A stretch of 64,000 bases of DNA from the NCBI GenBank assembly GCA_903813345.2, contig CAIIXF020000012.1, positions 21,962,184-22,026,183 of the forward strand, read 5' to 3'. Below are positions 1 to 64,000 of the stretch, in pieces. Source of the stretch: Owenia fusiformis. Lineage: Eukaryota; Annelida; Polychaeta; Sabellida; Oweniidae. The notes beneath the pieces are model-generated. The model was not told where the DNA came from. It saw only the letters and a program-made list of their open reading frames with translations, and did no database searches. Position 1 is the first letter of the stretch, and the number at the start of each line of letters is the position of its first letter. Position numbers and translations under genes: made by a program.

Positions 1-2130
1 TACATTATACCAAGGTACAGTTCATATATTGTGTAATAACTTAGACCTGTATTGAACAGATTATGTGTGCTATCAAGCGGTACAAACTTCGACCGTTAAT
101 TTGAATTTTTGACCTACCAGCTGCTTGAAAATCACGGATTGCGAGTCTCATACTGCACCGTTTTTCTTCAAACTTATACCATTAAAAGCAAAACAAAATT
201 GCCTTTCTGTCGGGGCATTACTTTATTGTAAAGAGTCCCTCGTTCAAGCAGCGTTTTGGTCCCCAGCTGTTAGAAGGCCTTCTTACAGCTGGGGACCAAA
301 ATGCCGCTGGAAGTAGGGACTCTGATTAAGAGAATAATGTACCATCAGAAAGCGATTTTTGTGATGCTTTGAATGGAACAAGTTTGAAGAAAAACGGTGC
401 AGTATGAGACTCGTAATCCTTGATTTTCAAACATCCGGTAGGTCAAAAATTCAAATTAACGGTCGAAGTTTGTACCGCGTGGTGCTATATGGCTTATGGA
501 GCATGGAGAAACACCTAGCTACATTATACCAAGGTACAGTTCATATATTGTGTAGTAACTTCGACCTGTATTGAACAGATTATGTGTGCTGTATGGCTTA
601 TGGAGCATGGAAAAACACCTAGCTACATTATACCAAGGTACAGTTCATATATTGTGTAATAACTTAGACCTGTTTTGAACAGATTATGTGTGTTATATGG
701 CTAATGGAGCATGGAAAAACACCTAGCTACATTATACCAAGGTACAGTTCATATATTGTGTAATAACTTAGACCTGTTTTGAACAGATTATGTGTGTTAT
801 ATGGCTAATGGAGCATGGAAAAACACCTAGCTACATTATACCAAGGTACAGTTCATATATTGTGTCGTAACTTCGACCTGTATTGAACAGATTATGTGTG
901 CTGTATGGCTTATGGAGCATGGAAAAACACCTAGCTACATTATACCAAGGTACAGTTCATATATTGTGTAATAACTTAGACCTGTTTTGAACAGATTATG
1001 TGTGTTATATGGCTAATGGAGATGGAAAAACACCTAGCTACATTATACCAAGGTACAGTTCATATATTGTGTAGTAACTTAGACCTGTATTGAACAGATT
1101 ATGTGTGTTATATGGCTTATGGAGCATGGAGAAACACCTAGCTACATTATACCAAGGTACAGTTCATATATTGTGTAGTAACTTAGACCTGTATTGAACA
1201 GATTATGTGTGTTATATGGCTTATGGAGCATGGAAAAACACCTAGCTACATTATACCAAGGTACAGTTCATATATTGTGTAGTAACTTCGACCTGTATTG
1301 AACAGATTATGTGTGCTGTATGGCTTATGGAGCATGGAAAAACACCTAGCTACATTATACCAAGGTACAGTTCATATATTGTGTAGTAACTTAGACCTGT
1401 ATTGAACAGATTATGTGTGTTATATGGCTTATGGAGCATGGAGAAACACCTAGCTACATTATACCAAGGTACAGTTCATATATTGTGTAGTAACTTAGAC
1501 CTGTATTGAACAGATTATGTGTGTTATATGGCTTATGGAGCATGGAAAAACACCTAGCTACATTATACCAAGGTACAGTTTATATATTGTGTCGTAACTT
1601 CGACCTGTATTGAACAGATTATGTGTGTTATATGGCTTATGGAGCATGGAAAAACACCTAACTACATTATACCAAGGTACAGTTTATATATCTTGTAGTA
1701 ACTTCGACCTGTATTGAACAGATTATGTGTGTTATATGGCTTATGGAGCATGGAAAAACACCTAGCTACATTATACCAAGGTACAGTTTATATATTGTGT
1801 AGTAACTTCGACCTGTATTGAACAGATTATGTGTGTTATATGGCTTATGGAGCATGGAAAAACACCTAGCTACATTATACCAAGGTACAGTTCATATATT
1901 GTGTAGTAACTTCGACCTGTATTGAACAGATTATGTGTGCTGTATGGCTTATGGAGCATGGAAAAACACCTAGCTACATTATACCAAGGTACAGTTCATA
2001 TATTGTGTAGTAACTTAGACCTGTATTGAACAGATTATGTGTGTTATATGGCTTATGGAGCATGGAAAAACACCTAGCTACATTATACCAAGGTACAGTT
2101 CATATATTGTGTGGTAACTTTGACCTGTAT
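1..2130. repeat. 104-bp tandem array in acyl-CoA oxidase intron
   Basis: About 16-17 head-to-tail copies of a 104-bp unit that begins TACATTATACCAAGG and contains TTCATATATTGTGTAGTAAC. Copies differ mainly at a few positions (TAGTAAC/AATAAC/CGTAAC, TTAGACC/TTCGACC, CTTATGG/CTAATGG), and the same variants recur in alternating units, which suggests higher-order amplification. The array runs off the left edge and decays after 2130. There is no unique spacer between units, so this is a satellite and not a CRISPR. It lies in the intron upstream of the + strand exon at 2497. Confidence 0.95.
74..481. mobile_element. hAT-like foldback MITE inside the 104-bp array
   Basis: Long inverted repeat: the left arm CACGCGGTACAAACTTCG-like sequence (first bases CAAGCGGTAC) pairs with the right end, and pairing continues for well over 100 bp. 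The direct repeat GTGCTAT flanks it (67-73 and 482-488). The uninterrupted array units give the empty site, which helps place the ends. The centre has a second perfect hairpin around TTACAGCTGGGGACC. CA...TG ends and a 7-8 bp duplication suggest a non-autonomous hAT. It has no coding capacity. Confidence 0.75.
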
Positions 2131-2496
2131 TGGAACAGAAGCCTTATTCATAAAGCCAACGTAGGACTTACGTCAACGTATCGTATTGCAGAAACTAATT
2201 TTGGTATTCATAAAGTAAACGTAACTAAATTTTTGAAATTGGAAAAATTGACCTTGATTTTTACCTTTGACCTAGATAAAAATTTGATCTAATTTCCTGG
2301 GAACTACATCACATACCACAACTGACCTTGTAGATGGATTTTCTCTAAGCCTTCTAGTTACTGAGTAATCTTGGAGATAAGAATAATATGAATATTAAGA
2401 ATTCAGGCAAAAACAATAGACTTCAGATTTTCAATCTGGAGTCTAATAATAAACCATGGTGCTCTCAGTATATACAGCCCACTTCCCACATTTCAG

Positions 2497-2651
2497 GAGG
2501 ATATCTACAAGGTCCAGAACCAGCCAGGTTGATACGTGGAGCCATCTTGAGGCTGTGTACAGAACTGAAGAATGATGCAGTATCATTGGTGGATGTGATT
2601 GCTCCCCCTGATTTCATCCTGAACTCCCCCATTGGGAACTCAGATGGCCAA
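2497..2651 (+). CDS. ACOX3: acyl-CoA oxidase (ACOX3-like), penultimate coding exon
   Basis: This exon encodes part of the C-terminal domain of a peroxisomal acyl-CoA oxidase, the FAD enzyme that makes the first double bond in peroxisomal beta-oxidation and releases hydrogen peroxide. The acceptor is TTTCAG|GAGG and the donor GGCCAA|GTAAGC; the exon is 155 nt, entering with two bases of a split codon and leaving in phase 0. Recognisable residues include LKNDAVSLVDVIAPPDF and LNSPIGNSDGQ, which resemble the ACOX3 branch more than ACOX1. Upstream exons lie beyond the left edge. The choice of ACOX3 over other acyl-CoA oxidases rests on remembered family features. Confidence 0.85.
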
Positions 2652-3094
2652 GTAAGCAATTCATTCAATTAATATCATTGTTTACTGATTCATTTTTTCT
2701 CTAACTTTTTCTACTCAATTTGATGAGATTAGGAAACTTTGTCCATAGGTTGGGATGTAAGTTTTTTTCTTCATGACAAGTTAAATAAATTCGTTTCTAC
2801 TTTCATTCAATTTGCCACATTGAAAATGCATTACTAACTGTAACTATGATGAAATTGAAAATATCTGTCCTTGAAAGTGACAACAAGAAAGAAATCCTAG
2901 GTCTACATAGTCATATGCTCAGTGACTTTAAAATTGAATTAAAAACAATTTATCAGTATGATGTTAGGATATGGCTATTTAGCATGGGCATTGAATCAAT
3001 CCGAAGATGGGTAAGGAAAACTAAATAGGGCTACATCAAGTGGCACTCCAAACAATCTGTTTTCTTTATTGTGATCTAATATTTTTAATTGCAG

Positions 3095-3217
3095 ATCTAC
3101 AAGAATTTATATGGTGCCATGATTCAGGGACCAGCTGCCCTAGAAAGACCTTCTTGGTGGGCAGAATTCTTGGATAAACCAAAGATTGGCTCCCTACGGC
3201 CAGAATCAAAACTTTAA
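3095..3217 (+). CDS. ACOX3: acyl-CoA oxidase (ACOX3-like), last coding exon with PTS1 signal
   Basis: Acceptor TAATTGCAG|ATC; 40 codons plus stop TAA, in phase with the exon ending at 2651 across a 443-bp intron. The peptide contains ERPSWWAEF and ends GSLRPESKL. The final SKL is the canonical type 1 peroxisomal targeting signal, so the enzyme should be imported by PEX5 into the peroxisome matrix. The ERPSWW..F segment followed by a short tail to SKL is the usual ending of ACOX3-type oxidases. No break is visible in either exon. Confidence 0.88.
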
Positions 3218-4076
3218 ACATTGAAAAAACTGACATACAAGAGGTAATTCTAGAAGTGACACCAAAGAGTTGACATATACAGGAGTTTTGAAATTCAAAT
3301 ACTGGAAGTGAATTGAAATAAAAGACAAACAGAAAACTTTTTTCTAAAAATGACTAGATTTATTGATGGCTCAATACATTGAATGGCCTGTAATCAGAAT
3401 GATAAAAGTTTTACAATTACATATTGAAGACTTTAACCAAGAATGTTTGAGGACAATTTTGAAAAGGAACTGCAATAACATCAAATCAAGGCTTTGTATA
3501 AAAAACCTTGTACCTAAATGTACGTACCCACGTTAGTAATGATACAGACTTTTAAGTGTTAAATAGTTTTAAATACGGGGATTTGCTAAATTGAATTCCG
3601 TTTAACGTTTCATTTTATTTATTCAAAGCATGGGTAACGATTAGTCTCAGGGATTGTAAATTCAACCCATCACAGACAGTGTTACTGTAGTCGTGGATGA
3701 CGATTCGTTATATGGTTCTAAATTGAATAATGGGGAGTACATGTAGTACACCAATAAAGACAAAGGTGCTCGAAATGTTACAATACGTACATGTATAGTG
3801 ACAGCTTTTAGACGATTTCCTTGAATTACCCAGCAAATAAAAAAAAAAGATTTTAGTGTAGATAAATTGTGTCTACGCATTTCCAGATGATCAATTTGAG
3901 ATTGATTTAAAATGATCAGGAATGTCTCTTTGTAGACTTGATGCTGAAAATCTATTTCGCTTTAAATTTTAAAAATGATTGATCAGCTATTTTTTACACC
4001 TGAACCCATCCTAATAGAAAGGTGAAACTGTTTTCTTGAGACATGTATATTGAATCTCTCCCTTGAATTTGCTTTA
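3218..4076. other. 3' flank, no further gene seen
   Basis: Apart from the 3' UTR and its poly(A) signal I see only AT-rich, non-coding sequence. Short ORFs on both strands show no family resemblance. Confidence 0.6.
3317..3322 (+). promoter_or_regulatory. polyadenylation signal of the acyl-CoA oxidase gene
   Basis: AATAAA 99 bp after the stop codon at 3217, the first canonical hexamer downstream. It predicts a short 3' UTR ending near 3335-3350. Confidence 0.6.
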
Positions 4077-4227
4077 TGCCTGGGTCACATTTGCTCTGAT
4101 TCATCGGCCGGCGCCCGGCCGATTGAGTATCCTGTTCACGTATTCAGTTTTGAACAGAATACTCCCGGAGAATACTCAATCAGCCAGGCGCAGGCCGATG
4201 ATCATCGGTGCAAATGTGACCCAGGCA
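4077..4227. mobile_element. 151-bp foldback MITE with TTA target duplication
   Basis: Terminal inverted repeat TGCCTGGGTCACATTTGC pairs exactly with GCAAATGTGACCCAGGCA at the other end. The flanks are TTA (4074-4076) and TTA (4228-4230). A 3-bp TWA duplication is typical of PIF/Harbinger elements. The interior also folds (CGGCCGGCGCCCGGCCG). Confidence 0.8.
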
Positions 4228-4256
4228 TTAAGTCAGCTATTTTTAATTTTACTTAT

Positions 4257-5640
4257 TATCCCATCGAACGAAGTTCGGAGGGATATAGGGAACGCCTCCG
4301 TCCGTCCGTCCGTCCGTCCGTCCANNNNNNNNNNNNNNNNNNNNNNNGTACGTCCGTCCGTCCGTCCGTACGTCCGTCCGTCCGTCCGTACGTACGTACG
4401 TCCGTCCGTCCGTCCGGGCAATAACTCAAATACCGTTGGCCCGATTTTGTTCATATTTTGTACACATATACCCTATGGGGGTAGAAGTTCTGCTCGAAAG
4501 CCGATTTTCAAAATGGCCACTCATTTCAAAATGGCGGCCATTTTAGTGCCGAATTTACAGTAATTTAGGTGCAATATGTAAAACTGTAATAGCAATATGT
4601 TTTAGATGTAAAAAAATTATATAGGACATTAATAAAGCTAGAAATGTAGATATTAAAGAAGCACATGGCAGCCATCTTGAAAAATGGCGGCCTTTACTCG
4701 TTATTTTACGATTTTTGCTGTAACTCGAAAAGTAGTGGAGCGATTTTGTTCATATTTGGTATTTGAATACTATAAACATTGCACACTGTCTAAAGACACT
4801 TTTGGTAGAAGGTGGCCATTTTGAAAAATGGCCGCCATTTTGAAAAATGGCCACCATTTTAACGTATTTTACTATAATTCGAAAAGTAGTGGAGCGATTT
4901 TGTTCATATTTGGTATGTGACTACTATAAGCATGACACACGGTCCTATGACACTTTTGGTAGAAGGCGGCCATTTTGAAAAAATTTTTGAAAAATGGCCG
5001 CCATTTTTACGTATTTTGCTATAACTCGAAAAGTAGTGAAGCGATTTTGTTCATATTTGGTATGTGAATACTATAAGCATGACACACTGTCCTATGACAC
5101 TTTTGAAAGAATGTGGCCATTTTGAAATTTTTTTTGAAAAATGGCCGCCATTTTAACGTATTTTACTGTAACTCGAAAAGTAGTGAAGCGATTTTGTTCA
5201 TATTTGGTATGTGAATACTGTAAGCATGGCACACTGTCTAATGACACTTTTGGTAGAAGGCGGTCATTTTTCAAAATGGCCGCCATTTTAACGTATTTTA
5301 CTATAACTCGAAAAGTAATGGAGCGATTTTGTTTATATTTGGTTTGTAAATACAATAAGCACGGCACACTGTCTTATGGCACTTTTGGTAGAAGGTGGCC
5401 ATTTTGAAAAATAGCCGCCATTTTAACATTTTTTTACTATAACTTGAAAAGTAGTGGAGCGATTTTGTTCATATTTGGTATATGAATACTATAAGCATGG
5501 CACATGGTCTTATGACACTTTTGGTAGAAGGGGGCCATTTTGAAAAATGGCTGCCATTTTTGCTATATACTTTGTTTGTAAAAATGCCATCCATGGCTGT
5601 TCGATGGGATTCGCTACGCTTTGGCGTTGCCGTTGTTCTG
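4257..5640. repeat. TCCG microsatellite plus about 7 units carrying GGCCATTTTGAAAAATGGCC hairpins
   Basis: Starts at CCCATCGAACGAAGTTCGG, passes through a (TCCG)n tract (4302-4413) interrupted by an N gap, then carries about seven units of 135-153 bp starting CGATTTTGTTCATATTTGG and ending TAACTCGAAAAGTAGTG. Nearly every unit has a GGCCATTTTGAAAAATGG-type palindrome. The block ends at TGTTCGATGGGATTCGC, which is the inverse of its start (CCCATCGAAC), so the whole may be one mobile element with satellite-like contents. Several short ORFs here are products of the repeat. Confidence 0.8.
4325..4347. other. assembly gap (23 Ns)
   Basis: Twenty-three Ns within the TCCG microsatellite; the true length of the tract is therefore unknown. 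Confidence 0.99.
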
Positions 5641-7915
5641 GTTTAATTTGATCACAGGATAGTCAAATGTTCAGTATGTCATGGTTTATTGGCTGTGGCC
5701 ACCCTGCTTACTGTTTAAAGGTTTTACTTTCAGTATTTTCCCAAATTTTTTAAAACAACGGATTTTTATTTTGGTCGATTTTTTCTGTCCACTTATAAAT
5801 AAAAATTCAAGCCAAATTAAGCATATGTGTACATGTATCTGAAAAGCACTGCTACTGTACTACATGTATATATACTGTATATTGTTGAAGATGTAAACTA
5901 TCAAACTACAAATGCACTGGACATGCAACTGTGAACATGATGGGTAGACAATATTTATATTCTATAATATTACTAGTAATACATTTCTAGCTGTACATCA
6001 ATTCTGTTCCAACATGGGTTCAATTTTATCATTCATGCCATCTTTGAAGATTCAGTCTTCAATACTATCGGACTATAGTCTTGGCCTGTGATTTTAATCT
6101 ATCTATTGATTTAAAATAAACTCGCTTGATAAAAACTACTGGTTTTATTCAGATATGATTTGTGCATAGTCACTATCTGAGGGGGACGCTTTCATTTCTG
6201 ATAAAAAAAACAATGCCCCGTCGTTTGCGGATGGGACTGTGTATTTAATTATTATGTTGAAGATGAGCGACATTTTTGAATATCTCTCATCATTATGAAA
6301 TTGTTGTACTTGATCATGATGTACCCCACTTAATTATGTCTTTCATCAAAACTGTCGAAAAATTCTACAAAGTCACTCGACCACGTGATGATGCCTTGTT
6401 CAATCTTACCAAGCATGACTCATGGCAACATCCACAACTTGATTTTCCCATTCTCAGTGTTATCTGATGATTATTTCCATGTAACCGTAGAACAAGAAAT
6501 CGGGGACAGTTAAAGCGTTTGCTGATTTACAATCTGTCTATACACATAAAATGGGTCCATTCCACTGGTACTTTGGCAATGTCGTTGATAGGTCCCATCC
6601 TGTCCCTTGGTTAGACCGCTTACCTCGAAATATGTAAACCCCTTTCTCATAGTTCGATTCGTCGTCTGCGCTATTATCTGTATCAGCTTGGCGTCCCTAA
6701 TGCGTCTAGATTGATGTGTGGAATTTTGTGATCGGTGTTCAAGACTCCATCCGTCTGAACGACGTTGGTCTCACTGGATCGCATGGAATGTTCTCTGATT
6801 CGGATGTACTTGGAATAGCTTCTACCCAATGCGTTGCCATTTCCCTGGCATCGGTCCTGGGGGGCACAGGGGCGGATCTGGGAACCAACAAGGGGGGCCC
6901 AAACTTGTGATCTGAGAAAATTTTTGTCGATACTCAATTCAACCAAACTGTCCTTAATTATCTACTGTAGGATATTGAGATGATTACGAAGCATATGTGT
7001 ATCTTAGTTTGTTCGAACCAGCTTGGGAAAATTGTTAAAGAAATCCCTAGGAATTGGTACCAAAAAGAAAATACTGTGTTTGATGGGTCTATTAAAAAAA
7101 TTATATAAAAAAATTGGTTAATTTTTATCAAATAAAATTTGTACAATTGAAAAGATGACTATTGCATTGTTGCTGTCATATTTCTGGATTACTGGTTACA
7201 GAGAGAAAAAATGTTGAATTAAGTTCTCCATATCGATACCAATCCTTTTTCAAATCAACAAGTATGATCCATGTTTTATTCAGTTATTGTTTTTGGTGTT
7301 TGAGATGCGCGAACTGACTTCGCCATGACCCCTGAAGTTCTCCCTTAAAACGTGTAGCTTAACCTCCCTTGATTCAGTTTCTAAAAAGCATTATTGTTAA
7401 AGTTCTGATGTTTTGAATTTAACAGCTTTGGAAATGAGGAATATCACTAATTCCATAAGGAATCCTCTGTTTCTTCTGATTGAAACTCTGACAGGGAACT
7501 GATAAAAAGGAGAATAGCGGATGGATCAAATCATTCGAACATTCAGTGTCTTTTTGTTTCATACATGAACATCTTAGTTGCTGAGAACATTAATGTGACT
7601 CTTCGATGTCAAATTTAGCAATCAATTTCTCAAATATGGGGAAAATTTGGAAATTGTGATTAATATACAGACTACAGAGTCATATAGTTTATGGATGAAC
7701 ATTAAATCAATATGCATATGAAATAAATGTAAACTGTATTTCTAAAACAAATATTTTACATGTACAATGACAAATACATGTAACTACTACATGTTTGGAT
7801 TAAAATAAAATGAATATGCATTTGAGCTAATGCAAATTGTGTTGCAAAAACTACAATATTAATTTGTTTACATGACAAAATAGCTACTTCATATACAGTA
7901 TAGATTAACACTAGA
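5641..7915. other. non-coding stretch, no feature supported
   Basis: AT-rich DNA between two inverted fragments of the same repeat (5575-5635 and 7916-7980). A slightly GC-richer patch at 6480-6910 might be an old tyrosine-recombinase relic, but no conserved motif can be read with confidence. Confidence 0.4.
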
Positions 7916-8060
7916 TAACAGCAACGCCAAAGTGTAGTAAATCCCATCGAACATGGCTGCCATTTTTACAAAATCCTTGTACTATTTTTTCAGTTAAAGT
8001 ACAAAAAGTAATAAAATAACAAACGTAAAAATGGCCATCATTTTAAAAATGGTCGCTCAC
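7916..8060. repeat. inverted fragment of the GGCCATTTT element
   Basis: GCAACGCCAAAGTGTAGTAA then ATCCCATCGAACATGGC is the reverse complement of 5575-5635, followed by one degenerate ATGGCCATCATTTT unit. It is a second, truncated and inverted copy of the element at 4257-5640. Confidence 0.7.
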
Positions 8061-8407
8061 TAGTTGAAATCGTTAAAATAATTAATTTTTCGAAAACTTG
8101 TTTATTCTGTATCCCAATTCCTAAGGATGTATTAAAAATTCAAAGGTAAAGAGGCTTTAACACGCAGTTCAATGGGGGAGCTAAGGTTGCCAAACTATTG
8201 GCAACCTTATTGTGCATCGCCCAATAGAAATCATTTTGTTTATTCAAACTACTTTGTTTTATTTACAGCACATTTCATAAGGCCTATTGCTATGTACAAA
8301 TACATATTTTTCCAATTAAACAAAAATAGAAGATCCTGAAACTTCCCATAAAATATGAAATTGATTTGTCAAAATAAAAATCTCACTTTTATAAATGTGT
8401 GACTATC

Positions 8408-8633
8408 CAGGGGCGTAGCCAGCTTTCAGTCAGAGGAGTGTGATCGCCAAAAAAATTCGCTTTTCAGTCAGGGGGGTTGTGATTGTGGCATAAACAAGCC
8501 AGATGCAACTTCCTTCAAAATTGAGCGAGAAGGTTCAAATAAAAAGCATTTTAAAGCTCTTTTCTTCTCCCTTCTCATGGTTTTATTTTTATTGGTTATG
8601 CGATCGCACCCACACCTCCTGGCTACGCCTATG
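8408..8633. mobile_element. CAG-ended MITE of the GGCGTAGCCAG family
   Basis: Ends CAGGGGCGTAGCCAG and CTGGCTACGCCTATG are inverted repeats. Interior motifs (AATAAAAAGCATTTTAAAG, GCGATCGCACCC) recur in the nested elements near 44345-44445 and 58540-58650. No clean target duplication is visible. Confidence 0.6.
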
Positions 8634-9489
8634 CTTAATCTATACTATTGCTACATAAACAGGCAGAGGTATTTACACAGTAACTTCAACTTGTGTACCC
8701 CCGGGTGTACCCTAAAGTATCATGCCAGGATCGGGTCTTTTCTACTTAACAGTGAGCAACTCTAAAACACTAATTATTTTCAATCACCAAAACTTTGAAC
8801 ACAAAGACTGCTTATTATATAAAAAATAGACCTGTCTATATTATTTAAAATTTATTAAATAATTTTACACCAGCTTTTCAACCCAAAGCACGGGTATCAT
8901 ATTGCACTAGAGAAAAATACATATCATAGCTGTTTGCTGTACTACATTGACATGGCTTACTATTAAAGCTAAAGGCATTCAAGAAAGAACAAAATATGAC
9001 AAAGCTCACAGATGCTTCATAATTACATGTACTTCTTCCATACAAATATGTTATATTCCATGATTATAACCTGTACTGTACATGTAGGTGTCACTCATTT
9101 ATGATTATAACCTGTACTGTACATGTAGGTGTCACTCATTTATGTGATGGTGTAATTATTTTTATTAAACATTGGAATGTGGACTCTTTTTTGAGATAAA
9201 TTTTCCATAATGTAAGACAGTAATTCCGTTTAAAAAATGTAACTAGTAACCACAGCTTTGACCACAATTGACAAAGTAATTCATTTTTACGTCTTTGTTC
9301 TCCCTGGTCCCTATGCTTGCTGAATAAAGTGACAACTGAGCTGGAGAAATGGGCAATACTTTATTGGGGCTATTCCCTATGCCAACTATGCCAATCTCTG
9401 TTCATTTAAATAGTTTGCTAACGAACATCTCCAACACAGTGTACCTGTTATCTTATGGAATGATTCAGACTTCTAAGGAGATATTTTAA
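8634..9489. other. intergenic stretch with a 41-bp direct duplication
   Basis: At 9061-9142 a 41-bp segment starting TGATTATAACCTGTACTGTA occurs twice in tandem. Otherwise I see nothing between the MITE and the 3' end of the VWA5A-like gene. Confidence 0.6.
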
Positions 9490-9495
9490 TTTATT
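9490..9495 (-). promoter_or_regulatory. polyadenylation signal of the VWA5A-like gene
   Basis: TTTATT on the + strand reads AATAAA on the - strand, 22 bp after the stop codon at 9517-9519. Confidence 0.55.
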
Positions 9496-9516
9496 TAAAT
9501 TAAGCTCCAACATTTA

Positions 9517-9696
9517 TTAAACTTCCTTGGCTGCAAGGTTTATGAGTTCATTCACTGATTTTCCATTGAGACTCTCTCCTTGTAGCCATTTCTCTGCTTT
9601 GCTCTCAATCATTTCCCATTCAGCAAAACTCTCCATACAATACTTCCTCAGCCAGGCCAGAGCTAGCACAGTGGCAAGAATCTCAGCACTCTGAAA
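9517..9696 (-). CDS. VWA5A: VWA5A-like exon 17 (last)
   Basis: Acceptor TCTCTGTAG|TTTC; 59 codons and stop TAA. Contains ILATVLALAWLRKYCMESF and EWEMIESKAEKWL, matching the terminal helices of VWA5A. Confidence 0.9.
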   Translation of the reverse strand, partial: FQSAEILATVLALAWLRKYCMESFAEWEMIESKAEKWLQGESLNGKSVNELINLAAKEV

Positions 9697-12600
9697 CTAC
9701 AGAGATACTTTGTGAAATATTGTCATTGGATGGCCTCAATTACAATGCATAACTACATAATGAATGCTATGTATAAACAAATGTTTGAGGCTGACCAGTA
9801 AACCACCCATCATAGTCTAAGTTTGGGGAATAGAATAAGAACTTGGAAAATATTTGTAACAAAGTTTATAATTTTCAGTAAGTAGCCTTGGAATGAATTG
9901 TTTGTAGAATAATACACTGCTGTATTCTATTAATATATTAGAATAATACACTGCAATATATTCATTACTATATTACAAAATACCTGAACACCCAAATGTT
10001 TTTTCAAATCATCTAATGATTTTCCAATCAAGTGGGCCAAAGTGCTTTCGAGTAACCATGATCCATTGAATGTTTGGAGTTTCACCATGGCCATTGCTGT
10101 TCTCTCTGTAATTAATAAGTTGAATTCATTACATTTGTACATGTACTTATGTCTTATTTGAGACCAGTTTAACACTTGTTTGGCTATGCAACATACAACA
10201 TGTCAAATCTTTATACTCTGGCGATATTTTAAATCAATTTTCTCTATGATTGGTCAAAAATGACACATTCTTCTTAATGTAAACAATAGTTTGATTGGAC
10301 ATAATTGGAAAATAATTGAACTGAGTGTGAAAGTACAACTTGCAATTTGTTTAAATATAAAATACACTAAAAGGTCAATTGAAATACATGTAAACCTTAT
10401 TCATACATACTCTTATATGTAAAAATACTTGAAATAAATGATTGAATGAAATAAATATCTTACCTCTACCTCCACTGTTTTGAGATGCTGAGACAGCAGC
10501 AGCAACAGCAGGCCCATCACATGATCCCAATTCAGCAACAACACCAACATCTTCATCTTCATCAGCTGAAAAAATCAAACAAACAAGCCATTGACATGCA
10601 TTTTATCACCACCTACCATTTGTTACAGACGCTGATGCAAATGCCAATCTGTCAAAAGTGCTAACCAAATATTGCAAAAAGGCATTAGTTAAAGGTTTAA
10701 TGTCCTTTAAGAACACATGTATTATTACACATCCCACCTCTCAATTAATTGCCTTAGATTCCTTTGCAATCTAACATATGGTATCCTAACACCCCTCTGG
10801 TTTTTACTGATGACATTAACTTGGACGCGTCCAACTAAGTATAAAACTAGTAAGTACACGTGCTGAGGTCCTCAATTTCCCCATACAAGTGCAATCTACG
10901 TACTACTGTATAGAAATTTTGTCAACCTACAGAAGTTAGGAATATGGACAGCAACAACAACAACCCCATCCTAAAGGATGTTAACCTCAACAACACAGCA
11001 TTGTATTATGGTGAACTGGAAGAGGGTCAAATTATAGACTCTGCTTCATTAGGCTTTCTTCAGAACTCCACGACTGACTTTGGAAATTCTGCATATAACA
11101 TGCCATCACACACCAACACCAGCGGTTCACTCGACAAACATGCTAAAGAAGTCTCGCTTCAGTCAGACTTCAATCCAGATCTTCATGATCCCAGGCTCGC
11201 TAAAGCCAGTGATTCTAGGCTCTTTCCTCGAGGGAATGAGGTGCAGGACACTTTTAGCAACAAACATCAGAACCCCATGTCTCACATGAGACCAGGTGGA
11301 GACTGTTTACAGTCCGATAAATTGAACTCTATAGGATTCAATTCTACAAACATTCAGGCTTCTAAAAAGCTACTGAAAAAACAACGCGATTTACAACGCT
11401 CTAAAGAACCCCTAAATGAACCCCAAGTTTATCAACAAACGGGGTCTGGATTAGTGCAAGACATCATCAAGGGGTTAACTCCAACATTGGAAATGATCGC
11501 CTCTAATAAACAACTGGATATTGAGCTCTTAGGTCAACCTGAAAACAGGAACAGATCTTCTCAAAGACGCTCACAACAAAGGAGAAAACGTCATAATTCC
11601 CCGGTTTCTTCACAAGACGATAGCTCGCCCGCACGGACACTTAGCATTAAACGGCATCGTTCTGATCACCCCTCCACTAGTGAAATGGAATCTCCTGACA
11701 GAGACACAACGCGCATGCGCAGTGTTAATAACCCGGAAATGGATTCCGATTCTTCAGCATCAGAAAATGATTATGACTCGAATTCGTGGAAAAACTGCAT
11801 TAAATTGATAAAAAATGCATTCCAGGAACACTTTACAGCGAGCCCCGATACCAACACGAACAAGCAAACAGCAAATATTCCATTAGGATTACAATCTTTG
11901 GGCAGGAAGGCATCGTCTTCTGAGAATTCGAATGGATTACTGATCGGACCCTCTGTTCAACAAAATTTCACAGCGATGAACCAAGAAATATACAACAAGA
12001 GGAACACCAACGACGGTAATTTCCTTCTCAGGCCTAAGCGGTTTTTCACTTCTTTGAAAGATGATGAACATTTTTATAAAAAATGCATCTTAAACAACAC
12101 AATCAAAGAATTGGTTCCACCTACAATGAAACTCTCTGAATTGAGTAATTCAACAAATTATAAGCTGCCAGCAAAACATCACAAGCTGTTAGAAGAATCA
12201 GCTAAAGCCCCCCTCAGATATTTATCACACACAGAATGGCTACTAGGGGCAACAGGTAAAATTGTAGCAGAAAAATTCCCTGACAATGAGGATTTGATTA
12301 ATTTGTTGTCTACAGCTTCTACAATGGTCAACAAAGCAACCAGAGATACTGTTTCAAACATTACCAATGTGATTCTAACACAGAGGGATCGTATCAGTTC
12401 CAAATTCAGAAGATCTGATGCGGAATCACTAAGGAATCTCCCAATTGATACGACCTACTTATACCCAGAGCCTCAATTAAAAACAATTTGTGAAGGCTCT
12501 GATAGATCCAAAACTTCTAAAGCTCTACAGGATCTGGCTTCAAACTGGAAAAAGCCCAAAAACGACAACAACAACTATTCAGCTAAAAACAGCTATAACA

Positions 12601-15600
12601 GAAATAATAACAGAGGCAATTATCATAACAACAACAACAGAGGAAATTACAACAATAACAGAGGAAACCACAACAATAGAGGCAATTACAACAATGACAG
12701 AGCCTCTACATCAACTAAAGACAATAACAACAAACAAAAGAAGCGAAAATGACACTCACAGTTTAACTGTAACCCAGCCCTGCCTCCCCCTATTCTCACC
12801 TACAGCCCAGCTGGGACCAGTGGGAGGCAGAATTCAACAACACAAACACAACTGGGAACTCATTACCAAGGATCAATGGATCTTAAACATAGTAAAACAT
12901 GGATATGCTCCAGAATTAACAGCAACACCACCAATGACAAACCTATTCAACAGGTTCGAATCGGCGTCAAAAAGAAAATCCCAACTTTTTCAAGAAATAG
13001 TAGAAAAATTACTTCAAAAACAAGCAGTGGAACTAGTAAAAAACAACACTATAGGACACTACAGCATAATCTTCTTAAGACAGAAACCAAACGGAGACTA
13101 CAGACCTATAATAGACCTGTCTCTCCTCAACAAGTATCTAACTTGTCCAAAATTCAAGATGGAAACCACTGCAAAAATTTCCAGTGCTCTTCAAATAGGC
13201 GAGTGGGCTACCTCCATAGACTGTCGGGACGCCTATTTCCATGTACCAATAGCCAAAAACTTCAGGAAATACCTCAGATTTGTGATAAACAATCAAGTGT
13301 ATCAGTTCAAAACACTCCCATTCGGGATGTCAACCAGCCCTTACGTCTTTACAAGGATAACGTTGGCAATTGGGGCATTCCTACATTTCCAAGGAATAAC
13401 AATACACATGTACCTCGACGATTGGCTCATACGAGCCTCATCTGCCCAACAGTGCCTCATATGGACTCAAACAGTAATAACTGTGATGGAAAAATTGGGA
13501 CTGATAATCAACTTCGAAAAATCAGAACTTACCCCAACTCAAAACTTCAAATACATAGGCTCACAATACAACCTAGCCTTGGGACTTGTATATCCACCTC
13601 AAGACAGGATCCAAAAGATCCTAGAAATCTCTCATCTATTCATCAACTCTCTACACCAACCAGCGAGACATTGGATGAAACTTCTAGGCCTGCTGGCCTC
13701 TGCGGAGAAAAACATACCCTGGGGAAGGCTGCACATGAGACCGATACAACAATGTCTAGCCAATCAAATGTCCCATTTACAATCCCTAGAGACTCCTATT
13801 TACATAAATCAGGAGGTAATACACACCTTGAAATGGTGGATGGACAAAAACAATCTTTCACATGGCCAACCATTAGGGATGTTTACCCCAGATCACACAA
13901 TTTTCACAGATGCATCAGAGACAATGTGGGGTGCACACATGGACACAGTGGAGATAAATGGATTCTGGTCCCCTACAGAGAGGAACAATCACATAAATTG
14001 GCTGGAACTAGCAACAGTACTGAAAGCTCTACACAAACTAAATCACCTTCTAGTACCCCAAGCAAAAATTCTCTTTTGCCTGGACAACACCACAGCATTG
14101 AGTTACATAAACAAACAAGGCGGGACGAAATCGAAACAGCTTCTGACCCTGAGCCAAGAAATCCTAAATTGGTGCAAGGATCATCAAATCAACATAAAAG
14201 CAAAACACATAGCAGGATCCCTAAACCGACGAGCAGATGCTCTATCTCGGAACAGAATAGTCAACACAGAATGGTCTCTACTCCCACGAATTGTGCAATC
14301 ACTGTGGCAGATATGGGAAACTCCCCACATAGATATGATGGCAACATGTCACAACAACAAATTACCACTGTACGTATCCCCAGTCCCAGACCAAAACAGC
14401 TGGGGAACAGATGCAATGTCAATGTCATGGAACAATCTGAATTTCTACATATTTCCACCAACAAGCATGATGGACAAAGTCTTGACAAAAATGAAAACAC
14501 ACACCTGCGAAGCCATAATGATAGTTCCAAAATGGCCAAATCAACCTTGGTTCGCTCAGTTACTGGATCTACTAGTAGACCATCCAAGAACTCTACCAAC
14601 ATCTCCAAAGCTTCTAAAGATGCCAAACACAAGCATGTTTCATCAAACTCCAGAAATATTTGCTCTTCACGCCTGCAAATTGTCAACGACTCCCTCAAAA
14701 AACAAGGATTTTCTTCAGAAGTGTCTTCTAGAATATCGGAATCATCTAGAAGGAAATCAACAAATAAACTCTATGATTCCAGGTGGAACACCTTCACTCT
14801 TTGGTGTGAAGAACGGGATACAAATCCATGCCAAACAGATATACCTCTAGTCGCAGAATTCCTTCTCTACCTACACAAGACAAAGAAATTCTCTATTCCA
14901 ACTATAGAAGGCTATAGGACAGCTATCAACACAGTACTAAAGGAGTCTTCAGATATAGACCTCACTGACAATTCACTAATAGGAGATCTTATTAGATCCT
15001 TCAAACTAGAAAATGTAATACCTAAAAACATTATTCCCAAATGGAATTTAGTGTTCGTTCTAAATGCACTAACAAGAGCACCATTTGAACCTATGGCCAC
15101 AGCGGAATTAAAGTTCACAACATGGAAAACTCTATTCCTGCTACTCATGGCTTCTGGCAAGAGAAGAAGTGATATTCATGCACTGGACTTCAGACGTCTA
15201 AAATGGTCAGAAAACAGGGATCAAGTGACTATGTATCCCTTTATAGGTTTTTTGCCTAAATCACTATCAGCTGCGGAAGGAGAATCTCGTTTTCAACCAA
15301 TCTCCATAAAAGCTCTTTCCTCTTTCGTGGATAAAGATTCACCTGACAGGAAACTTTGCCCTCTGAGAGCCTTACGCTTTTACCTACAAGCCACAGTCTC
15401 TAGAAGAGGAAACAGGAATAGACTTTTTATTCCATTTAAGCCTGGATACGATGGAGATATACACATTAACACTATCTCATCTTGGGTGAAAAATCTGATC
15501 TTGTATACATACAAAAATTCACAAGAATCAGATTACAGGATCGACTCCATTAAACCCCACGAAACCAGGGCCCTTTCTGCAAGTCTAGCTGTTCAAGCAA

Positions 15601-18600
15601 ACTTATCAGTGGCCGCAGTTCTCAAAGCATGCTCATGGGCAAATCACAACACATTTACCAGCCTCTACCTCAGAGAAACATCAGTGATTGAGGGAGAACT
15701 GCGGAAATTGGGTCCTATGATGATTGCAGGCACCCTGTACGACATATAACTTCAACATTACAGTAGGGTGAGTTCAAAACCTGTTTTTCATCAAACATTC
15801 TTATTTATTTATTAGAATTAAATTCAGAATGTTTCTACTCATGGTTTGTGGGGCCCTCTGGTTATTACTGAATTCACCCACCACCTTTTGGCTACATTCA
15901 GGCAATTAATTGAGAGGTGGGATGTGTAATAATACTGGGAAAATCCTTTTTAAATTGATTTTCCTGTTTATAAACATACCCACCTCTCAATTACCAAAGT
16001 CCCACCCAACCTCCCCGCTATTCACTAGGGGGAATAGGGAAATTGAGGACCTCAGCACGTGTACTTACTAGTTTTATACTTAGTTGGACACGTCCAAGTT
16101 AATGTCATCAGTAAAAACCAGAGGGGTGTTAGGATACCATATGTTAGATTGCAAAGGAATCTAAGGCAATTAATTGAGAGGTGGGTATGTTTATAAACAG
16201 GAAAATCAATTTAAAAAGGATTTTCCCAATTCTTACTATTGAAAATGGATTCTAGCAATACTATCCATCATTTCCATGTATGAATGTACTTGTTGAGATT
16301 CAATGAGGATTTTGTATCTATCCTAGCCAAGTTGACATATATGATGGTATCCAGTGAACACCTATGGAGCCACAAAAATGTGTTCACTGTAGTTAGGTGT
16401 TCATAACAGTAATTTATACAGAAGCCAGTAGAGTATATGCGGAAGAAGGGTGTCTACTAGAGACAGGTGTTCAGTAAGACAGGTATTTACCAGAGAGAGG
16501 TGTTCACTAAGACAGGTTTTACTGTATATCAATTAAGCTGTAATGATCATTTATACTGTATAAATGTCTGTACAAATGTCTTATATCAATTAAGCTATAA
16601 TGAACTCAGATTTATATACAAATGTCATGATGACTTAAGGTTGTAATGCTAGCATATAATAATTTACCATCACATAGCTCCATTATTTCTGCTGTTTCTG
16701 GAGCTGGTGGTGGGGGAGCAGCTAGTTTTTTCATCTTTGCTTTTCCTCTTGATTTTTTCCCTGTAGAAGAGCATGTATAATTTGTTATCATTTCTCACCT
16801 TTGAAAATGTTGAATAAGTACTGTTACTAGGGATACATTATCAAAATCCATTGCAAAATTAAGAATTTTTAACTCTGTTGCACCACAAGGTCATTATTCC
16901 CATAGTATGTATTATATATTATGTATGCTATAAGAATAAAAGGTCACCTAGTGTATTCTAAAACTGTGACAGAATAAACTGTTTGCTCTCAAAAAAATGT
17001 TTGGTGCTAAATATCTAAGTGACTTTTTATGAAGACAAATAGAAGACATTAAACACCACTGACAAGCATTTAGTAATTTCTAGGACTGTACAAAATGTAA
17101 ACAAACTTAACCATTATCTACATACATGTAGTATTATAATTAAATCACTTGTTTTCAAATAACCTCTTGTTCCAAAGCTGGATCATAAATTATTGCAAAC
17201 TTATATTTTACACCCAATGGCTGGGAAAAAGTCGAAATAGGAGAGGTTAAATAAAAAGAAAATATAGAAGCTGAAAATGTTCACAAGAAACAAAACTAAG
17301 AAATCTAAGTCTCAGAAACACAACTACTAACAATCATATACACACAGGAAATGAATACTTAGTTATAATTTCAAGTTTAAAATAAGTTTACTAATATTCT
17401 AAGGACATGTAAATTAAAATCTACTGCAGTATGTCAATTCACAACACACCAATGCAGATCTTACTTGAAAATAGATTCTGAATTGTTTTTATAGGGTTGG
17501 GTATTGTTGGGAATGACATCTTTTTTGTGCTCTGGTACATTGGTGCTGCTAAACTATAACATGCACCACCTCCTACAAACCCAGAATCTGCTAGCCCACA
17601 ACTTGATAAGGAAGCATACATGACCTCTTCCTACAAACATGCACATATTGAAAAATAAAGGTCCTCTGACTTTTAGAAAATACAAAGGGCAATATTGAAA
17701 CTTGGACACTCCCTTCCAATATACTCTACAAGCCCATGGCTAATAAATACATGACCTGCCTTATACTACATGCAAATTGAAAAAAGACTAGAAAAACAGC
17801 AAGTCTCATTATTTTAGACATTTCATGAAATAATACATTTAGTCAGGCAGTTCAGTATTGTCTAATTCTTGCAAAATCAGTACAGCCAAGAAGTGACATC
17901 AATTTCCTATCAGCCTACCATATTTCATTACCATCAGACTGATCGTCACAATGTTAAAACAAACATGCCGACATTGTCAATGAGCATGTATGGCCGAAAT
18001 GACACGGATGGTCTCCCTTTTGAGGTCTACAATTGCCCCGAGGTCATTCTTGTACACTCTATCCATCCCCATAGGTAGGACACAGGGCCGTAGGGAGAGG
18101 GGGTTCGTAGGACTCGTGCGAACCCCCCCCCCAAATCTTGCCTAAAAAAAATTCGAACCCACCCTTTCTGGCAATTATGCAAACCTCCAAACTTTGAGTA
18201 AACTTTTTGCAGTCTTTCAATAATTTATCGTTTTTTATTACCCAAAGACAATTGAGTTATATGTCAAGATGAAAATATGTGAGATTTATAGCTTCATTTT
18301 GAGTAAAAAAGATTTTAAAAAAAACAGAAAAACAAAAAACTTCTAATCAATAATGGGCGATAATAGGTATGCTCTTTGCACTTTAGGCCTGAAATACTGA
18401 AGTAATATCTTCAAAATGAATTCAAATGCACAAACAAAGCATACCTACCAAGTTGAAATTATCTGATTGTTGTACATAACGTCAAAATGGTATAATTTTA
18501 GATATAAATCTACAGAGAATTTTGTTGTGACACTGGGCCGTGATGCACCAAAATTGTGAACGCTAAAAAATTCTTACTTACAACGTTCTTATTTTTTCAT

Positions 18601-21600
18601 GCTGTAGCTAGATCAAAGCAAGTATAAAGATCACTCACACAGAGTTGTTTACTGATTTTTGGCTCCTATTTATTTATAAAGCTCGTTGTACAAGCGATTT
18701 AAAATTGGGGGGAGGGGCAGGGGGTTCTATGTCTGCTAATTTCTGTGAATTTGTGGTATGTTGGGTCCAAATTTAAAAAAATCTGCCCAAATAAATGAAC
18801 TTGGTCTTGGGATATTTTACCTATTTTTTGCTTTTGCAATTGTTTGAGATTTGGTAAACTTGAGAAAATTTTGTAAAATTTTAAATTTTAGCGAATGGGC
18901 AAAAATTATGAAAATTTGGCAACAATGAAACTTTGGCAAAATTTATCCATTATTTGCATTTAAGTAAAATCGGCAAAATTTAAATATAATTTTAGAAACT
19001 TGTCAAAAATTAATTAAATTAGACCAAAATTAAGAAAACTGCAAAATTTAAGCAAATTTGGCAAAATTGAGGTAAATTGGCAAACATACAGCAAATTTGG
19101 CAGAATTTCAGCAAATTTGGCAAAATTTAAGCAAATTTGGGAAAATTTAAGCAAATTTGGCAAAATTTAAGCAAATTTGGCAAGATTTAAGCAAATTTGG
19201 TAAAATTGAAACAAATTTGACACAATTAAAGCAAATTTGGCAAAATTTAAGCAAATTTGGCAAAACTAAAGCAAATTTGGCAAAATTTAAGCACATTTGG
19301 CAAATTTGGCAGAAAATATTAGAACCCCCTCCTGACAAATCCTGGCTACGCCACTGGGACAGGTATGGACATTTTGGATAATGTGTTCAGGTTTTCCTAC
19401 AGCACAATAGTGGCCACAGGAGCATGTTGCTCGTATGTGTTGTTCCAACAAATATGAATGGTTATACCACTCTAAGTCCGATTACAGTTGTATAACATGG
19501 GTCTATAACAACGATATACAGTGGAGAGTGGTATATCGTCATCGTATACAACTCCTCCGTATACACTCCAGCGTATACCACTGTAGAAGTGCATTCTGGG
19601 AACTAATGAATATTGACCGAAGAACGAGGTGTATGTTTTGTTACCCATGATTTCCTAGAATCAAGTGACGTCATAAATGGTTCCCACATGATTTGCTAGA
19701 ATCAAGTGACGTCATAAATGGATCTAGATCAACATCGCCATTACTGAGTTGGCTATGAGATATTTTTATGGTTTTTATAATTGTTGTGATTGTGTTTGAA
19801 TCAACTGTAATTGAACTTAGAGTGGCATAATAAGATTATATAATGGTTCATTCTGTATATCGTGCATTTTATACTCTCGTGAGAATACAATATATTCACT
19901 CGTTCGCTACGCTCACTTGTGAATATATTATATACTCACTCGAGTATAAACACGATATACAGAATGAACCATTATATAACCTCATATTATACTTCAAACT
20001 CATGGACACACTGATGGAAGGAGGGCTTGATCATATTCCATTCAAAATTTGTTTGATAACTAATGATTTTAAAGTGACTTTGAGAAACTAGAAAAGACAA
20101 TGTTAGAACTAGAAGTAGAATACTGGGCCCCGAATGCTTGCTAATCCTTACTATGCAAACCGACAGCATAACAATGCAGCATTCATGCATTCATGCACTC
20201 ATCATACAAACATGAACATTAAACAAAACTTATTAAAGTTCTCTGACTTTGAAACAATATAACTTAGGGCAATATTAGAGCTTGAACTCTGATCCGAATA
20301 AACAAAACTACCTCATCTGATCTTCAGTGATATTTACATAACCATGGCGTAGAATAATGGAAATAACGTCACAACGCATGCACGAAAATCGGCATTTCAT
20401 GGTCCACAGATTTCAATGGAAAGCCTTCTTGACAATATAATAATTAAACAAGGCACAGACGTGAACAATATCGTACCTAAAACACAGCATTGTGGTCTTG
20501 TTGACCAAGAAAGCAAGATGGCCGCAGAAAAGTTAATCAGCTCTAGAACTTATCACTGTGTAACATTTGAACGGTTTGACTGGAAACCTGTAGACAAGTC
20601 TTGAAAGTGAAGATTTTAGGATGGAAAATCCAAAATGGCCACCTTAAAATTTACCCAGAATGCCCAAAAACTAATCAGTTCTTGACATTGATATGTAGAA
20701 ACATCCCTGAAAATTTCAGATGAATCCCTCAAATGGTTTGGCTGGAAACCTGTAGACAAGCTGAAAAGTGAGACGCCGCCCGCCGCCCGCCCGCCAAGCT
20801 GACTACAATATCGTACCTTTTGTTAGGTACGATAAAAATTGAAATAACTTTAAAGCAAATGACTTATTTTCTAAGAATTCATCGGATTCTTGTAATACAC
20901 ATCTATATGGATATTTTGATATATAAGATAGCTGGATGTACCCATAGATCTATCCGCCATTGAATATGCTCATTAATCTCCCATCGCTTAAGATTCATCG
21001 AATTCTAATACAGTAATGTTCGTACAACATGATAGGATCTCCCATTTTAATTTTTGCTGAATAATCTATCCGCCAAATTGGCTCAACATTTGTGAACATT
21101 TTGATTTCCACCATTTAATGACGTAGTTGGATCTGAGATTCATCAGTCCCGGGATTTATGACGCTATTTCCATTATTCTACACCATGAAAACAGAAGACA
21201 ACCAAAAGCATAACAAACAATGAAATCCATGGTCGTTAATATGCAACTCAAATAAAATCTTATTGACTGATTAGATGCAAGCAACAATTAGAATCACCCA
21301 ATCCCTTTTACAAAACATATTGTGTGATATATCAAGTCAATTTCCTCTGCCTCACCTATGCATTAATTTATGATCCAGCTGAAATAATAATTGCATATAA
21401 CATACTAATATTCATTTGGGGACATTGCGCAGATGCAACCTTTCTCCTTGCAGGCATAGGTGCAGACATGCACATCATAGGTGCAGACATGCACATCATT
21501 TGGCGACTGTAAAGCCCCATTCCAACCTGGAATGATATAAGCACCTGTTACACTCAATATTACATATTCAATAAATACTCAGGTTACACCAGGAAGGGAT

Positions 21601-24600
21601 TGTCCAGAGCAGACTGTGGACCATTGTACAAAAGGAATGACTTTTAAGTGGTCCATAGTCACATATGAATAAATGACATATCATTTGAAAGAGGAGACAT
21701 GTGGCTTCGTGGTAAACTAAATGGAATTGATGTAACCATCACTGGCTTTATGATTTTGCAATGTTTCTGTCTGCTGCGCTTTTTGAGACACTCAGTACAG
21801 TATATGTACAGGGTGGGTCAAGAAAACATACATATTTTTTATTTCAATATAACTTTTTGAAAACTCATGGATTCAATGAAATCTTCTCTGGACTAAATAC
21901 AGACTTCAGGATATTATTCAAAGCAATAATTTTACAGTGATAGTCAAGCCTCAAATTAAAGTACCAGACTGACATAATATTCTGTCAGAGAATCACATGG
22001 GGTAGGGTGTAGTATTTATTTTATTATGCACCTCCCTCCCTCCTTAATTTACTGTAGATAAATAAAAGATGGTGTTAAATTGTCAAGAAATACTTTATTT
22101 TAAAGAATGGGTCTACTAAAACAGAAGCCGAGCCAAGTATTTTTTTCGAGGATAGGTATTCTGGCATACAGGATGGTTGGAGATCTCATTGCTTCAATAC
22201 TGGATAGAACGAGATCTTACTGCCACTTATGGCAATAGACCCTGCAGCTCTTAACCAATCAGATTTGAGTATTTTAATGAGGTGCATAATAAATTACAAT
22301 TCTGTATGCATCATACATAACATGTCTCTCTAACTCTAAATGCATAACATGTCAATATGGTACTGTTAATACTATTATAATATGATCTGTAAAATGAAGC
22401 CCTCTGATTGGTCAGTTCTTGTGCTGTACCAATCTGTATTGCACAAGGTGGTCCAAAAAATTAAACTTAAAATCATTATTTTTCCTCAAAAATGAGTCGG
22501 ATCCAATTCATTATTTATGATAATGGTATACAGGTTAAAAGTATGTAGGTCAGTCTGTTAGCCAATGAGGGTAGCTAAAGGTAGGTTTATAAGTATACAC
22601 ATTTAGAAGCTTTAGATGGGATCTTCCGGGGGCCCGGTCGAGGGCCTTATTCATATCCCAGGATTCATGTTCTTATTTACAGCAGAAAGTCTACTTCAAT
22701 TTAATAATTGATCAATCTTTAATCAGTATATCGCAAATATGTACTACTACACAGGCAAATTACATTGGACCCCATACACGCCCGTACGGAGCTCGTTGTA
22801 TCAACGGACCCTGTACAACCTCGTACGGGCCTCGTTACGTAATTACGTAATTGCTTGTAATTTTCGAGCCTCGTAAGAGCTTGTGATTACAAGGCCTGTA
22901 ATAGCTCGTAATTCTCGACCCCCGTACTTTACCGTACGGTGCCCGTAACGAGCACCATAATAAATCGTAATTTTCGATCCCCGTACTTGCTCGTACAGTG
23001 CCTGTTACGAGGCCCGTAATAGCTCATAATTTTCGAGCCGTGTACTTGCCTGTGCGATGCCCGTAACAAGGCCCGTTATTGCTCGTAATTTTCAAGCACT
23101 GTACTTGCCCATACGGGGCTCGTAACGAGGCTCGTAATTGCTCGTTTATTTTGATGAATTCTTTTTGATCGATGAAATAAAATACAGCATATATGAGAAA
23201 TGACAATTTAATTATATCCACTTATGAATTAATATGTCTTCAATAATTTCAAAATATTCGCATGTCTGTATCAACATGATAAACAGTAGTATAATAGCTA
23301 GGAAACAAAAGAGGGTTACCAATAAGAGACACCATATTTCTCTACAAGTGAAGTAAATGCATATAAAACCATTTGCGTGCTTTATTAGGATGAGTTGAAA
23401 TGTGATGTAAATAAATGTTATTGCTATCGAATGTGTGAATAAAAACATCATTCTAATATATAATGAATAAACATGGTTTGGCCAAATATGAAATTTGTGC
23501 ATGTTGCATGATAGCAATTAATTTTTTTGTTCGGAGTTCGATAACGGGCCTCGTACGAGCTCGTACGGGCCTCGAAATTGCGAGCCTCGTACATGCTTGG
23601 ACGGGCCTCGGAAACAACAATTACGAGTATCGTACGAGCTCGCACGGGCCTCGAAAACGAGCTTCGTACGCGCCCGTACGAGGATGGTGCTCCTTTTTGC
23701 CCGTAATGACTAGTAAATCTCGAGGCTCATACGGGGCCCGATGTAATTTGCCTGTGTAGTTGAACAGCGCATGTTATCTGTTAAAAATAGTCACTTTATT
23801 TTAAATTAGTTTGAAGGCTAAAAAGACAAACTATGAGGGGAGTACAGATAGTATCTAGCCGATATCATTTTGAAAGAGGTCCATGACGTAAGTCTGCCAC
23901 TTATGAATCGAAATACGCGTAAATAAGAAGTACTAATGAGGTAGGTACATTTCGGCCATTTCCCTTGGTAATGGGCGATAACAAAAAAACGACCTAGCCC
24001 GTACGACAATTTACATTCCCGCACGTTGATTAAATGATTACACGTTAATTGATGCGATTGATTACACATGTGCAATTGAAAAACATAGAATGTCAATTAA
24101 CATAGTATCCGTCAATCAACTACAATGACTTTAATTGACGAGATAAACGTTAAATGATCTAATCGTCTCCACTGTCAAACATTGACTAATTTAATGCATT
24201 AACTTTGTGGTTTGCACCTATAAACTTTACATCAGAGAGAAGTGACTGAACTATGCTCAGTAAAATTTTGGTACATTTTAGAGGAAAAATAAAGGTTTTG
24301 TGTTCAATTAACAAATGTTCCAATTTTATTTGGACCACCCTGTATATAAGTGATAAATCTTATAGGGCACCAGGTTCTACAGCTTTTCCTTATTCACTGA
24401 AGACAACCTACCTGATCACTGGTTGATCCAATATTGTAGACTTTTGAAATTTTAATGGCTTCTTTATTCTGTTTATCCACACCAACAAAGGCTGTGTGTC
24501 TGGATACAACATTAGCTGACACACTCATCAGAACAACATGATTTTTCAATGCATCTGCATTGAGGTCCTCTGTGGGCTTTTCATTTTGGAGTTCCTTGAT

Positions 24601-27600
24601 TTGAAGTTTGGCAGCGAGTCTATGTAGTGTGAGGGACATAGAGGATGTATGAGTAGTAGGGAAATGCAGATGATACTCAAGATTTCTTTGACCACTAGTC
24701 CCAGTCAAAACTGCTCCATAGTTTGGCTCAATAATGCTTGGCTGGAATCATATGCAGAATTGTGACAGATCTTGCTCATAATACATTAAGATTATATAAC
24801 ACTGAGAATATTTTTGCTCTGAAAAGGTAAGGTCCATGGAGACAAGTATTTGTTTTCCCTGTATTGCATGGAATGTTTTCCTTGTATTGCATATACATGT
24901 AGTGTCATATGACATGTTTTTATTGTTAGCTGCATAACACCCATGTACTGCATATACATGTTGGGTCATATGACATGTTGTCCTTGTATTGCATACACAT
25001 GTAAATGTATAGTCATATGACATGTTTTCCCTGTATTGCATATACAGCAGGGACATACGGCATGTTTTCCTTGTATTGCATACAAATGTAGGGTTACATG
25101 ACATGTTTCCTTGTATGTTTAATCAATGGTTGGAATGTTGGGGCTTTGTTTCTAGTAGACAGTTCTTTCTCAATATTCATTTTTTTACTGCTCATAAATT
25201 AATTGTTTATATTTGAAATAGACAGTTATAGAGACATGTACATACCATATTTTGCAGAAGAGCATAAACTACAAACTTTTCATCAGCAAACACTGGTGGA
25301 AACTGCTTGGGTATTTTCACAGCTGATACCCCTTTTGGGAGATTCCATTGAAGGTCAAGGTCACTGATGGACGGCTGCATTGAACATTTCAATGATGACA
25401 TCACCTGATATGATAAAATAAATTATTTTTCAGAACCTTCATTTGCCAACCTACACAAGATTCAGTTGCCAACCTACACGAGCTTTAGACTTTTTACAAA
25501 TTTGATACTGAGAAAATCTTAATAATCTCAAATGTTGTTTTGTGAAGTAATTGAAAGAAAGAATGTATAGGCAGATAATTTAGTTTCATCATAAAAGTGT
25601 ATTAAATATATTCTTATCAAAAGCTTGAAGAGGCATGTCTACATACACACAGATTTTTATGCTGTTAAATATATACCTTTGCTCTTAGATTATCAGATCC
25701 AGTCACAAACTCTGATTTCCCCTTGCCAGCATCAGCCAGACCCTTTACCAAGCTAGTGGATGCCCCATCTCCAATACCAAATGTGAACACCCTAAAACAT
25801 AATGTTCAAATTAGATGTATCTTGGTTTATATATGGTAAAGAAAATGGTGCTTAAGATGCTAAATTGAGAAAATCAATAAGGACTAATTCAATTCAATCA
25901 ATTTATTCAACTATGAACAGGCATGTATTTAAAAAATAACAAGTAACACCATTTCTGGTGTTCTGATACATGATACATGATAAAGCATAATATTATGAAT
26001 ATTAAATACAAGGTAAGGTCAAGGAATCAATGGCATACATGTATTATGGTTGCTCTAAATATAATGGAAATGGTACAAAAAGGTGTCCAGGGGGGGGGGG
26101 TTGAGGTGCACCACAGAGTTAACAAAATTTAGTTTCCAGTCAAGACCAAATGTTCTAGTTTTAAAAGAAATAGAAATATTAATATTACAAGGCATTAACA
26201 TGACAAAATGTCACCACCTAGTTGCTCACAATATTATGAGTTCAAACTTAAGTCAGATTTGAATTTCTGAGAACTTGTAAAGTCAAATTTGAACTTCTGA
26301 AAAGATGTAGATGATTTTGAAAAAAAAATTGGTCAATTTGAAGCAAGTTGAAAACAGACCTTTTTGACCTTGAGAAGGTCATTAAAGGTCAAATCTAAAG
26401 TAAGATTTGAATTTCTGAGAACATGTAGATGATTTTGAAAAAAAAAATTTGAAGCAAGTTGAAAAAAGACCTTTTTGACCTTTTTTGACCTTGAGAAGGT
26501 CAAATGTCAAATCTAAAGTCATATTTGAATTTCTGAGAACATGTAGATGATTTTGAAAAAAAAATTTAGTCAATTTGAACCAAGATGAAAAAATACCTTT
26601 TTGACCTTTTTTGACATTGAGAAGGTCATTGAAGGAGTCAATTTGAAGCAAGTTGAAAAAAGATCTTTTTGACTTTTTTTGACCTTGAGAAGGTCATTGA
26701 AGGTCAAATGTCAAATCTAAAGTCAAATCTAAAGTCATATTTGAATTTCTGAGAACATGTAGATGATTTTGAAAAAAAAATTTAGTCAATTTGAAGCAAG
26801 ATGAAAAAATACCTTTTTGACCTTTTTTGACATTGAGAAGGTCATTGAAGGTCAAATGTCAAATCTAAAGTCAGATTTGAATTTCTGAGAACATGTAGAT
26901 GATTTTGAAAAAAAGATTTAGTCAATTTGAAGCAAGTTGAAAAAAGACCTTTTTGACCTTTTTTGACATTGAGAAGGTCATTGAAGGTCAAATGTCAAAT
27001 CTTAAGTCAAATCTAAAGTCAGATTTGAATTTCTGAGAACACGTAGATGATTTTGAAAAAAAAATTTAGTCAAGTTGAAAAAAGACCTTTTTGACCTTTT
27101 TTGACTTTGAAAAGGTCATTGAAGGTCAAGTGTCAAATCTTAAGTCAAATCTAAAGTCAGATTTGAATTTCTGAGAACATGTAGATGATTTTGAAATTTT
27201 TTTTAGTCAATTTGAAGCAAGTTGAAAACAGACCTTTTTGACCTTTTTTGACCTTGAGAAGGTCACTGAAGGTCAAATGTCAAATCTTAAGTCAAATCTT
27301 AAGTCAGATTTGAATTTCTGAGTACACGTAGGTGATTTTGAAAAAAAAATTTAGTCAATTTGAAGCAAGTTGAAAACAGACCTTTTTGACCTTTTTTGAC
27401 CTTGAGAAGGTCATTGAAGGTCAAATGTCAAATCTAAAGTCAGATTTGAATTTCTGAGAACATGTAGATGATTTTGAAAAAAAAATTTAGTCAATTTGAA
27501 GCAAGTTGAAAACAGACCTTTTTGACCTTTTTTGACCTTGAGAAGGTCATTGAAGGTCAAATGTCAAATCTAAAGTCAGATTTGAAGGTCAAATGTCAAA

Positions 27601-30600
27601 TCTAAAGTCAAATCTAAAGTCAGATTTGAATTTCTGAGAACATGTAGATGATTTTGAAAAAAAAATTAGTCAATGTGAAGCAAGTTGAAAAAAGACCTTT
27701 TTGACCTTGAGAAGGTCATTGAAGGTCAAATCTAAAGTCAGATTTGAACTTCTGAGAACATGTAGATGATTTAGAAAAAAATTGAAGTCAGTCTAAACAG
27801 TATTTTTTAAGTTATAGGAAGTTGTAAGAAATTGTTACAGACACCAACCTCCAACCGCCGGACGCCAACCTCCAACCGCCGGACGCCAACCGCCGTCGCA
27901 AAAAAAACGGAGACCATAACAATATGTCACCACTTTTGGTGGTGACATAAAAAAACGGAGACCATAACAATATGTCACCACTTTTGGTGGTGACATAAAA
28001 AAAACGGAGACCATAACAATATGTCACCACTTTTGGTGGTGACATAATAAACACCATACACTACATCTACATGCCTCTCTGACAGACTGATCCATCTGTT
28101 TCTTTAATTGTACATGTAGGTCATAATTAAACATTGTGAAATTGTAGCATAAACTTAGTTACCTAAAATGCATGCCAATGTCTGACATCCTTTCGTGTTT
28201 AAATATACAGGGTGTCAAAAAACCAAGATATCTGGTACCAAGTGTGATATATCATTGGAAAGGTCTTCCAAAGTTACGTTGATTGGCACATATCTGACAC
28301 ATGTCAATCAATCTCACAAATGTTTACATTGTATCAATTGAGGTGACCATATGCCTAGAAACATGGCAATTTGGCTTATTTGGCAGGATTTTAAGAATCG
28401 GGTATAAGAAAGGTAAAGAGACCAAAAGATGACTAAATATGTTCATGGCGATGAATTTAACCAATTTGTGGATAGGGTTAGATGTGTAGAAAATAGAGGT
28501 GCAAGGAAAGTGGTGAAAACCTTTTTGTAACAAGTGGAATGCGAAAATGAGTAACTTTTTGACGTATTTCTGAGGTCATATCCTTGTCATTTTGACACAA
28601 AAAAGCTACTTAAAGGAGGGCACGTTAACTATAAAAGACATCATAAAAATATAGGTAAATTTCATCCAAAATACTTGAGAGTTGGTGAGTTAACATAACT
28701 TTGAATGATCTTTCCAATGGTATATCTCACTAGGTACCATCTGTTATGGTTTTAGCTGTAGCAGGGGGGACGGGACTTATGTGACACCCTGTAGAGTAAG
28801 AATTATCCTTAAGGGAGAATAAGATCCATAGGGAGTGACAAAATTGTTGACATACCAATATATATCAGACTGAGCAAGTCTTAAAGTCTCAAACTTTAAG
28901 CATCAATCTAAAGTTCATTCACCATGTATATAAAATGAATGTTTTAATGTGATCATATTCATAAATCATCACTATAGTATCTGTATAACTGTTATTAAGA
29001 ATAGAACCATAACGATGCTTCATGATTATCAGACTGAGCAAGTCTTAAAGTCTCAAACTTTAAGCATCAATCTAAAGTTCATTCACCATATATATAAAAT
29101 GAATGTTTTAATGTGATCATATTCATAAATCATCACTATGGTATCTATATAACTGTAATTAAGAATAGAACCATAACGATGCTTCATGATTATCAGACTA
29201 AGCAAGTCTTAAAGTCTCAAAATTTAAGCATCAATCTAAAGTTCATTCACCATATATATAAAATGAATGTTTTAATGTGCTCATATTCATAAATCATCAC
29301 TATGGTATCTATATAACTGTAATTAAGAATAGAACCATACCACTTATCTATGATTATCAGACTGAGCACTGTCATACTAAAGCCCTTTAACTTTAGCATT
29401 GATCTGAAGTATATTTAAACACATTCACCATGTATATAAAATGAATGTTAATGTGATCATATTCGTAAATCATCACTATGATCTGTATTTGTCTTGTGCT
29501 GTTTTAAAAGTAAATTCCAGTAAATAAAATTATTCTACTAAATTTATCCATTTCTTATACCCATTAATTTTATAGCAGTTGCTAAGATTGCTACACTGTT
29601 GTTATATGATATGACAGTCTATGTACAATGTAATTATTAGAACAATGTAATTATCTAAATATAACACTATAAAGTATGCCTTACATTTACGTTTTCTCTT
29701 ATTTCCATTATTGGGCACAAATAGTTCTCATTGCATATATTTAAACTTAAAATTATCCTTAAATTTCAGTATATTTTTCAGTACATTTTTATACTGACTT
29801 TTGCACTTAAATTTCAGTACATTTTTCAGTATATATTTGTACTTAAATTTATCCTTAAATTTTCAGTGTATTTTTCAGTATATTTTTGCACTTAAATTTG
29901 TCCTTAAAATTCAGTACATTTTTCAGCACATATTTATACTTAAATTTGTACTTAAAATTCAGTATATTTTTCAGTACATGAATTTGTACTGAAAAATATA
30001 CTGAAAAAAATTCAGTGCATTTTTCAGTAAATGCTCCTTTCAGTACAAATGCTCTGTCCTAGTGATAATGTTCATTACAATCTAAAATATAATATCTCCC
30101 AAAAGATCCACGATATGTTATAAATTGGTGAAGTTATTAAGGATTCAAAGAACCAAAATTGGGCATAAAAATAGAAAATAATGCATTATGAGCTATTGTA
30201 AAAATCTTCCTCAAATACAGTATACACTTTGGGTATTTTTAGAAAATATATCATGACAAGGAATGATAGGAGTCCAAAATATTCTAAAATTGAAAGAAAA
30301 AATTGTTAAGAGATGTCATCAGTCATATCAGTATCTTGCTAGATATGATTCCGCCTTTAAAAATGTTTTGACTGACCCTGTTGATATGGGACAGTGCACT
30401 TTATATATACCTTGTTGTGTTAACATTATCTTTCACTAGCTTTATGACCTCATCTGTGTTCCACACTGAACCATCAGTTAAAAGAAATATCTAAAATGGA
30501 AAACATTGCATTGTTACCATGCAGTTTGAGTTTTGTAGTAGTTCCAAAATGTGACAAAATAAAATTACATGTCTTGGTTTGCTATGGCAACCCTGGTGTT

Positions 30601-33600
30601 TCCTGTATATGTTTATATTCTCACCTGTCTTGGGTAGCCATGGCAATCCTGCTATTACCTGTATATATACTTTTTTAAACCTGACTTAAGTAGCTATGGC
30701 AACCCTGGTATTTCCTATGGATGTTAATATTCTTACTGTTACATGTCTTGGTTTGCTATGGCAACCCTGGTGTTTCCTGTATATGTTGATATTCTCACCT
30801 GTCTTGGGTAACCCTGGCAACCCTGGAATTTCCTTATCCTGTATATGTTTATATTCTCACCTGTCTTGGGTAACCCTGGTAACCCTGGCATTTCCTTATC
30901 CTGAATATGTTGATATTCTCACCTGTCTTGGGTAACCCTGGCAACCCTGGTGTTTCCTTATCCTGTATACGTCAATATTCTCACCTGTCTTGGGTCAACC
31001 CTGGCAACCCTGGCGTTTCCTTATCCTGTATACGTCAATATTCTCACCTGTCTTGGGTAACCCTGGCAACCATGGCGTTTCCTTATCCTGTATACATCAA
31101 TATTCTCACCTGTCTTGGGTAACCAGGTAAGATATCTTGCTCATAGATCCATTTAAATGGTGCCAATATTTCTGTACCACCAAGATCAGCTCCCATGGAC
31201 TTCTGCAGTTGGAGACCTTCATCCAAACTACTCTTACTATACTCCTGACTCTTCCTGAAAAAAGCTTTTAGTAGTTCTCTATTTCTGTAGTACCAGGCAT
31301 CATGGCACCAAACAGAGAAATGACTGCATGCTGTTGAAGAATTCATACATTTTCACTTGCTTTAATATAATGGACATGGTGAATTGGAACTAGAACACAA
31401 ATGCCTATAACCATTGATCTTTGTTTTTAACTGATGAATCAATGGGATGTACATGTACCTTATACTACATACACTATATTGTTACATACTTTGATGAATT
31501 GTGGAAAATATCTAAGACGATTCGTGACACTCATTTTTTACTTAAACATTTAAGGAGTATTGGAGGGTATGAGTCGTTTTAAAATATTGTTTCTTTTTTG
31601 CAGCTTCTGAAACAGCTATCCAAAAAGCTTTGTGTAAAAAAAACCATATGTCCATAGAGTTTGAGACCAATCTGCCAACCTGTATTTGAGTTATGACCCA
31701 TATGATGAGCAAACAGAAAAATCGCTTCTCTATATTCCTCTGGATGAGATAATTATTTATAAAATTCTGTTCTAAATTTTCTCTAAGTAAATTCAAATAT
31801 GATCAAGCAGATCTCTGCAATAAACAACATGTTTCATTATTCTCTGAGCAGATGGACATCTTGGAATATACACTGTTCCATATATACAAGAGTTGGTCAT
31901 AAGGTTCTCATAACATCTTCTAAAATTTTGATTTTCAATATATTTCCTTGGAATTTTCACTGAATGTGCAGCCTACAGGTATAATGACTTATCAATTGAG
32001 CAAATTAAGATATTTCGTATAACAGAAAAATCTAGCAACATGCGGTAAATAAAAGACCTAAGAGCACCCCCATTTATCATGTTTTTATGAACGTTTTCAA
32101 ATACCTTATTACAATCAGTATAATTCTATTCTCTAAAGATTTCAGCATCCATCGCATTTATCTATCCCATTATCGTTTCAGAACATTAGCTTTGAGTCTC
32201 AAGAGAATTTTGTCATATCTTAATGAACCATGTAAACATTCCCTATGACATCACACAACTCACAAAATCATTTTGTAATAGTTAAAAACGGTAAACAACA
32301 CATACAAGTTAAAGGTGCAACAATTAGTGCAGGGGCGCCATTCAACGATCATCGACCAGTGTCAAAATATATTTAAGTTTGGATATTTCATCAAGACTAA
32401 CATATGTTTTTATTATCTACAAAGAAACCCCCTGGATGATCAATATTTCAGCGTTTATTCTTACATTTTAAAAAAATAGGTAGGCCAAATATTGACCTGA
32501 TAGCTCAGAAAAAATTGTGAATTTTCTCTCTACAGTCCTTGTTGCCCCTTTAACATTTTAATGTGTTTGATATCTTATCTGATAGGCTTTTAAGTAGGTA
32601 AACGTGGTTAATAATGATTCTCACTATTTTTTATTAGCTACGGGTCCATTGATTTTTGGTTAGTAATGGCAATCAAATATTTCTTTTATGCCAAATATTT
32701 TTGGCTAAGTTAAATATTCTTAGTGCTACACAATCTGAAAAAAATTTCAATTGGAATATTTTGAAAACAAATAAATTAGGGAGATATTATGAGAAACTTT
32801 ATGTTCAACCCTTATATTTCCAAGTATTAAACAACTAAATGACAGAGGGCTTCATTGTGTTCCTATGCAGCTTATGGGGCAATGATTCATTTGGATGAGT
32901 AAAAAAAACTTACTTGAATAATGTTTTGTAGGATGATCCAAAAGACACAATGTTATAGTAAGATCCTACAGGTAGACTTTTGAGGAACAGATGCAGGGTT
33001 TCCTTGGCTTGAATAATCCTCTTACCACCCATGCTACCTATATTACAAAAGAGTCAACCATTTTACAACAAACAAAATAGATGCAGGTTTCTTTGGCTTG
33101 AATAATCCTCTGACCCATGCTACCTATATTACAAAAGAGTCAACCATTTTACAACAAACAAAACAGATGCAGGTTTCCTTGCCTTGAATAATCCTCTTAC
33201 CACCCATGCTACCTATATTACAAAAGAGTCAACCATTTTACAACAAACAAAATAGATGCAGGTTTCTTTGGCTTTAATAATTCTCTAACCCACGCTACCT
33301 ATATTACAAAAGAGTCAACCATTTTACAACAAACAAAATAGATGCAGGTTTCTTTGGCTTTAAAGGCCCCGTGTAAAGTTTAAACCACTTTGGCTTATAT
33401 TGTAGTCTTACCCAATGTTATCAAAGTGTGATATGTGAAACTTTTTTTTTAAATTTCAAAAAGTGGTTTTTGATAGACTTTTTGTTCCAAAATTTGTGAA
33501 TTTATTTAAAACCAACTTTTAGAGGTCACTTATATCTTTTAATTAGCCACAATTCATACCAATGCATAGCATTCATCCTCCCATGTTTTTTGCCGAAAAA

Positions 33601-36600
33601 ATTAAGAAAATCGGTTGATAAACAAGCGAGAAATGAACTTATCAGTGCATGAAAATGGTTCTGAGAAAAATGCATTTCAAAATTTTAGTTCTCATAGAAA
33701 CCAATGGTACAACGATATCTAAAACATAATTTATTCTTCCTTTTAACCTGGTTAGACAATCAACATTGGTTTTTTATGAAAGTCTAGCATATTTAGAAAA
33801 GATTGACATCGAAAAAAAAAATTCAATTTTTTTCAAAAAGTTTTTGTTACCTTAGTGACATCACTAATGTTTCAAAATATTTTTGATAAGCTAAAACATT
33901 GAAGTGGCCCATTAAATATGACATTTTATTATTGAAATAGTGTGTCTTTTGTTCAATCTTTGCATTGGTGTTAAAAGGATAATCTTTTTTGAAATGCATT
34001 AAGAAATATTTGATGATTAAGAAATTTTAACTTTTTTAAAAAAAATGGCGGGAAATTTGAATATTTGAGAAATGAAATCCTCACAACTTTTTTTTCAAAA
34101 ATTTTTTTTGTTCAAAAATCTCTAAAATCACTTTTTAAGTCCTAACAAATAGTAAATGAATTATAAAAAAATATTTTCAAACTTTAGACGGGGACTTTAA
34201 TAATTCTCTAACCCATTGCTACCTTTATTGGATAAATGTGTCCTCTTACCTGATCTGTCCACTACAAAGATGTACTCAGCATTGCCACTAAACTCAACAT
34301 CTTTTAGCTCTGGGTAGAAGTTTAACATGACAACATCCTGGCTAAGGTATCCATCTAAAATTGCAAGTGATGACGATAAAATAATCATGAGCCAATGGGC
34401 AAATTTACCATTCAACATTGTTCTAGTACTCTAGGAGCAAGGAGGAAAATTCTCAATAGATGGTGTATAAATTTTGGACTTAAAACCTTGGACTTCCTTA
34501 AAACCAATCTACTATGTTTTATATGGTTCCACACTATAAAAGCATAAATATCATCATATAGGGGTGAATCTAGAAACTATAGGGGTCAGCTATAACCATA
34601 CACAAAATCTAGCTGTCAAAAATGTCACATTTTTCAAAAAATCAATTTTTTTCTCAGCTCCCACCTCTTCAATGGCTTTGCATCTTTTAGGGTTACTAAC
34701 CCTGCTATTGAACACTTCACATGAATTTTTTCAACCTCTTACAGTGTCTAATCAAAGTTAGAAAAGTTTGAATCAAAATAGTAAGAAAATGAGTCACAAA
34801 TTTGCCCCCTGGGATACACACTTTGTACTAATATTCAAATTCTTTAGGAGTAATCAGCACCAATTATACTGCAAATGATTCATATATTATATAATATCTA
34901 TGTATCTCACTCACAAACATCAAAACATCTAAAGTCACTGGTTATATCACTTCGTAGCTGAAAACAGTAGTATGATATCGTATTATTTCACAAACAAGTA
35001 TGTAGACAATGGTATGATGTCGAATCATTTCACAGCGAAATTTCAAAACATGTAAAATGTTATACAGTTCTACTAGCATCAAAATTACCAGAAGTACAGA
35101 GTATATATTGAACATAATCACAACTGACCAAATCAAAATGCGTAAAAACTCCTAGACATGTGATAAAATCATCATCACATCACAGGAAATATCACACTTA
35201 GGTAACAATGTATTACCACTCAAGCTTCGCTTTCGTGGATGATACAGTATTACCTTTCATGAAATATTTCCTGTATCACATGCTGAAACGTGTGATAACT
35301 GATATTATTATATCACTGTCATATTCCTCACTCTCTTATTGGTCCATGTCCTACATCAAATGATATTCAACGGTCATGACTTATACATCCACGGGGTTGA
35401 CTTAGTCCAGTGTAATTTTCATTTTATATATCCCATAATAACCAAAATGGCAGACGGTAAACAAAGGTTTTCAAATATTTCTGCAGAAGAAATTGAAAGA
35501 ATCCACGGGAATATTCATTCAGATAACACAATAAAGGCAACAAAAAGATCAGTGAAGATCTTTCAAAATTGGATATCTAGCAAAGACGATGTGATGAAAA
35601 TGAAAAATTGAAGAAATATAAATGTATTTCAATGTTAACATAATAATGACTTATTTAATTATAGAAGATGTTATGACAGTGATATAATAAAACAAATATT
35701 TAATTCTATTTTCGGTGAATACCTGTGACACTTTCACAAGATGATATTCCACTAGCCCTTCGGGCTTCGTGGAATATCACTTGTGAAAGATGCACAGGTA
35801 TTCACCTCAATAGAATTAAATATTTGTATAATATTATTTGATTACCTTTATCCTTACTGCCCTGTTCCAGTACCATATGAGGTTCAAATGTGAGGTCATA
35901 GAAGACAAGGAATGTGAGGTCACAATCAAACTTGAAGCTTTCTCGTAGTGTGGCCTGAAAGTGAACATATACGTCATTGACATGTGTATAAGTCTGGGTG
36001 GCTAACATTCCTAATGTTAACTTAATGAAGTTTCTGTTGCTGACCCTCCCAAACACTCTTTAGGCCATTCAAAATTGGAGTACATTTTTCAAAATGGCTG
36101 CTGCATTGAGTAATCAGTTTTTCAAAAGAATTGAACATATACAGTTTTAATACTGACCTTTGCCCTTTTCTTCTCATTGTCCTCATATTCCACATTGACA
36201 TCATATTTGTTAGCTTTGACATCATTAATGACATAATCTGACGTCAGGTGCACTGCACATTCTAGTGAATATGGAATCTCTGAGCCCTTTGTGAAATTGA
36301 TGGCATCATTTGGCTTTTCTGTATTTTGAGCGGATCCTTAATGAATAAAAATAGATACATTCATATAATATGCAAGGAAATAATCTGATATTCCCTGATA
36401 ACCTAACCACAGACCAGTTCATTAGCAAATAATAGAAAGAGAAAATATATATAGACAACCATGCAGTAGAAAGGAAAACATATAGGACTTCAATAACTAA
36501 CAATGCTATATTTTATTGGAAATTATTAAAAATTAGAATCCAACACCTCTCCGGAAGTTAAAACTATTCATCAAAACTATTAAGATTCAAATTTATCTTT

Positions 36601-39382
36601 ACTGTTGATAATACAAACGTAGTACTTCCCAAAAACTGTTTGTGTTATTTGATTAACTTACCCTCTGGACTGTATCTTGGATTAAGTACGATGGGCAGTA
36701 CATATTTCACACTCTTGTCTGCTTCAATTGTTAAATCACTAACATATGAGAGCTTAATCTTGACATCTGTTTTAGCAGGGACATTACCCACAGTACATTT
36801 GAATATATCTCCAGTGTTGCGATCTTCTTCAAGAATAAATGCACTTCGACCGGCCTGTATTGCATCTTCATACGTCTTTTTAGCCTTGATAAAAGTTTAG
36901 ATAATAAATCTAGAATTAGAAAATGTATTTGAAATGCACATCAAATTATGCATCATATGCTAGGGCTATTGTAAATGAATTGAACAGAGTGAGAAGCAAA
37001 TGTATTGGGCGGTCCATCGTGTACATTGTACATCAAATTATGCATCATATGCTAGGGCTATTGTTAATGAATTGAACAGAGTGAGAAGCAAATGTATTGG
37101 GTGGCCCATCATGCACATTGTACATCAAATTATGCATCATATGCTAGAGCTATTGTAAATGAATTGAACAGAGTGAGAAGCAAATGTATTGGGTGGCCCA
37201 TCATGCACATTGTACATCAAATTATGCATCATATGCTAGGGCTATTGTAAATGAATTGAACAGAGTGAGAAGCAAATGTATTGGGTGGCCCATCATGCAC
37301 ATTGTACATCAAATTATGCATCATATGCTAGGGCTATTGTAAATGAATTGAACAGAGTGAGAAGCAAATGTATTGGGTGGCCCATCATGCACATTGTACA
37401 TCAAATTATGCATCATATGCTAGGGCTATTGTAAATGAATTGAACAGAGTGAGAAGCAAATGTATTGGGTGGCCCATCATGCACATTGTACATCAAATTA
37501 TGCATCATATGCTAGAGCTATTGTAAATGAATTGAACAGCGTGAGAAGCAAATGTATTGGGTGGCCCATCATGCACATTGTACATCAAATTATGCATCAT
37601 ATGCTAGGGCTATTGTAAATGAATTGAACAGAGTGAGAAGCAAATGTATTGGGTGGCCCATCATGCACATTGTACATCAAATTATGCATCATATGCTAGG
37701 GCTATTGTAAATGAATTGAACAGAGTGAGAAGCAAATGTATTGGGTGGCCCATCATGCACATTGTACATCAAATTATGCATCATATGCTAGGGCTATTGT
37801 AAATGAATTGAACAGCGTGAGAAGCAAATGTATTGGCTGGTCCATCGTGTACATTGTACATCATGAGAACTTGAGAAATCATTAAAATTGATGAATCCAA
37901 GAGATCCCTGAACAGTACACAAAAATAATAATACATTTTAATGAGTAAGTCACTCACCTGTTCAATTTCCTGGCACTCTGCTACAATGATACGTCCTTCA
38001 ATCTCAGCCTCAAAGTTATATACTGCACTTTGGTCATCCAATGGGAAGAAAAATGTTGCTTCAAATGTCTCATCAGATGAATTCTCATATAACAAAGTGG
38101 ATTCGGTGTTGGAGACAAATCCTTGAATTTCTACATTTACAGATATGTTCTTAAGAGGAACTGCAATAGAATATAAATAAATATGTAGAGTTATATTAAG
38201 GGGGTTATAAACAGTGGTTATAAAAGAATATTAATTCATTGGATGCTAAACCCAGAATTATCAAACTGCATGTAAGGGATTGTGTTGAGATCTTGATGAC
38301 TACATTATGTCATTACAATTATTTGACAAAGGGACTAGATGAACAAGTTGCTTGCTTATCCAAGTTGCTTGCTCATGCCTAACCATCGTCTCAATACAGC
38401 GTCAAAAAATAGCGGACAGGCCCGTAGCCAGGATTTGCCAAGGGGGGGTTCAGTTTTCAAAAATTTCCAGGGGGGGTTCACATTTGACAATTTTGGCCCA
38501 AATATGGCTAAAATCACTTGAGAAGTGCTCAAAATGGTGAAAAACTGCATGATTTTGAAAGAATTTTTGGCCAGGGGGGGGTTCGCCCGAACCCTGCGAA
38601 CCCCCCCTGGCTACGGGCCTGGCGGAGTACAGTTTTCTGTACGGTGACGCAAATTGACTGCTTTGAAGCAAAAACTATGGCAAAGGTTTTAAAAAAATTA
38701 ATTTGATGAAAACAAATACGATTTCATGTGAAATAAAAATTGGTTTTAACTTTCTAAACATAATAAAAGTTTTACGAGCACTGTCCGGATTTTTTCTGAG
38801 TGAATCGGCCCACATAATCGACCAAAGTGATTTTTCCACATTTCGTTTGGTTATTATTTTTCCTACCGTCTGAGAGTATGGATTATTTTTATGAGAATAT
38901 GTATTTGTTACTTACACATTTTAGAATGGGCGAAGATTCAGCAAATAACCATTCATTGTGTGTATTTAAAAAAGATCAGATTTGTGCGGCGACGCATCAG
39001 CTGTACGGTGACGCTTAATGGAAGGTTAATGGAAATGTATGATATGGTAAGGATCATGAAACCAAAAACTCAGTATATTTGTTGCTATGTTATTGATGTT
39101 TTTAAACAAGTGATGTCATCTAAATCTCATCTTGCACGTGTGACTTTTTAGGATGAAAGATGCAATATCTTGCATGGGGTGAAGATGGCTCTAGGCTATC
39201 TTTGTTAGTCATATGAGAAAAGCTTGGTTTAGTTCAAATTATATCAAAGCATTACGTCAACTTTCAAATAGTTAATTCCATGAAAACTGAAAATATCGAA
39301 ATAAATACTTCCTGTCCGCCATCTTAAATGCGAAGGTGATGGCCGTAACCTTCGCTTGATACTTACCAGTGATAATGTACAT
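9517..39382 (-). CDS. VWA5A: VWA5A-like protein (VIT + VWA domains), 17-exon gene model
   Basis: Exons were joined by eye from consensus splice sites; every junction keeps frame, giving 816 residues with the tentative first exon (VWA5A is normally just under 800). Residues about 6-140 form a VIT domain (ATFFFPLDDQSAVYNFEAEI), about 270-435 a VWA domain with MIDAS DRSGSMGG, then ADLGGTEILAP and TDGS, and FGIGDGASTSLVKGLA. The C-terminal part (HRLAAKLQIKE; NGSWLLE; ILATVLALAWLRKY) follows VWA5A, not inter-alpha-trypsin inhibitor chains. There is no transmembrane segment and no clear signal peptide, so it is probably intracellular, as VWA5A is described. Exons are numbered in transcript order. 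Introns carry a DIRS element, several MITEs and two arrays made from splice junctions. The only uncertain parts are the first coding exon and the 5' UTR. Confidence 0.88.
9984..10105 (-). CDS. VWA5A: VWA5A-like exon 16
   Basis: Acceptor TTAATTACAG|AGAG, donor GTTCAG|GTATTT, 122 nt. Contains LQTFNGSWLLESTLAHLIG, the conserved NGSW segment near the VWA5A C-terminus. Confidence 0.88.
10106..10463. other. VWA5A-like intron 15
   Basis: 358 bp, AT-rich; nothing beyond its splice sites. Confidence 0.7.
10464..10565 (-). CDS. VWA5A: VWA5A-like exon 15
   Basis: Acceptor ATTTTTTTCAG|CTGATG, donor GTAGAG|GTAAGA, 102 nt. Acidic, alanine-rich linker (DEDEDVGVVAELGS). Separated from exon 14 by the DIRS-bearing intron; phases agree across it. 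Confidence 0.72.
10733..10881. repeat. DIRS left inverted terminal repeat
   Basis: From CCCACCTCTCAATTAATTGC to CTCAATTTCCC, matching the reverse complement of 16037-16185 with one difference (GGACGCGTCC against GGACGTGTCC). Confidence 0.95.
10944..12752 (+). CDS. DIRS ORF1, gag-like protein (602 aa)
   Basis: First ORF of the DIRS element, presumed to form the nucleoprotein particle that packages the RNA. It begins MDSNNNNPILKDVNLNN about 60 bp after the left terminal repeat. The middle has basic, serine-rich tracts (SSQRRSQQRRKRHNS); the segment LRPKRFFTSLKDDEHFYKK to about residue 520 looks like the conserved DIRS gag core. The C-terminus is a long Asn/Gly/Arg repeat (NNRGNYNNNRGN) that could bind RNA and takes the place of the CCHC knuckles of other gags, which are absent. 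It overlaps ORF2 in another frame. Assignment rests on position and the composition of DIRS gags, not on a motif. Confidence 0.85.
   Translation: MDSNNNNPILKDVNLNNTALYYGELEEGQIIDSASLGFLQNSTTDFGNSAYNMPSHTNTSGSLDKHAKEVSLQSDFNPDLHDPRLAKASDSRLFPRGNEVQDTFSNKHQNPMSHMRPGGDCLQSDKLNSIGFNSTNIQASKKLLKKQRDLQRSKEPLNEPQVYQQTGSGLVQDIIKGLTPTLEMIASNKQLDIELLGQPENRNRSSQRRSQQRRKRHNSPVSSQDDSSPARTLSIKRHRSDHPSTSEMESPDRDTTRMRSVNNPEMDSDSSASENDYDSNSWKNCIKLIKNAFQEHFTASPDTNTNKQTANIPLGLQSLGRKASSSENSNGLLIGPSVQQNFTAMNQEIYNKRNTNDGNFLLRPKRFFTSLKDDEHFYKKCILNNTIKELVPPTMKLSELSNSTNYKLPAKHHKLLEESAKAPLRYLSHTEWLLGATGKIVAEKFPDNEDLINLLSTASTMVNKATRDTVSNITNVILTQRDRISSKFRRSDAESLRNLPIDTTYLYPEPQLKTICEGSDRSKTSKALQDLASNWKKPKNDNNNYSAKNSYNRNNNRGNYHNNNNRGNYNNNRGNHNNRGNYNNDRASTSTKDNNNKQKKRK
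12490..14850 (+). CDS. DIRS ORF2, reverse transcriptase-RNase H with C-terminal DIRS domain (786 aa open frame)
   Basis: The reverse transcriptase makes DNA from the DIRS RNA. Catalytic motif YLDD at residues 308-311; RT block LPFGMSTSPYVFTRI just before. RNase H acidic residues are at D474 (FTDAS), E506 (NWLELAT), D532 (FCLDNTT) and D583 (RRADALSRN). The region after about 600 (DMMATCHNNKLPLYVS, FPPTSMMDKVL, IMIVPKWPNQPWF) corresponds to the domain called methyltransferase-like in DIRS elements. The first ~90 residues overprint the Asn-rich tail of ORF1 and are Thr/Ile-rich noise; the conserved part starts near 12770 (LGPVGGRIQQHKHNW), so the true start is unknown. No disabling mutation seen. 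Confidence 0.93.
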   Translation: MKALIDPKLLKLYRIWLQTGKSPKTTTTTIQLKTAITEIITEAIIITTTTEEITTITEETTTIEAITTMTEPLHQLKTITTNKRSENDTHSLTVTQPCLPLFSPTAQLGPVGGRIQQHKHNWELITKDQWILNIVKHGYAPELTATPPMTNLFNRFESASKRKSQLFQEIVEKLLQKQAVELVKNNTIGHYSIIFLRQKPNGDYRPIIDLSLLNKYLTCPKFKMETTAKISSALQIGEWATSIDCRDAYFHVPIAKNFRKYLRFVINNQVYQFKTLPFGMSTSPYVFTRITLAIGAFLHFQGITIHMYLDDWLIRASSAQQCLIWTQTVITVMEKLGLIINFEKSELTPTQNFKYIGSQYNLALGLVYPPQDRIQKILEISHLFINSLHQPARHWMKLLGLLASAEKNIPWGRLHMRPIQQCLANQMSHLQSLETPIYINQEVIHTLKWWMDKNNLSHGQPLGMFTPDHTIFTDASETMWGAHMDTVEINGFWSPTERNNHINWLELATVLKALHKLNHLLVPQAKILFCLDNTTALSYINKQGGTKSKQLLTLSQEILNWCKDHQINIKAKHIAGSLNRRADALSRNRIVNTEWSLLPRIVQSLWQIWETPHIDMMATCHNNKLPLYVSPVPDQNSWGTDAMSMSWNNLNFYIFPPTSMMDKVLTKMKTHTCEAIMIVPKWPNQPWFAQLLDLLVDHPRTLPTSPKLLKMPNTSMFHQTPEIFALHACKLSTTPSKNKDFLQKCLLEYRNHLEGNQQINSMIPGGTPSLFGVKNGIQIHAKQIYL
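14601..15749 (+). CDS. DIRS ORF3, tyrosine recombinase
   Basis: Catalyses integration of the circular DIRS DNA by site-specific-type recombination. The frame is open from 12876, but upstream of about 14600 it only overprints ORF2; the recombinase fold begins near LYDSRWNTFTLWCEE. Numbered from 12876, catalytic residues are R763/R764 (SGKRRSDIHAL), H895 and R898 (KPHETRALSAS), W921 (CSWANHNTF) and the nucleophile Y931 (SLYLRE). All are present, so the enzyme looks competent. It overlaps the end of ORF2 and stops about 150 bp before the internal complementary region. The start codon is not determined and it may be made as a downstream or shifted frame. Confidence 0.92.
   Translation: MSKASKDAKHKHVSSNSRNICSSRLQIVNDSLKKQGFSSEVSSRISESSRRKSTNKLYDSRWNTFTLWCEERDTNPCQTDIPLVAEFLLYLHKTKKFSIPTIEGYRTAINTVLKESSDIDLTDNSLIGDLIRSFKLENVIPKNIIPKWNLVFVLNALTRAPFEPMATAELKFTTWKTLFLLLMASGKRRSDIHALDFRRLKWSENRDQVTMYPFIGFLPKSLSAAEGESRFQPISIKALSSFVDKDSPDRKLCPLRALRFYLQATVSRRGNRNRLFIPFKPGYDGDIHINTISSWVKNLILYTYKNSQESDYRIDSIKPHETRALSASLAVQANLSVAAVLKACSWANHNTFTSLYLRETSVIEGELRKLGPMMIAGTLYDI
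15901..15993. repeat. DIRS internal complementary region (circle-junction template)
   Basis: 15901-15935 is the reverse complement of the left outer edge (ends GTGTAATAATAC) and 15936-15993 that of the right outer edge (starts TGGGAAAATCC). The join between 15935 and 15936 marks where the two ends meet in the predicted circle. This is the defining feature of the DIRS replication model. Confidence 0.92.
16037..16185. repeat. DIRS right inverted terminal repeat
   Basis: Reverse complement of 10733-10881 apart from one base; followed to 16228 by the right-specific extension (GTATGTTTATAAACAGG ... TTTTCCCA) copied in the internal complementary region. Confidence 0.95.
16668..16760 (-). CDS. VWA5A: VWA5A-like exon 14
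   Basis: Acceptor CTTCTACAG|GGAA, donor GTGATG|GTAAAT, 93 nt. Basic then proline-rich linker (KKSRGKAKMKKLAAPPPPAP). Phase matches both neighbours. Confidence 0.72.
16761..17464. other. VWA5A-like intron 13
   Basis: 704 bp, AT-rich; I see no element. Confidence 0.6.
17465..17630 (-). CDS. VWA5A: VWA5A-like exon 13
   Basis: Acceptor ATGTTTGTAG|GAAG, donor TTTTCAA|GTAAGA, 166 nt. Low-conservation linker with SGFVGGGACYSLAAPMYQ. Accepted on splice sites and phase. Confidence 0.75.
17631..18082. other. intron 12, left part: relic of a TA-mariner-type MITE
   Basis: 17900-18080 (for example CATATTTCATTACCATCAG, GAGGTCATTCTTGTACAC) resembles the interior of the MITE at 54497-55069. Its continuation resumes at 19357 after the next element, so it was split by that insertion. 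Confidence 0.55.
18083..19356. mobile_element. CAG-ended element with 5-bp target duplication GGACA
   Basis: Ends CAGGGCCGTAGG and CTGGCTACGCCACTG; flanks GGACA (18078-18082) and GGACA (19357-19361). Inside, 18900-19310 is about 20 degenerate iterations of a ~21-bp motif GCAAATTTGGCAAAATTTAA. It interrupts an older MITE. CAG...CTG ends with short target duplications suggest a non-autonomous hAT. Confidence 0.75.
19462..19829. mobile_element. TIR element with ACCACTCTAAG ends
   Basis: ACCACTCTAAGTCCGATTAC near 19465 is inverted at TGTAATTGAACTTAGAGTGG near 19810-19825. Inside, two 41-bp-spaced direct repeats each carry TGACGTCA (19666-19673, 19707-19714). Target duplication not resolved. Confidence 0.6.
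19836..19981. repeat. foldback hairpin with CTTCG-like loop region
   Basis: TTATATAATGGTTCATTCTG pairs exactly with its inverse at the right end; the centre reads CACTCGTTCGCTACGCTCAC. About 146 bp overall. Confidence 0.8.
20343..21187. mobile_element. foldback TIR element
   Basis: CATGGCGTAGAATAATGG on the left is inverted at CCATTATTCTACACCATG on the right (about 27 paired bases with two mismatches). It carries a CCGCCCGCC tract (20775-20803) and a GGTACGATA hairpin (20810-20832). The 62-codon ORF inside has no recognisable similarity. Confidence 0.75.
21188..22749. other. intron 12 stretch with mariner-type terminal fragments
   Basis: TACAGGGTGGGTCAAG (21806) and GGTGGTCCAAAAAATTAAAC (22446) resemble a CAGGGTGGTC terminus; an inverse end, GGACCACCCTGTATA, is at 24341-24355. 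I cannot pair the ends with certainty. Nothing coding seen. Confidence 0.4.
22750..23756. mobile_element. TIR element filled with CGTACGGGCCTCGTAA-like iterations
   Basis: Terminal repeats CACAGGCAAATTACAT and ATGTAATTTGCCTGTG, flanked by TA on both sides. Both flanking thirds (22775-23145 and 23530-23740) consist of degenerate copies of a motif such as GCTCGTAATTTTCGAGCC / CGTACGGTGCCCGTAACGAG; the middle ~390 bp is ordinary AT-rich DNA. No transposase. Confidence 0.8.
23757..24411. other. intron 12, right end
   Basis: AT-rich; no feature apart from the mariner-type terminus near 24341-24355. Confidence 0.5.
24412..24741 (-). CDS. VWA5A: VWA5A-like exon 12
   Basis: Acceptor TGATTCCAG|CCAAG, donor GATCAG|GTAGGTT, 330 nt (110 codons, phase 0). 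Contains LTLHRLAAKLQIKELQ and SVSANVVSRHTAFVGVDKQN; HRLAAK and the TAF.....K segment are VWA5A hallmarks. Confidence 0.9.
24742..25245. repeat. intron 11 with ~45-55-bp minisatellite (24840-25110)
   Basis: Five to six degenerate units built on TTGTATTGCATATACATG and TCATATGACATGTTTTCC. Confidence 0.75.
25246..25404 (-). CDS. VWA5A: VWA5A-like exon 11
   Basis: Acceptor CATATCAG|GTGATG, donor AATATG|GTATGTA, 159 nt, phase 0 at both ends. Contains DLDLQWNLPKG and FPPVFADEKFVVYALL, as in the beta-rich region following the VWA domain. Confidence 0.88.
25677..25791 (-). CDS. VWA5A: VWA5A-like exon 10
   Basis: Acceptor TATGTTTTAG|GGTG, donor GCAAAG|GTATAT, 115 nt. Encodes VFTFGIGDGASTSLVKGLAD and EFVTGSDNLRAK, the end of the VWA domain. 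Confidence 0.9.
26230..27790. repeat. intron 9 array of ~130-165-bp units rich in AGGTCA half-sites
   Basis: About ten units with GAATTTCTGAGAACATGTAG, a poly-A run, TTTTTGACCTTTTTTGACC and GAGAAGGTCATTGAAGGTCA. Units often carry a direct repeat AGGTCA-NNNN-AGGTCA; I count nine (spacers TTGA, TTAA or CTGA). Some copies have lost segments. The regulatory resemblance may be chance amplified by tandem duplication. Confidence 0.9.
27895..28045. repeat. three tandem hairpin units
   Basis: Three ~52-bp copies of ACGGAGACCATAACAATATG followed by TGTCACCACTTTTGGTGGTGACA; each copy has a near-perfect 10-bp stem. Preceded (27842-27892) by repeats of CCAACCTCCAACCGCCGGACG. Confidence 0.9.
28208..28791. 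mobile_element. mariner-type MITE with TA target duplication
   Basis: Ends CAGGGTGTCA and TGACACCCTG, flanked by TA (28206-28207, 28792-28793). Inverted similarity continues inward (GGTACCAAGTGTGATATATC against its inverse before 28740). No transposase frame. Confidence 0.8.
28862..29480. repeat. 164-bp tandem repeat, about 3.7 copies
   Basis: AGACTGAGCAAGTCTTAAAG recurs at 28867, 29031, 29195 and (diverged) 29359, a constant 164-bp period. Confidence 0.9.
29481..30410. repeat. intron 9, right part: TTCAGTAcATTTTTCAGTA-type low-complexity block (29740-30050)
   Basis: Degenerate iterations of AAATTTCAGTATATTTTTCA; the remainder is AT-rich with no element seen. Confidence 0.7.
30411..30490 (-). 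CDS. VWA5A: VWA5A-like exon 9
   Basis: Acceptor TCCATTTTAG|ATA, donor CAACAAG|GTATATA, 80 nt. Encodes IFLLTDGSVWNTDEVIKLVK; TDG is the third MIDAS strand. Confidence 0.9.
30560..31109. repeat. ~60-bp minisatellite made from the exon 8 donor region
   Basis: Units read, on the + strand, ATTCTCACCTGTCTTGGGTAACC plus CTGGCAACCCTGG, one base string being the last 15 nt of exon 8 with its donor. On the - strand each contains CCAAGACAG|GTGAGAAT. Six good copies precede the true site (near 30620, 30795, 30855, 30918, 30980, 31043); two older ones have CATGTCTTGGTTTGC instead. Confidence 0.9.
31110..31254 (-). CDS. VWA5A: VWA5A-like exon 8
   Basis: Acceptor TTTTTTCAG|GAAG, donor CCAAGACAG|GTGAGAA, 145 nt. 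Contains GADLGGTEILAPFKWIY, the conserved threonine loop of the VWA MIDAS, and ends PGYPRQ. The donor region has been amplified into the minisatellite at 30560-31109. Confidence 0.9.
31255..32312. other. intron 7, distal part
   Basis: No element or coding sequence recognised up to the TTAA MITE at 32313. Confidence 0.5.
32313..32549. mobile_element. 237-bp MITE with TTAA target duplication
   Basis: Ends AGGTGCAACAATTAGTGCAG and, inverted, AGGGGCAACAAGGACTGTAG; flanked by TTAA at 32309-32312 and 32550-32553. TTAA duplications are characteristic of piggyBac-type (and Kolobok) elements. Confidence 0.8.
32914..33037 (-). CDS. VWA5A: VWA5A-like exon 7 (completes MIDAS)
   Basis: Acceptor GTAATATAG|GTAGCATGG, donor TTCAA|GTAAGTT, 124 nt. 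Completes DRSGSMGG and continues with AKETLHLFLKSLPVGSYYNI. The acceptor and first ~50 exon bases are repeated several times in the preceding intron (33038-34230). Confidence 0.9.
33038..33359. repeat. 85-bp tandem array made from the exon 7 acceptor region
   Basis: Units contain GATGCAGGTTTCTTTGGCTT, AATAATCCTC, ACCCATGCTACCTATATTAC and AAAGAGTCAACCATTTTAC. On the - strand each carries TAATATAG|GTAGCATGGGT, that is, the real acceptor and the first exon bases. Copies lie near 33121, 33209 and 33297, and a fifth beyond the MITE at 34200-34230. Confidence 0.9.
33364..34196. mobile_element. 833-bp MITE with TTAA duplication, inserted in the acceptor array
   Basis: Terminal repeats AGGCCCCGTGTAAAGTTT and, inverted, AGTCCCCGTCTAAAGTTT; TTAA at 33360-33363 and 34197-34200. 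Neighbouring array units (GGCTTTAATAATTCTC) show the empty site exactly. No long ORF; interior is AT-rich. Confidence 0.9.
34250..34354 (-). CDS. VWA5A: VWA5A-like exon 6 (start of VWA domain)
   Basis: Acceptor GCAATTTTAG|ATGG, donor AGATCAG|GTAAGAGG, 105 nt. Encodes VVMLNFYPEL and AEYIFVVDRS-G; the aspartate begins the MIDAS metal-binding motif, which continues in exon 7. Confidence 0.9.
34355..35183. other. intron 5, proximal part
   Basis: AT-rich, with short ORFs but no recognisable coding sequence. Confidence 0.5.
35184..35276. repeat. foldback hairpin with CTTCGCTTTCG loop
   Basis: ACAGGAAATATCACACTTAG is inverted around AAGCTTCGCTTTCGTGG to end at AAATATTTCCTGT; imperfect arms of about 40 bp. 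Confidence 0.7.
35446..35611 (+). CDS. small ORF (54 aa) resembling the N-terminus of DUF3504/crypton-derived proteins
   Basis: Begins MADGKQRFSNISAEEIERI and continues with NTIKATKRSVKIFQNWI, the pattern (F.....EEI..L....S.NT..AT......F..W) seen at the start of tyrosine-recombinase-derived proteins of the ZMYM/QRICH/DUF3504 group. It stops after 54 residues without the recombinase domain. A CCAAT-like box lies about 100 bp upstream, and the ORF sits between two foldback hairpins in an intron of the opposite-strand gene. It could be a relic, or exon 1 of a spliced transposon gene. The frame is open back to 35339. Confidence 0.4.
35695..35830. repeat. foldback hairpin with CTTCGGGCTTCG loop
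   Basis: ACAAATATTTAATTCTATT pairs with its inverse AATAGAATTAAATATTTGT; the arms (about 60 bp) are nearly perfect. It ends 16 bp before exon 5's donor. Confidence 0.85.
35846..35954 (-). CDS. VWA5A: VWA5A-like exon 5
   Basis: Acceptor CACTTTCAG|GCC, donor GATAAAG|GTAATC, 109 nt. Encodes ATLRESFKFDCDLTFLVFYD and EPHMVLEQGS, matching the segment before the VWA domain in VWA5A. Confidence 0.88.
36158..36336 (-). CDS. VWA5A: VWA5A-like exon 4
   Basis: Acceptor TTCATTAAG|GATC, donor GCAAAG|GTCAGT, 179 nt. Links the VIT and VWA domains; contains EIPYSLECAVHLTSDYVI followed by an acidic/basic stretch. Confidence 0.88.
36337..36661. other. VWA5A-like intron 3
   Basis: 325 bp, AT-rich; no feature beyond its splice sites. 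Confidence 0.7.
36662..36884 (-). CDS. VWA5A: VWA5A-like exon 3 (VIT domain, second half)
   Basis: Acceptor TTATCAAG|GCT, donor CCAGAGG|GTAAGTT, 223 nt. Begins AKKTYEDAIQAGRSAFILEE, the helix-and-loop part of VIT, and ends at VLPIVLNPRYSPEG, a well-conserved VWA5A segment. Confidence 0.92.
36885..37957. repeat. intron 2 with 92-bp tandem array (about 36925-37865)
   Basis: About ten copies of a 92-bp unit (ATGCATCATATGCTAGGGC ... AGAGTGAGAAGCAAATG ... GGTGGCCCATCATGCAC). Copies are almost identical in the middle and more diverged at the outer ends (TCCATCGTGTAC), as expected for unequal crossing-over. Neither splice site is included. Confidence 0.93.
37958..38160 (-). CDS. VWA5A: VWA5A-like exon 2 (VIT domain, first half)
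   Basis: Acceptor TTCTATTGCAG|TTCC, donor GAACAG|GTGAGTG, 203 nt. Encodes VPLKNISVNVEIQGFVSNTE and, further on, FFFPLDDQSAVYNFEAEIEG, the signature of the VIT fold. Confidence 0.92.
38417..38621. mobile_element. 205-bp CAG-ended MITE with GCGGA target duplication
   Basis: CAGGCCCGTAGCCAGG and CCTGGCTACGGGCCTG are perfect inverted ends; GCGGA at 38412-38416 and 38622-38626. Interior has GGGGGGGTTC at both sides. Confidence 0.9.
39308..39325 (-). promoter_or_regulatory. YY1/ETS-like composite motif
   Basis: On the - strand AAGATGGCGGACAGGAAG: AAGATGGCGG is the YY1 core and CAGGAAG an ETS-type site. In animal promoters this pair is usually just downstream of the start site and in this orientation, so transcription of the VWA5A-like gene may begin near 39340-39420. 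Confidence 0.4.
39367..39382 (-). CDS. VWA5A: VWA5A-like exon 1 (tentative start, 5 codons)
   Basis: ATGTACATTATCACTG followed by the strong donor GTAAGTATC. One base of a split codon is left, which fits exon 2 (it enters with two), giving MYIIT-VPLKNIS. A YY1/ETS-like motif lies just downstream, as in many animal promoters. Against it: poor start context and a position inside the spacer of a foldback repeat. Another first exon further upstream is possible. Confidence 0.3.
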
Positions 39383-40066
39383 GTAGATCTGACACTTCTT
39401 TACCTCTTGTTCGAACAGTAAGCTGTGTTTCAGTATTTAATCCTTGTTATCCGGAATGAATGGAAACATAAGAATTGATATTTTTCAATGTTGAATGGGA
39501 TACAACATTTGAATTTCTACACAAAAACTTATGGAATCTTACGTTAATTAGCTCATATATTACACTTCATTAATTCTAAGGAATCGTCACCATACAGCAG
39601 ATGCGTCACCGTACAGATCTGATCTTTTTTAAATATATACAGTGAATGAATATTTGCCGAATCTTCATTTGTTTTAAAATATGTAAATAACAAATACATA
39701 TTCTCATAAAAATTATCCATACTCTCAGACGACAGGGAAAATAATAACCAAACAAAAAGTGAGAAAAACAACATTTTTCTTTCGAATCGACTATGTGGGC
39801 CGATCCAGTCAGAAAAAATCTAAGCAGTGCTCGAAAAACTTTTATCATAATTAGAAAATTGAAACCATTTCTAAGAGAATGTTGTTTTTATTACACCCGA
39901 AATCGTATTTATTTTCATCTAATTACTTTTTTTAAACCCTCATTACAGTTTTTACTTCACTCTGTTAATTTTCGTCAGCGTACAAAAATTTGTACTGCTG
40001 TATTTTTTGACGCTGTACGGTGACGCCTGCTTACGCGATGGTTAGGCGTGTTGCTGTAGAATTACA

Positions 40067-41674
40067 TCCCAGCCTTTCAGTAGGTTCGCTTTAGGTGATA
40101 TATTTAACTAGGATTTCTAGGTTCGCTTTAGGTAGTTCCCCATATAAAAACTCCATTGGTAGGTTCGCTTTAGGCGATGTTCAAATATGCTAATTAGGTC
40201 TAGGTTTACTTTAGGTGATCACCTAAAGCGAACCTATAACTACCTATAACTACCTAAACTACCTAAAGCGAACCTAGGTAGGTTCGCTTTAGGTAATTAT
40301 AGGTTCGCTCTAGGTAATTATAGGTTCACTTTAGGTGGTCACCTAAAGCGAACCTGAATCTAATTAGCATATTTGAACATCGCCTAAAGTGAACCTAAAA
40401 CTACCTAAAGCGAACCTACGTAGGTTCGCATTAGGTAAATACTTCCAAGGGCTGGGTTGGCTTTAGACCACCCAGCAGCTGGATGACTTGATTTGTTGAT
40501 TTGAACTGTTTATATATTTCTCACACATTTTGATGCATATATTCTCACGCAAGTACATTTATTTACAATGATGGTCCTAAGCTGGCCTATGGAGGTAGCC
40601 GGGTGTCTGGACCCTACAAACTTGTGAACTGTATAGGCTATATGTCAACTGTTTATTTATTTCTCACACATTTTGATGCTTAGTTTCTCACTCAGGTACA
40701 TTTATTTAAAATTCCTCCTATTTTATATTTGCATGCTTTTATAACACTAAACCTCTTGAATACCAGCCTCTAAAAAGGGTTTGAACCCAGAGTATATTGT
40801 TTATTTTTTGCCAGTTATTTTGATATTTACATCTAAAAACACAACAGTTGATGTTTGATTTCATGAGAATAGTAAACATAGACCCTCATTTTAAAACATC
40901 ATTTGTGAAGATTGGATAAAAATTGCCAAAGTTAGAGCAGTTTTAGTGAAAAATTCTGTGACAGATATATCTGTCATTCTGGGTATTCAAGAGGTTAAAA
41001 TAATATATTGATTGATCATTTGTACACTTACTTACATGTACTTTGTAAATGAGCACTGATGTGATGGTCATTTCAGCATATTTCCCCATTTTCCTGGCTA
41101 TTTCCAAATTTCCTGTCTAACTGATTTTAGTTTGAATATTATACCCACAATGCATTGATACTTCCTGCTATCAGCGCCCCTAGTGGCTGTGACAGAACTT
41201 CTGTTTTGTAGGTTTGCTTTAGGTAGCTTTAGGTAGCTTTGGGTTCGAACCTAAAACTACCTACAAGTTTGAAGTGTTTTAGGTAGATTTAAGATTTTTA
41301 GGTTCGCTTTAGGTAACTCTTGAAGAATGACTATGTTTTTTAGGTTCGCTTTGGGTTCGAACCTAAAACTACCTACAACTTTTCGATTTTTTAAGTGTTT
41401 TAGGTAGTTTTAGGTAACTCTAGATAATTTCTAAGATTTTTTGGTTCGGTTTAGGTAAATCCTGAAAAAGTATAACATTTTTAGGTTCGCCTTAGGTTCG
41501 AACCTAAAACTACCTACAAGTTTCTGATTTTTTTAAAGTGCTTTAGGTAGTTTTAGGTTCGAACCTAAAGCGAACCTACATGAAGTAGGTTCGTTTAGGT
41601 AGCCATCAAATTGTGGGATTCACTTTTAGGTTCGCTTTAGGTTCGAACCTACATCACCTACTGAAAGGCTGGGA
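40067..41674. mobile_element. TIR element filled with AGGTTCGCTTTAGGTAG iterations
   Basis: Ends TCCCAGCCTTTCAGTAGG and CCTACTGAAAGGCTGGGA are exact inverses, flanked by TACA (40063-40066, 41675-41678). 40080-40440 and 41210-41650 are dozens of copies, in both orientations, of AGGTTCGCTTTAGGT / AGGTTCGAACCTAAA. The central 750 bp is ordinary AT-rich DNA. No coding region. Confidence 0.88.
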
Positions 41675-42660
41675 TACATGTATATAAAATACTATAAACC
41701 CGGGTTGCTTGCTGTAAAACATAAATACTATAAATAGACTGTGGCCCATTCTGTAGAAGTGCTCTAGAAATGCATCCTTCCTGTCATGGAAGGTCACATA
41801 TTCCAACCTATTTCAAACCATCTGTATGATTATGCTGGACACTTTCTGGGTAGTTGGACTTCATGTAGGGGTGGCAGATGGCCCTCGTGCCAATTTATAC
41901 CCCAACCCCAAGAAATCCTTGGGGGTACTTTAATTCCACCAAATAAAAAAGAATACTAATACATATCAGATATTCATTGTTTTATAGTGGGTAGGGCATG
42001 CCATGGTTAATCAGTGCCAGACATTTCCAATCTCTGACTTATATGGTTACCATGGAAACAGTATTTATATCTCACAATCTTCTCAATTTGACACCCTATC
42101 AAATGTGTCCTTTAGTTTTCAAAGTGAAATATTATTGCAAATCTATTTGGATTTTGTGGCTGCCACTTTGTCAAAACTTGTATAAATATGTATGTATTTA
42201 CACTAAAGCACTAAAAAGTTGATATAATGATCCCATAAATTAGTAATATCTATCAAATATAGTCACACACAACTACTTTTAGGAAAACGTGGGCGTAGCA
42301 CTTTTGGTCCTTGTGAACTTGTTGCAGCATTAAATGAAAAATACATGTTACACTAACATGTTACATGAAAAATTCATATTACACTAACAACAATTGACAT
42401 TTAATTATCATCTACTAACACTACTGTATGTGACATTGTAATGTGTTCATTATCATTATTAGACTTTAATTGTGTTATCAAGATGTACCCCTGGGATGGC
42501 ATATCTTTGCATGGTAATGGTTCTGCTATTTCAAAGAGGGTGAAAGTCAGTTAAACTAAGTTGAACCCAGACAGGGGTGACCAAAAGCTGTAACTTTCCC
42601 TAGTCAGATTGATGCAATAACATGAATATTGGATGAATTTCTATCAGAAAAATTGCAGAC

Positions 42661-43760
42661 ATGACTGATTCAAGTGTTGGTCGCCAGATATCGCCAGTTA
42701 TTCCAGAGGTGTGGATCAATGGAAAACATCTGAAGACAATTGAGACAATGCACCTATCTTTTCTTAAATGCCTGTTGGGTGTTAAAAAATCAACCGCAAC
42801 ACCAGCAATTTATGGAGAATTGGGACGGTACGCGTTAAAAATACGCTTTGAAATCAAATTAATTAAATATTGGCTCCGTTTACTTCATCTATCACAGAGA
42901 AAAATTCTTCATAAAACATATATGACCGTGAAATGAGTCAATTTGGTTTTAAAGGCACTTGGTCAAACAAAGTCATTGATATATTAAAAAAGTATGATTT
43001 ATTATCTTATTGGGATACTCAATAGATTGATGATGACAATATTTTTATCAAGACAATAACAAAAACACTGTATCAGAATTATAAAACTCAGTGAAAGAAA
43101 GATATATTAAATTACCCTGTCTTGAGAACTGATGTTAAATTCAAAAATGTCTTTGAAAGAGATCGAGTTATTTAAATATCCAAAATAAAAATTACAGGCA
43201 AGCAATTTGTAGATTTAGGCTTAGTTCCCACAAGTTACATGTAGAACTTGGTCGTCATTTGAAGCCAAAGCCAAAACCTGTAGATGAACGTTTATGTAAT
43301 ATTTGTGGTATTTTAGAAGATGAACAACTCTTCATCATGATTTGTAAGAAAAACACTACAGAAAGAAAACTTTTGTTTGACACCCTTACACAATTTAATT
43401 TTGTAGGCAGTCCTGACATTATTTTTAAAAAACTGATGTCTCACAAAAATTCTTATGTAATTTTACATTTAGCAAAGTTCATCTATCATTCACTCAAAAA
43501 TTGGATTAATGTGTCAACGATGCATCACACTGATATTTAAATTTCTGTCAAGTCGAATCTGTATTTTACAATTATCTTGTATTTTTGTATTTTACATTTG
43601 ATGATGTAATTAGAATTGTATTTTATAACAACTTTATTTTTGTATTCAGTAGTTAGTTTAGCCTTAGGTCCGTTTTGTAGATTGTAGGCTTAGTTTTTTA
43701 GTGACTAATATGTCATTGTAATGACATCAGAGAGTCAATAAAAGATTCATAATGTTTTAG
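42661..43760 (+). pseudogene. LINE (non-LTR retrotransposon) ORF2 C-terminal fragment, broken
   Basis: Two remnants of the region after the reverse transcriptase: 42661-42936 with MHLSFLKCLLGVKKSTATPA and GELGRYALKIRFEIKLIKYW, and 43259-43540 with ERLCNICGILEDEQLFIMIC, the C..C...H/I..C-type C-terminal motif of CR1/Jockey-like ORF2. Between them the frame is broken by stops at 42934, 43023 and others. AATAAAAGATTCATAATG near 43737 may be the element's 3' end. RT, endonuclease and ORF1 are missing. Subfamily is not assigned. Confidence 0.75.
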
Positions 43761-43927
43761 AAATGACATTGATGTGTGACAAGTTTGACTGAGGAACAAT
43801 ATTCAATAAATTGGTCATTTTGATCTTCCGTGCAGACTTGATCCACACTTACAGCCTTTGGCTCAACCCAGCACCACGTTCGTGTTGGAGCATATTCCTG
43901 TTACTTTCACAGTACATCAGTATAATA

Positions 43928-45476
43928 CAGAGCTGTCAAGTGTCCCGCGAATGGCGGGATTATCCCGCGAATTTGATCAAAATTAGGCTAATTCGCGTGT
44001 CCCGCAATGTCCCGCGAAGTCCCGCAAATGTGGTTTTTGACCTCCGCGAATTTCCGAAATTTTTGCAATCCCCTATATTGTGATTATCTTATCTTATAAA
44101 AGAAGCTAAGTTTTTGCACTTTTGAGGAGTAAAGTTTACCTAATTTTAAGTACCTAGCATGCTGTTGTTTGGTATCAAAATAAAGAGGAAGGGTTCAATT
44201 TTCATTTTAATTACGAAAATAGGGATGTAGGTCAAAAATAGTTCTAACGTTGGTTTTTACTATCTGTGTGGCCTTCATCTCAGAACTGAGCAAATGTTAG
44301 CAAACGCGAGTTACAATAAATGGACGCTGATGTTCAAATAAAAAGCATTTTAAGGCTCTTTTCGTCCTCTATCATCATATTTCCATTGGTAATGAAAGGG
44401 GGAGGGGGGGGATGCGATCGCACCCCCTCCTGGCTACGCCAATGACATTGTAAGACGATTTGAAAAACAAGACAAATCAATCTTACTCCATTTTCAATAG
44501 TTCGTTTGTTGGTACGTGAATTGTTTTGATTATGATTTCAATCTGTAAATAGCTATCGTTGCTTTAGCAGGGAGGTGACGTGTTAATTTACATGATTTTG
44601 ATTATTAATCATAATTTAAGTTATCCCAATTTTCGACAAAATGTCCACTGAATTGTAAATTGTTATGTCTTACAATGTCATAAGCGTAGCCAGGAGATGG
44701 TGCGATGGTGCGATCGCACCCCCCCCCCCCATAACCGATGAAAATATGGCCATGACGATAGAGGAAGAGGATTTACTACCCGGTACCCGGTTTTTCTACA
44801 ATGCACCCTTTCTAGAAAAGTAACCCCATTCCCTATAATTTGATGTTGATTAATCGAACCCCTATATCATGGGCTTTCAATTGAAAGAAAATGCCATGAA
44901 TAGGTACATTTTAATATATAACATTATGGGGGTAAGCGTTTCATAGTTGGTCATGACGCCAGAAGTGCAAAGTATTGTTCCGAATTTTTGAATTTCGTGT
45001 TAGATTACGGTACTCACACCTGAAGCATGGTTTTTGTTTTTCATAAATTACAATGAAGTATGATAATATTCCTATGCGTATTTTGTGAAATTGTGTTGAC
45101 GTTTATTTAAGTTACAATGTAACGGTGCATTATATTTGATTAATCAGTATCTGAAAGTTTGATTTAAGTACTTTTACACGCTTTTACATTAGTCCCAATC
45201 ACGCAAATCCCTTGAATGTCCCGGGACATCCTGCAAATTTAGGTGGATGTCCCGCGAAATCCCGCAAATTTAGGGCACTTTGTCTAAAAAATCTGTCCCT
45301 CTATGAAGTTTTTGGTGGTACCCCTGTTAACTTTCCCGCAATTAGGGTGTTTGTCCCTCGAATGGTCCCGCGAAATCCCGCGAATTTAGTAGATGTCCCG
45401 CAAAATCCCACAAATTTTGGGCACTTGGTCTAAAAAATCTGTCCCGCGAGAAAATCTTTAGGGGTTGACAGTACTG
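43928..45476. mobile_element. 6-bp-TSD CAG-ended element, copy 1
   Basis: Ends CAGAGCTGTCAAGTGTCCCG and TTGACAGTACTG; target duplication ATAATA (43922-43927, 45477-45482). Both ends carry arrays of TCCCGCGAA/TCCCGCAAA (about ten on the left, similar on the right). Contains the nested GGCGTAGCCAG foldback at about 44345-44750 and the remains of a second one (CTACCCGGTACCCGG near 44776). Confidence 0.88.
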
Positions 45477-45519
45477 ATAATACTCAACAATGCATACTAG
45501 AAAAAATAGTCAGATATTA

Positions 45520-45834
45520 TGAAAAAATAACTGTAGACTAACTGTGATTATTTCCACAAAATAATTTTTTGGGGAAATCCTGACCCTGGTGCCTACGGCC
45601 ATGTAGTATCTAGCCCAAATAGCAAAAGTGCTGCCATCTACCTACTATCTAGTATCAATCCATCTATCCACATACATAGCACCTAATGAGGTCAGTACTA
45701 CAAGTAAAGCTTTTGCCTCCTGTCTATGGTAAAATAAATAAAACAGAAAAGTTATTTTTGACACCATTGGTGATGCCTACCTTGTAGGGTATGGGGATAA
45801 AAGGAAACGTCATGATAACACTTAAAATGTCTTA
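45520..45834. other. spacer, nothing recognised
   Basis: No element ends or coding sequence seen between copy 1 and the right arm of the 6-kb inverted repeat. Confidence 0.5.
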
Positions 45835-46085
45835 AGTATCTAATATAATGATAATGAACATATTACAATTTCACATAGTGTTAGTAGATGATAATTAAAT
45901 GTCAATTGTTGTTAGTGTAATATGAATTTTTCATTTAATGCTGCAACAATTACACAAGTACCAAAAAGTGTCACGCCCTCTTTTCCCTAAAATTTGTTGT
46001 GTTACTATATTTGATAAATATAATTGATTTATGGGAGCATTATATCAACTTTTTAGTGATTTTGTGTGTATATACATGTATACAT

Positions 46086-47359
46086 CAGCGGTGGCGGTAG
46101 GCATATATTTTTGTGAGTCATCATGACTCAGGTAGTTTCAAAAAAGTGAGTCACAAGAAAAAAAGTTGAGTCAAAGCTATAAAAGTGTTTTTCTTGAGTA
46201 AAAATGCATACAAAATGTAGAAACCACATACAAAATATTGATTTTGTGCATACCTTTTATTGTACTCTTAAAGCACATTAACAACTAACAATTAATTAAT
46301 TAGGCAATTGCAAGAAAAATGTCACTATTAATCATCTGATTATCTGGTCCAGCGAGTCATGGGTGTGAATGGAGTGGGAGAGGAGTTTCTCCCTGTGTGG
46401 AGTTACACAAATTGGGGTCAAAGCGTTTCATGTTGAAATTCAACATTTTTGCAATCATTCCAAAGTCTAAAACGGCAATATAAGTCCGACCACAATACTG
46501 GGCATCATTTAAATTGAATACGGTAGAATCTTGTAATTATAAAATGAAACCGAAAGTAGATTTGTTTTCATACCTAATTTATCATCATTACCCCCCTTAA
46601 TGTGCGATCGACTGGATTTTCATGTGCCCATTATCTATCTTCATAGGATCAGCTACTTCAGATCTAGTGAATCGAAGATCTTAACTTGAGGGAGTTAATT
46701 GAAAATACTTGGTGAAAACTTACGATAGATCGGTCACTGTGAGCACCATTGATAAACCTACTGCGCATTACATCTGCGCATGCTGATGAAGGGGACGGCT
46801 CAAGGAAACTTGCTAACTTAGCGAAGGAATTTTGCGAACTTGCGAAGGAAACTAAAGGTTCGTAAATCTAGCGTGTGAACATTCAAGGAAGGATTTTATG
46901 CGGTAATTTAGATAAATATACGATCACTAAAATCCTTAGAAGGGAGTATGAAATTAATAAATTATTGTTCAATGTTATGTTCGTTTTATTGCATTTTTGA
47001 TACGCCCCCTAGCACACGAGATAAACAAATCGAGGGATCGATCAATGTTTTCAAGTTTATCATTGAATCTGAATCACAGGGCTTTAAAAATTATATGAAA
47101 TACCGAAATAAGAAAATGATCGGTAGGAAGGAGGCTCGATTGCGCTGAACGAAATGTTAGATTTCCGGAATTAGCAAAATTATAAATTTGATCAATCACG
47201 TATTTTCACGTATAGGGATCAATTTAACCAAGTACCAAGCGGGGATTTTGCATGTGAAACAAACGTGCGTCAGAAAGACTCGGTAGACAATGAATATTTG
47301 CGTCAGAGTTGCAAAAATGTGAGTAAAAAACGTAAAAAATTGCGTTAACGCCACCTCTG
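46086..47359. mobile_element. CAG-ended element with TACAT target duplication
   Basis: Ends CAGCGGTGGCGGTAGGC and GCGTTAACGCCACCTCTG (inverted, partly matching); TACAT at 46081-46085 and 47360-47364. Comparison with the left arm of the 6-kb inverted repeat (near 42185) shows the empty site. No transposase; the 66-codon ORF at 46948 has no known similarity. Confidence 0.75.
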
Positions 47360-47800
47360 TACATATTAATAAAATATTTGACAAAGTAGAAGCCACAAAA
47401 TTCAAACAGATTTGCAAATATTTCACTTTGAGAACCAAGGGACATATTTGGGGGGTCAAATTGAGAAGATTTTGATATCTAAATACTGTTTCCATGGTAA
47501 CCATATAAGTTAGAGATTGGACATTTCTGGCACGGACTAACCATGGCATGCCCTACTTACAATAAAAAACTATGAATTTATGACATGCATTAGTATTCTT
47601 TTTATTAGGTGGTATTAAAGAAAGGTTTACTTTGGATAGGGGCATAAATTGGCCTGAGGGCTGTCTGCGATCCCTACATGAAGTCCAACTACCCAGAAAG
47701 TGTCCAGCATTATCATAAATATTGTTTGAAATATGTTGGAATATGTGACCTTCCATGACAGGAAGGTGTTACAATTATCAGAGTGGACCATTGTCTAAAA

Positions 47801-48599
47801 CCTGAGTTGCTTGCTGCATGTAGAATTACATCCAAGTCCTTTTTGGAATTTTTGGTCGGTATACTATTTCTAAATATTTTGTATTCCTTACCTTCCTCTT
47901 GGTTGGTAGATTTAATGAGTCCACATTTCATATTGATATATTTGTATGTTGTCCAATATAATGAATGTTGTCACAATTTGAGATTTGTTGTCACAATCTA
48001 AGGTATGTTGTCACAATTTGAGATTTGTTGTCACAATCTAAGGTATGTTGTCATAATCTGAAAAACATTTTCAAAATCTCCTGAATCTGTGAACTGAGCA
48101 CAAAGTAATGGTTGAGGTTCATTACATATCCCCCCCCACCAGCATTTTCTTCTTTTAGTACAACTGTTGTGAGATCAAGGTCAACTCGAGGAGATAATCT
48201 AATTCTCTTTACTGGATATCTTAATATCATCATGGGGATAGATACAAAATCCTCATTATAAGAAGAGCTCAAGTGGATTGAGTCTCAACAATTAGATCTA
48301 TGTCATATTGGTAGAATCCATCTTCAGTAGGCTTTAAAGCTTTTTTGTTTTGTATAAGCTTTTCAATCCTCTGTGACTTAAATGCTTAAATAACTCTTAA
48401 TCTAGGATACATGTTTATTGTTCAATGTTAAAGCTTAAAGGCCTTGTAAAAAGTTTGAGAATATGTTTTAATCATTCATTTAACAAGTTTTCATGACTTT
48501 AAAAGTTAATTTAGAGAGTTTTGTAAAAAACTATTTTTAAAAAAGTTTTTAGCAATTCAGAATCAAAATATATGATTCATATCGTAATTTACACTTTTA
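47801..48599. other. stretch between large inverted repeats
   Basis: 47970-48060 has two 40-bp copies of GTTGTCACAATTTGAGATTT. At 48435 TTAA-AGGCCTTGTAAAAAGTTT resembles the end of the TTAA MITE at 33364, but its partner end is not found. Otherwise nothing. Confidence 0.45.
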
Positions 48600-49604
48600 G
48601 CGGGGTCAGATGTCCTTTTTTTGTTCGGCTTTTTCAGGAAAGCAACAAACTTGGCACAGTTGTAGAATCATATGATCTGAGTGAAAAATGATTTCAGGGC
48701 AAGTGATTTGGGGTGGTCTTCATGGATTTTTTAGCCTCCAACCCCCCGCCCCTACCAGACTGGGAGGGGTTTATTATTAAAATTAAATAAAAATGGTTTA
48801 AAAGTATTTTTCTTTAAATGACTTCATTTAGTGATTGCTTTGAGCCTTGAAATTGTGTAAAACCCAATTAAGAAGTTGTCTGTAGCAAGAAAAACTCATT
48901 TTAACCCAATTATCTAAGAATAATTCATTGTTTAAAGGGCCAAATATGGGACATCCAGTACTGTATTTTAAGAATGTGATGTCTGATAGTCCTGAAAAAA
49001 TTGATAGTAGTAGAGGTTTAAGTGTTTATCACAGATAGAAAATATACCATGGGTGACTCAAAAAATTCTCGAAATTTCAATTTTTAAGTGCATGCGGCTC
49101 AGGGGTAACCTTATTTCACCTTAATAATTTTTAAAATATGCAATGTATGCATCTCATATGAGGTCAAAATGATGCATAGATCATTGTTTTGTCACATTAT
49201 TCCTAATTAGATGTAAAAAAATTATTGGCAATTTTTCAAAAATCCAAATTTTCATTTTCGCTTCTAAAAGGCCAGGGGTAACCATATTTTACCTTAATAA
49301 TTTTCAAGATATGTAATATATGCATCTCAAATTAGCTCAAAAAGGTGCATATAGCTTTGTTTTATTAGATTACCCTTGATTAGATGTAGAAAAATGATTT
49401 GACATTTCTTAAAAATCTAAATTTTCATTTTAGCTTATTGTGGCCCCTGGGTAGCCATATTTTACCTCAATAATTTTCAAAGTATGAGACGTGTGCATCT
49501 CAAACGAGCTTTAAAGGGTTTTTTAATCTTCTTTTGTCATATATTATTCTTAGGGAATGTAAAAAATGTTTGAAAATTTGAAAAAATGACATTGTCATAT
49601 TAGG

Positions 49605-50040
49605 CCATAAGAATTAGATTCTCTGTTTTGCGTCCTGGTAAATCCAAATCATGCAAGGGTACAAGGAAAACAAACACAAACTCAAGAAAAAACACAAACT
49701 TGTTTGCTGAGAAATGTATACATTTTATAGGCATTAAAAGGGATGACATACCAATTTGCAGTGATACAAACACAGATCTATACATTTTATACAATATATT
49801 TAAATATAGGTGTTATTCAAGGGTAAAAATAAGAAAATACACAACGTATGCCAAAGTAATCAATAACACTATTTTGACGCACATCAATTTATCCGCCATT
49901 TCGTCTGATTCTGATTGAACGAAATGCGATGTTACTTTCAGACCCTTGTGGTTGCTATTTGGATGTGTTTTTTTTCTGATTTACTCAAAATCGTGCAAGC
50001 GAGGGGACACAAAACAGAGAATCTAATTCTTACGGCCTTA
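49605..50040. mobile_element. nested TIR element
   Basis: TAAGAATTAGATTCTCTG followed by TTTTGCGTCC on the left is inverted at GGACACAAAACAGAGAATC on the right; similarity runs ~35 bp (TAGGCCATAAG / CTTACGGCCTTA). It splits one of the 170-bp units. The 96-codon ORF at 49628 is not recognised. Confidence 0.75.
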
Positions 50041-50748
50041 GCTTTTGATGCCATTTTACGGTATTTATTTAAATAAAGATATATCACACTTGTTACTCAA
50101 ACAAGCTCAAAATGTTGAATATAGTCAAGTTTTGTCATTTATTCCTTCTGAGATAGGAAATAATGATTAAAAAATTATAAAAACTCTCAACATCCATTTA
50201 TTTATTTATATAAAGAATCTCAACATCCATTTATTCCTTTTTAGTACCAGTAGCTCAATACTGTACCATAGTTTTATCGAGCACTTTTCTAAGATATGAA
50301 AATGTTTGACAGTCCAGTTTATACTGAGTTGTGGCATTGTTTAGATTCTGTGTATAATCATTTGAAAATAGAATCCAAATCCATAAAACATAATCAAACA
50401 GGTCAGGATTTATAGATTCTGACAGTCTCCCCTACAGAGCAAATGAGATGTGATTTCAAACATTTGCATATGTTCCCTCAACACTCCTTAAACATCAAAC
50501 AATTTTTTTGCATGCCTCGGATGCAACATCTTTTGTTATTATACAGATATCCGCCTCATAGGACCTACATTTTCATATGTTGTGGCATCAGTATCAGCAG
50601 TGGGAGTAGTCCAGCCACATGTGGTGATAGAAACTGTGGGTTAGAATGCATCAGAATAACAAATGACTCTACAACTGCAATGTTTCTAAAAAAAGATTCA
50701 ACGTTTAAAAACAACTGCAATAGCTCTGGGTATGCGCCTTCCATTCCT

Positions 50749-50973
50749 TCAAATCAGATGATTTAGAGTAGTAGTAGAATGCAAAGGTGACATATCAAAT
50801 CCAGTGATTGCATGAAAAATTGGGAGGGCTAAACTTTGGTCATGGCCAAGTGGTCTTGTAATATTGTGGGCAGGTAGATATTGGAAGGCTTTCCCCTGAC
50901 CATATGCAATCCAAATTAACATTTTCAGTTTTTCAGCACAAGTTGCCACCAGGATAAACCACATCAAAATCAA
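50749..50973 (-). pseudogene. fragment of a transposon-associated protein (minus copy)
   Basis: Open frame with IAYGQGKAFQYLPAHNI then RPLGHDQSLALPIFHAITGF. The pattern (F..IP.H.IA..LG...S.ALP.FHA.TGCD) is one I recall from large uncharacterised proteins of marine invertebrate transposons; the expected TGCDTVSSF continues here as TGFDMSP, so it is decayed. The function of the family is not known to me. Confidence 0.45.
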
Positions 50974-51163
50974 CTGTTAGGCAATGATTGAAGCAGTCTC
51001 TGGTATGGAGAAATATCCTTGATGGCACCTAAGTCATTGCATTACTTGGTCACTATCATCTTGCCATGTTCTTGAGGGTTTCAATGTTGTTGCCTGGAAG
51101 GAGGACAGCTCCCTCTTGTTCCCACTACATCTTGGATTGCATTTGGTAAAAGAAAATCCATTC

Positions 51164-51250
51164 AATAACTAGCTGCGCATGATATTGCAAGATCACTTGG
51201 CCATGACCAAAGTTTAGCCCTCCCCATTTTTCATTCATTCAATCAAATCT
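51164..51250 (+). pseudogene. fragment of the same transposon-associated protein (plus copy)
   Basis: Frame on the + strand reads LAAHDIARSLGHDQSLALPI, an inverted duplicate of the minus fragment at 50749-50973. The flank ATCATCTGATTTGGAGGAATGG (51271) is the inverse of 50738-50760, so the two copies form a hairpin around 51015. Confidence 0.5.
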
Positions 51251-51786
51251 GCATTTAACTACTACTCTAAATCATCTGATTTGGAGGAATGGAAGGTGTT
51301 CCCAGAGGTGATGCAAGTGTTCTTAAACCTTATATCTCTATATAATACTTCATTGATTTATCATTTTATATCTCAGTATGAACATATGTACAAATGAATA
51401 TGACAAAATGCCATTTTGAGCTTATTTGAGTTGCAAATGTGACATATCTTGAAAATTATTATGGTAAAATGAGGCCACCTATAACCAGTCAAAAGCTAAA
51501 TCAAAATCTGATCATTTTTTACATCTCCTTAGAAATGATATGACAAAACAAGATTATATACACCATTTCAAGCTCATTTGAGATGCATATATGTAACATA
51601 CATTAAAAATTATTATGGTAAGTATTGGTTACCCCTGGACTGTCAAAAGCTTAAATAGAAAACTTAGATTTTTAGATATTATATTTAGAAATGTCAAATT
51701 ATGTTTTTATATATTATTAGGGGAAATATGATAACAAGACTTCTGGTATATGAACCACTTTGAGCTCATTTGAGAGGCATATGTAA

Positions 51787-52268
51787 AGCCCGGTATACAC
51801 CAATGGGGCAAGTTGGGACCTCCATAGACTTAATATTGCGTGGGACCTTTTGGGATTTTGCCCCATGAAGTCCGTGGGACTTTATGGGACTCCGTGGGAT
51901 TTTGCCTCATCGAGTCCCACGAGGTCCCATGAAGTCCCACGTGGGACTCGGTGGGACTCGATGGGGCAAAATCCCAAGGAGTCCCATAGAGTCCCATCGA
52001 GAATGAACATGTTCATTCTTTCCATGGGGCATCGTGGGATTTTCGATCATATGACGTGTTGTGTGAAGCCCGACATACACCAATGGGGCACGGTGGGATT
52101 TGATGGGACTCCATGGGGCTTGATGGGACTCCATGGGACACGATGGGGCAAAGTCATCAAGGTCCCATGGGACTTTGTGGGATTTGATGGGGCAAATTGG
52201 GATTCGATGGGGCAAGATGGGACTCGATGGGGCAAGTGGGATTTTGCCCCATTGGTGTATACTGGGCT
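51787..52268. mobile_element. TIR element filled with GGGACTCGATGGGGC iterations, TAA duplication
   Basis: Ends AGCCCGGTATACACCAATGG and CCATTGGTGTATACTGGGCT; TAA at 51784-51786 and 52269-52271. Neighbouring 170-bp units show the empty site (ATGTAACATAC). Interior is mostly degenerate copies of TGGGACTCGATGGGGCAAA, with a second partial terminus at 52068. TAA fits the TWA preference of PIF/Harbinger. Confidence 0.88.
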
Positions 52269-53757
52269 TAACATACATTTCAAATTATTATGTTAAAAAT
52301 ATGGTTATAGAAAATTCAGATTTTTAAGAAATGTCCAATAATTTTTCTTCATCTTATTTGGGGTATGATAAAACAAGACTATATGCACCATTCTGAGCTC
52401 ATTTGAGATGCATATATTACATATCTTGAAAATTATTATGCTAAAATATGGTTACCCCTGGACCTTCTCAAGCTTAAATGAAAATTTAGAGTTTTAAGAA
52501 TTATCAATCATTTTTCTACATCTTATTAGGGTTAATATGATAAAACAAGACTAGATGCACCATATTGAGCTCATTTGAGATGGATATACATGTATTACAA
52601 ATTTAAAAAATTATTAAGGTGAAATAAGGTTACCCCTGGCCATTCAGAAGCGAAAATGAAAATTAAATTTAAAAAAAATTCCAATCTTTTTTTATTTCTA
52701 ATTAGCAATATTATGACAAAAAAAGACTAGATGCACCATTTTGAGCTCATTTGAGATGGATATATCACATATTTTAAAAATTATTAAGGTATAATATGGT
52801 TACCCCTGGCCATTCAGAATCGAAAATTTGAATTTTTTTTGAATTCCAATCTTTTTTGTATATCTAATCAGCAATAATAAGACGAAACAAGACTAGAAGC
52901 ACCATTCTGAGCTCATATGAGATGCATACATTGACTATCTTAAAAATTATTGAGGTAAGATAAGGTTACCCCTGAGCCAAATGCACCAAAAAAGTGAAAT
53001 TTCGATAATTTTTTTCTCTAAGAATACATCAGCTACCAAAGCAATATTTTCTATCTGCGATAAACACTTATACTTCTATTACTGTGAATTTCTTTAAGAC
53101 TATTAGTCATCACATTCTTGAAATACAGTAATGGACGTCCCATATCTGGCCCTTTAAATAATGAATTTTTCCTGGATAATTGGGTTAAAATGTATTTTCC
53201 TCACTAAATACCACTTCTAAAATGAGTTTTACATAATTTCAAGGCTAAAAGCAATCACCAAATGAAGTCATTTAAGCAAAAATACTTTAAAACCATTTTT
53301 ATTTAATTTTTATAAGTTACCCCCTCCCCACCTGATAGGGGTGGGGGTCAGAGGTAAAAAAAATCAATGAAGACCACCCCTAACCACTTGCCCTGAAATC
53401 ATTTTCCACTCAAATCATATGTTTCTACAAATGTGCCAAGTTTGTTGCTTTCCTGAAAAAGGCGAACAAAAAGGGGTTATATCTGGACATCTGACCCCGC
53501 TATTTGGTCCTCTTATTAGTACATGGCTGCATATTTTGCATAGCCATGCCCATTTTTTAGTTTGACCTATTTTGGGCACCAATTTTTTGGGGCCCCCTCG
53601 GGTCAAGATTGCAGTAAAAATCCCATTGACGACCAGTATAATGTTTCATTTCATAATATATTCATGGGCACAGATCTAGCTCAAAATAAGCATACGGTGA
53701 CCACACCATTTTTGAGATAACTGAATCTGGAGAGAGCTACCACTGTAAAGCTACATG

Positions 53758-55513
53758 CAGAGCTGTCAAGTGTCCCGCGAATGGCGGGATTATCCCGCGA
53801 ATTTGATCAAAATTTGGCTAATTCGCGTGTCCCGCAATGTCCCGCGAAGTCCCGCGAATGTCGGCTTTGACCTCCGCGAATTTTCAAAATTGTAACATTC
53901 CCCGAGGTTTTAAATAGTTGTGATTATCTTGTGATATAAGAAGCTAAGTTTTTGCGCTTTTGAGGAGTAAAGTTTACCTAATTTGAAAAGTGCTGCCAAA
54001 CTCCCAGTGCATCAGATCATCGAAGACTGCTTTTGAAAAGAGCATATAGTCCATTTATAAAACTGTGATTTTGATCCAAATAACACCATATAGTCGGCTT
54101 CTCAAGTACCTATTATGCCGTTATTTGGTATCAAAGTAAAGAGGAAGAGTGCAATTTTCATTTTAATTACGAAAATAGGGATGTATGTCACGTATAGTTC
54201 CAACGTTGGCCTTTTTACTACGCGTGTCACGGCCTTCATCTAAGAACTGAGCAAATGTTAACAAACGCGAGTTCCAATAAATGAACACTGATATCTCGAA
54301 AAGAAACCTGACTCCCTATAATTTGATGTAGATTTATCAAACCCCGATATGAATAGGTACATTTTAATATGTAACACTATGGGGGAGTAAATGTTTCATA
54401 GTTGGTCACGAACACCATAAGTGCAAAGTATTGTTCAGAATTTTTGAATTTCGTGTTGGATTACGGTACTCACAACTAAAGCGTGGTTTTTTGATACAGG
54501 GTGGTCAAAAAATGGAAACCCTGCATTTTCCTTATATCTTTGTCACTTTAAGAGGTTACTCCCTGATATTTCACACATTTGTACATCATTATTTTTCTCC
54601 GACCCTATCATATTTCATGACCATCGGACTAATAGACACAATTTTACAGCACTAAGAATAACATGCTTCTGATTTGGCCATTATCGCGCTGAGGGCAAAA
54701 CAGCACAGTTGTCAATAAGCCGAATGCATTCCTCAGCAGGTATGGCCTGAATGACACAAATGATCTCACTTTTGAGGTTTGCAATTGTCCTGAGGTCATT
54801 CTCATATACTCTATCTCTGCCATATCCCCACAGGTAGGGACATTTTAGACGATGAGTCAAGTTTCCTCATAACCCAATAGTGGCCACTGGGCATGTTCTT
54901 TAGAGTACTGTAACATTGTGACTATCAATCTGATGGTCGTGAAATAAAATAAGCTGGAAGCAAATTGAATGCAGATGTACAAAAGTGTAAAATATCAGGG
55001 AGTTATTTTTTAAAATGACAAAGATATGAGAAAAATGGTATTAGGGTTTCCATATTTTTGACCACCCTGTAGTTTAATTATATTTCTTTGCGTATTGTGT
55101 GGAATTGTGTTGACGTTTACTAAGCCAAGTGCATTATATTTGATAAATCAGTATCTGAAAGTTTGGTTTGAGAAATTTTACATTAAGCCCCAATCACGTA
55201 AATCCCTTTCAAGAATGTCTTGCGACATCCCGCAAATTTAGGTACATGTCCCGCAAATCCCGCGAATTTAGGGCACTTTGTCTAAAAAAATCTGTCCCTC
55301 TATGAAGTCTTTGGTGGTAACCCTGTTAACTGTCCCGCAATTAGCGTGTTTGTCCCTCGAATGGTCCCGCGAAATCCCGCGAATTTGATCAAAATTTGAC
55401 CTATTAGCGCAATCACGCAAATCCCTTAAATGCCCCGCGAAATCCCGCGAATTTTTGGCACTGGGTCTAAAAATTCTGTCCCGCGAGAAAATCTTTGGGG
55501 GTTGACAGTACTG
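53758..55513. mobile_element. 6-bp-TSD CAG-ended element, copy 2
   Basis: Same ends and TCCCGCGAA arrays as copy 1; target duplication TACATG (53752-53757, 55514-55519). It lacks the GGGTACCCGG insertion found in copy 3 (empty site GATATCTCGAAAAG near 54291) but has a mariner-type MITE at 54497-55069. Confidence 0.9.
54497..55069. mobile_element. mariner-type MITE nested in copy 2
   Basis: Ends CAGGGTGGTCAAAAAATGG and CATATTTTTGACCACCCTG, flanked by TA (54495-54496, 55070-55071). Its interior matches the split relic at 17900-18080/19362-19440. Confidence 0.85.
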
Positions 55514-55519
55514 TACATG

Positions 55520-57720
55520 TACCTGTTTCAGAAAATTATTCTGCTCTACATAGTCTCAAAAATCACTCCACCATCTCTAAAAATTCAGTTTCTAACCAAA
55601 CTTGTAAATGTTTCCTGATAGATTAGTACTTACCCTATCGAGAATAAACCTTGATTCATTTATCAAACACTAGATGGCGCTGTGATGGGACAGAAAAGGA
55701 GAAAAGGCTTTTTTATACAGAAAACCAAATAACCAACGGTAACCGCTAGTATCCCTACTCTGGACTATATTCCTCATGTCCGCCAGTGAAGAAATTTTCG
55801 TTTTTGATCGAGAGAGACTCTATCACTTTTCAAGATGGCGGTTGGATTTAAAAGGGGATTCCCCGTTTGACTGGCCCGGAAGTGGCCCGGAAGTACCAAT
55901 AAATGGAGGAATTTGACAGTTGATATAAGTTGTAATCATAGTCAAGCAAAAGAAATCGTAGTCAAGCAAAAGTAATCGTAGTCAAGCAAAAGTCGAATCA
56001 TCTTATCCAGTGCCAGGACTAAAGTCCTGGCACTGGATAAGATGATTCGACTTATTTTTAGTATAAAATAATTTTTTATTTTCCTACACAGGTCACTTCC
56101 TGGTTTCCCTTTTAAAAAGAGAAGACTTTGGAGATCTCAAAAGCACAGTCGAAAAGAATGTTCTGGCGAAAGGGGATTGGGATTCCAAAATTCTTCAAGT
56201 TGGGAAACCCGAATGAAAAAAATGAAGTTACCTTTTTTAATTCCCGAATCTCTCTGAAATTCGCTCATCTTGGTGACTGTAAATTGCACAGCTGTATTCA
56301 ATAAAGTCTTTTCATATTCAATCAGCCTCAATTTTAAGTGCATATTTTATTTTTAACGTTCAATTTCATCATTTTTTGTCGACTGGTACGATCTGGCCGA
56401 GCAAATGGCAAGATGGATGACCCTTGATTTCACCTTGACCAATGGTGATCACGTCATCAATATTATCAAAATGGCAGTTTCAAAATTTTCTAAAATCAAT
56501 TCAAATAATATTATGTTAATTTCTAGCGAGTAAACCTATCTCATAGTTTTGCTATTTCAAAATAAGATAAAGAAATGCGTTAGGAATTCGCTTTTATCCA
56601 CATGTCATATCGACATGTAGTATTCGTAAACTAGACGATGAAGATTACGAAAGCGGGGGGGGGGGGGGTTTGAAATGACGTCACTTCTCAAAAGGAATTC
56701 TCAAGGAGCTGCATAGCAACTGTGGAATAAACAATTGCTGATTGCTAAAGATCAGTCCCTTGCAAAATACTGAGTAATTACTTATTTCTACGGTTCATTA
56801 CGAATCACTTAATAATTATCTTACGAATGAATTCTTACATTATAAATTAACATCTCATAAAATATGTCGAATTTAATCGGTAGGAAACACGAAGAAATAC
56901 ATTTTTAACGATCATTTTTTAAAGTAGGTCAAATTCTTTAGAAGGGTAAACTTCCCGGGAATTTTAGATTGTCACGTCTTGTTTGAGAACAAAAACGAGA
57001 CCTTGCCAAAGGCCCGTATTTTAGCCAGGCGACCTGTTCAAAGTAAATTTTGTATTATAAATCGCATTTCAGAACAATTTAGGAAACAATATTTTCTATC
57101 TACGTCGATTACAAAGAGCATGGGCTCTACCACTGATAGAGCCCATGCAAAGAGCTACAAAGCATCTGAGGTACGTAAATTTATATGAACAACTGAGTCA
57201 ATAGGGATAAATAGCCCAACGAGAGTCCGCGCTTGGATCTTGATTCCAATCCTTGTATTGATATCTTATCTCAGATCTCGTTCGAAGAACGTACTTGACG
57301 TCCGTGCTCAAAAGGGCTCTGCCCGACCGTTACGGTGGCATTCTGGCATAATGTCGGCACTGAAATTCCAATACGGGATACCGGAATATCTGAAGAATCA
57401 ATTAAACTTACCAGAAATCGCAAGATTAAGTGTTTAACATCGATATAAGTGAAGAAAAGTAATCTTTTTCACATCGGAAATGTTTACATTTTGTTTTTAT
57501 CTCCTTTTTGAAGAGTTAAGGGCGCCACCTGGCAAGCGGAAAAACTTGGCAAAAAATGAAAATATTTTTCTTTTTTTCAATTTGAGGAATGACAACGTTA
57601 GATAGCTTGCTGTAGATGTCTTAATTCAATGCAGGAATTATCGATAATCAGGTAAGACATTGATAAATCATGACTATAAACTGTGTTTGTATGAAAGGGA
57701 CCAAATTCACCACCAAAAAC
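55520..57720. other. mostly unannotated stretch with hairpins
   Basis: Holds the hairpin at 55990-56053, a poly-G run (56655-56669) and a hairpin GCATGGGCTCTA/TAGAGCCCATGC at 57118-57148. ORFs of 60-70 codons (56137 -, 56979 +, 57240 +) show no recognisable similarity. Confidence 0.5.
55934..56053. repeat. three short direct repeats leading into a perfect 31-bp-stem hairpin
   Basis: AGTCAAGCAAAAGTAATCGT-type units occur three times (55939-55990). Then 55990-56020 pairs with 56023-56053 without mismatch, loop AA; core CCAGTGCCAGGACT/AGTCCTGGCACTGG. Confidence 0.95.
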
Positions 57721-57833
57721 CACAGGAAGTTGTATCAAGACCTTTTTGGGCCTTTTTTCTCGCCTTTATGAGAGGTGGGGGGGGGGCAAAAGCCCATAAA
57801 GGCCCAAAAAGGTCTTGATACAATTTCCTGTGC
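57721..57833. repeat. foldback hairpin
   Basis: CACAGGAAGTTGTATCAAG and the following GACCTTTTTGGGCC pair with GGCCCAAAAAGGTC and CTTGATACAATTTCCTGTG; about 35-bp arms, one mismatch, loop with a G10 run. Confidence 0.9.
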
Positions 57834-57933
57834 CAAAAACGTTGGCAAAATCTAGACTCAGTCAAAGAAATGTACGAATTCGCGAACGTAGACCCAAAAC
57901 CGCGGTATTCGGTAACGGTGAGGTATTGAATTG

Positions 57934-59926
57934 CAGAGCTGTCAAGTGTCCCGCGAATGGCGGGATTATCCCGCGAATTTGATCAAAATTAGGCTAATTC
58001 GCGTGTCCCGCAATGTCCCGCGAAGTCCCGCAAATGTGGTTTTGACCTGCGCGAATTTCCGAAATTGTTGCAATCCCCTATATTGTGATTATCTTATCTT
58101 ATATAAGAAGCCAAGTTTTTGCACTTTTGAGGAGTAAAGTTTACCTAATTTTAAGTACCTAGCATGCTGTTGTTTGGTATCAAAATAAAGAGGAAGGGTT
58201 CAACTTTCATTTTAATTACGAAAATAGGGATGTAGGTCAAAAATAGTTCTAACGTTGGCCTTTTTACTATCCGTGTGGCCTTCATCTCAGAACTGAGCAA
58301 ATGTTAGCAAACGCGAGTTACAATAAATGACGCTGATATCTAGAAAGGGTTTGTAGAAAAACCGGGTACCGGGTAGTTAATCCTCCATGCTGGGTTCAAA
58401 CTTGGTACCCGGTACCCGGTCAAAAAACGGGTACCCAAAAAACGAAAAATACGAATATAACATAATTAGATTATGAGAAAACGTGTAAGATTTGTTTTGA
58501 ATTCACAAAAATGTATGTATCCTTCAAAATTGAGCTAGAAGCTTCAAATAAAAAGCATATTTAAGGCTCTTTTCTTCCTCTATCGTCATGGCCATATTTT
58601 CATTGGTTATGGGGGGGGGGGTGCGATCGCACCATCTCCTGGCTACACCTATGACATTGTAAGACATAACAATTTACAATTCAGTGGACATTTTGTCGAA
58701 AATTGGGATAACTTAAATTATGATTAATATTCAAAATCATGTAAATTAACACACGTCACCTCCCTGCTAAAGCAACGATAGCTATTTACAGATTTAAATC
58801 ATAATCAAAACAATTCACGTACCAACAAACGAACTATTGAAAATAGAGTAAGATTGATTTGTCTTGTTTTTCAAATCGTCTTACAATGTCATTGGCGTAG
58901 CCAGGAGGGGGTTCGATCGCACCCCCCCCCCCCCCCCTTCATTACCAATGGAAATATGACCATGATGATAGAGGACGAAAAGAGCCTTAAAATGCTTTTT
59001 CTTTGAAGCTTCTAGCTCAATTTTGAAGGAAGTTACATACATTTTTGTAAATTCAAAACAAATCTTACACGTTTTCTAATGATCTAATTATGTTGTATAT
59101 TCATATATTTCGTTTTTTGGGTACCCGGTTTTTTCGACCGGGTACCAAGTTTAAATCCAGCATGGAGGATTTACTACCCGGTACCCGTTTTTTTCTACAA
59201 ACCCTATCTAGAAAAGTAACCCCATTCCCTATAATTTGATGTAGATTAATCGAGCCCCTATATCATGGGCTTTCAATTGAAAGAAAATGCCTACAGTATA
59301 TGAATAGGTACATTTTAATATATATATGGGGGTAAGCGTTTCATAGTTGTTCACGACGCCAGAAATGCAAAGTATTGTTCCGAATTTTTGAATTTCGTGT
59401 TAGATTACGGTACTCACACCTGAAGCATGAAGCATAAAGTTTAATAATATTCCTATATGTATTTTGTGAAATTGTGTTGACGTTTATTTAAGTTACAATA
59501 CAACGGTGCATTGTATTTGATTAATCAGTATTTGGAAGTTTGATTTAAGTACTTTTACACGCTTCTACATAAGTCCCAATCACGCAAATCCTTGAATGTC
59601 CCGGGACATCCTGCAAATTTAGGTGAATGTCCCGCGAAATCCCGCAAATTTAGGGCACTTTGTCTAAAAAATCTGTCCCTCTATCAAGTTTTTGGCGTTA
59701 AACCTGTTAACTATCCCGCATTTAGGGTGTTTGTCCCTCGAATGGTCCCGCGAAATCCCGCGAATTTGAGAAAAAAAGTTGGCCTATTAGCGCAATCACG
59801 CAAATCCCTTAAATGTCCCGCGAAATCCCGCGAATTTAGTAGATGTCCCGCAAAATCCCGCGAATTTTGGGCACTGGGTCTAAAAAATCTGTCCCGCGAG
59901 AAAATCTTTAGGGGTTGACAGTACTG
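57934..59926. mobile_element. 6-bp-TSD CAG-ended element, copy 3
   Basis: Same family as 43928 and 53758; target duplication GAATTG (57928-57933, 59927-59932). It carries the nested 860-bp element at 58346-59205. Confidence 0.9.
58346..59205. mobile_element. foldback element with GGGTACCCGG ends and 8-bp duplication, nested in copy 3
   Basis: Ends AGGGTTTGTAGAAAAACCGG and its inverse before ACAAACCCT; perfect 8-bp duplication ATCTAGAA (58338-58345, 59206-59213). Inside the arms sits a GCGATCGCACC/GGCGTAGCCAG family sequence, and inside that a core bounded by ACATTGTAAGAC/GTCTTACAATGT. An 8-bp duplication fits hAT or MuDR-like elements. Confidence 0.88.
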
Positions 59927-59932
59927 GAATTG

Positions 59933-60433
59933 CGGTAATACCGGCACCAGTTTTCAATACCATTTGGAACACCACCGACCCTCCATGCGATTCCCTGTAA
60001 CCAGTACATGTATATGTAAAAATAGAAACATTTATCTCGAGTCTCTGGCCAAATTACACTGTGGCCGAAGTTACTGAACACAGCTGGCTCAAAAACCTGA
60101 CTTCTGACTTCAGTCAGCTCAGTAGAGCATGTAGAGTTAGGCCGAAGAATAAGGTAAATTTTCACATGTCCTAACTTTTTAGGGCTCTCGCCAGGCTTTT
60201 AGACTGTGGTGCAGCACCACACTCTATTTAGCTCCCTCCACACCCTATTGGCAAATCATGACTGTTTCCATAGTCTAAACTTGACTGAATGTATAATAAT
60301 AACATGTGATTTATCACGATTGAATTGTTGTTCTGAAGATGTTAGTACCACACTCTAAATATTTCCTGTTGAGAGCCCTGCTTTCACAATTCACATGCTG
60401 CTATCTATTGCAAGACTTATGCCTGGCGAAACC
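59933..60433. other. unannotated stretch
   Basis: No gene or element recognised. GCTCAGTAGAGCA (60116) looks like a tRNA A box, but no B box or cloverleaf follows. Confidence 0.5.
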
Positions 60434-61199
60434 GTCACCATGTTATTAAGTATTTTTAAGTTTCGCAAGCATCCTGCCATGACTGTGGTAGTGTTATCGT
60501 GAAACCATTGTCACAGTCATGTCAGGCTTTAACAATTTATCAGGCTTTAACATTACCATGGTCATGACAGGCCTTTCAATCATTGTCACGGTGATATCAG
60601 GCTTTAACATGACCACGGTTATGACAGACTTGCAACCATTGTCACGGTCATATCAGGCTTTTAACTCTTTCATGACTGAAAATTTTTGGGAAAATGGAAA
60701 GAAATGAAAAACTAAAATGTAAATGAATCTAGAAGCAAGAAAAGGAAGCAACAATAAGTTATATATCATGATCTATAGTTCTGCGTTTTCAGATTTTTAA
60801 ATTGAAGTCTCGATAAAAAATTAAATGCTTAAATAATTCCATTTTGAAAAAAATCCCAACTGCACCATCTTGAATTATGACGTCACAATGACACTATCTC
60901 ATTTGCATATTCACATATTTTTTCCAAAATATAAAGTATGGGCCCAGCCCTTCAAAATGATATATAACTTATCGGGTGTTGCTTCTTTTCATGCTTTTCA
61001 TTTTCGTTTCAGCTTTTCATTTTTTTCCGTTTTCCCCAAAATTTATCAGTCACGGAGGAGTTAAAAATATTACCACGGTCATGACAGACCTTGCGATATA
61101 ATAGAGCATTGTCACGGTTATACCAGGCTTTCACGATAACACTACCACAGTCATGGCAGGATCCTTGCGAAACTTAAAAACACTTAATAACACGGTGAC
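60434..61199. mobile_element. foldback element with iterated CACGGTCATGACAGGC motif
   Basis: GTCACCATGTTATTAAGT and about 70 further bases pair inversely with the right end (CACTTAATAACACGGTGAC). Next to the arms (60500-60660, 61060-61140) are degenerate copies of CATTGTCACGGTCATATCAG in both orientations. Flanks not resolved. Confidence 0.75.
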
Positions 61200-61426
61200 A
61201 CATGTTAAAAGATTGTTATTGTCACGTGATTAGTTTGTTGTTTTTCTCACGATTTAGCATGTGGATCAATTTGGATAGGTTGGTATGATTATTTGACAAT
61301 TACCACTGCATAATTCAGTAATTACAGGTGCCCCAATCTATAATCATCGGATAATCACTTTGACTACTTGTAGTCTCACCTCCCTTGATGCCCCATACCG
61401 TAAAAGTTCATCATTGATGACCCTTA

Positions 61427-62280
61427 AGGCCCGGTCACACCGCCCGGGCGTTGCTGGAGCGTTCCTTGAACGTTGAAAAAATTCATCAACGCTCGTCAAC
61501 GCGCACAAAATGGGGAAAAAACAAATACACGGGCATTTGCTTAGCGGTGCACCGCTGAAGCCGGCGTTGCTTTAGCGTTGGTTAAGCGGTTGCGAGCGGT
61601 TGCGAGCGGTAGCTAGCGTTTGTTTAGCGGTAATGCGAGCATTGGTATAGCAGCGTTCTGCGCATGAGAGCGTTGCCTCGGCGGGGGTATAAATAGCAGC
61701 AGCGTTGGTTTAGCAGCATATCGCGTTTGACTACTGAGCTGAACGGATCTATTCTTCTCCACGTATTTATAGCCAAATTCTGGTCCCGCTCCGACACCTC
61801 TATACCAACGCCAAAGCAAAGTTCATCGCCGCCATGGAACGCTGCCACAATGTCCGACACCGTTCCAACAACCCCATGTACGCTGATAAAACGCTAACAA
61901 CCGCTCCACCGACGTTTGTGCACCGTTTAATCGCCGCCCGGGCAACGCTGGCGAAGCAGCAGTGGTCCAGCGTTTAAGATTTCTGCGTTGGTCTAGCGGA
62001 TTCAAGGGTCCACGAACTTGCGTCTAGCGGTGCCAAACTTTGACTGGGCGTTGGTGGAGCGGTGATAAACTTTGCCAGGGCGTAAAATTGTCCCTTTTTC
62101 AACGCTCGCAATAATTTGAGGATGGCCACTCGAGAAACATCCGCGTTGGCCGAGCGTTTACAGCGTTGCTTTAACGGATGCCAACTTTTGTTAAACGGTG
62201 GTGAACGTTTACGAGTGTTGATGATTTTTTTCAACGTTCAAGGAACGCTCCAGCAACGTTTAGGCGGTGTGACCGGGCCT
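61427..62280. mobile_element. TIR element filled with GCGTTG...AGCGGT iterations
   Basis: Ends AGGCCCGGTCACACCGCC and GGCGGTGTGACCGGGCCT, extended inward by GCTGGAGCGTTCCTTGAACG. Flanks TTA and TTG (an imperfect TWA duplication). Interior consists almost wholly of GCGTTGGTNNAGCGGT-like copies in both orientations, far more GC-rich than its surroundings. Its terminus resembles that of the element at 51787. Confidence 0.85.
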
Positions 62281-63110
62281 TTGCTTAGTTTGCACAAAGC
62301 TTTCTCCTGAGAGACATCTATCTAAAGATGGCTATGTGCAAGTTAGATGACCCATAGTATAAACAAAACTGTCAAAATGAAAATGAGCCAATATCTATTC
62401 ATTTTCCTTAGTCCTCAATGTTATCAAAATGACTATCTTGTTAATCACATTTATATGAAAGATGATTGATGCCATGGAACGCTGCCACAATGTCCGACAC
62501 CGTTCCAACAACCCCATGTACGCTGATAAAACGCTAACAACCGCTCCACCGACGTTTGTGCACCGTTTAATCGCCGCCCGGGCAACGCTGGCGAAGCAGC
62601 AGTGGTCCAGCGTTTAAGATTTCTGCGTTGGTCTAGCGGATTCAAGGGTCCACGAACTTGCGTCTAGCGGTGCCAAACTTTGACTGAGCGTTGGTGGAGC
62701 GGTGATAAACTTTGCCAGGGCGTAAAATTGTCCCTTTTTCAACGCTCGCAATAATTTGAGGATGGCCACTCGAGAAACATCCGCGTTGGCCGAGCGTTTA
62801 CAGCGTTGCTTTAACGGATGCCAACTTTTGTTAAACGGTGGTGAACGTTTACGAGTGTTGATGATTTTTTTCAACGTTCAAGGAACGCTCCAGCAACGTT
62901 TAGGCGGTGTGACTGGGCCTTTGCTTAGTTTGCACAAAGCTTTCTCCTGAGAGACATCTATCTAAAGATGGCTATGTGCAAGTTAGATGACCCATAGTAT
63001 AAACAAAACTGTCAAAATGAAAATGAGCCAATATCTATTCATTTTCCTTAGTCCTCAATGTTATCAAAATGACTATCTTGTTAATCACATTTATATGAAA
63101 GATGATTGAT
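61831..63110. repeat. 640-bp tandem duplication (2 copies)
   Basis: 61831-62470 and 62471-63110 are identical except for about two bases (GACTGGGCG/GACTGAGCG; GACCGGG/GACTGGG). The unit joins the right half of the element at 61427 to ~190 bp of its flank. Confidence 0.95.
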
Positions 63111-63702
63111 GAATTGATACCTTGATTTATTCGATAATAAAATTTATAATTTCGTTTCAGATTTTCCGGTTCTGCATGCAACAGGTGACTGATTTTATAA
63201 GTTTGCAGCTTTTAGATCGGTAAGTACAATACTACTGTAGACTAAATGTATTTTGGAAGGACTTATTAGTATATTATAGTCATATACTAAGGTCAGGGTG
63301 TACAACTCTAAAAGAAGACAATGTACTGATACTTTCCTGAAAAAAGCAAGAAATTGAATTGGAGGTGCATGGGTCCTCAAAGCTAGCATCATAGCCCATG
63401 CTAGCATGAAGACCGTGAAATGAGGCTAATTTTTGCAAGTTTCAAGGAGTATAGCCTTGCAACAGTCAAACATTTGCAAGAATCCAAAATTTCCACAAAT
63501 CATCTTATAAAAATGTGCACTTCTTGCATTGTTAGAGTATGATAAAGCTCAAACCATAGTTTCTTATAAATATTTCATGTCCACCATTTTGTTTGTCGGA
63601 ACTACTTCTAGACTTCCTGATTAATCCTCATACAAGTTTTTGTGACTTCACCAAGTGGCATGGGTTATCACTAGTATGTTTTATCTATAACAGTATAATA
63701 AT
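63111..63702. other. unannotated stretch
   Basis: No gene or repeat recognised. Confidence 0.5.
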
Positions 63703-63974
63703 CACTGGCGGATCTGGGGGGGCGGAGAAAAAATTGGGCCAAAAAAGGCCTCAAGGCCCCAAAAAGTGGGCCTTTTCGGTTATTACTAGGCCTTTTAAGG
63801 CCTTATTTTTTAATTTCAGGCCAAATTTTTAAGAAAATGGGCCTCAAAATTTCAAAATTTGGGCCCACTTTTGGATTTTATGGGCCCAAAATCGTTTTAC
63901 GCGCAAGCGTGGAATTTTTTTCTCTGACCTGAAATTTGGGCCTCCCCCCTTATGGGTTCCCATTTCCGCCCCTG
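63703..63974. mobile_element. 272-bp CAG-ended MITE with ATAAT duplication
   Basis: Ends CACTGGCGGATCTGGGGG and CCCATTTCCGCCCCTG; ATAAT at 63698-63702 and 63975-63979. Interior is GGGCC-rich (AAAAAGTGGGCC, GGCCTTTTAAGGCC). Confidence 0.75.
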
Positions 63975-64000
63975 ATAATCATGATAGATACATAATTGAT

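Follow-up and report, generated by a model that had tools for sequence, protein, structure and literature searches.

The window, by which we mean the whole stretch of 64,000 nucleotides analysed here, comes from Owenia fusiformis (GCA_903813345.2, contig CAIIXF020000012.1, positions 21,962,184 to 22,026,183, forward strand) and harbors elements of six families, A to F (Table 1), which were first selected for motif content and not for phase. The elements are non-autonomous DNA transposons of several kinds. For A, B, C, E and F the ends are clean, target-site duplications flank the elements and the genome contains tens of copies or more; D, whose element is interrupted, is a weaker case than the other five. 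The first-pass annotation of this DNA had described all of them as TIR elements, and this holds for A, B, C and E, which have inverted ends and many genomic relatives. D starts near 60411, and the F ends are supported by their 6-bp target duplications but not by a long TIR, the terminal repeats being only ~12 bp (inverted match about CAGAGCTGTCAA / CAGTACTGTCAA).

Table 1. Transposable elements and core arrays in the window (positions counted from its first nucleotide).
Feature	Position	Strand	Description
Family A element	22750..23756	+	TIR CACAGGCAAATTACAT; 2-bp TA duplication
A left subterminal array	22772..23150		core YCGTA; spacing mostly 10-12 bp
A right subterminal array	23528..23740		core YCGTA
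Family B element	40068..41673	+	TIR CCCAGCCTTTCAGTAGG; 2-bp duplication of varying sequence
B left array	40080..40440		core AGGT(T/A); step 10/11 bp
B right array	41210..41660		core AGGT(T/A)
Family F copy 1	43928..45476	+	ends CAGAGCTG...CAGTACTG; 6-bp duplication ATAATA
Family C element	51787..52268	+	PIF/Harbinger-like; TIR AGCCCGGTATACACC; TWA duplication
Family F copy 2	53758..55513	+	6-bp duplication TACATG; both ends carry TCCCGC cores, almost all in one orientation
Family F copy 3	57934..59926	+	6-bp duplication GAATTG
Family D element (interrupted)	60411..61199	+	CATGAC-containing repeats at ~28-29 bp; right end uncertain
Element nested inside D	60660..61067		abundant inverted-repeat element; bounds approximate
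Family E element	61427..62280	+	Harbinger-like; TIR AGGCCCGGTCACACCGCC; TWA-like flanks; AGCG(G/T) core at 10-11 bp

Families and target-site duplications

TA lies on both sides in 9 of the 10 A copies whose ends were found (11 examined, one end missed by the anchor word), and a 2-bp duplication was found in seven of nine B copies. With at most one mismatch, A TIR ends occur 186 times in the genome (85+101; control, 1) and B ends 63 times (control, 0). Family C has the 3-bp TWA target duplication of PIF/Harbinger elements in eight of the nine copies with both ends found (11 examined, two missed by the anchor word). Family E, with 186 exact TIR ends genome-wide (94+92; control, 0), probably belongs to the same TWA-duplicating type: TTA or TAA flanks both ends in 10 of 12 copies, and the 3-bp flanks are equal in five of the 12, the window copy not being among these. 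A long form of E has a middle ~600 bp longer with the number of AGCG(G/T) sites unchanged (31); one ORF of this form gave no Pfam match.

A 6-bp duplication was found in eight of the 11 F copies with both ends found (13 examined, two missed by the anchor word). Elements of the hAT type make 8-bp target duplications and have CAG...CTG ends; F has such ends (CAGAGCTG / CAGTACTG) with a duplication of 6 bp instead of 8. In D, ~400 bp of the middle is the nested element, without which a relative exists at C6:28260787-28261079, and nearly all scored matches to D outside the window cover the nested element alone.

Layout of the motif arrays

At six bases, the iterated motifs of the first-pass annotation are borne out in all six families. 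We compared the leading 6-base word, counted on both strands of the family consensus (for D, the window copy), with the largest 6-base-word count in 100 dinucleotide shuffles, and it exceeded that maximum in A (21 vs 8), B (33 vs 16), C (17 vs 11), E (17 vs 8), F (17 vs 14) and D (8 vs 6); for 7-base words, E (9 vs 10) and D (5 vs 5) did not. Core words for the site, spacer and gap counts below were picked after the sequences and the 6-base-word results had been viewed.

In A, B, C, E and F the first core is reached 12-32 bp in from either end, in keeping with the earlier description of a motif next to the terminus. The subterminal zones measure ~80 to 480 bp each, and between them A, B, F and long E have almost no sites; a body packed with motifs, as had been claimed for every family, is found only in C, where the zones take up nearly the entire element and a TGGG core recurs each 10 bp across most of it. 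A G-quadruplex reading of these TGGG runs was set aside because it left the cores of the other families unexplained. Sites in both orientations, also claimed, occur in A, B, C and E but hardly in F, in which all 23 exact matches to TCCCGCGAA in the window are on the + strand and the shorter core of the consensus is found 16 times on one strand and once on the other.

The annotation had named as the case against itself satellites captured independently and absent from most copies. Aligned copies are at least 90% identical to the array-bearing family consensus, with two rearranged window copies of F as exceptions, in a sample biased toward array-bearing copies, since the query of the similarity search was the entire element (for A, 701 bases of it plus flank). 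Copies whose end was not found (L002, L004, L008 and L014 of A, L035 of E) and the D loci L037 and L038 were left out of this alignment.

Helical phasing of the cores

Pooling A, B, C, E and F gives 93 nearest same-strand gaps in the 5-20 bp range, and 78 of them are 10-11 bp long. By family, gaps of 10 or 11 bp number 14/21 in A, 23/25 in B, 26/27 in C, 9/12 in E and 6/8 in F, against jitter-null means of 2.4, 2.9, 3.1, 1.3 and 0.9, respectively (P 0.0000, 5000 trials each). The top lag among 5-19 is 10 or 11 in each of these five families, a result matched by none of 300 shuffles in A, B, C and E and by six of 300 in F, and when the two halves of A are analysed separately, lags 26 and 36 are strongest. 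Family D, with a repeat spacing of ~28-29 bp (TRF), has no significant 10-bp helical phase by lag autocorrelation or nearest-gap tests. Neighbours 8-13 bp apart lie mostly on the same strand (same/opposite: B 24/1, C 27/5, E 11/2, F 6/2, A 10/6).

Scored in 500-bp windows along the sequence, a lag of 10 or 11 ranks alone at the top in A 6/12, B 10/18, C 7/7, D 2/10, E 6/11, F1 7/18, F2 1/19 and F3 5/22, and elsewhere in 46/513. None of 585 windows from three arbitrary genomic segments of 10 kb each has the phased layout, at a phase threshold set in the same script as that scan, after the window had been viewed.

Transposase-bearing Harbinger elements and partner searches

Two transposase-bearing PIF/Harbinger families, represented by the loci L078 and L093, have the same array layout with other motifs. 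L078, whose transposase is of the DDE_Tnp_4 type, passes the phase threshold together with all five of its relatives, at lag 11, with 20 of its 27 nearest CG(G/T)T gaps measuring 10/11 bp. L093 combines a TIR, a TWA duplication and a DDE_Tnp_4 transposase in one element: its ends are inverted and flanked by TAA, each end has TTCG sites at lag 10 (9/13 gaps), and three open pieces jointly cover the domain, the third weakly (E 0.025). Its relatives L079 and L088 also pass the threshold. These loci (L078, L079, L093 and likewise L091) owe their discovery to the phase score itself or were reached from a locus that does, and 23 of the 26 first Harbinger-domain loci fall below the threshold, 16 of the 26 being limited to about 1.5 kb of flank. 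An AAAGC array at first credited to L079 is part of the element next to it (about 110-628); the L079 Harbinger itself starts near 628, with TTCG sites. The earlier claim of one plan carried by unrelated motifs is supported, both for families with different target duplications and for these two Harbinger families, and since the duplications differ (TA; any 2 bp; TWA; 6 bp), the plan spans transposon types.

The search for autonomous partners that the annotation had suggested found none for the five families in the loci and TIR pairs examined. Family A has no TIR pair longer than 1.1 kb among the matches listed (100 of 186 ends). Three B pairs, of 2.7, 3.7 and 12 kb (C7, C10, C12), resemble interrupted copies by their BLAST pieces. 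For E, among the matches listed (100 of 186), a 3.0-kb pair (L105) proved to be a long-form E that is interrupted and lacks any ORF of at least 85 aa, for pairs of 6.0 and 7.4 kb the BLAST pieces suggest interruption, and three further pairs of 1.8-2.4 kb lie in C7. L106, considered as connecting E with the L078 transposase, was rejected in that role, being an L078-family element inserted into an E copy. The C TIR word is absent from 37 Harbinger-domain loci, and neither F ends nor F arrays were found in the eight hAT-domain (PF05699) loci searched out of 138.

Base composition, spacers and indels

Base composition follows the same period, S/W classes being phased at lag 10-11 in seven elements (z 1.8-5.1). 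This agrees with a purely structural role, in which 10-bp alternation of GC-rich core and AT-rich spacer would bend DNA or position nucleosomes and so unite the ends with no sequence-specific protein; GC content and nucleosomes have been proposed to influence mPing mobility (PMC9921582). The exact base, however, is phased too: among S-S pairs this holds for B, C, L078 and L093 (z 3.6-4.2), for E it holds among W-W pairs (z 2.6), and in A and F the effect is only weak. The cores, moreover, mostly keep to one strand, and composition alone would not fix a 4-6 bp word. We consider a purely structural role improbable.

A second alternative is that the arrays are neutral minisatellites without function, a 10-bp (or 21-, 31-bp) unit having arisen once near each end and grown by slippage or post-excision gap repair, with the step inherited from the first duplication. 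TRF reports tandem units in all six families (A 59, 26, 43; B 21, 10; C 10, 20, 30; D 29, 56; E 10; F 31), and whole turns are frequently gained and lost within arrays: 23 of 41 array indels of at least 5 bp are 10-11, 20-21, 31-32 or 41-42 bp long, the remaining 18 being of other lengths, against four of 32 outside arrays (three of the four at one E junction), with zones and length classes defined post hoc. In-register slippage between copies would likewise maintain 10-11 bp steps. The test for constraint on the cores is also what neutrality would give, as motif columns change no less than spacers between subfamilies (seven comparisons, smallest p 0.055), and the selection for the motif that the first-pass annotation had invoked therefore finds no significant support.

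Against neutral growth stand one and the same 10-11 bp step shared by five families whose cores are unrelated, the mixed 10- and 11-bp steps of B and E, and the involvement of both ends, with the outermost core always a short way inside. Spacer information is low as well: spacer columns carry about 0.5 bit or less in E, L078 and L093, where next-core columns reach 0.7, although spacers retain some similarity in A, C and F. What repeats in E is mainly a short core with variable spacers rather than a satellite unit, and the annotation's "hybrid of MITE and satellite" is not supported for this family. The period common to the families fits binding arrays better than independently captured satellites, and we regard the minisatellite explanation as unlikely.

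If proteins do bind the arrays, they could belong to the host, a transcription or architectural factor, and several short phased sites are typical of cooperative factors. The cores, however, differ among families within one genome, and a single host factor would therefore not serve all of them; we judge host binding very improbable.

A putative recognition system at transposon ends

We propose that the arrays are probably phased subterminal binding rows for a transposase or an element-encoded partner, IS607-like in their working. A site would be a family-specific core of ~4-6 bp; successive copies, in most cases sharing a strand, recur with each helical turn (10, 10.5 or 11 bp), and because the cores are one turn apart, the sites of one run would face the same side of the DNA. 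Either the transposase or another DNA-binding protein encoded by the element, of low specificity for a single site, would bind the row cooperatively and form a side-by-side filament or multimer, and this filament would mark and pair both ends before catalytic subunits cut the tips. The lineage-specific cores could be explained if core and protein change together. More tentatively, unrelated cut-and-paste lineages may have converged on long, strand-coherent rows of phased cores that nucleate a filament, as a fast-diverging recognition code preventing cross-mobilisation of co-resident families; this we hold to be possible, though doubtful.

To the questions why transposon ends bear many subterminal repeats and how a preference for 4-6 bp can suffice to find two ends in half a gigabase, a helically phased row of sites offers a concrete answer that can be tested. 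Within this single genome, the several independent families provide natural replicates with different cores, and, if the proposal is confirmed, phase may help to locate ends and protein partners for orphan MITE families with nothing but their sequence.

Comparison with known systems

Docking repeats near the ends of jumping genes are already known, and the annotation's view that such an architecture is poorly described is not borne out by comparison with the hAT, CACTA, Galileo and IS607 elements, whose subterminal repeats are bound by transposase or partner proteins in the sources cited below; runs so long and regular across several kinds of element are unusual. Family C, and probably E, resemble PIF/Harbinger and Tourist-type MITEs in their TWA duplications, and L078 and L093 share the DDE_Tnp_4 transposase with PIF/Harbinger (PMC9921582; PMC2836001); the available text of PMC9921582 describes no subterminal motif arrays for mPing/Ping. 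In hAT Hermes, short AAGT sites inside both ends are bound by BED domains of a multimeric transposase (PMC10368747), and hAT repeats vary in spacing and orientation (PMC6188088), whereas F has phased cores and 6-bp duplications.

The CACTA element Tgmt* carries motifs specific to its family in both direct and inverted orientation, spread over 159 bp of one border and 732 bp of the other, and CACTA subterminal repeats are bound by TNPA-like proteins, motif and protein being suggested to co-diversify (PMC2613891). It differs in its 17-bp motifs in stem-loops and its other TIR and duplication, and the available text describes no helical phase (PMC2613891). Galileo and Foldback-like elements have end repeats with several THAP-domain binding sites (PMC3688188), and Foldback-like/Tetris end repeats can seed satellites (PMC3688188; PMC4079207); Galileo differs in its long tandem monomers, long TIRs and three mapped sites (PMC3688188).

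The likeness to the IS607 family lies in short direct repeats near ends whose sequences are unrelated between elements (PMC6188088). In IS1535, the transposase assembles cooperatively into a filament nucleated by four 9-bp motifs in helical phase, and IS607 motifs are not always spaced 10-11 bp (PMC6188088). A, B, C, E and F match IS607-like 10-11 bp steps inside their ends, and D does not. IS607 elements differ in being bacterial, in using a serine recombinase, in lacking TIRs and target duplications and, for IS1535, in having four sites over ~40 bp (PMC6188088). If unrelated lineages of O. fusiformis had indeed converged on filament-nucleating rows, the more tentative reading above, this design would represent a eukaryotic, DDE-transposase counterpart to the IS607 filament.

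Families, copies and target duplications

An inverted-repeat search of the window detected inverted arms in families A, C, D and E, and those of B, read from the sequence and its matches, recur genome-wide as pairs. The inverted ends reported in the first-pass annotation stand for the small transposons A, B, C and E, but not for family F, whose three window copies (F1 to F3) end in CAGAGCTGTCAA and TTGACAGTACTG without a long inverted repeat. Nor does its claim of a motif in both orientations apply to F, as the 23 exact matches to TCCCGCGAA in the window are all + strand (expected 0.04 in all). The target duplications differ among families, which makes it probable that more than one transposase is at work, indeed several. 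C fits PIF/Harbinger and E probably does; by the usual rule for hAT tips, those of F resemble hAT, from which F departs in the length of its target duplication.

Copies in the genome (498 Mb, 525 contigs) and 500-bp windows led by lag 10 or 11. Match counts of B and D, and probably F, are raised by other repeats that the queries contain; for A, a 701-base stretch, some flank included, served as query. Identity is to the majority sequence (aligned copies); flanks were counted in copies with both ends anchored.
Family	Core	Matching pieces	Candidates scored; first-look	Identity	Flank	Windows
A	YCGTA	51	40; 216	90.3-97.6% (11)	TA both sides, 9/10	6/12
B	AGGT(T/A)	139	40; 721	98.6-99.8% (9)	equal 2 bp, sequence varying, 7/9	10/18
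C	TGGG	117	40; 436	92.5-98.6% (11)	equal TTA or TAA, 8/9	7/7
D		131	40; 1030			2/10
E	AGCG(G/T)	142	40; 128	97.0-99.7% (7); long E 99.2-99.6% (5)	equal 3 bp, 5/12	6/11
F	TCCCGC	130	40; 2861	97.0-98.3% in 8/10; 72% in 2/10 (both in window, middles differ)	equal 6 bp, 8/11	F1 7/18, F2 1/19, F3 5/22

Coordinates of features, in the window unless a contig (C) or fetched locus (L) is named.
Feature	Position	Description
A, B, C, E	22750, 40068, 51787, 61427	small transposons
D	60411	interrupted
F1, F2, F3	43928, 53758, 57934	copies of F
F1/F3 common segment	44333-44768, 58573-59007	opposite orientation; F3 side within 87% inverted repeat (58339-59212)
E duplication	61832-63111	direct tandem, ~640 bp, E right half and flank; second copy 99% alike over 468 bp
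Tandem array	482-2139	ordinary; 104-bp unit x15.9, 96% matches
Tandem array	36938-37863	ordinary; 92-bp unit x10.1, 97% matches
Stretch just ahead of F3	57551-57850	holds 35-bp inverted repeat (57721-57832)
B copies, apparently interrupted	C7:19338709-19341372, C10:7998859-8002514, C12:377500-389506	pieces overlap by 5, 9 and 5 bp
L078		63-nt inverted ends, 94% alike; CG(G/T)T sites, lag 11, both ends; Harbinger
L093	ends at 810 and 4853	AAGCCCCCCTCACATATGAACGAA ends; TAA flanks; TTCG sites, lag 10, both ends
L081	751-1200	AT-rich; signal at lag 10 (z 4.4); Harbinger-domain fragment close by; flanking inverted ends not identified
L079	~110-628	further short element abutting Harbinger; two blocks of AAAGC sites that face each other, at lag 10 (z 6.6)
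L106	C4:17883000-17885900	L078-family Harbinger element inserted in E copy at TTTAA site

The segment common to the middles of F1 and F3 is either a flipped segment or two insertions. The B copies in the table are apparently interrupted by later insertions, and the overlaps of their pieces at the break are as expected of target duplications of other, inserted elements.

Core arrays and their helical phase

Across both strands of the consensus sequences, the top 6-base word of each of the six families is more frequent than the shuffle maximum (the highest count reached by a 6-base word over 100 shuffles), F and D exceeding it by a small margin; with 7-base words, E and D do not exceed it. The first-pass annotation had the motif filling the element body. 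This describes C, where the cores (short family-specific words) run through the element, but not A, B, F or long E, where they occupy two subterminal zones and leave the middle nearly free. The long form, found in five aligned E loci (L031-L034, L036), has about 600 bp of extra middle, and carries 31 AGCG(G/T) sites versus 31 in the short form.

With the earlier observation as a whole confirmed in part, the added finding is a helical phase common to five families with unrelated cores. In window copies of A, B, C, E and F, lags (autocorrelation spacings) of 10 and 11, with 20-21, 30-31 or 41-42, are among the leaders; with halves scored apart, A is led by lags 26 and 36, and F2, in its right part, by lag 9. 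Across lags 5-19 of the consensus sequences, 10 or 11 ranks first in these five families, moderately in F (6 of 300 shuffles as strong), and also in D, there without significance (40 of 300). Of 11 control stretches, nine are led by lags 5-9, 15, 17 or 19, and the two topped by lag 11 are loci with a Harbinger domain (L057 at z 2.5 and L073 at z 3.8). When each family is represented by a single core word, nearest same-strand gaps of 5-20 bp number 93, of which 78 measure 10 or 11 bp, versus about 10.6 in all when sites are moved by up to 8 bp with density and strand kept. The step is 10 bp in C and F, 10 and 11 bp in B and E, and mostly 11 bp in the transposase-bearing element L078.

Of the 513 windows of 500 bp lying outside the elements, 46 are led by lag 10 or 11. 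A stricter phase threshold is passed by 25 of 1275 windows in the 64 kb, forming eight clusters. Six of these overlap elements (two on E and one each on B, C, F1 and F3), the C cluster extending into the adjoining tandem repeat; one lies in the duplicated half of E, and the eighth, the stretch just ahead of F3, falls outside the elements and the E duplication. No window passes in A, D or F2, nor does any of 585 in three 10-kb segments at round coordinates.

Satellite units or binding sites

TRF reports tandem units in each of the six families, and A, C and F keep more of their spacer than E and the transposase-bearing L078 and L093, as would suit arrays that are purely satellites. That reading is disfavored by the low information of the columns between cores, which does not go above about 0.5 bit in E, L078 and L093; anchoring of the repeat units on the cores makes the core columns high in any case. 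Indels of at least 5 bp inside arrays are 10-11, 20-21, 31-32 or 41-42 bp long in 23 of 41 cases, versus 4 of 32 outside (three of the four at one E junction), and slippage would produce such whole-turn changes just as selection would. Comparison of subfamilies gives no sign that substitutions avoid the cores: of seven tests none is significant, the lowest p being 0.055, for C. The phase is more than GC/AT alternation, since strong-base pairs at the best lag hold the same base more often than expected in B, C, L078 and L093 (z 3.6-4.2), and less markedly so in A, E and F (z 1.1-1.7).

Transposase-bearing elements

The DDE_Tnp_4 family search of the genome returned 150 matches, and three of the first 26 loci (L057-L082) pass the phase threshold: L078, L081 and, partly owing to a neighboring element, L079. 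In L078, parts of DDE_Tnp_4 lie in two open pieces. Each of its relatives L083-L087, most of them 95-98% alike, passes near the left end; the right-end array recurs in L083, and in the stretches fetched for L084-L087 no right end was identified. A second Harbinger family comprises L079, its relative L088 and L093, where three open pieces cover DDE_Tnp_4 1-46, 49-133 and 130-158 (the last at E 0.025). The first open pieces of the two families are about 60% identical, and their cores nonetheless differ. One of four more distant relatives (L089-L092) passes, namely L091, with a similar phased stretch at lag 11 and ends not identified. No second gene was identified among ORFs of at least 90 aa in L078 or at least 80 aa in L093. 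Among eight hAT loci examined from 138 matches none passes; in L096, lag 11 gives a weaker signal (excess 0.153, z 4.7). It was the phase score, or a link to a locus that it had picked out, that brought L078, L079, L091 and L093 to attention; these four are therefore evidence that the layout occurs on transposase-bearing elements, but say nothing of its frequency.

A possible mechanism and its precedents

The arrays would offer many short sites, one per turn, for several turns mostly on one strand and starting near each tip, and this phased layout is what cooperative side-by-side protein assembly would need. Judging from the sequence, we favor reading them as putative protein-binding arrays. 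AAC(G/T)G is a Myb core, and presumably would suit E and L078. Ping ORF1 carries a Myb-like domain (PMC9921582).

The architecture is not as poorly described as first annotated: in the accessible parts of the literature, mobile elements with tandem repeats, MITEs included, are already known, Tetris among them. No publication joining transposon subterminal repeats with the helical turn was found in a search that left most subscription journals outside; the hyphenated wording "helically-phased" does occur in the available text of PMC6188088. As far as the accessible accounts go, eukaryotic transposases or their partners use several subterminal sites in Hermes, CACTA and Galileo. A measured precedent for helically phased end repeats is IS1535, of the IS607 family, whose motifs do not always lie at 10-11 bp steps: in IS1535, four 9-bp repeats in phase with the helix seed a transposase filament, by which the second end is captured (PMC6188088).
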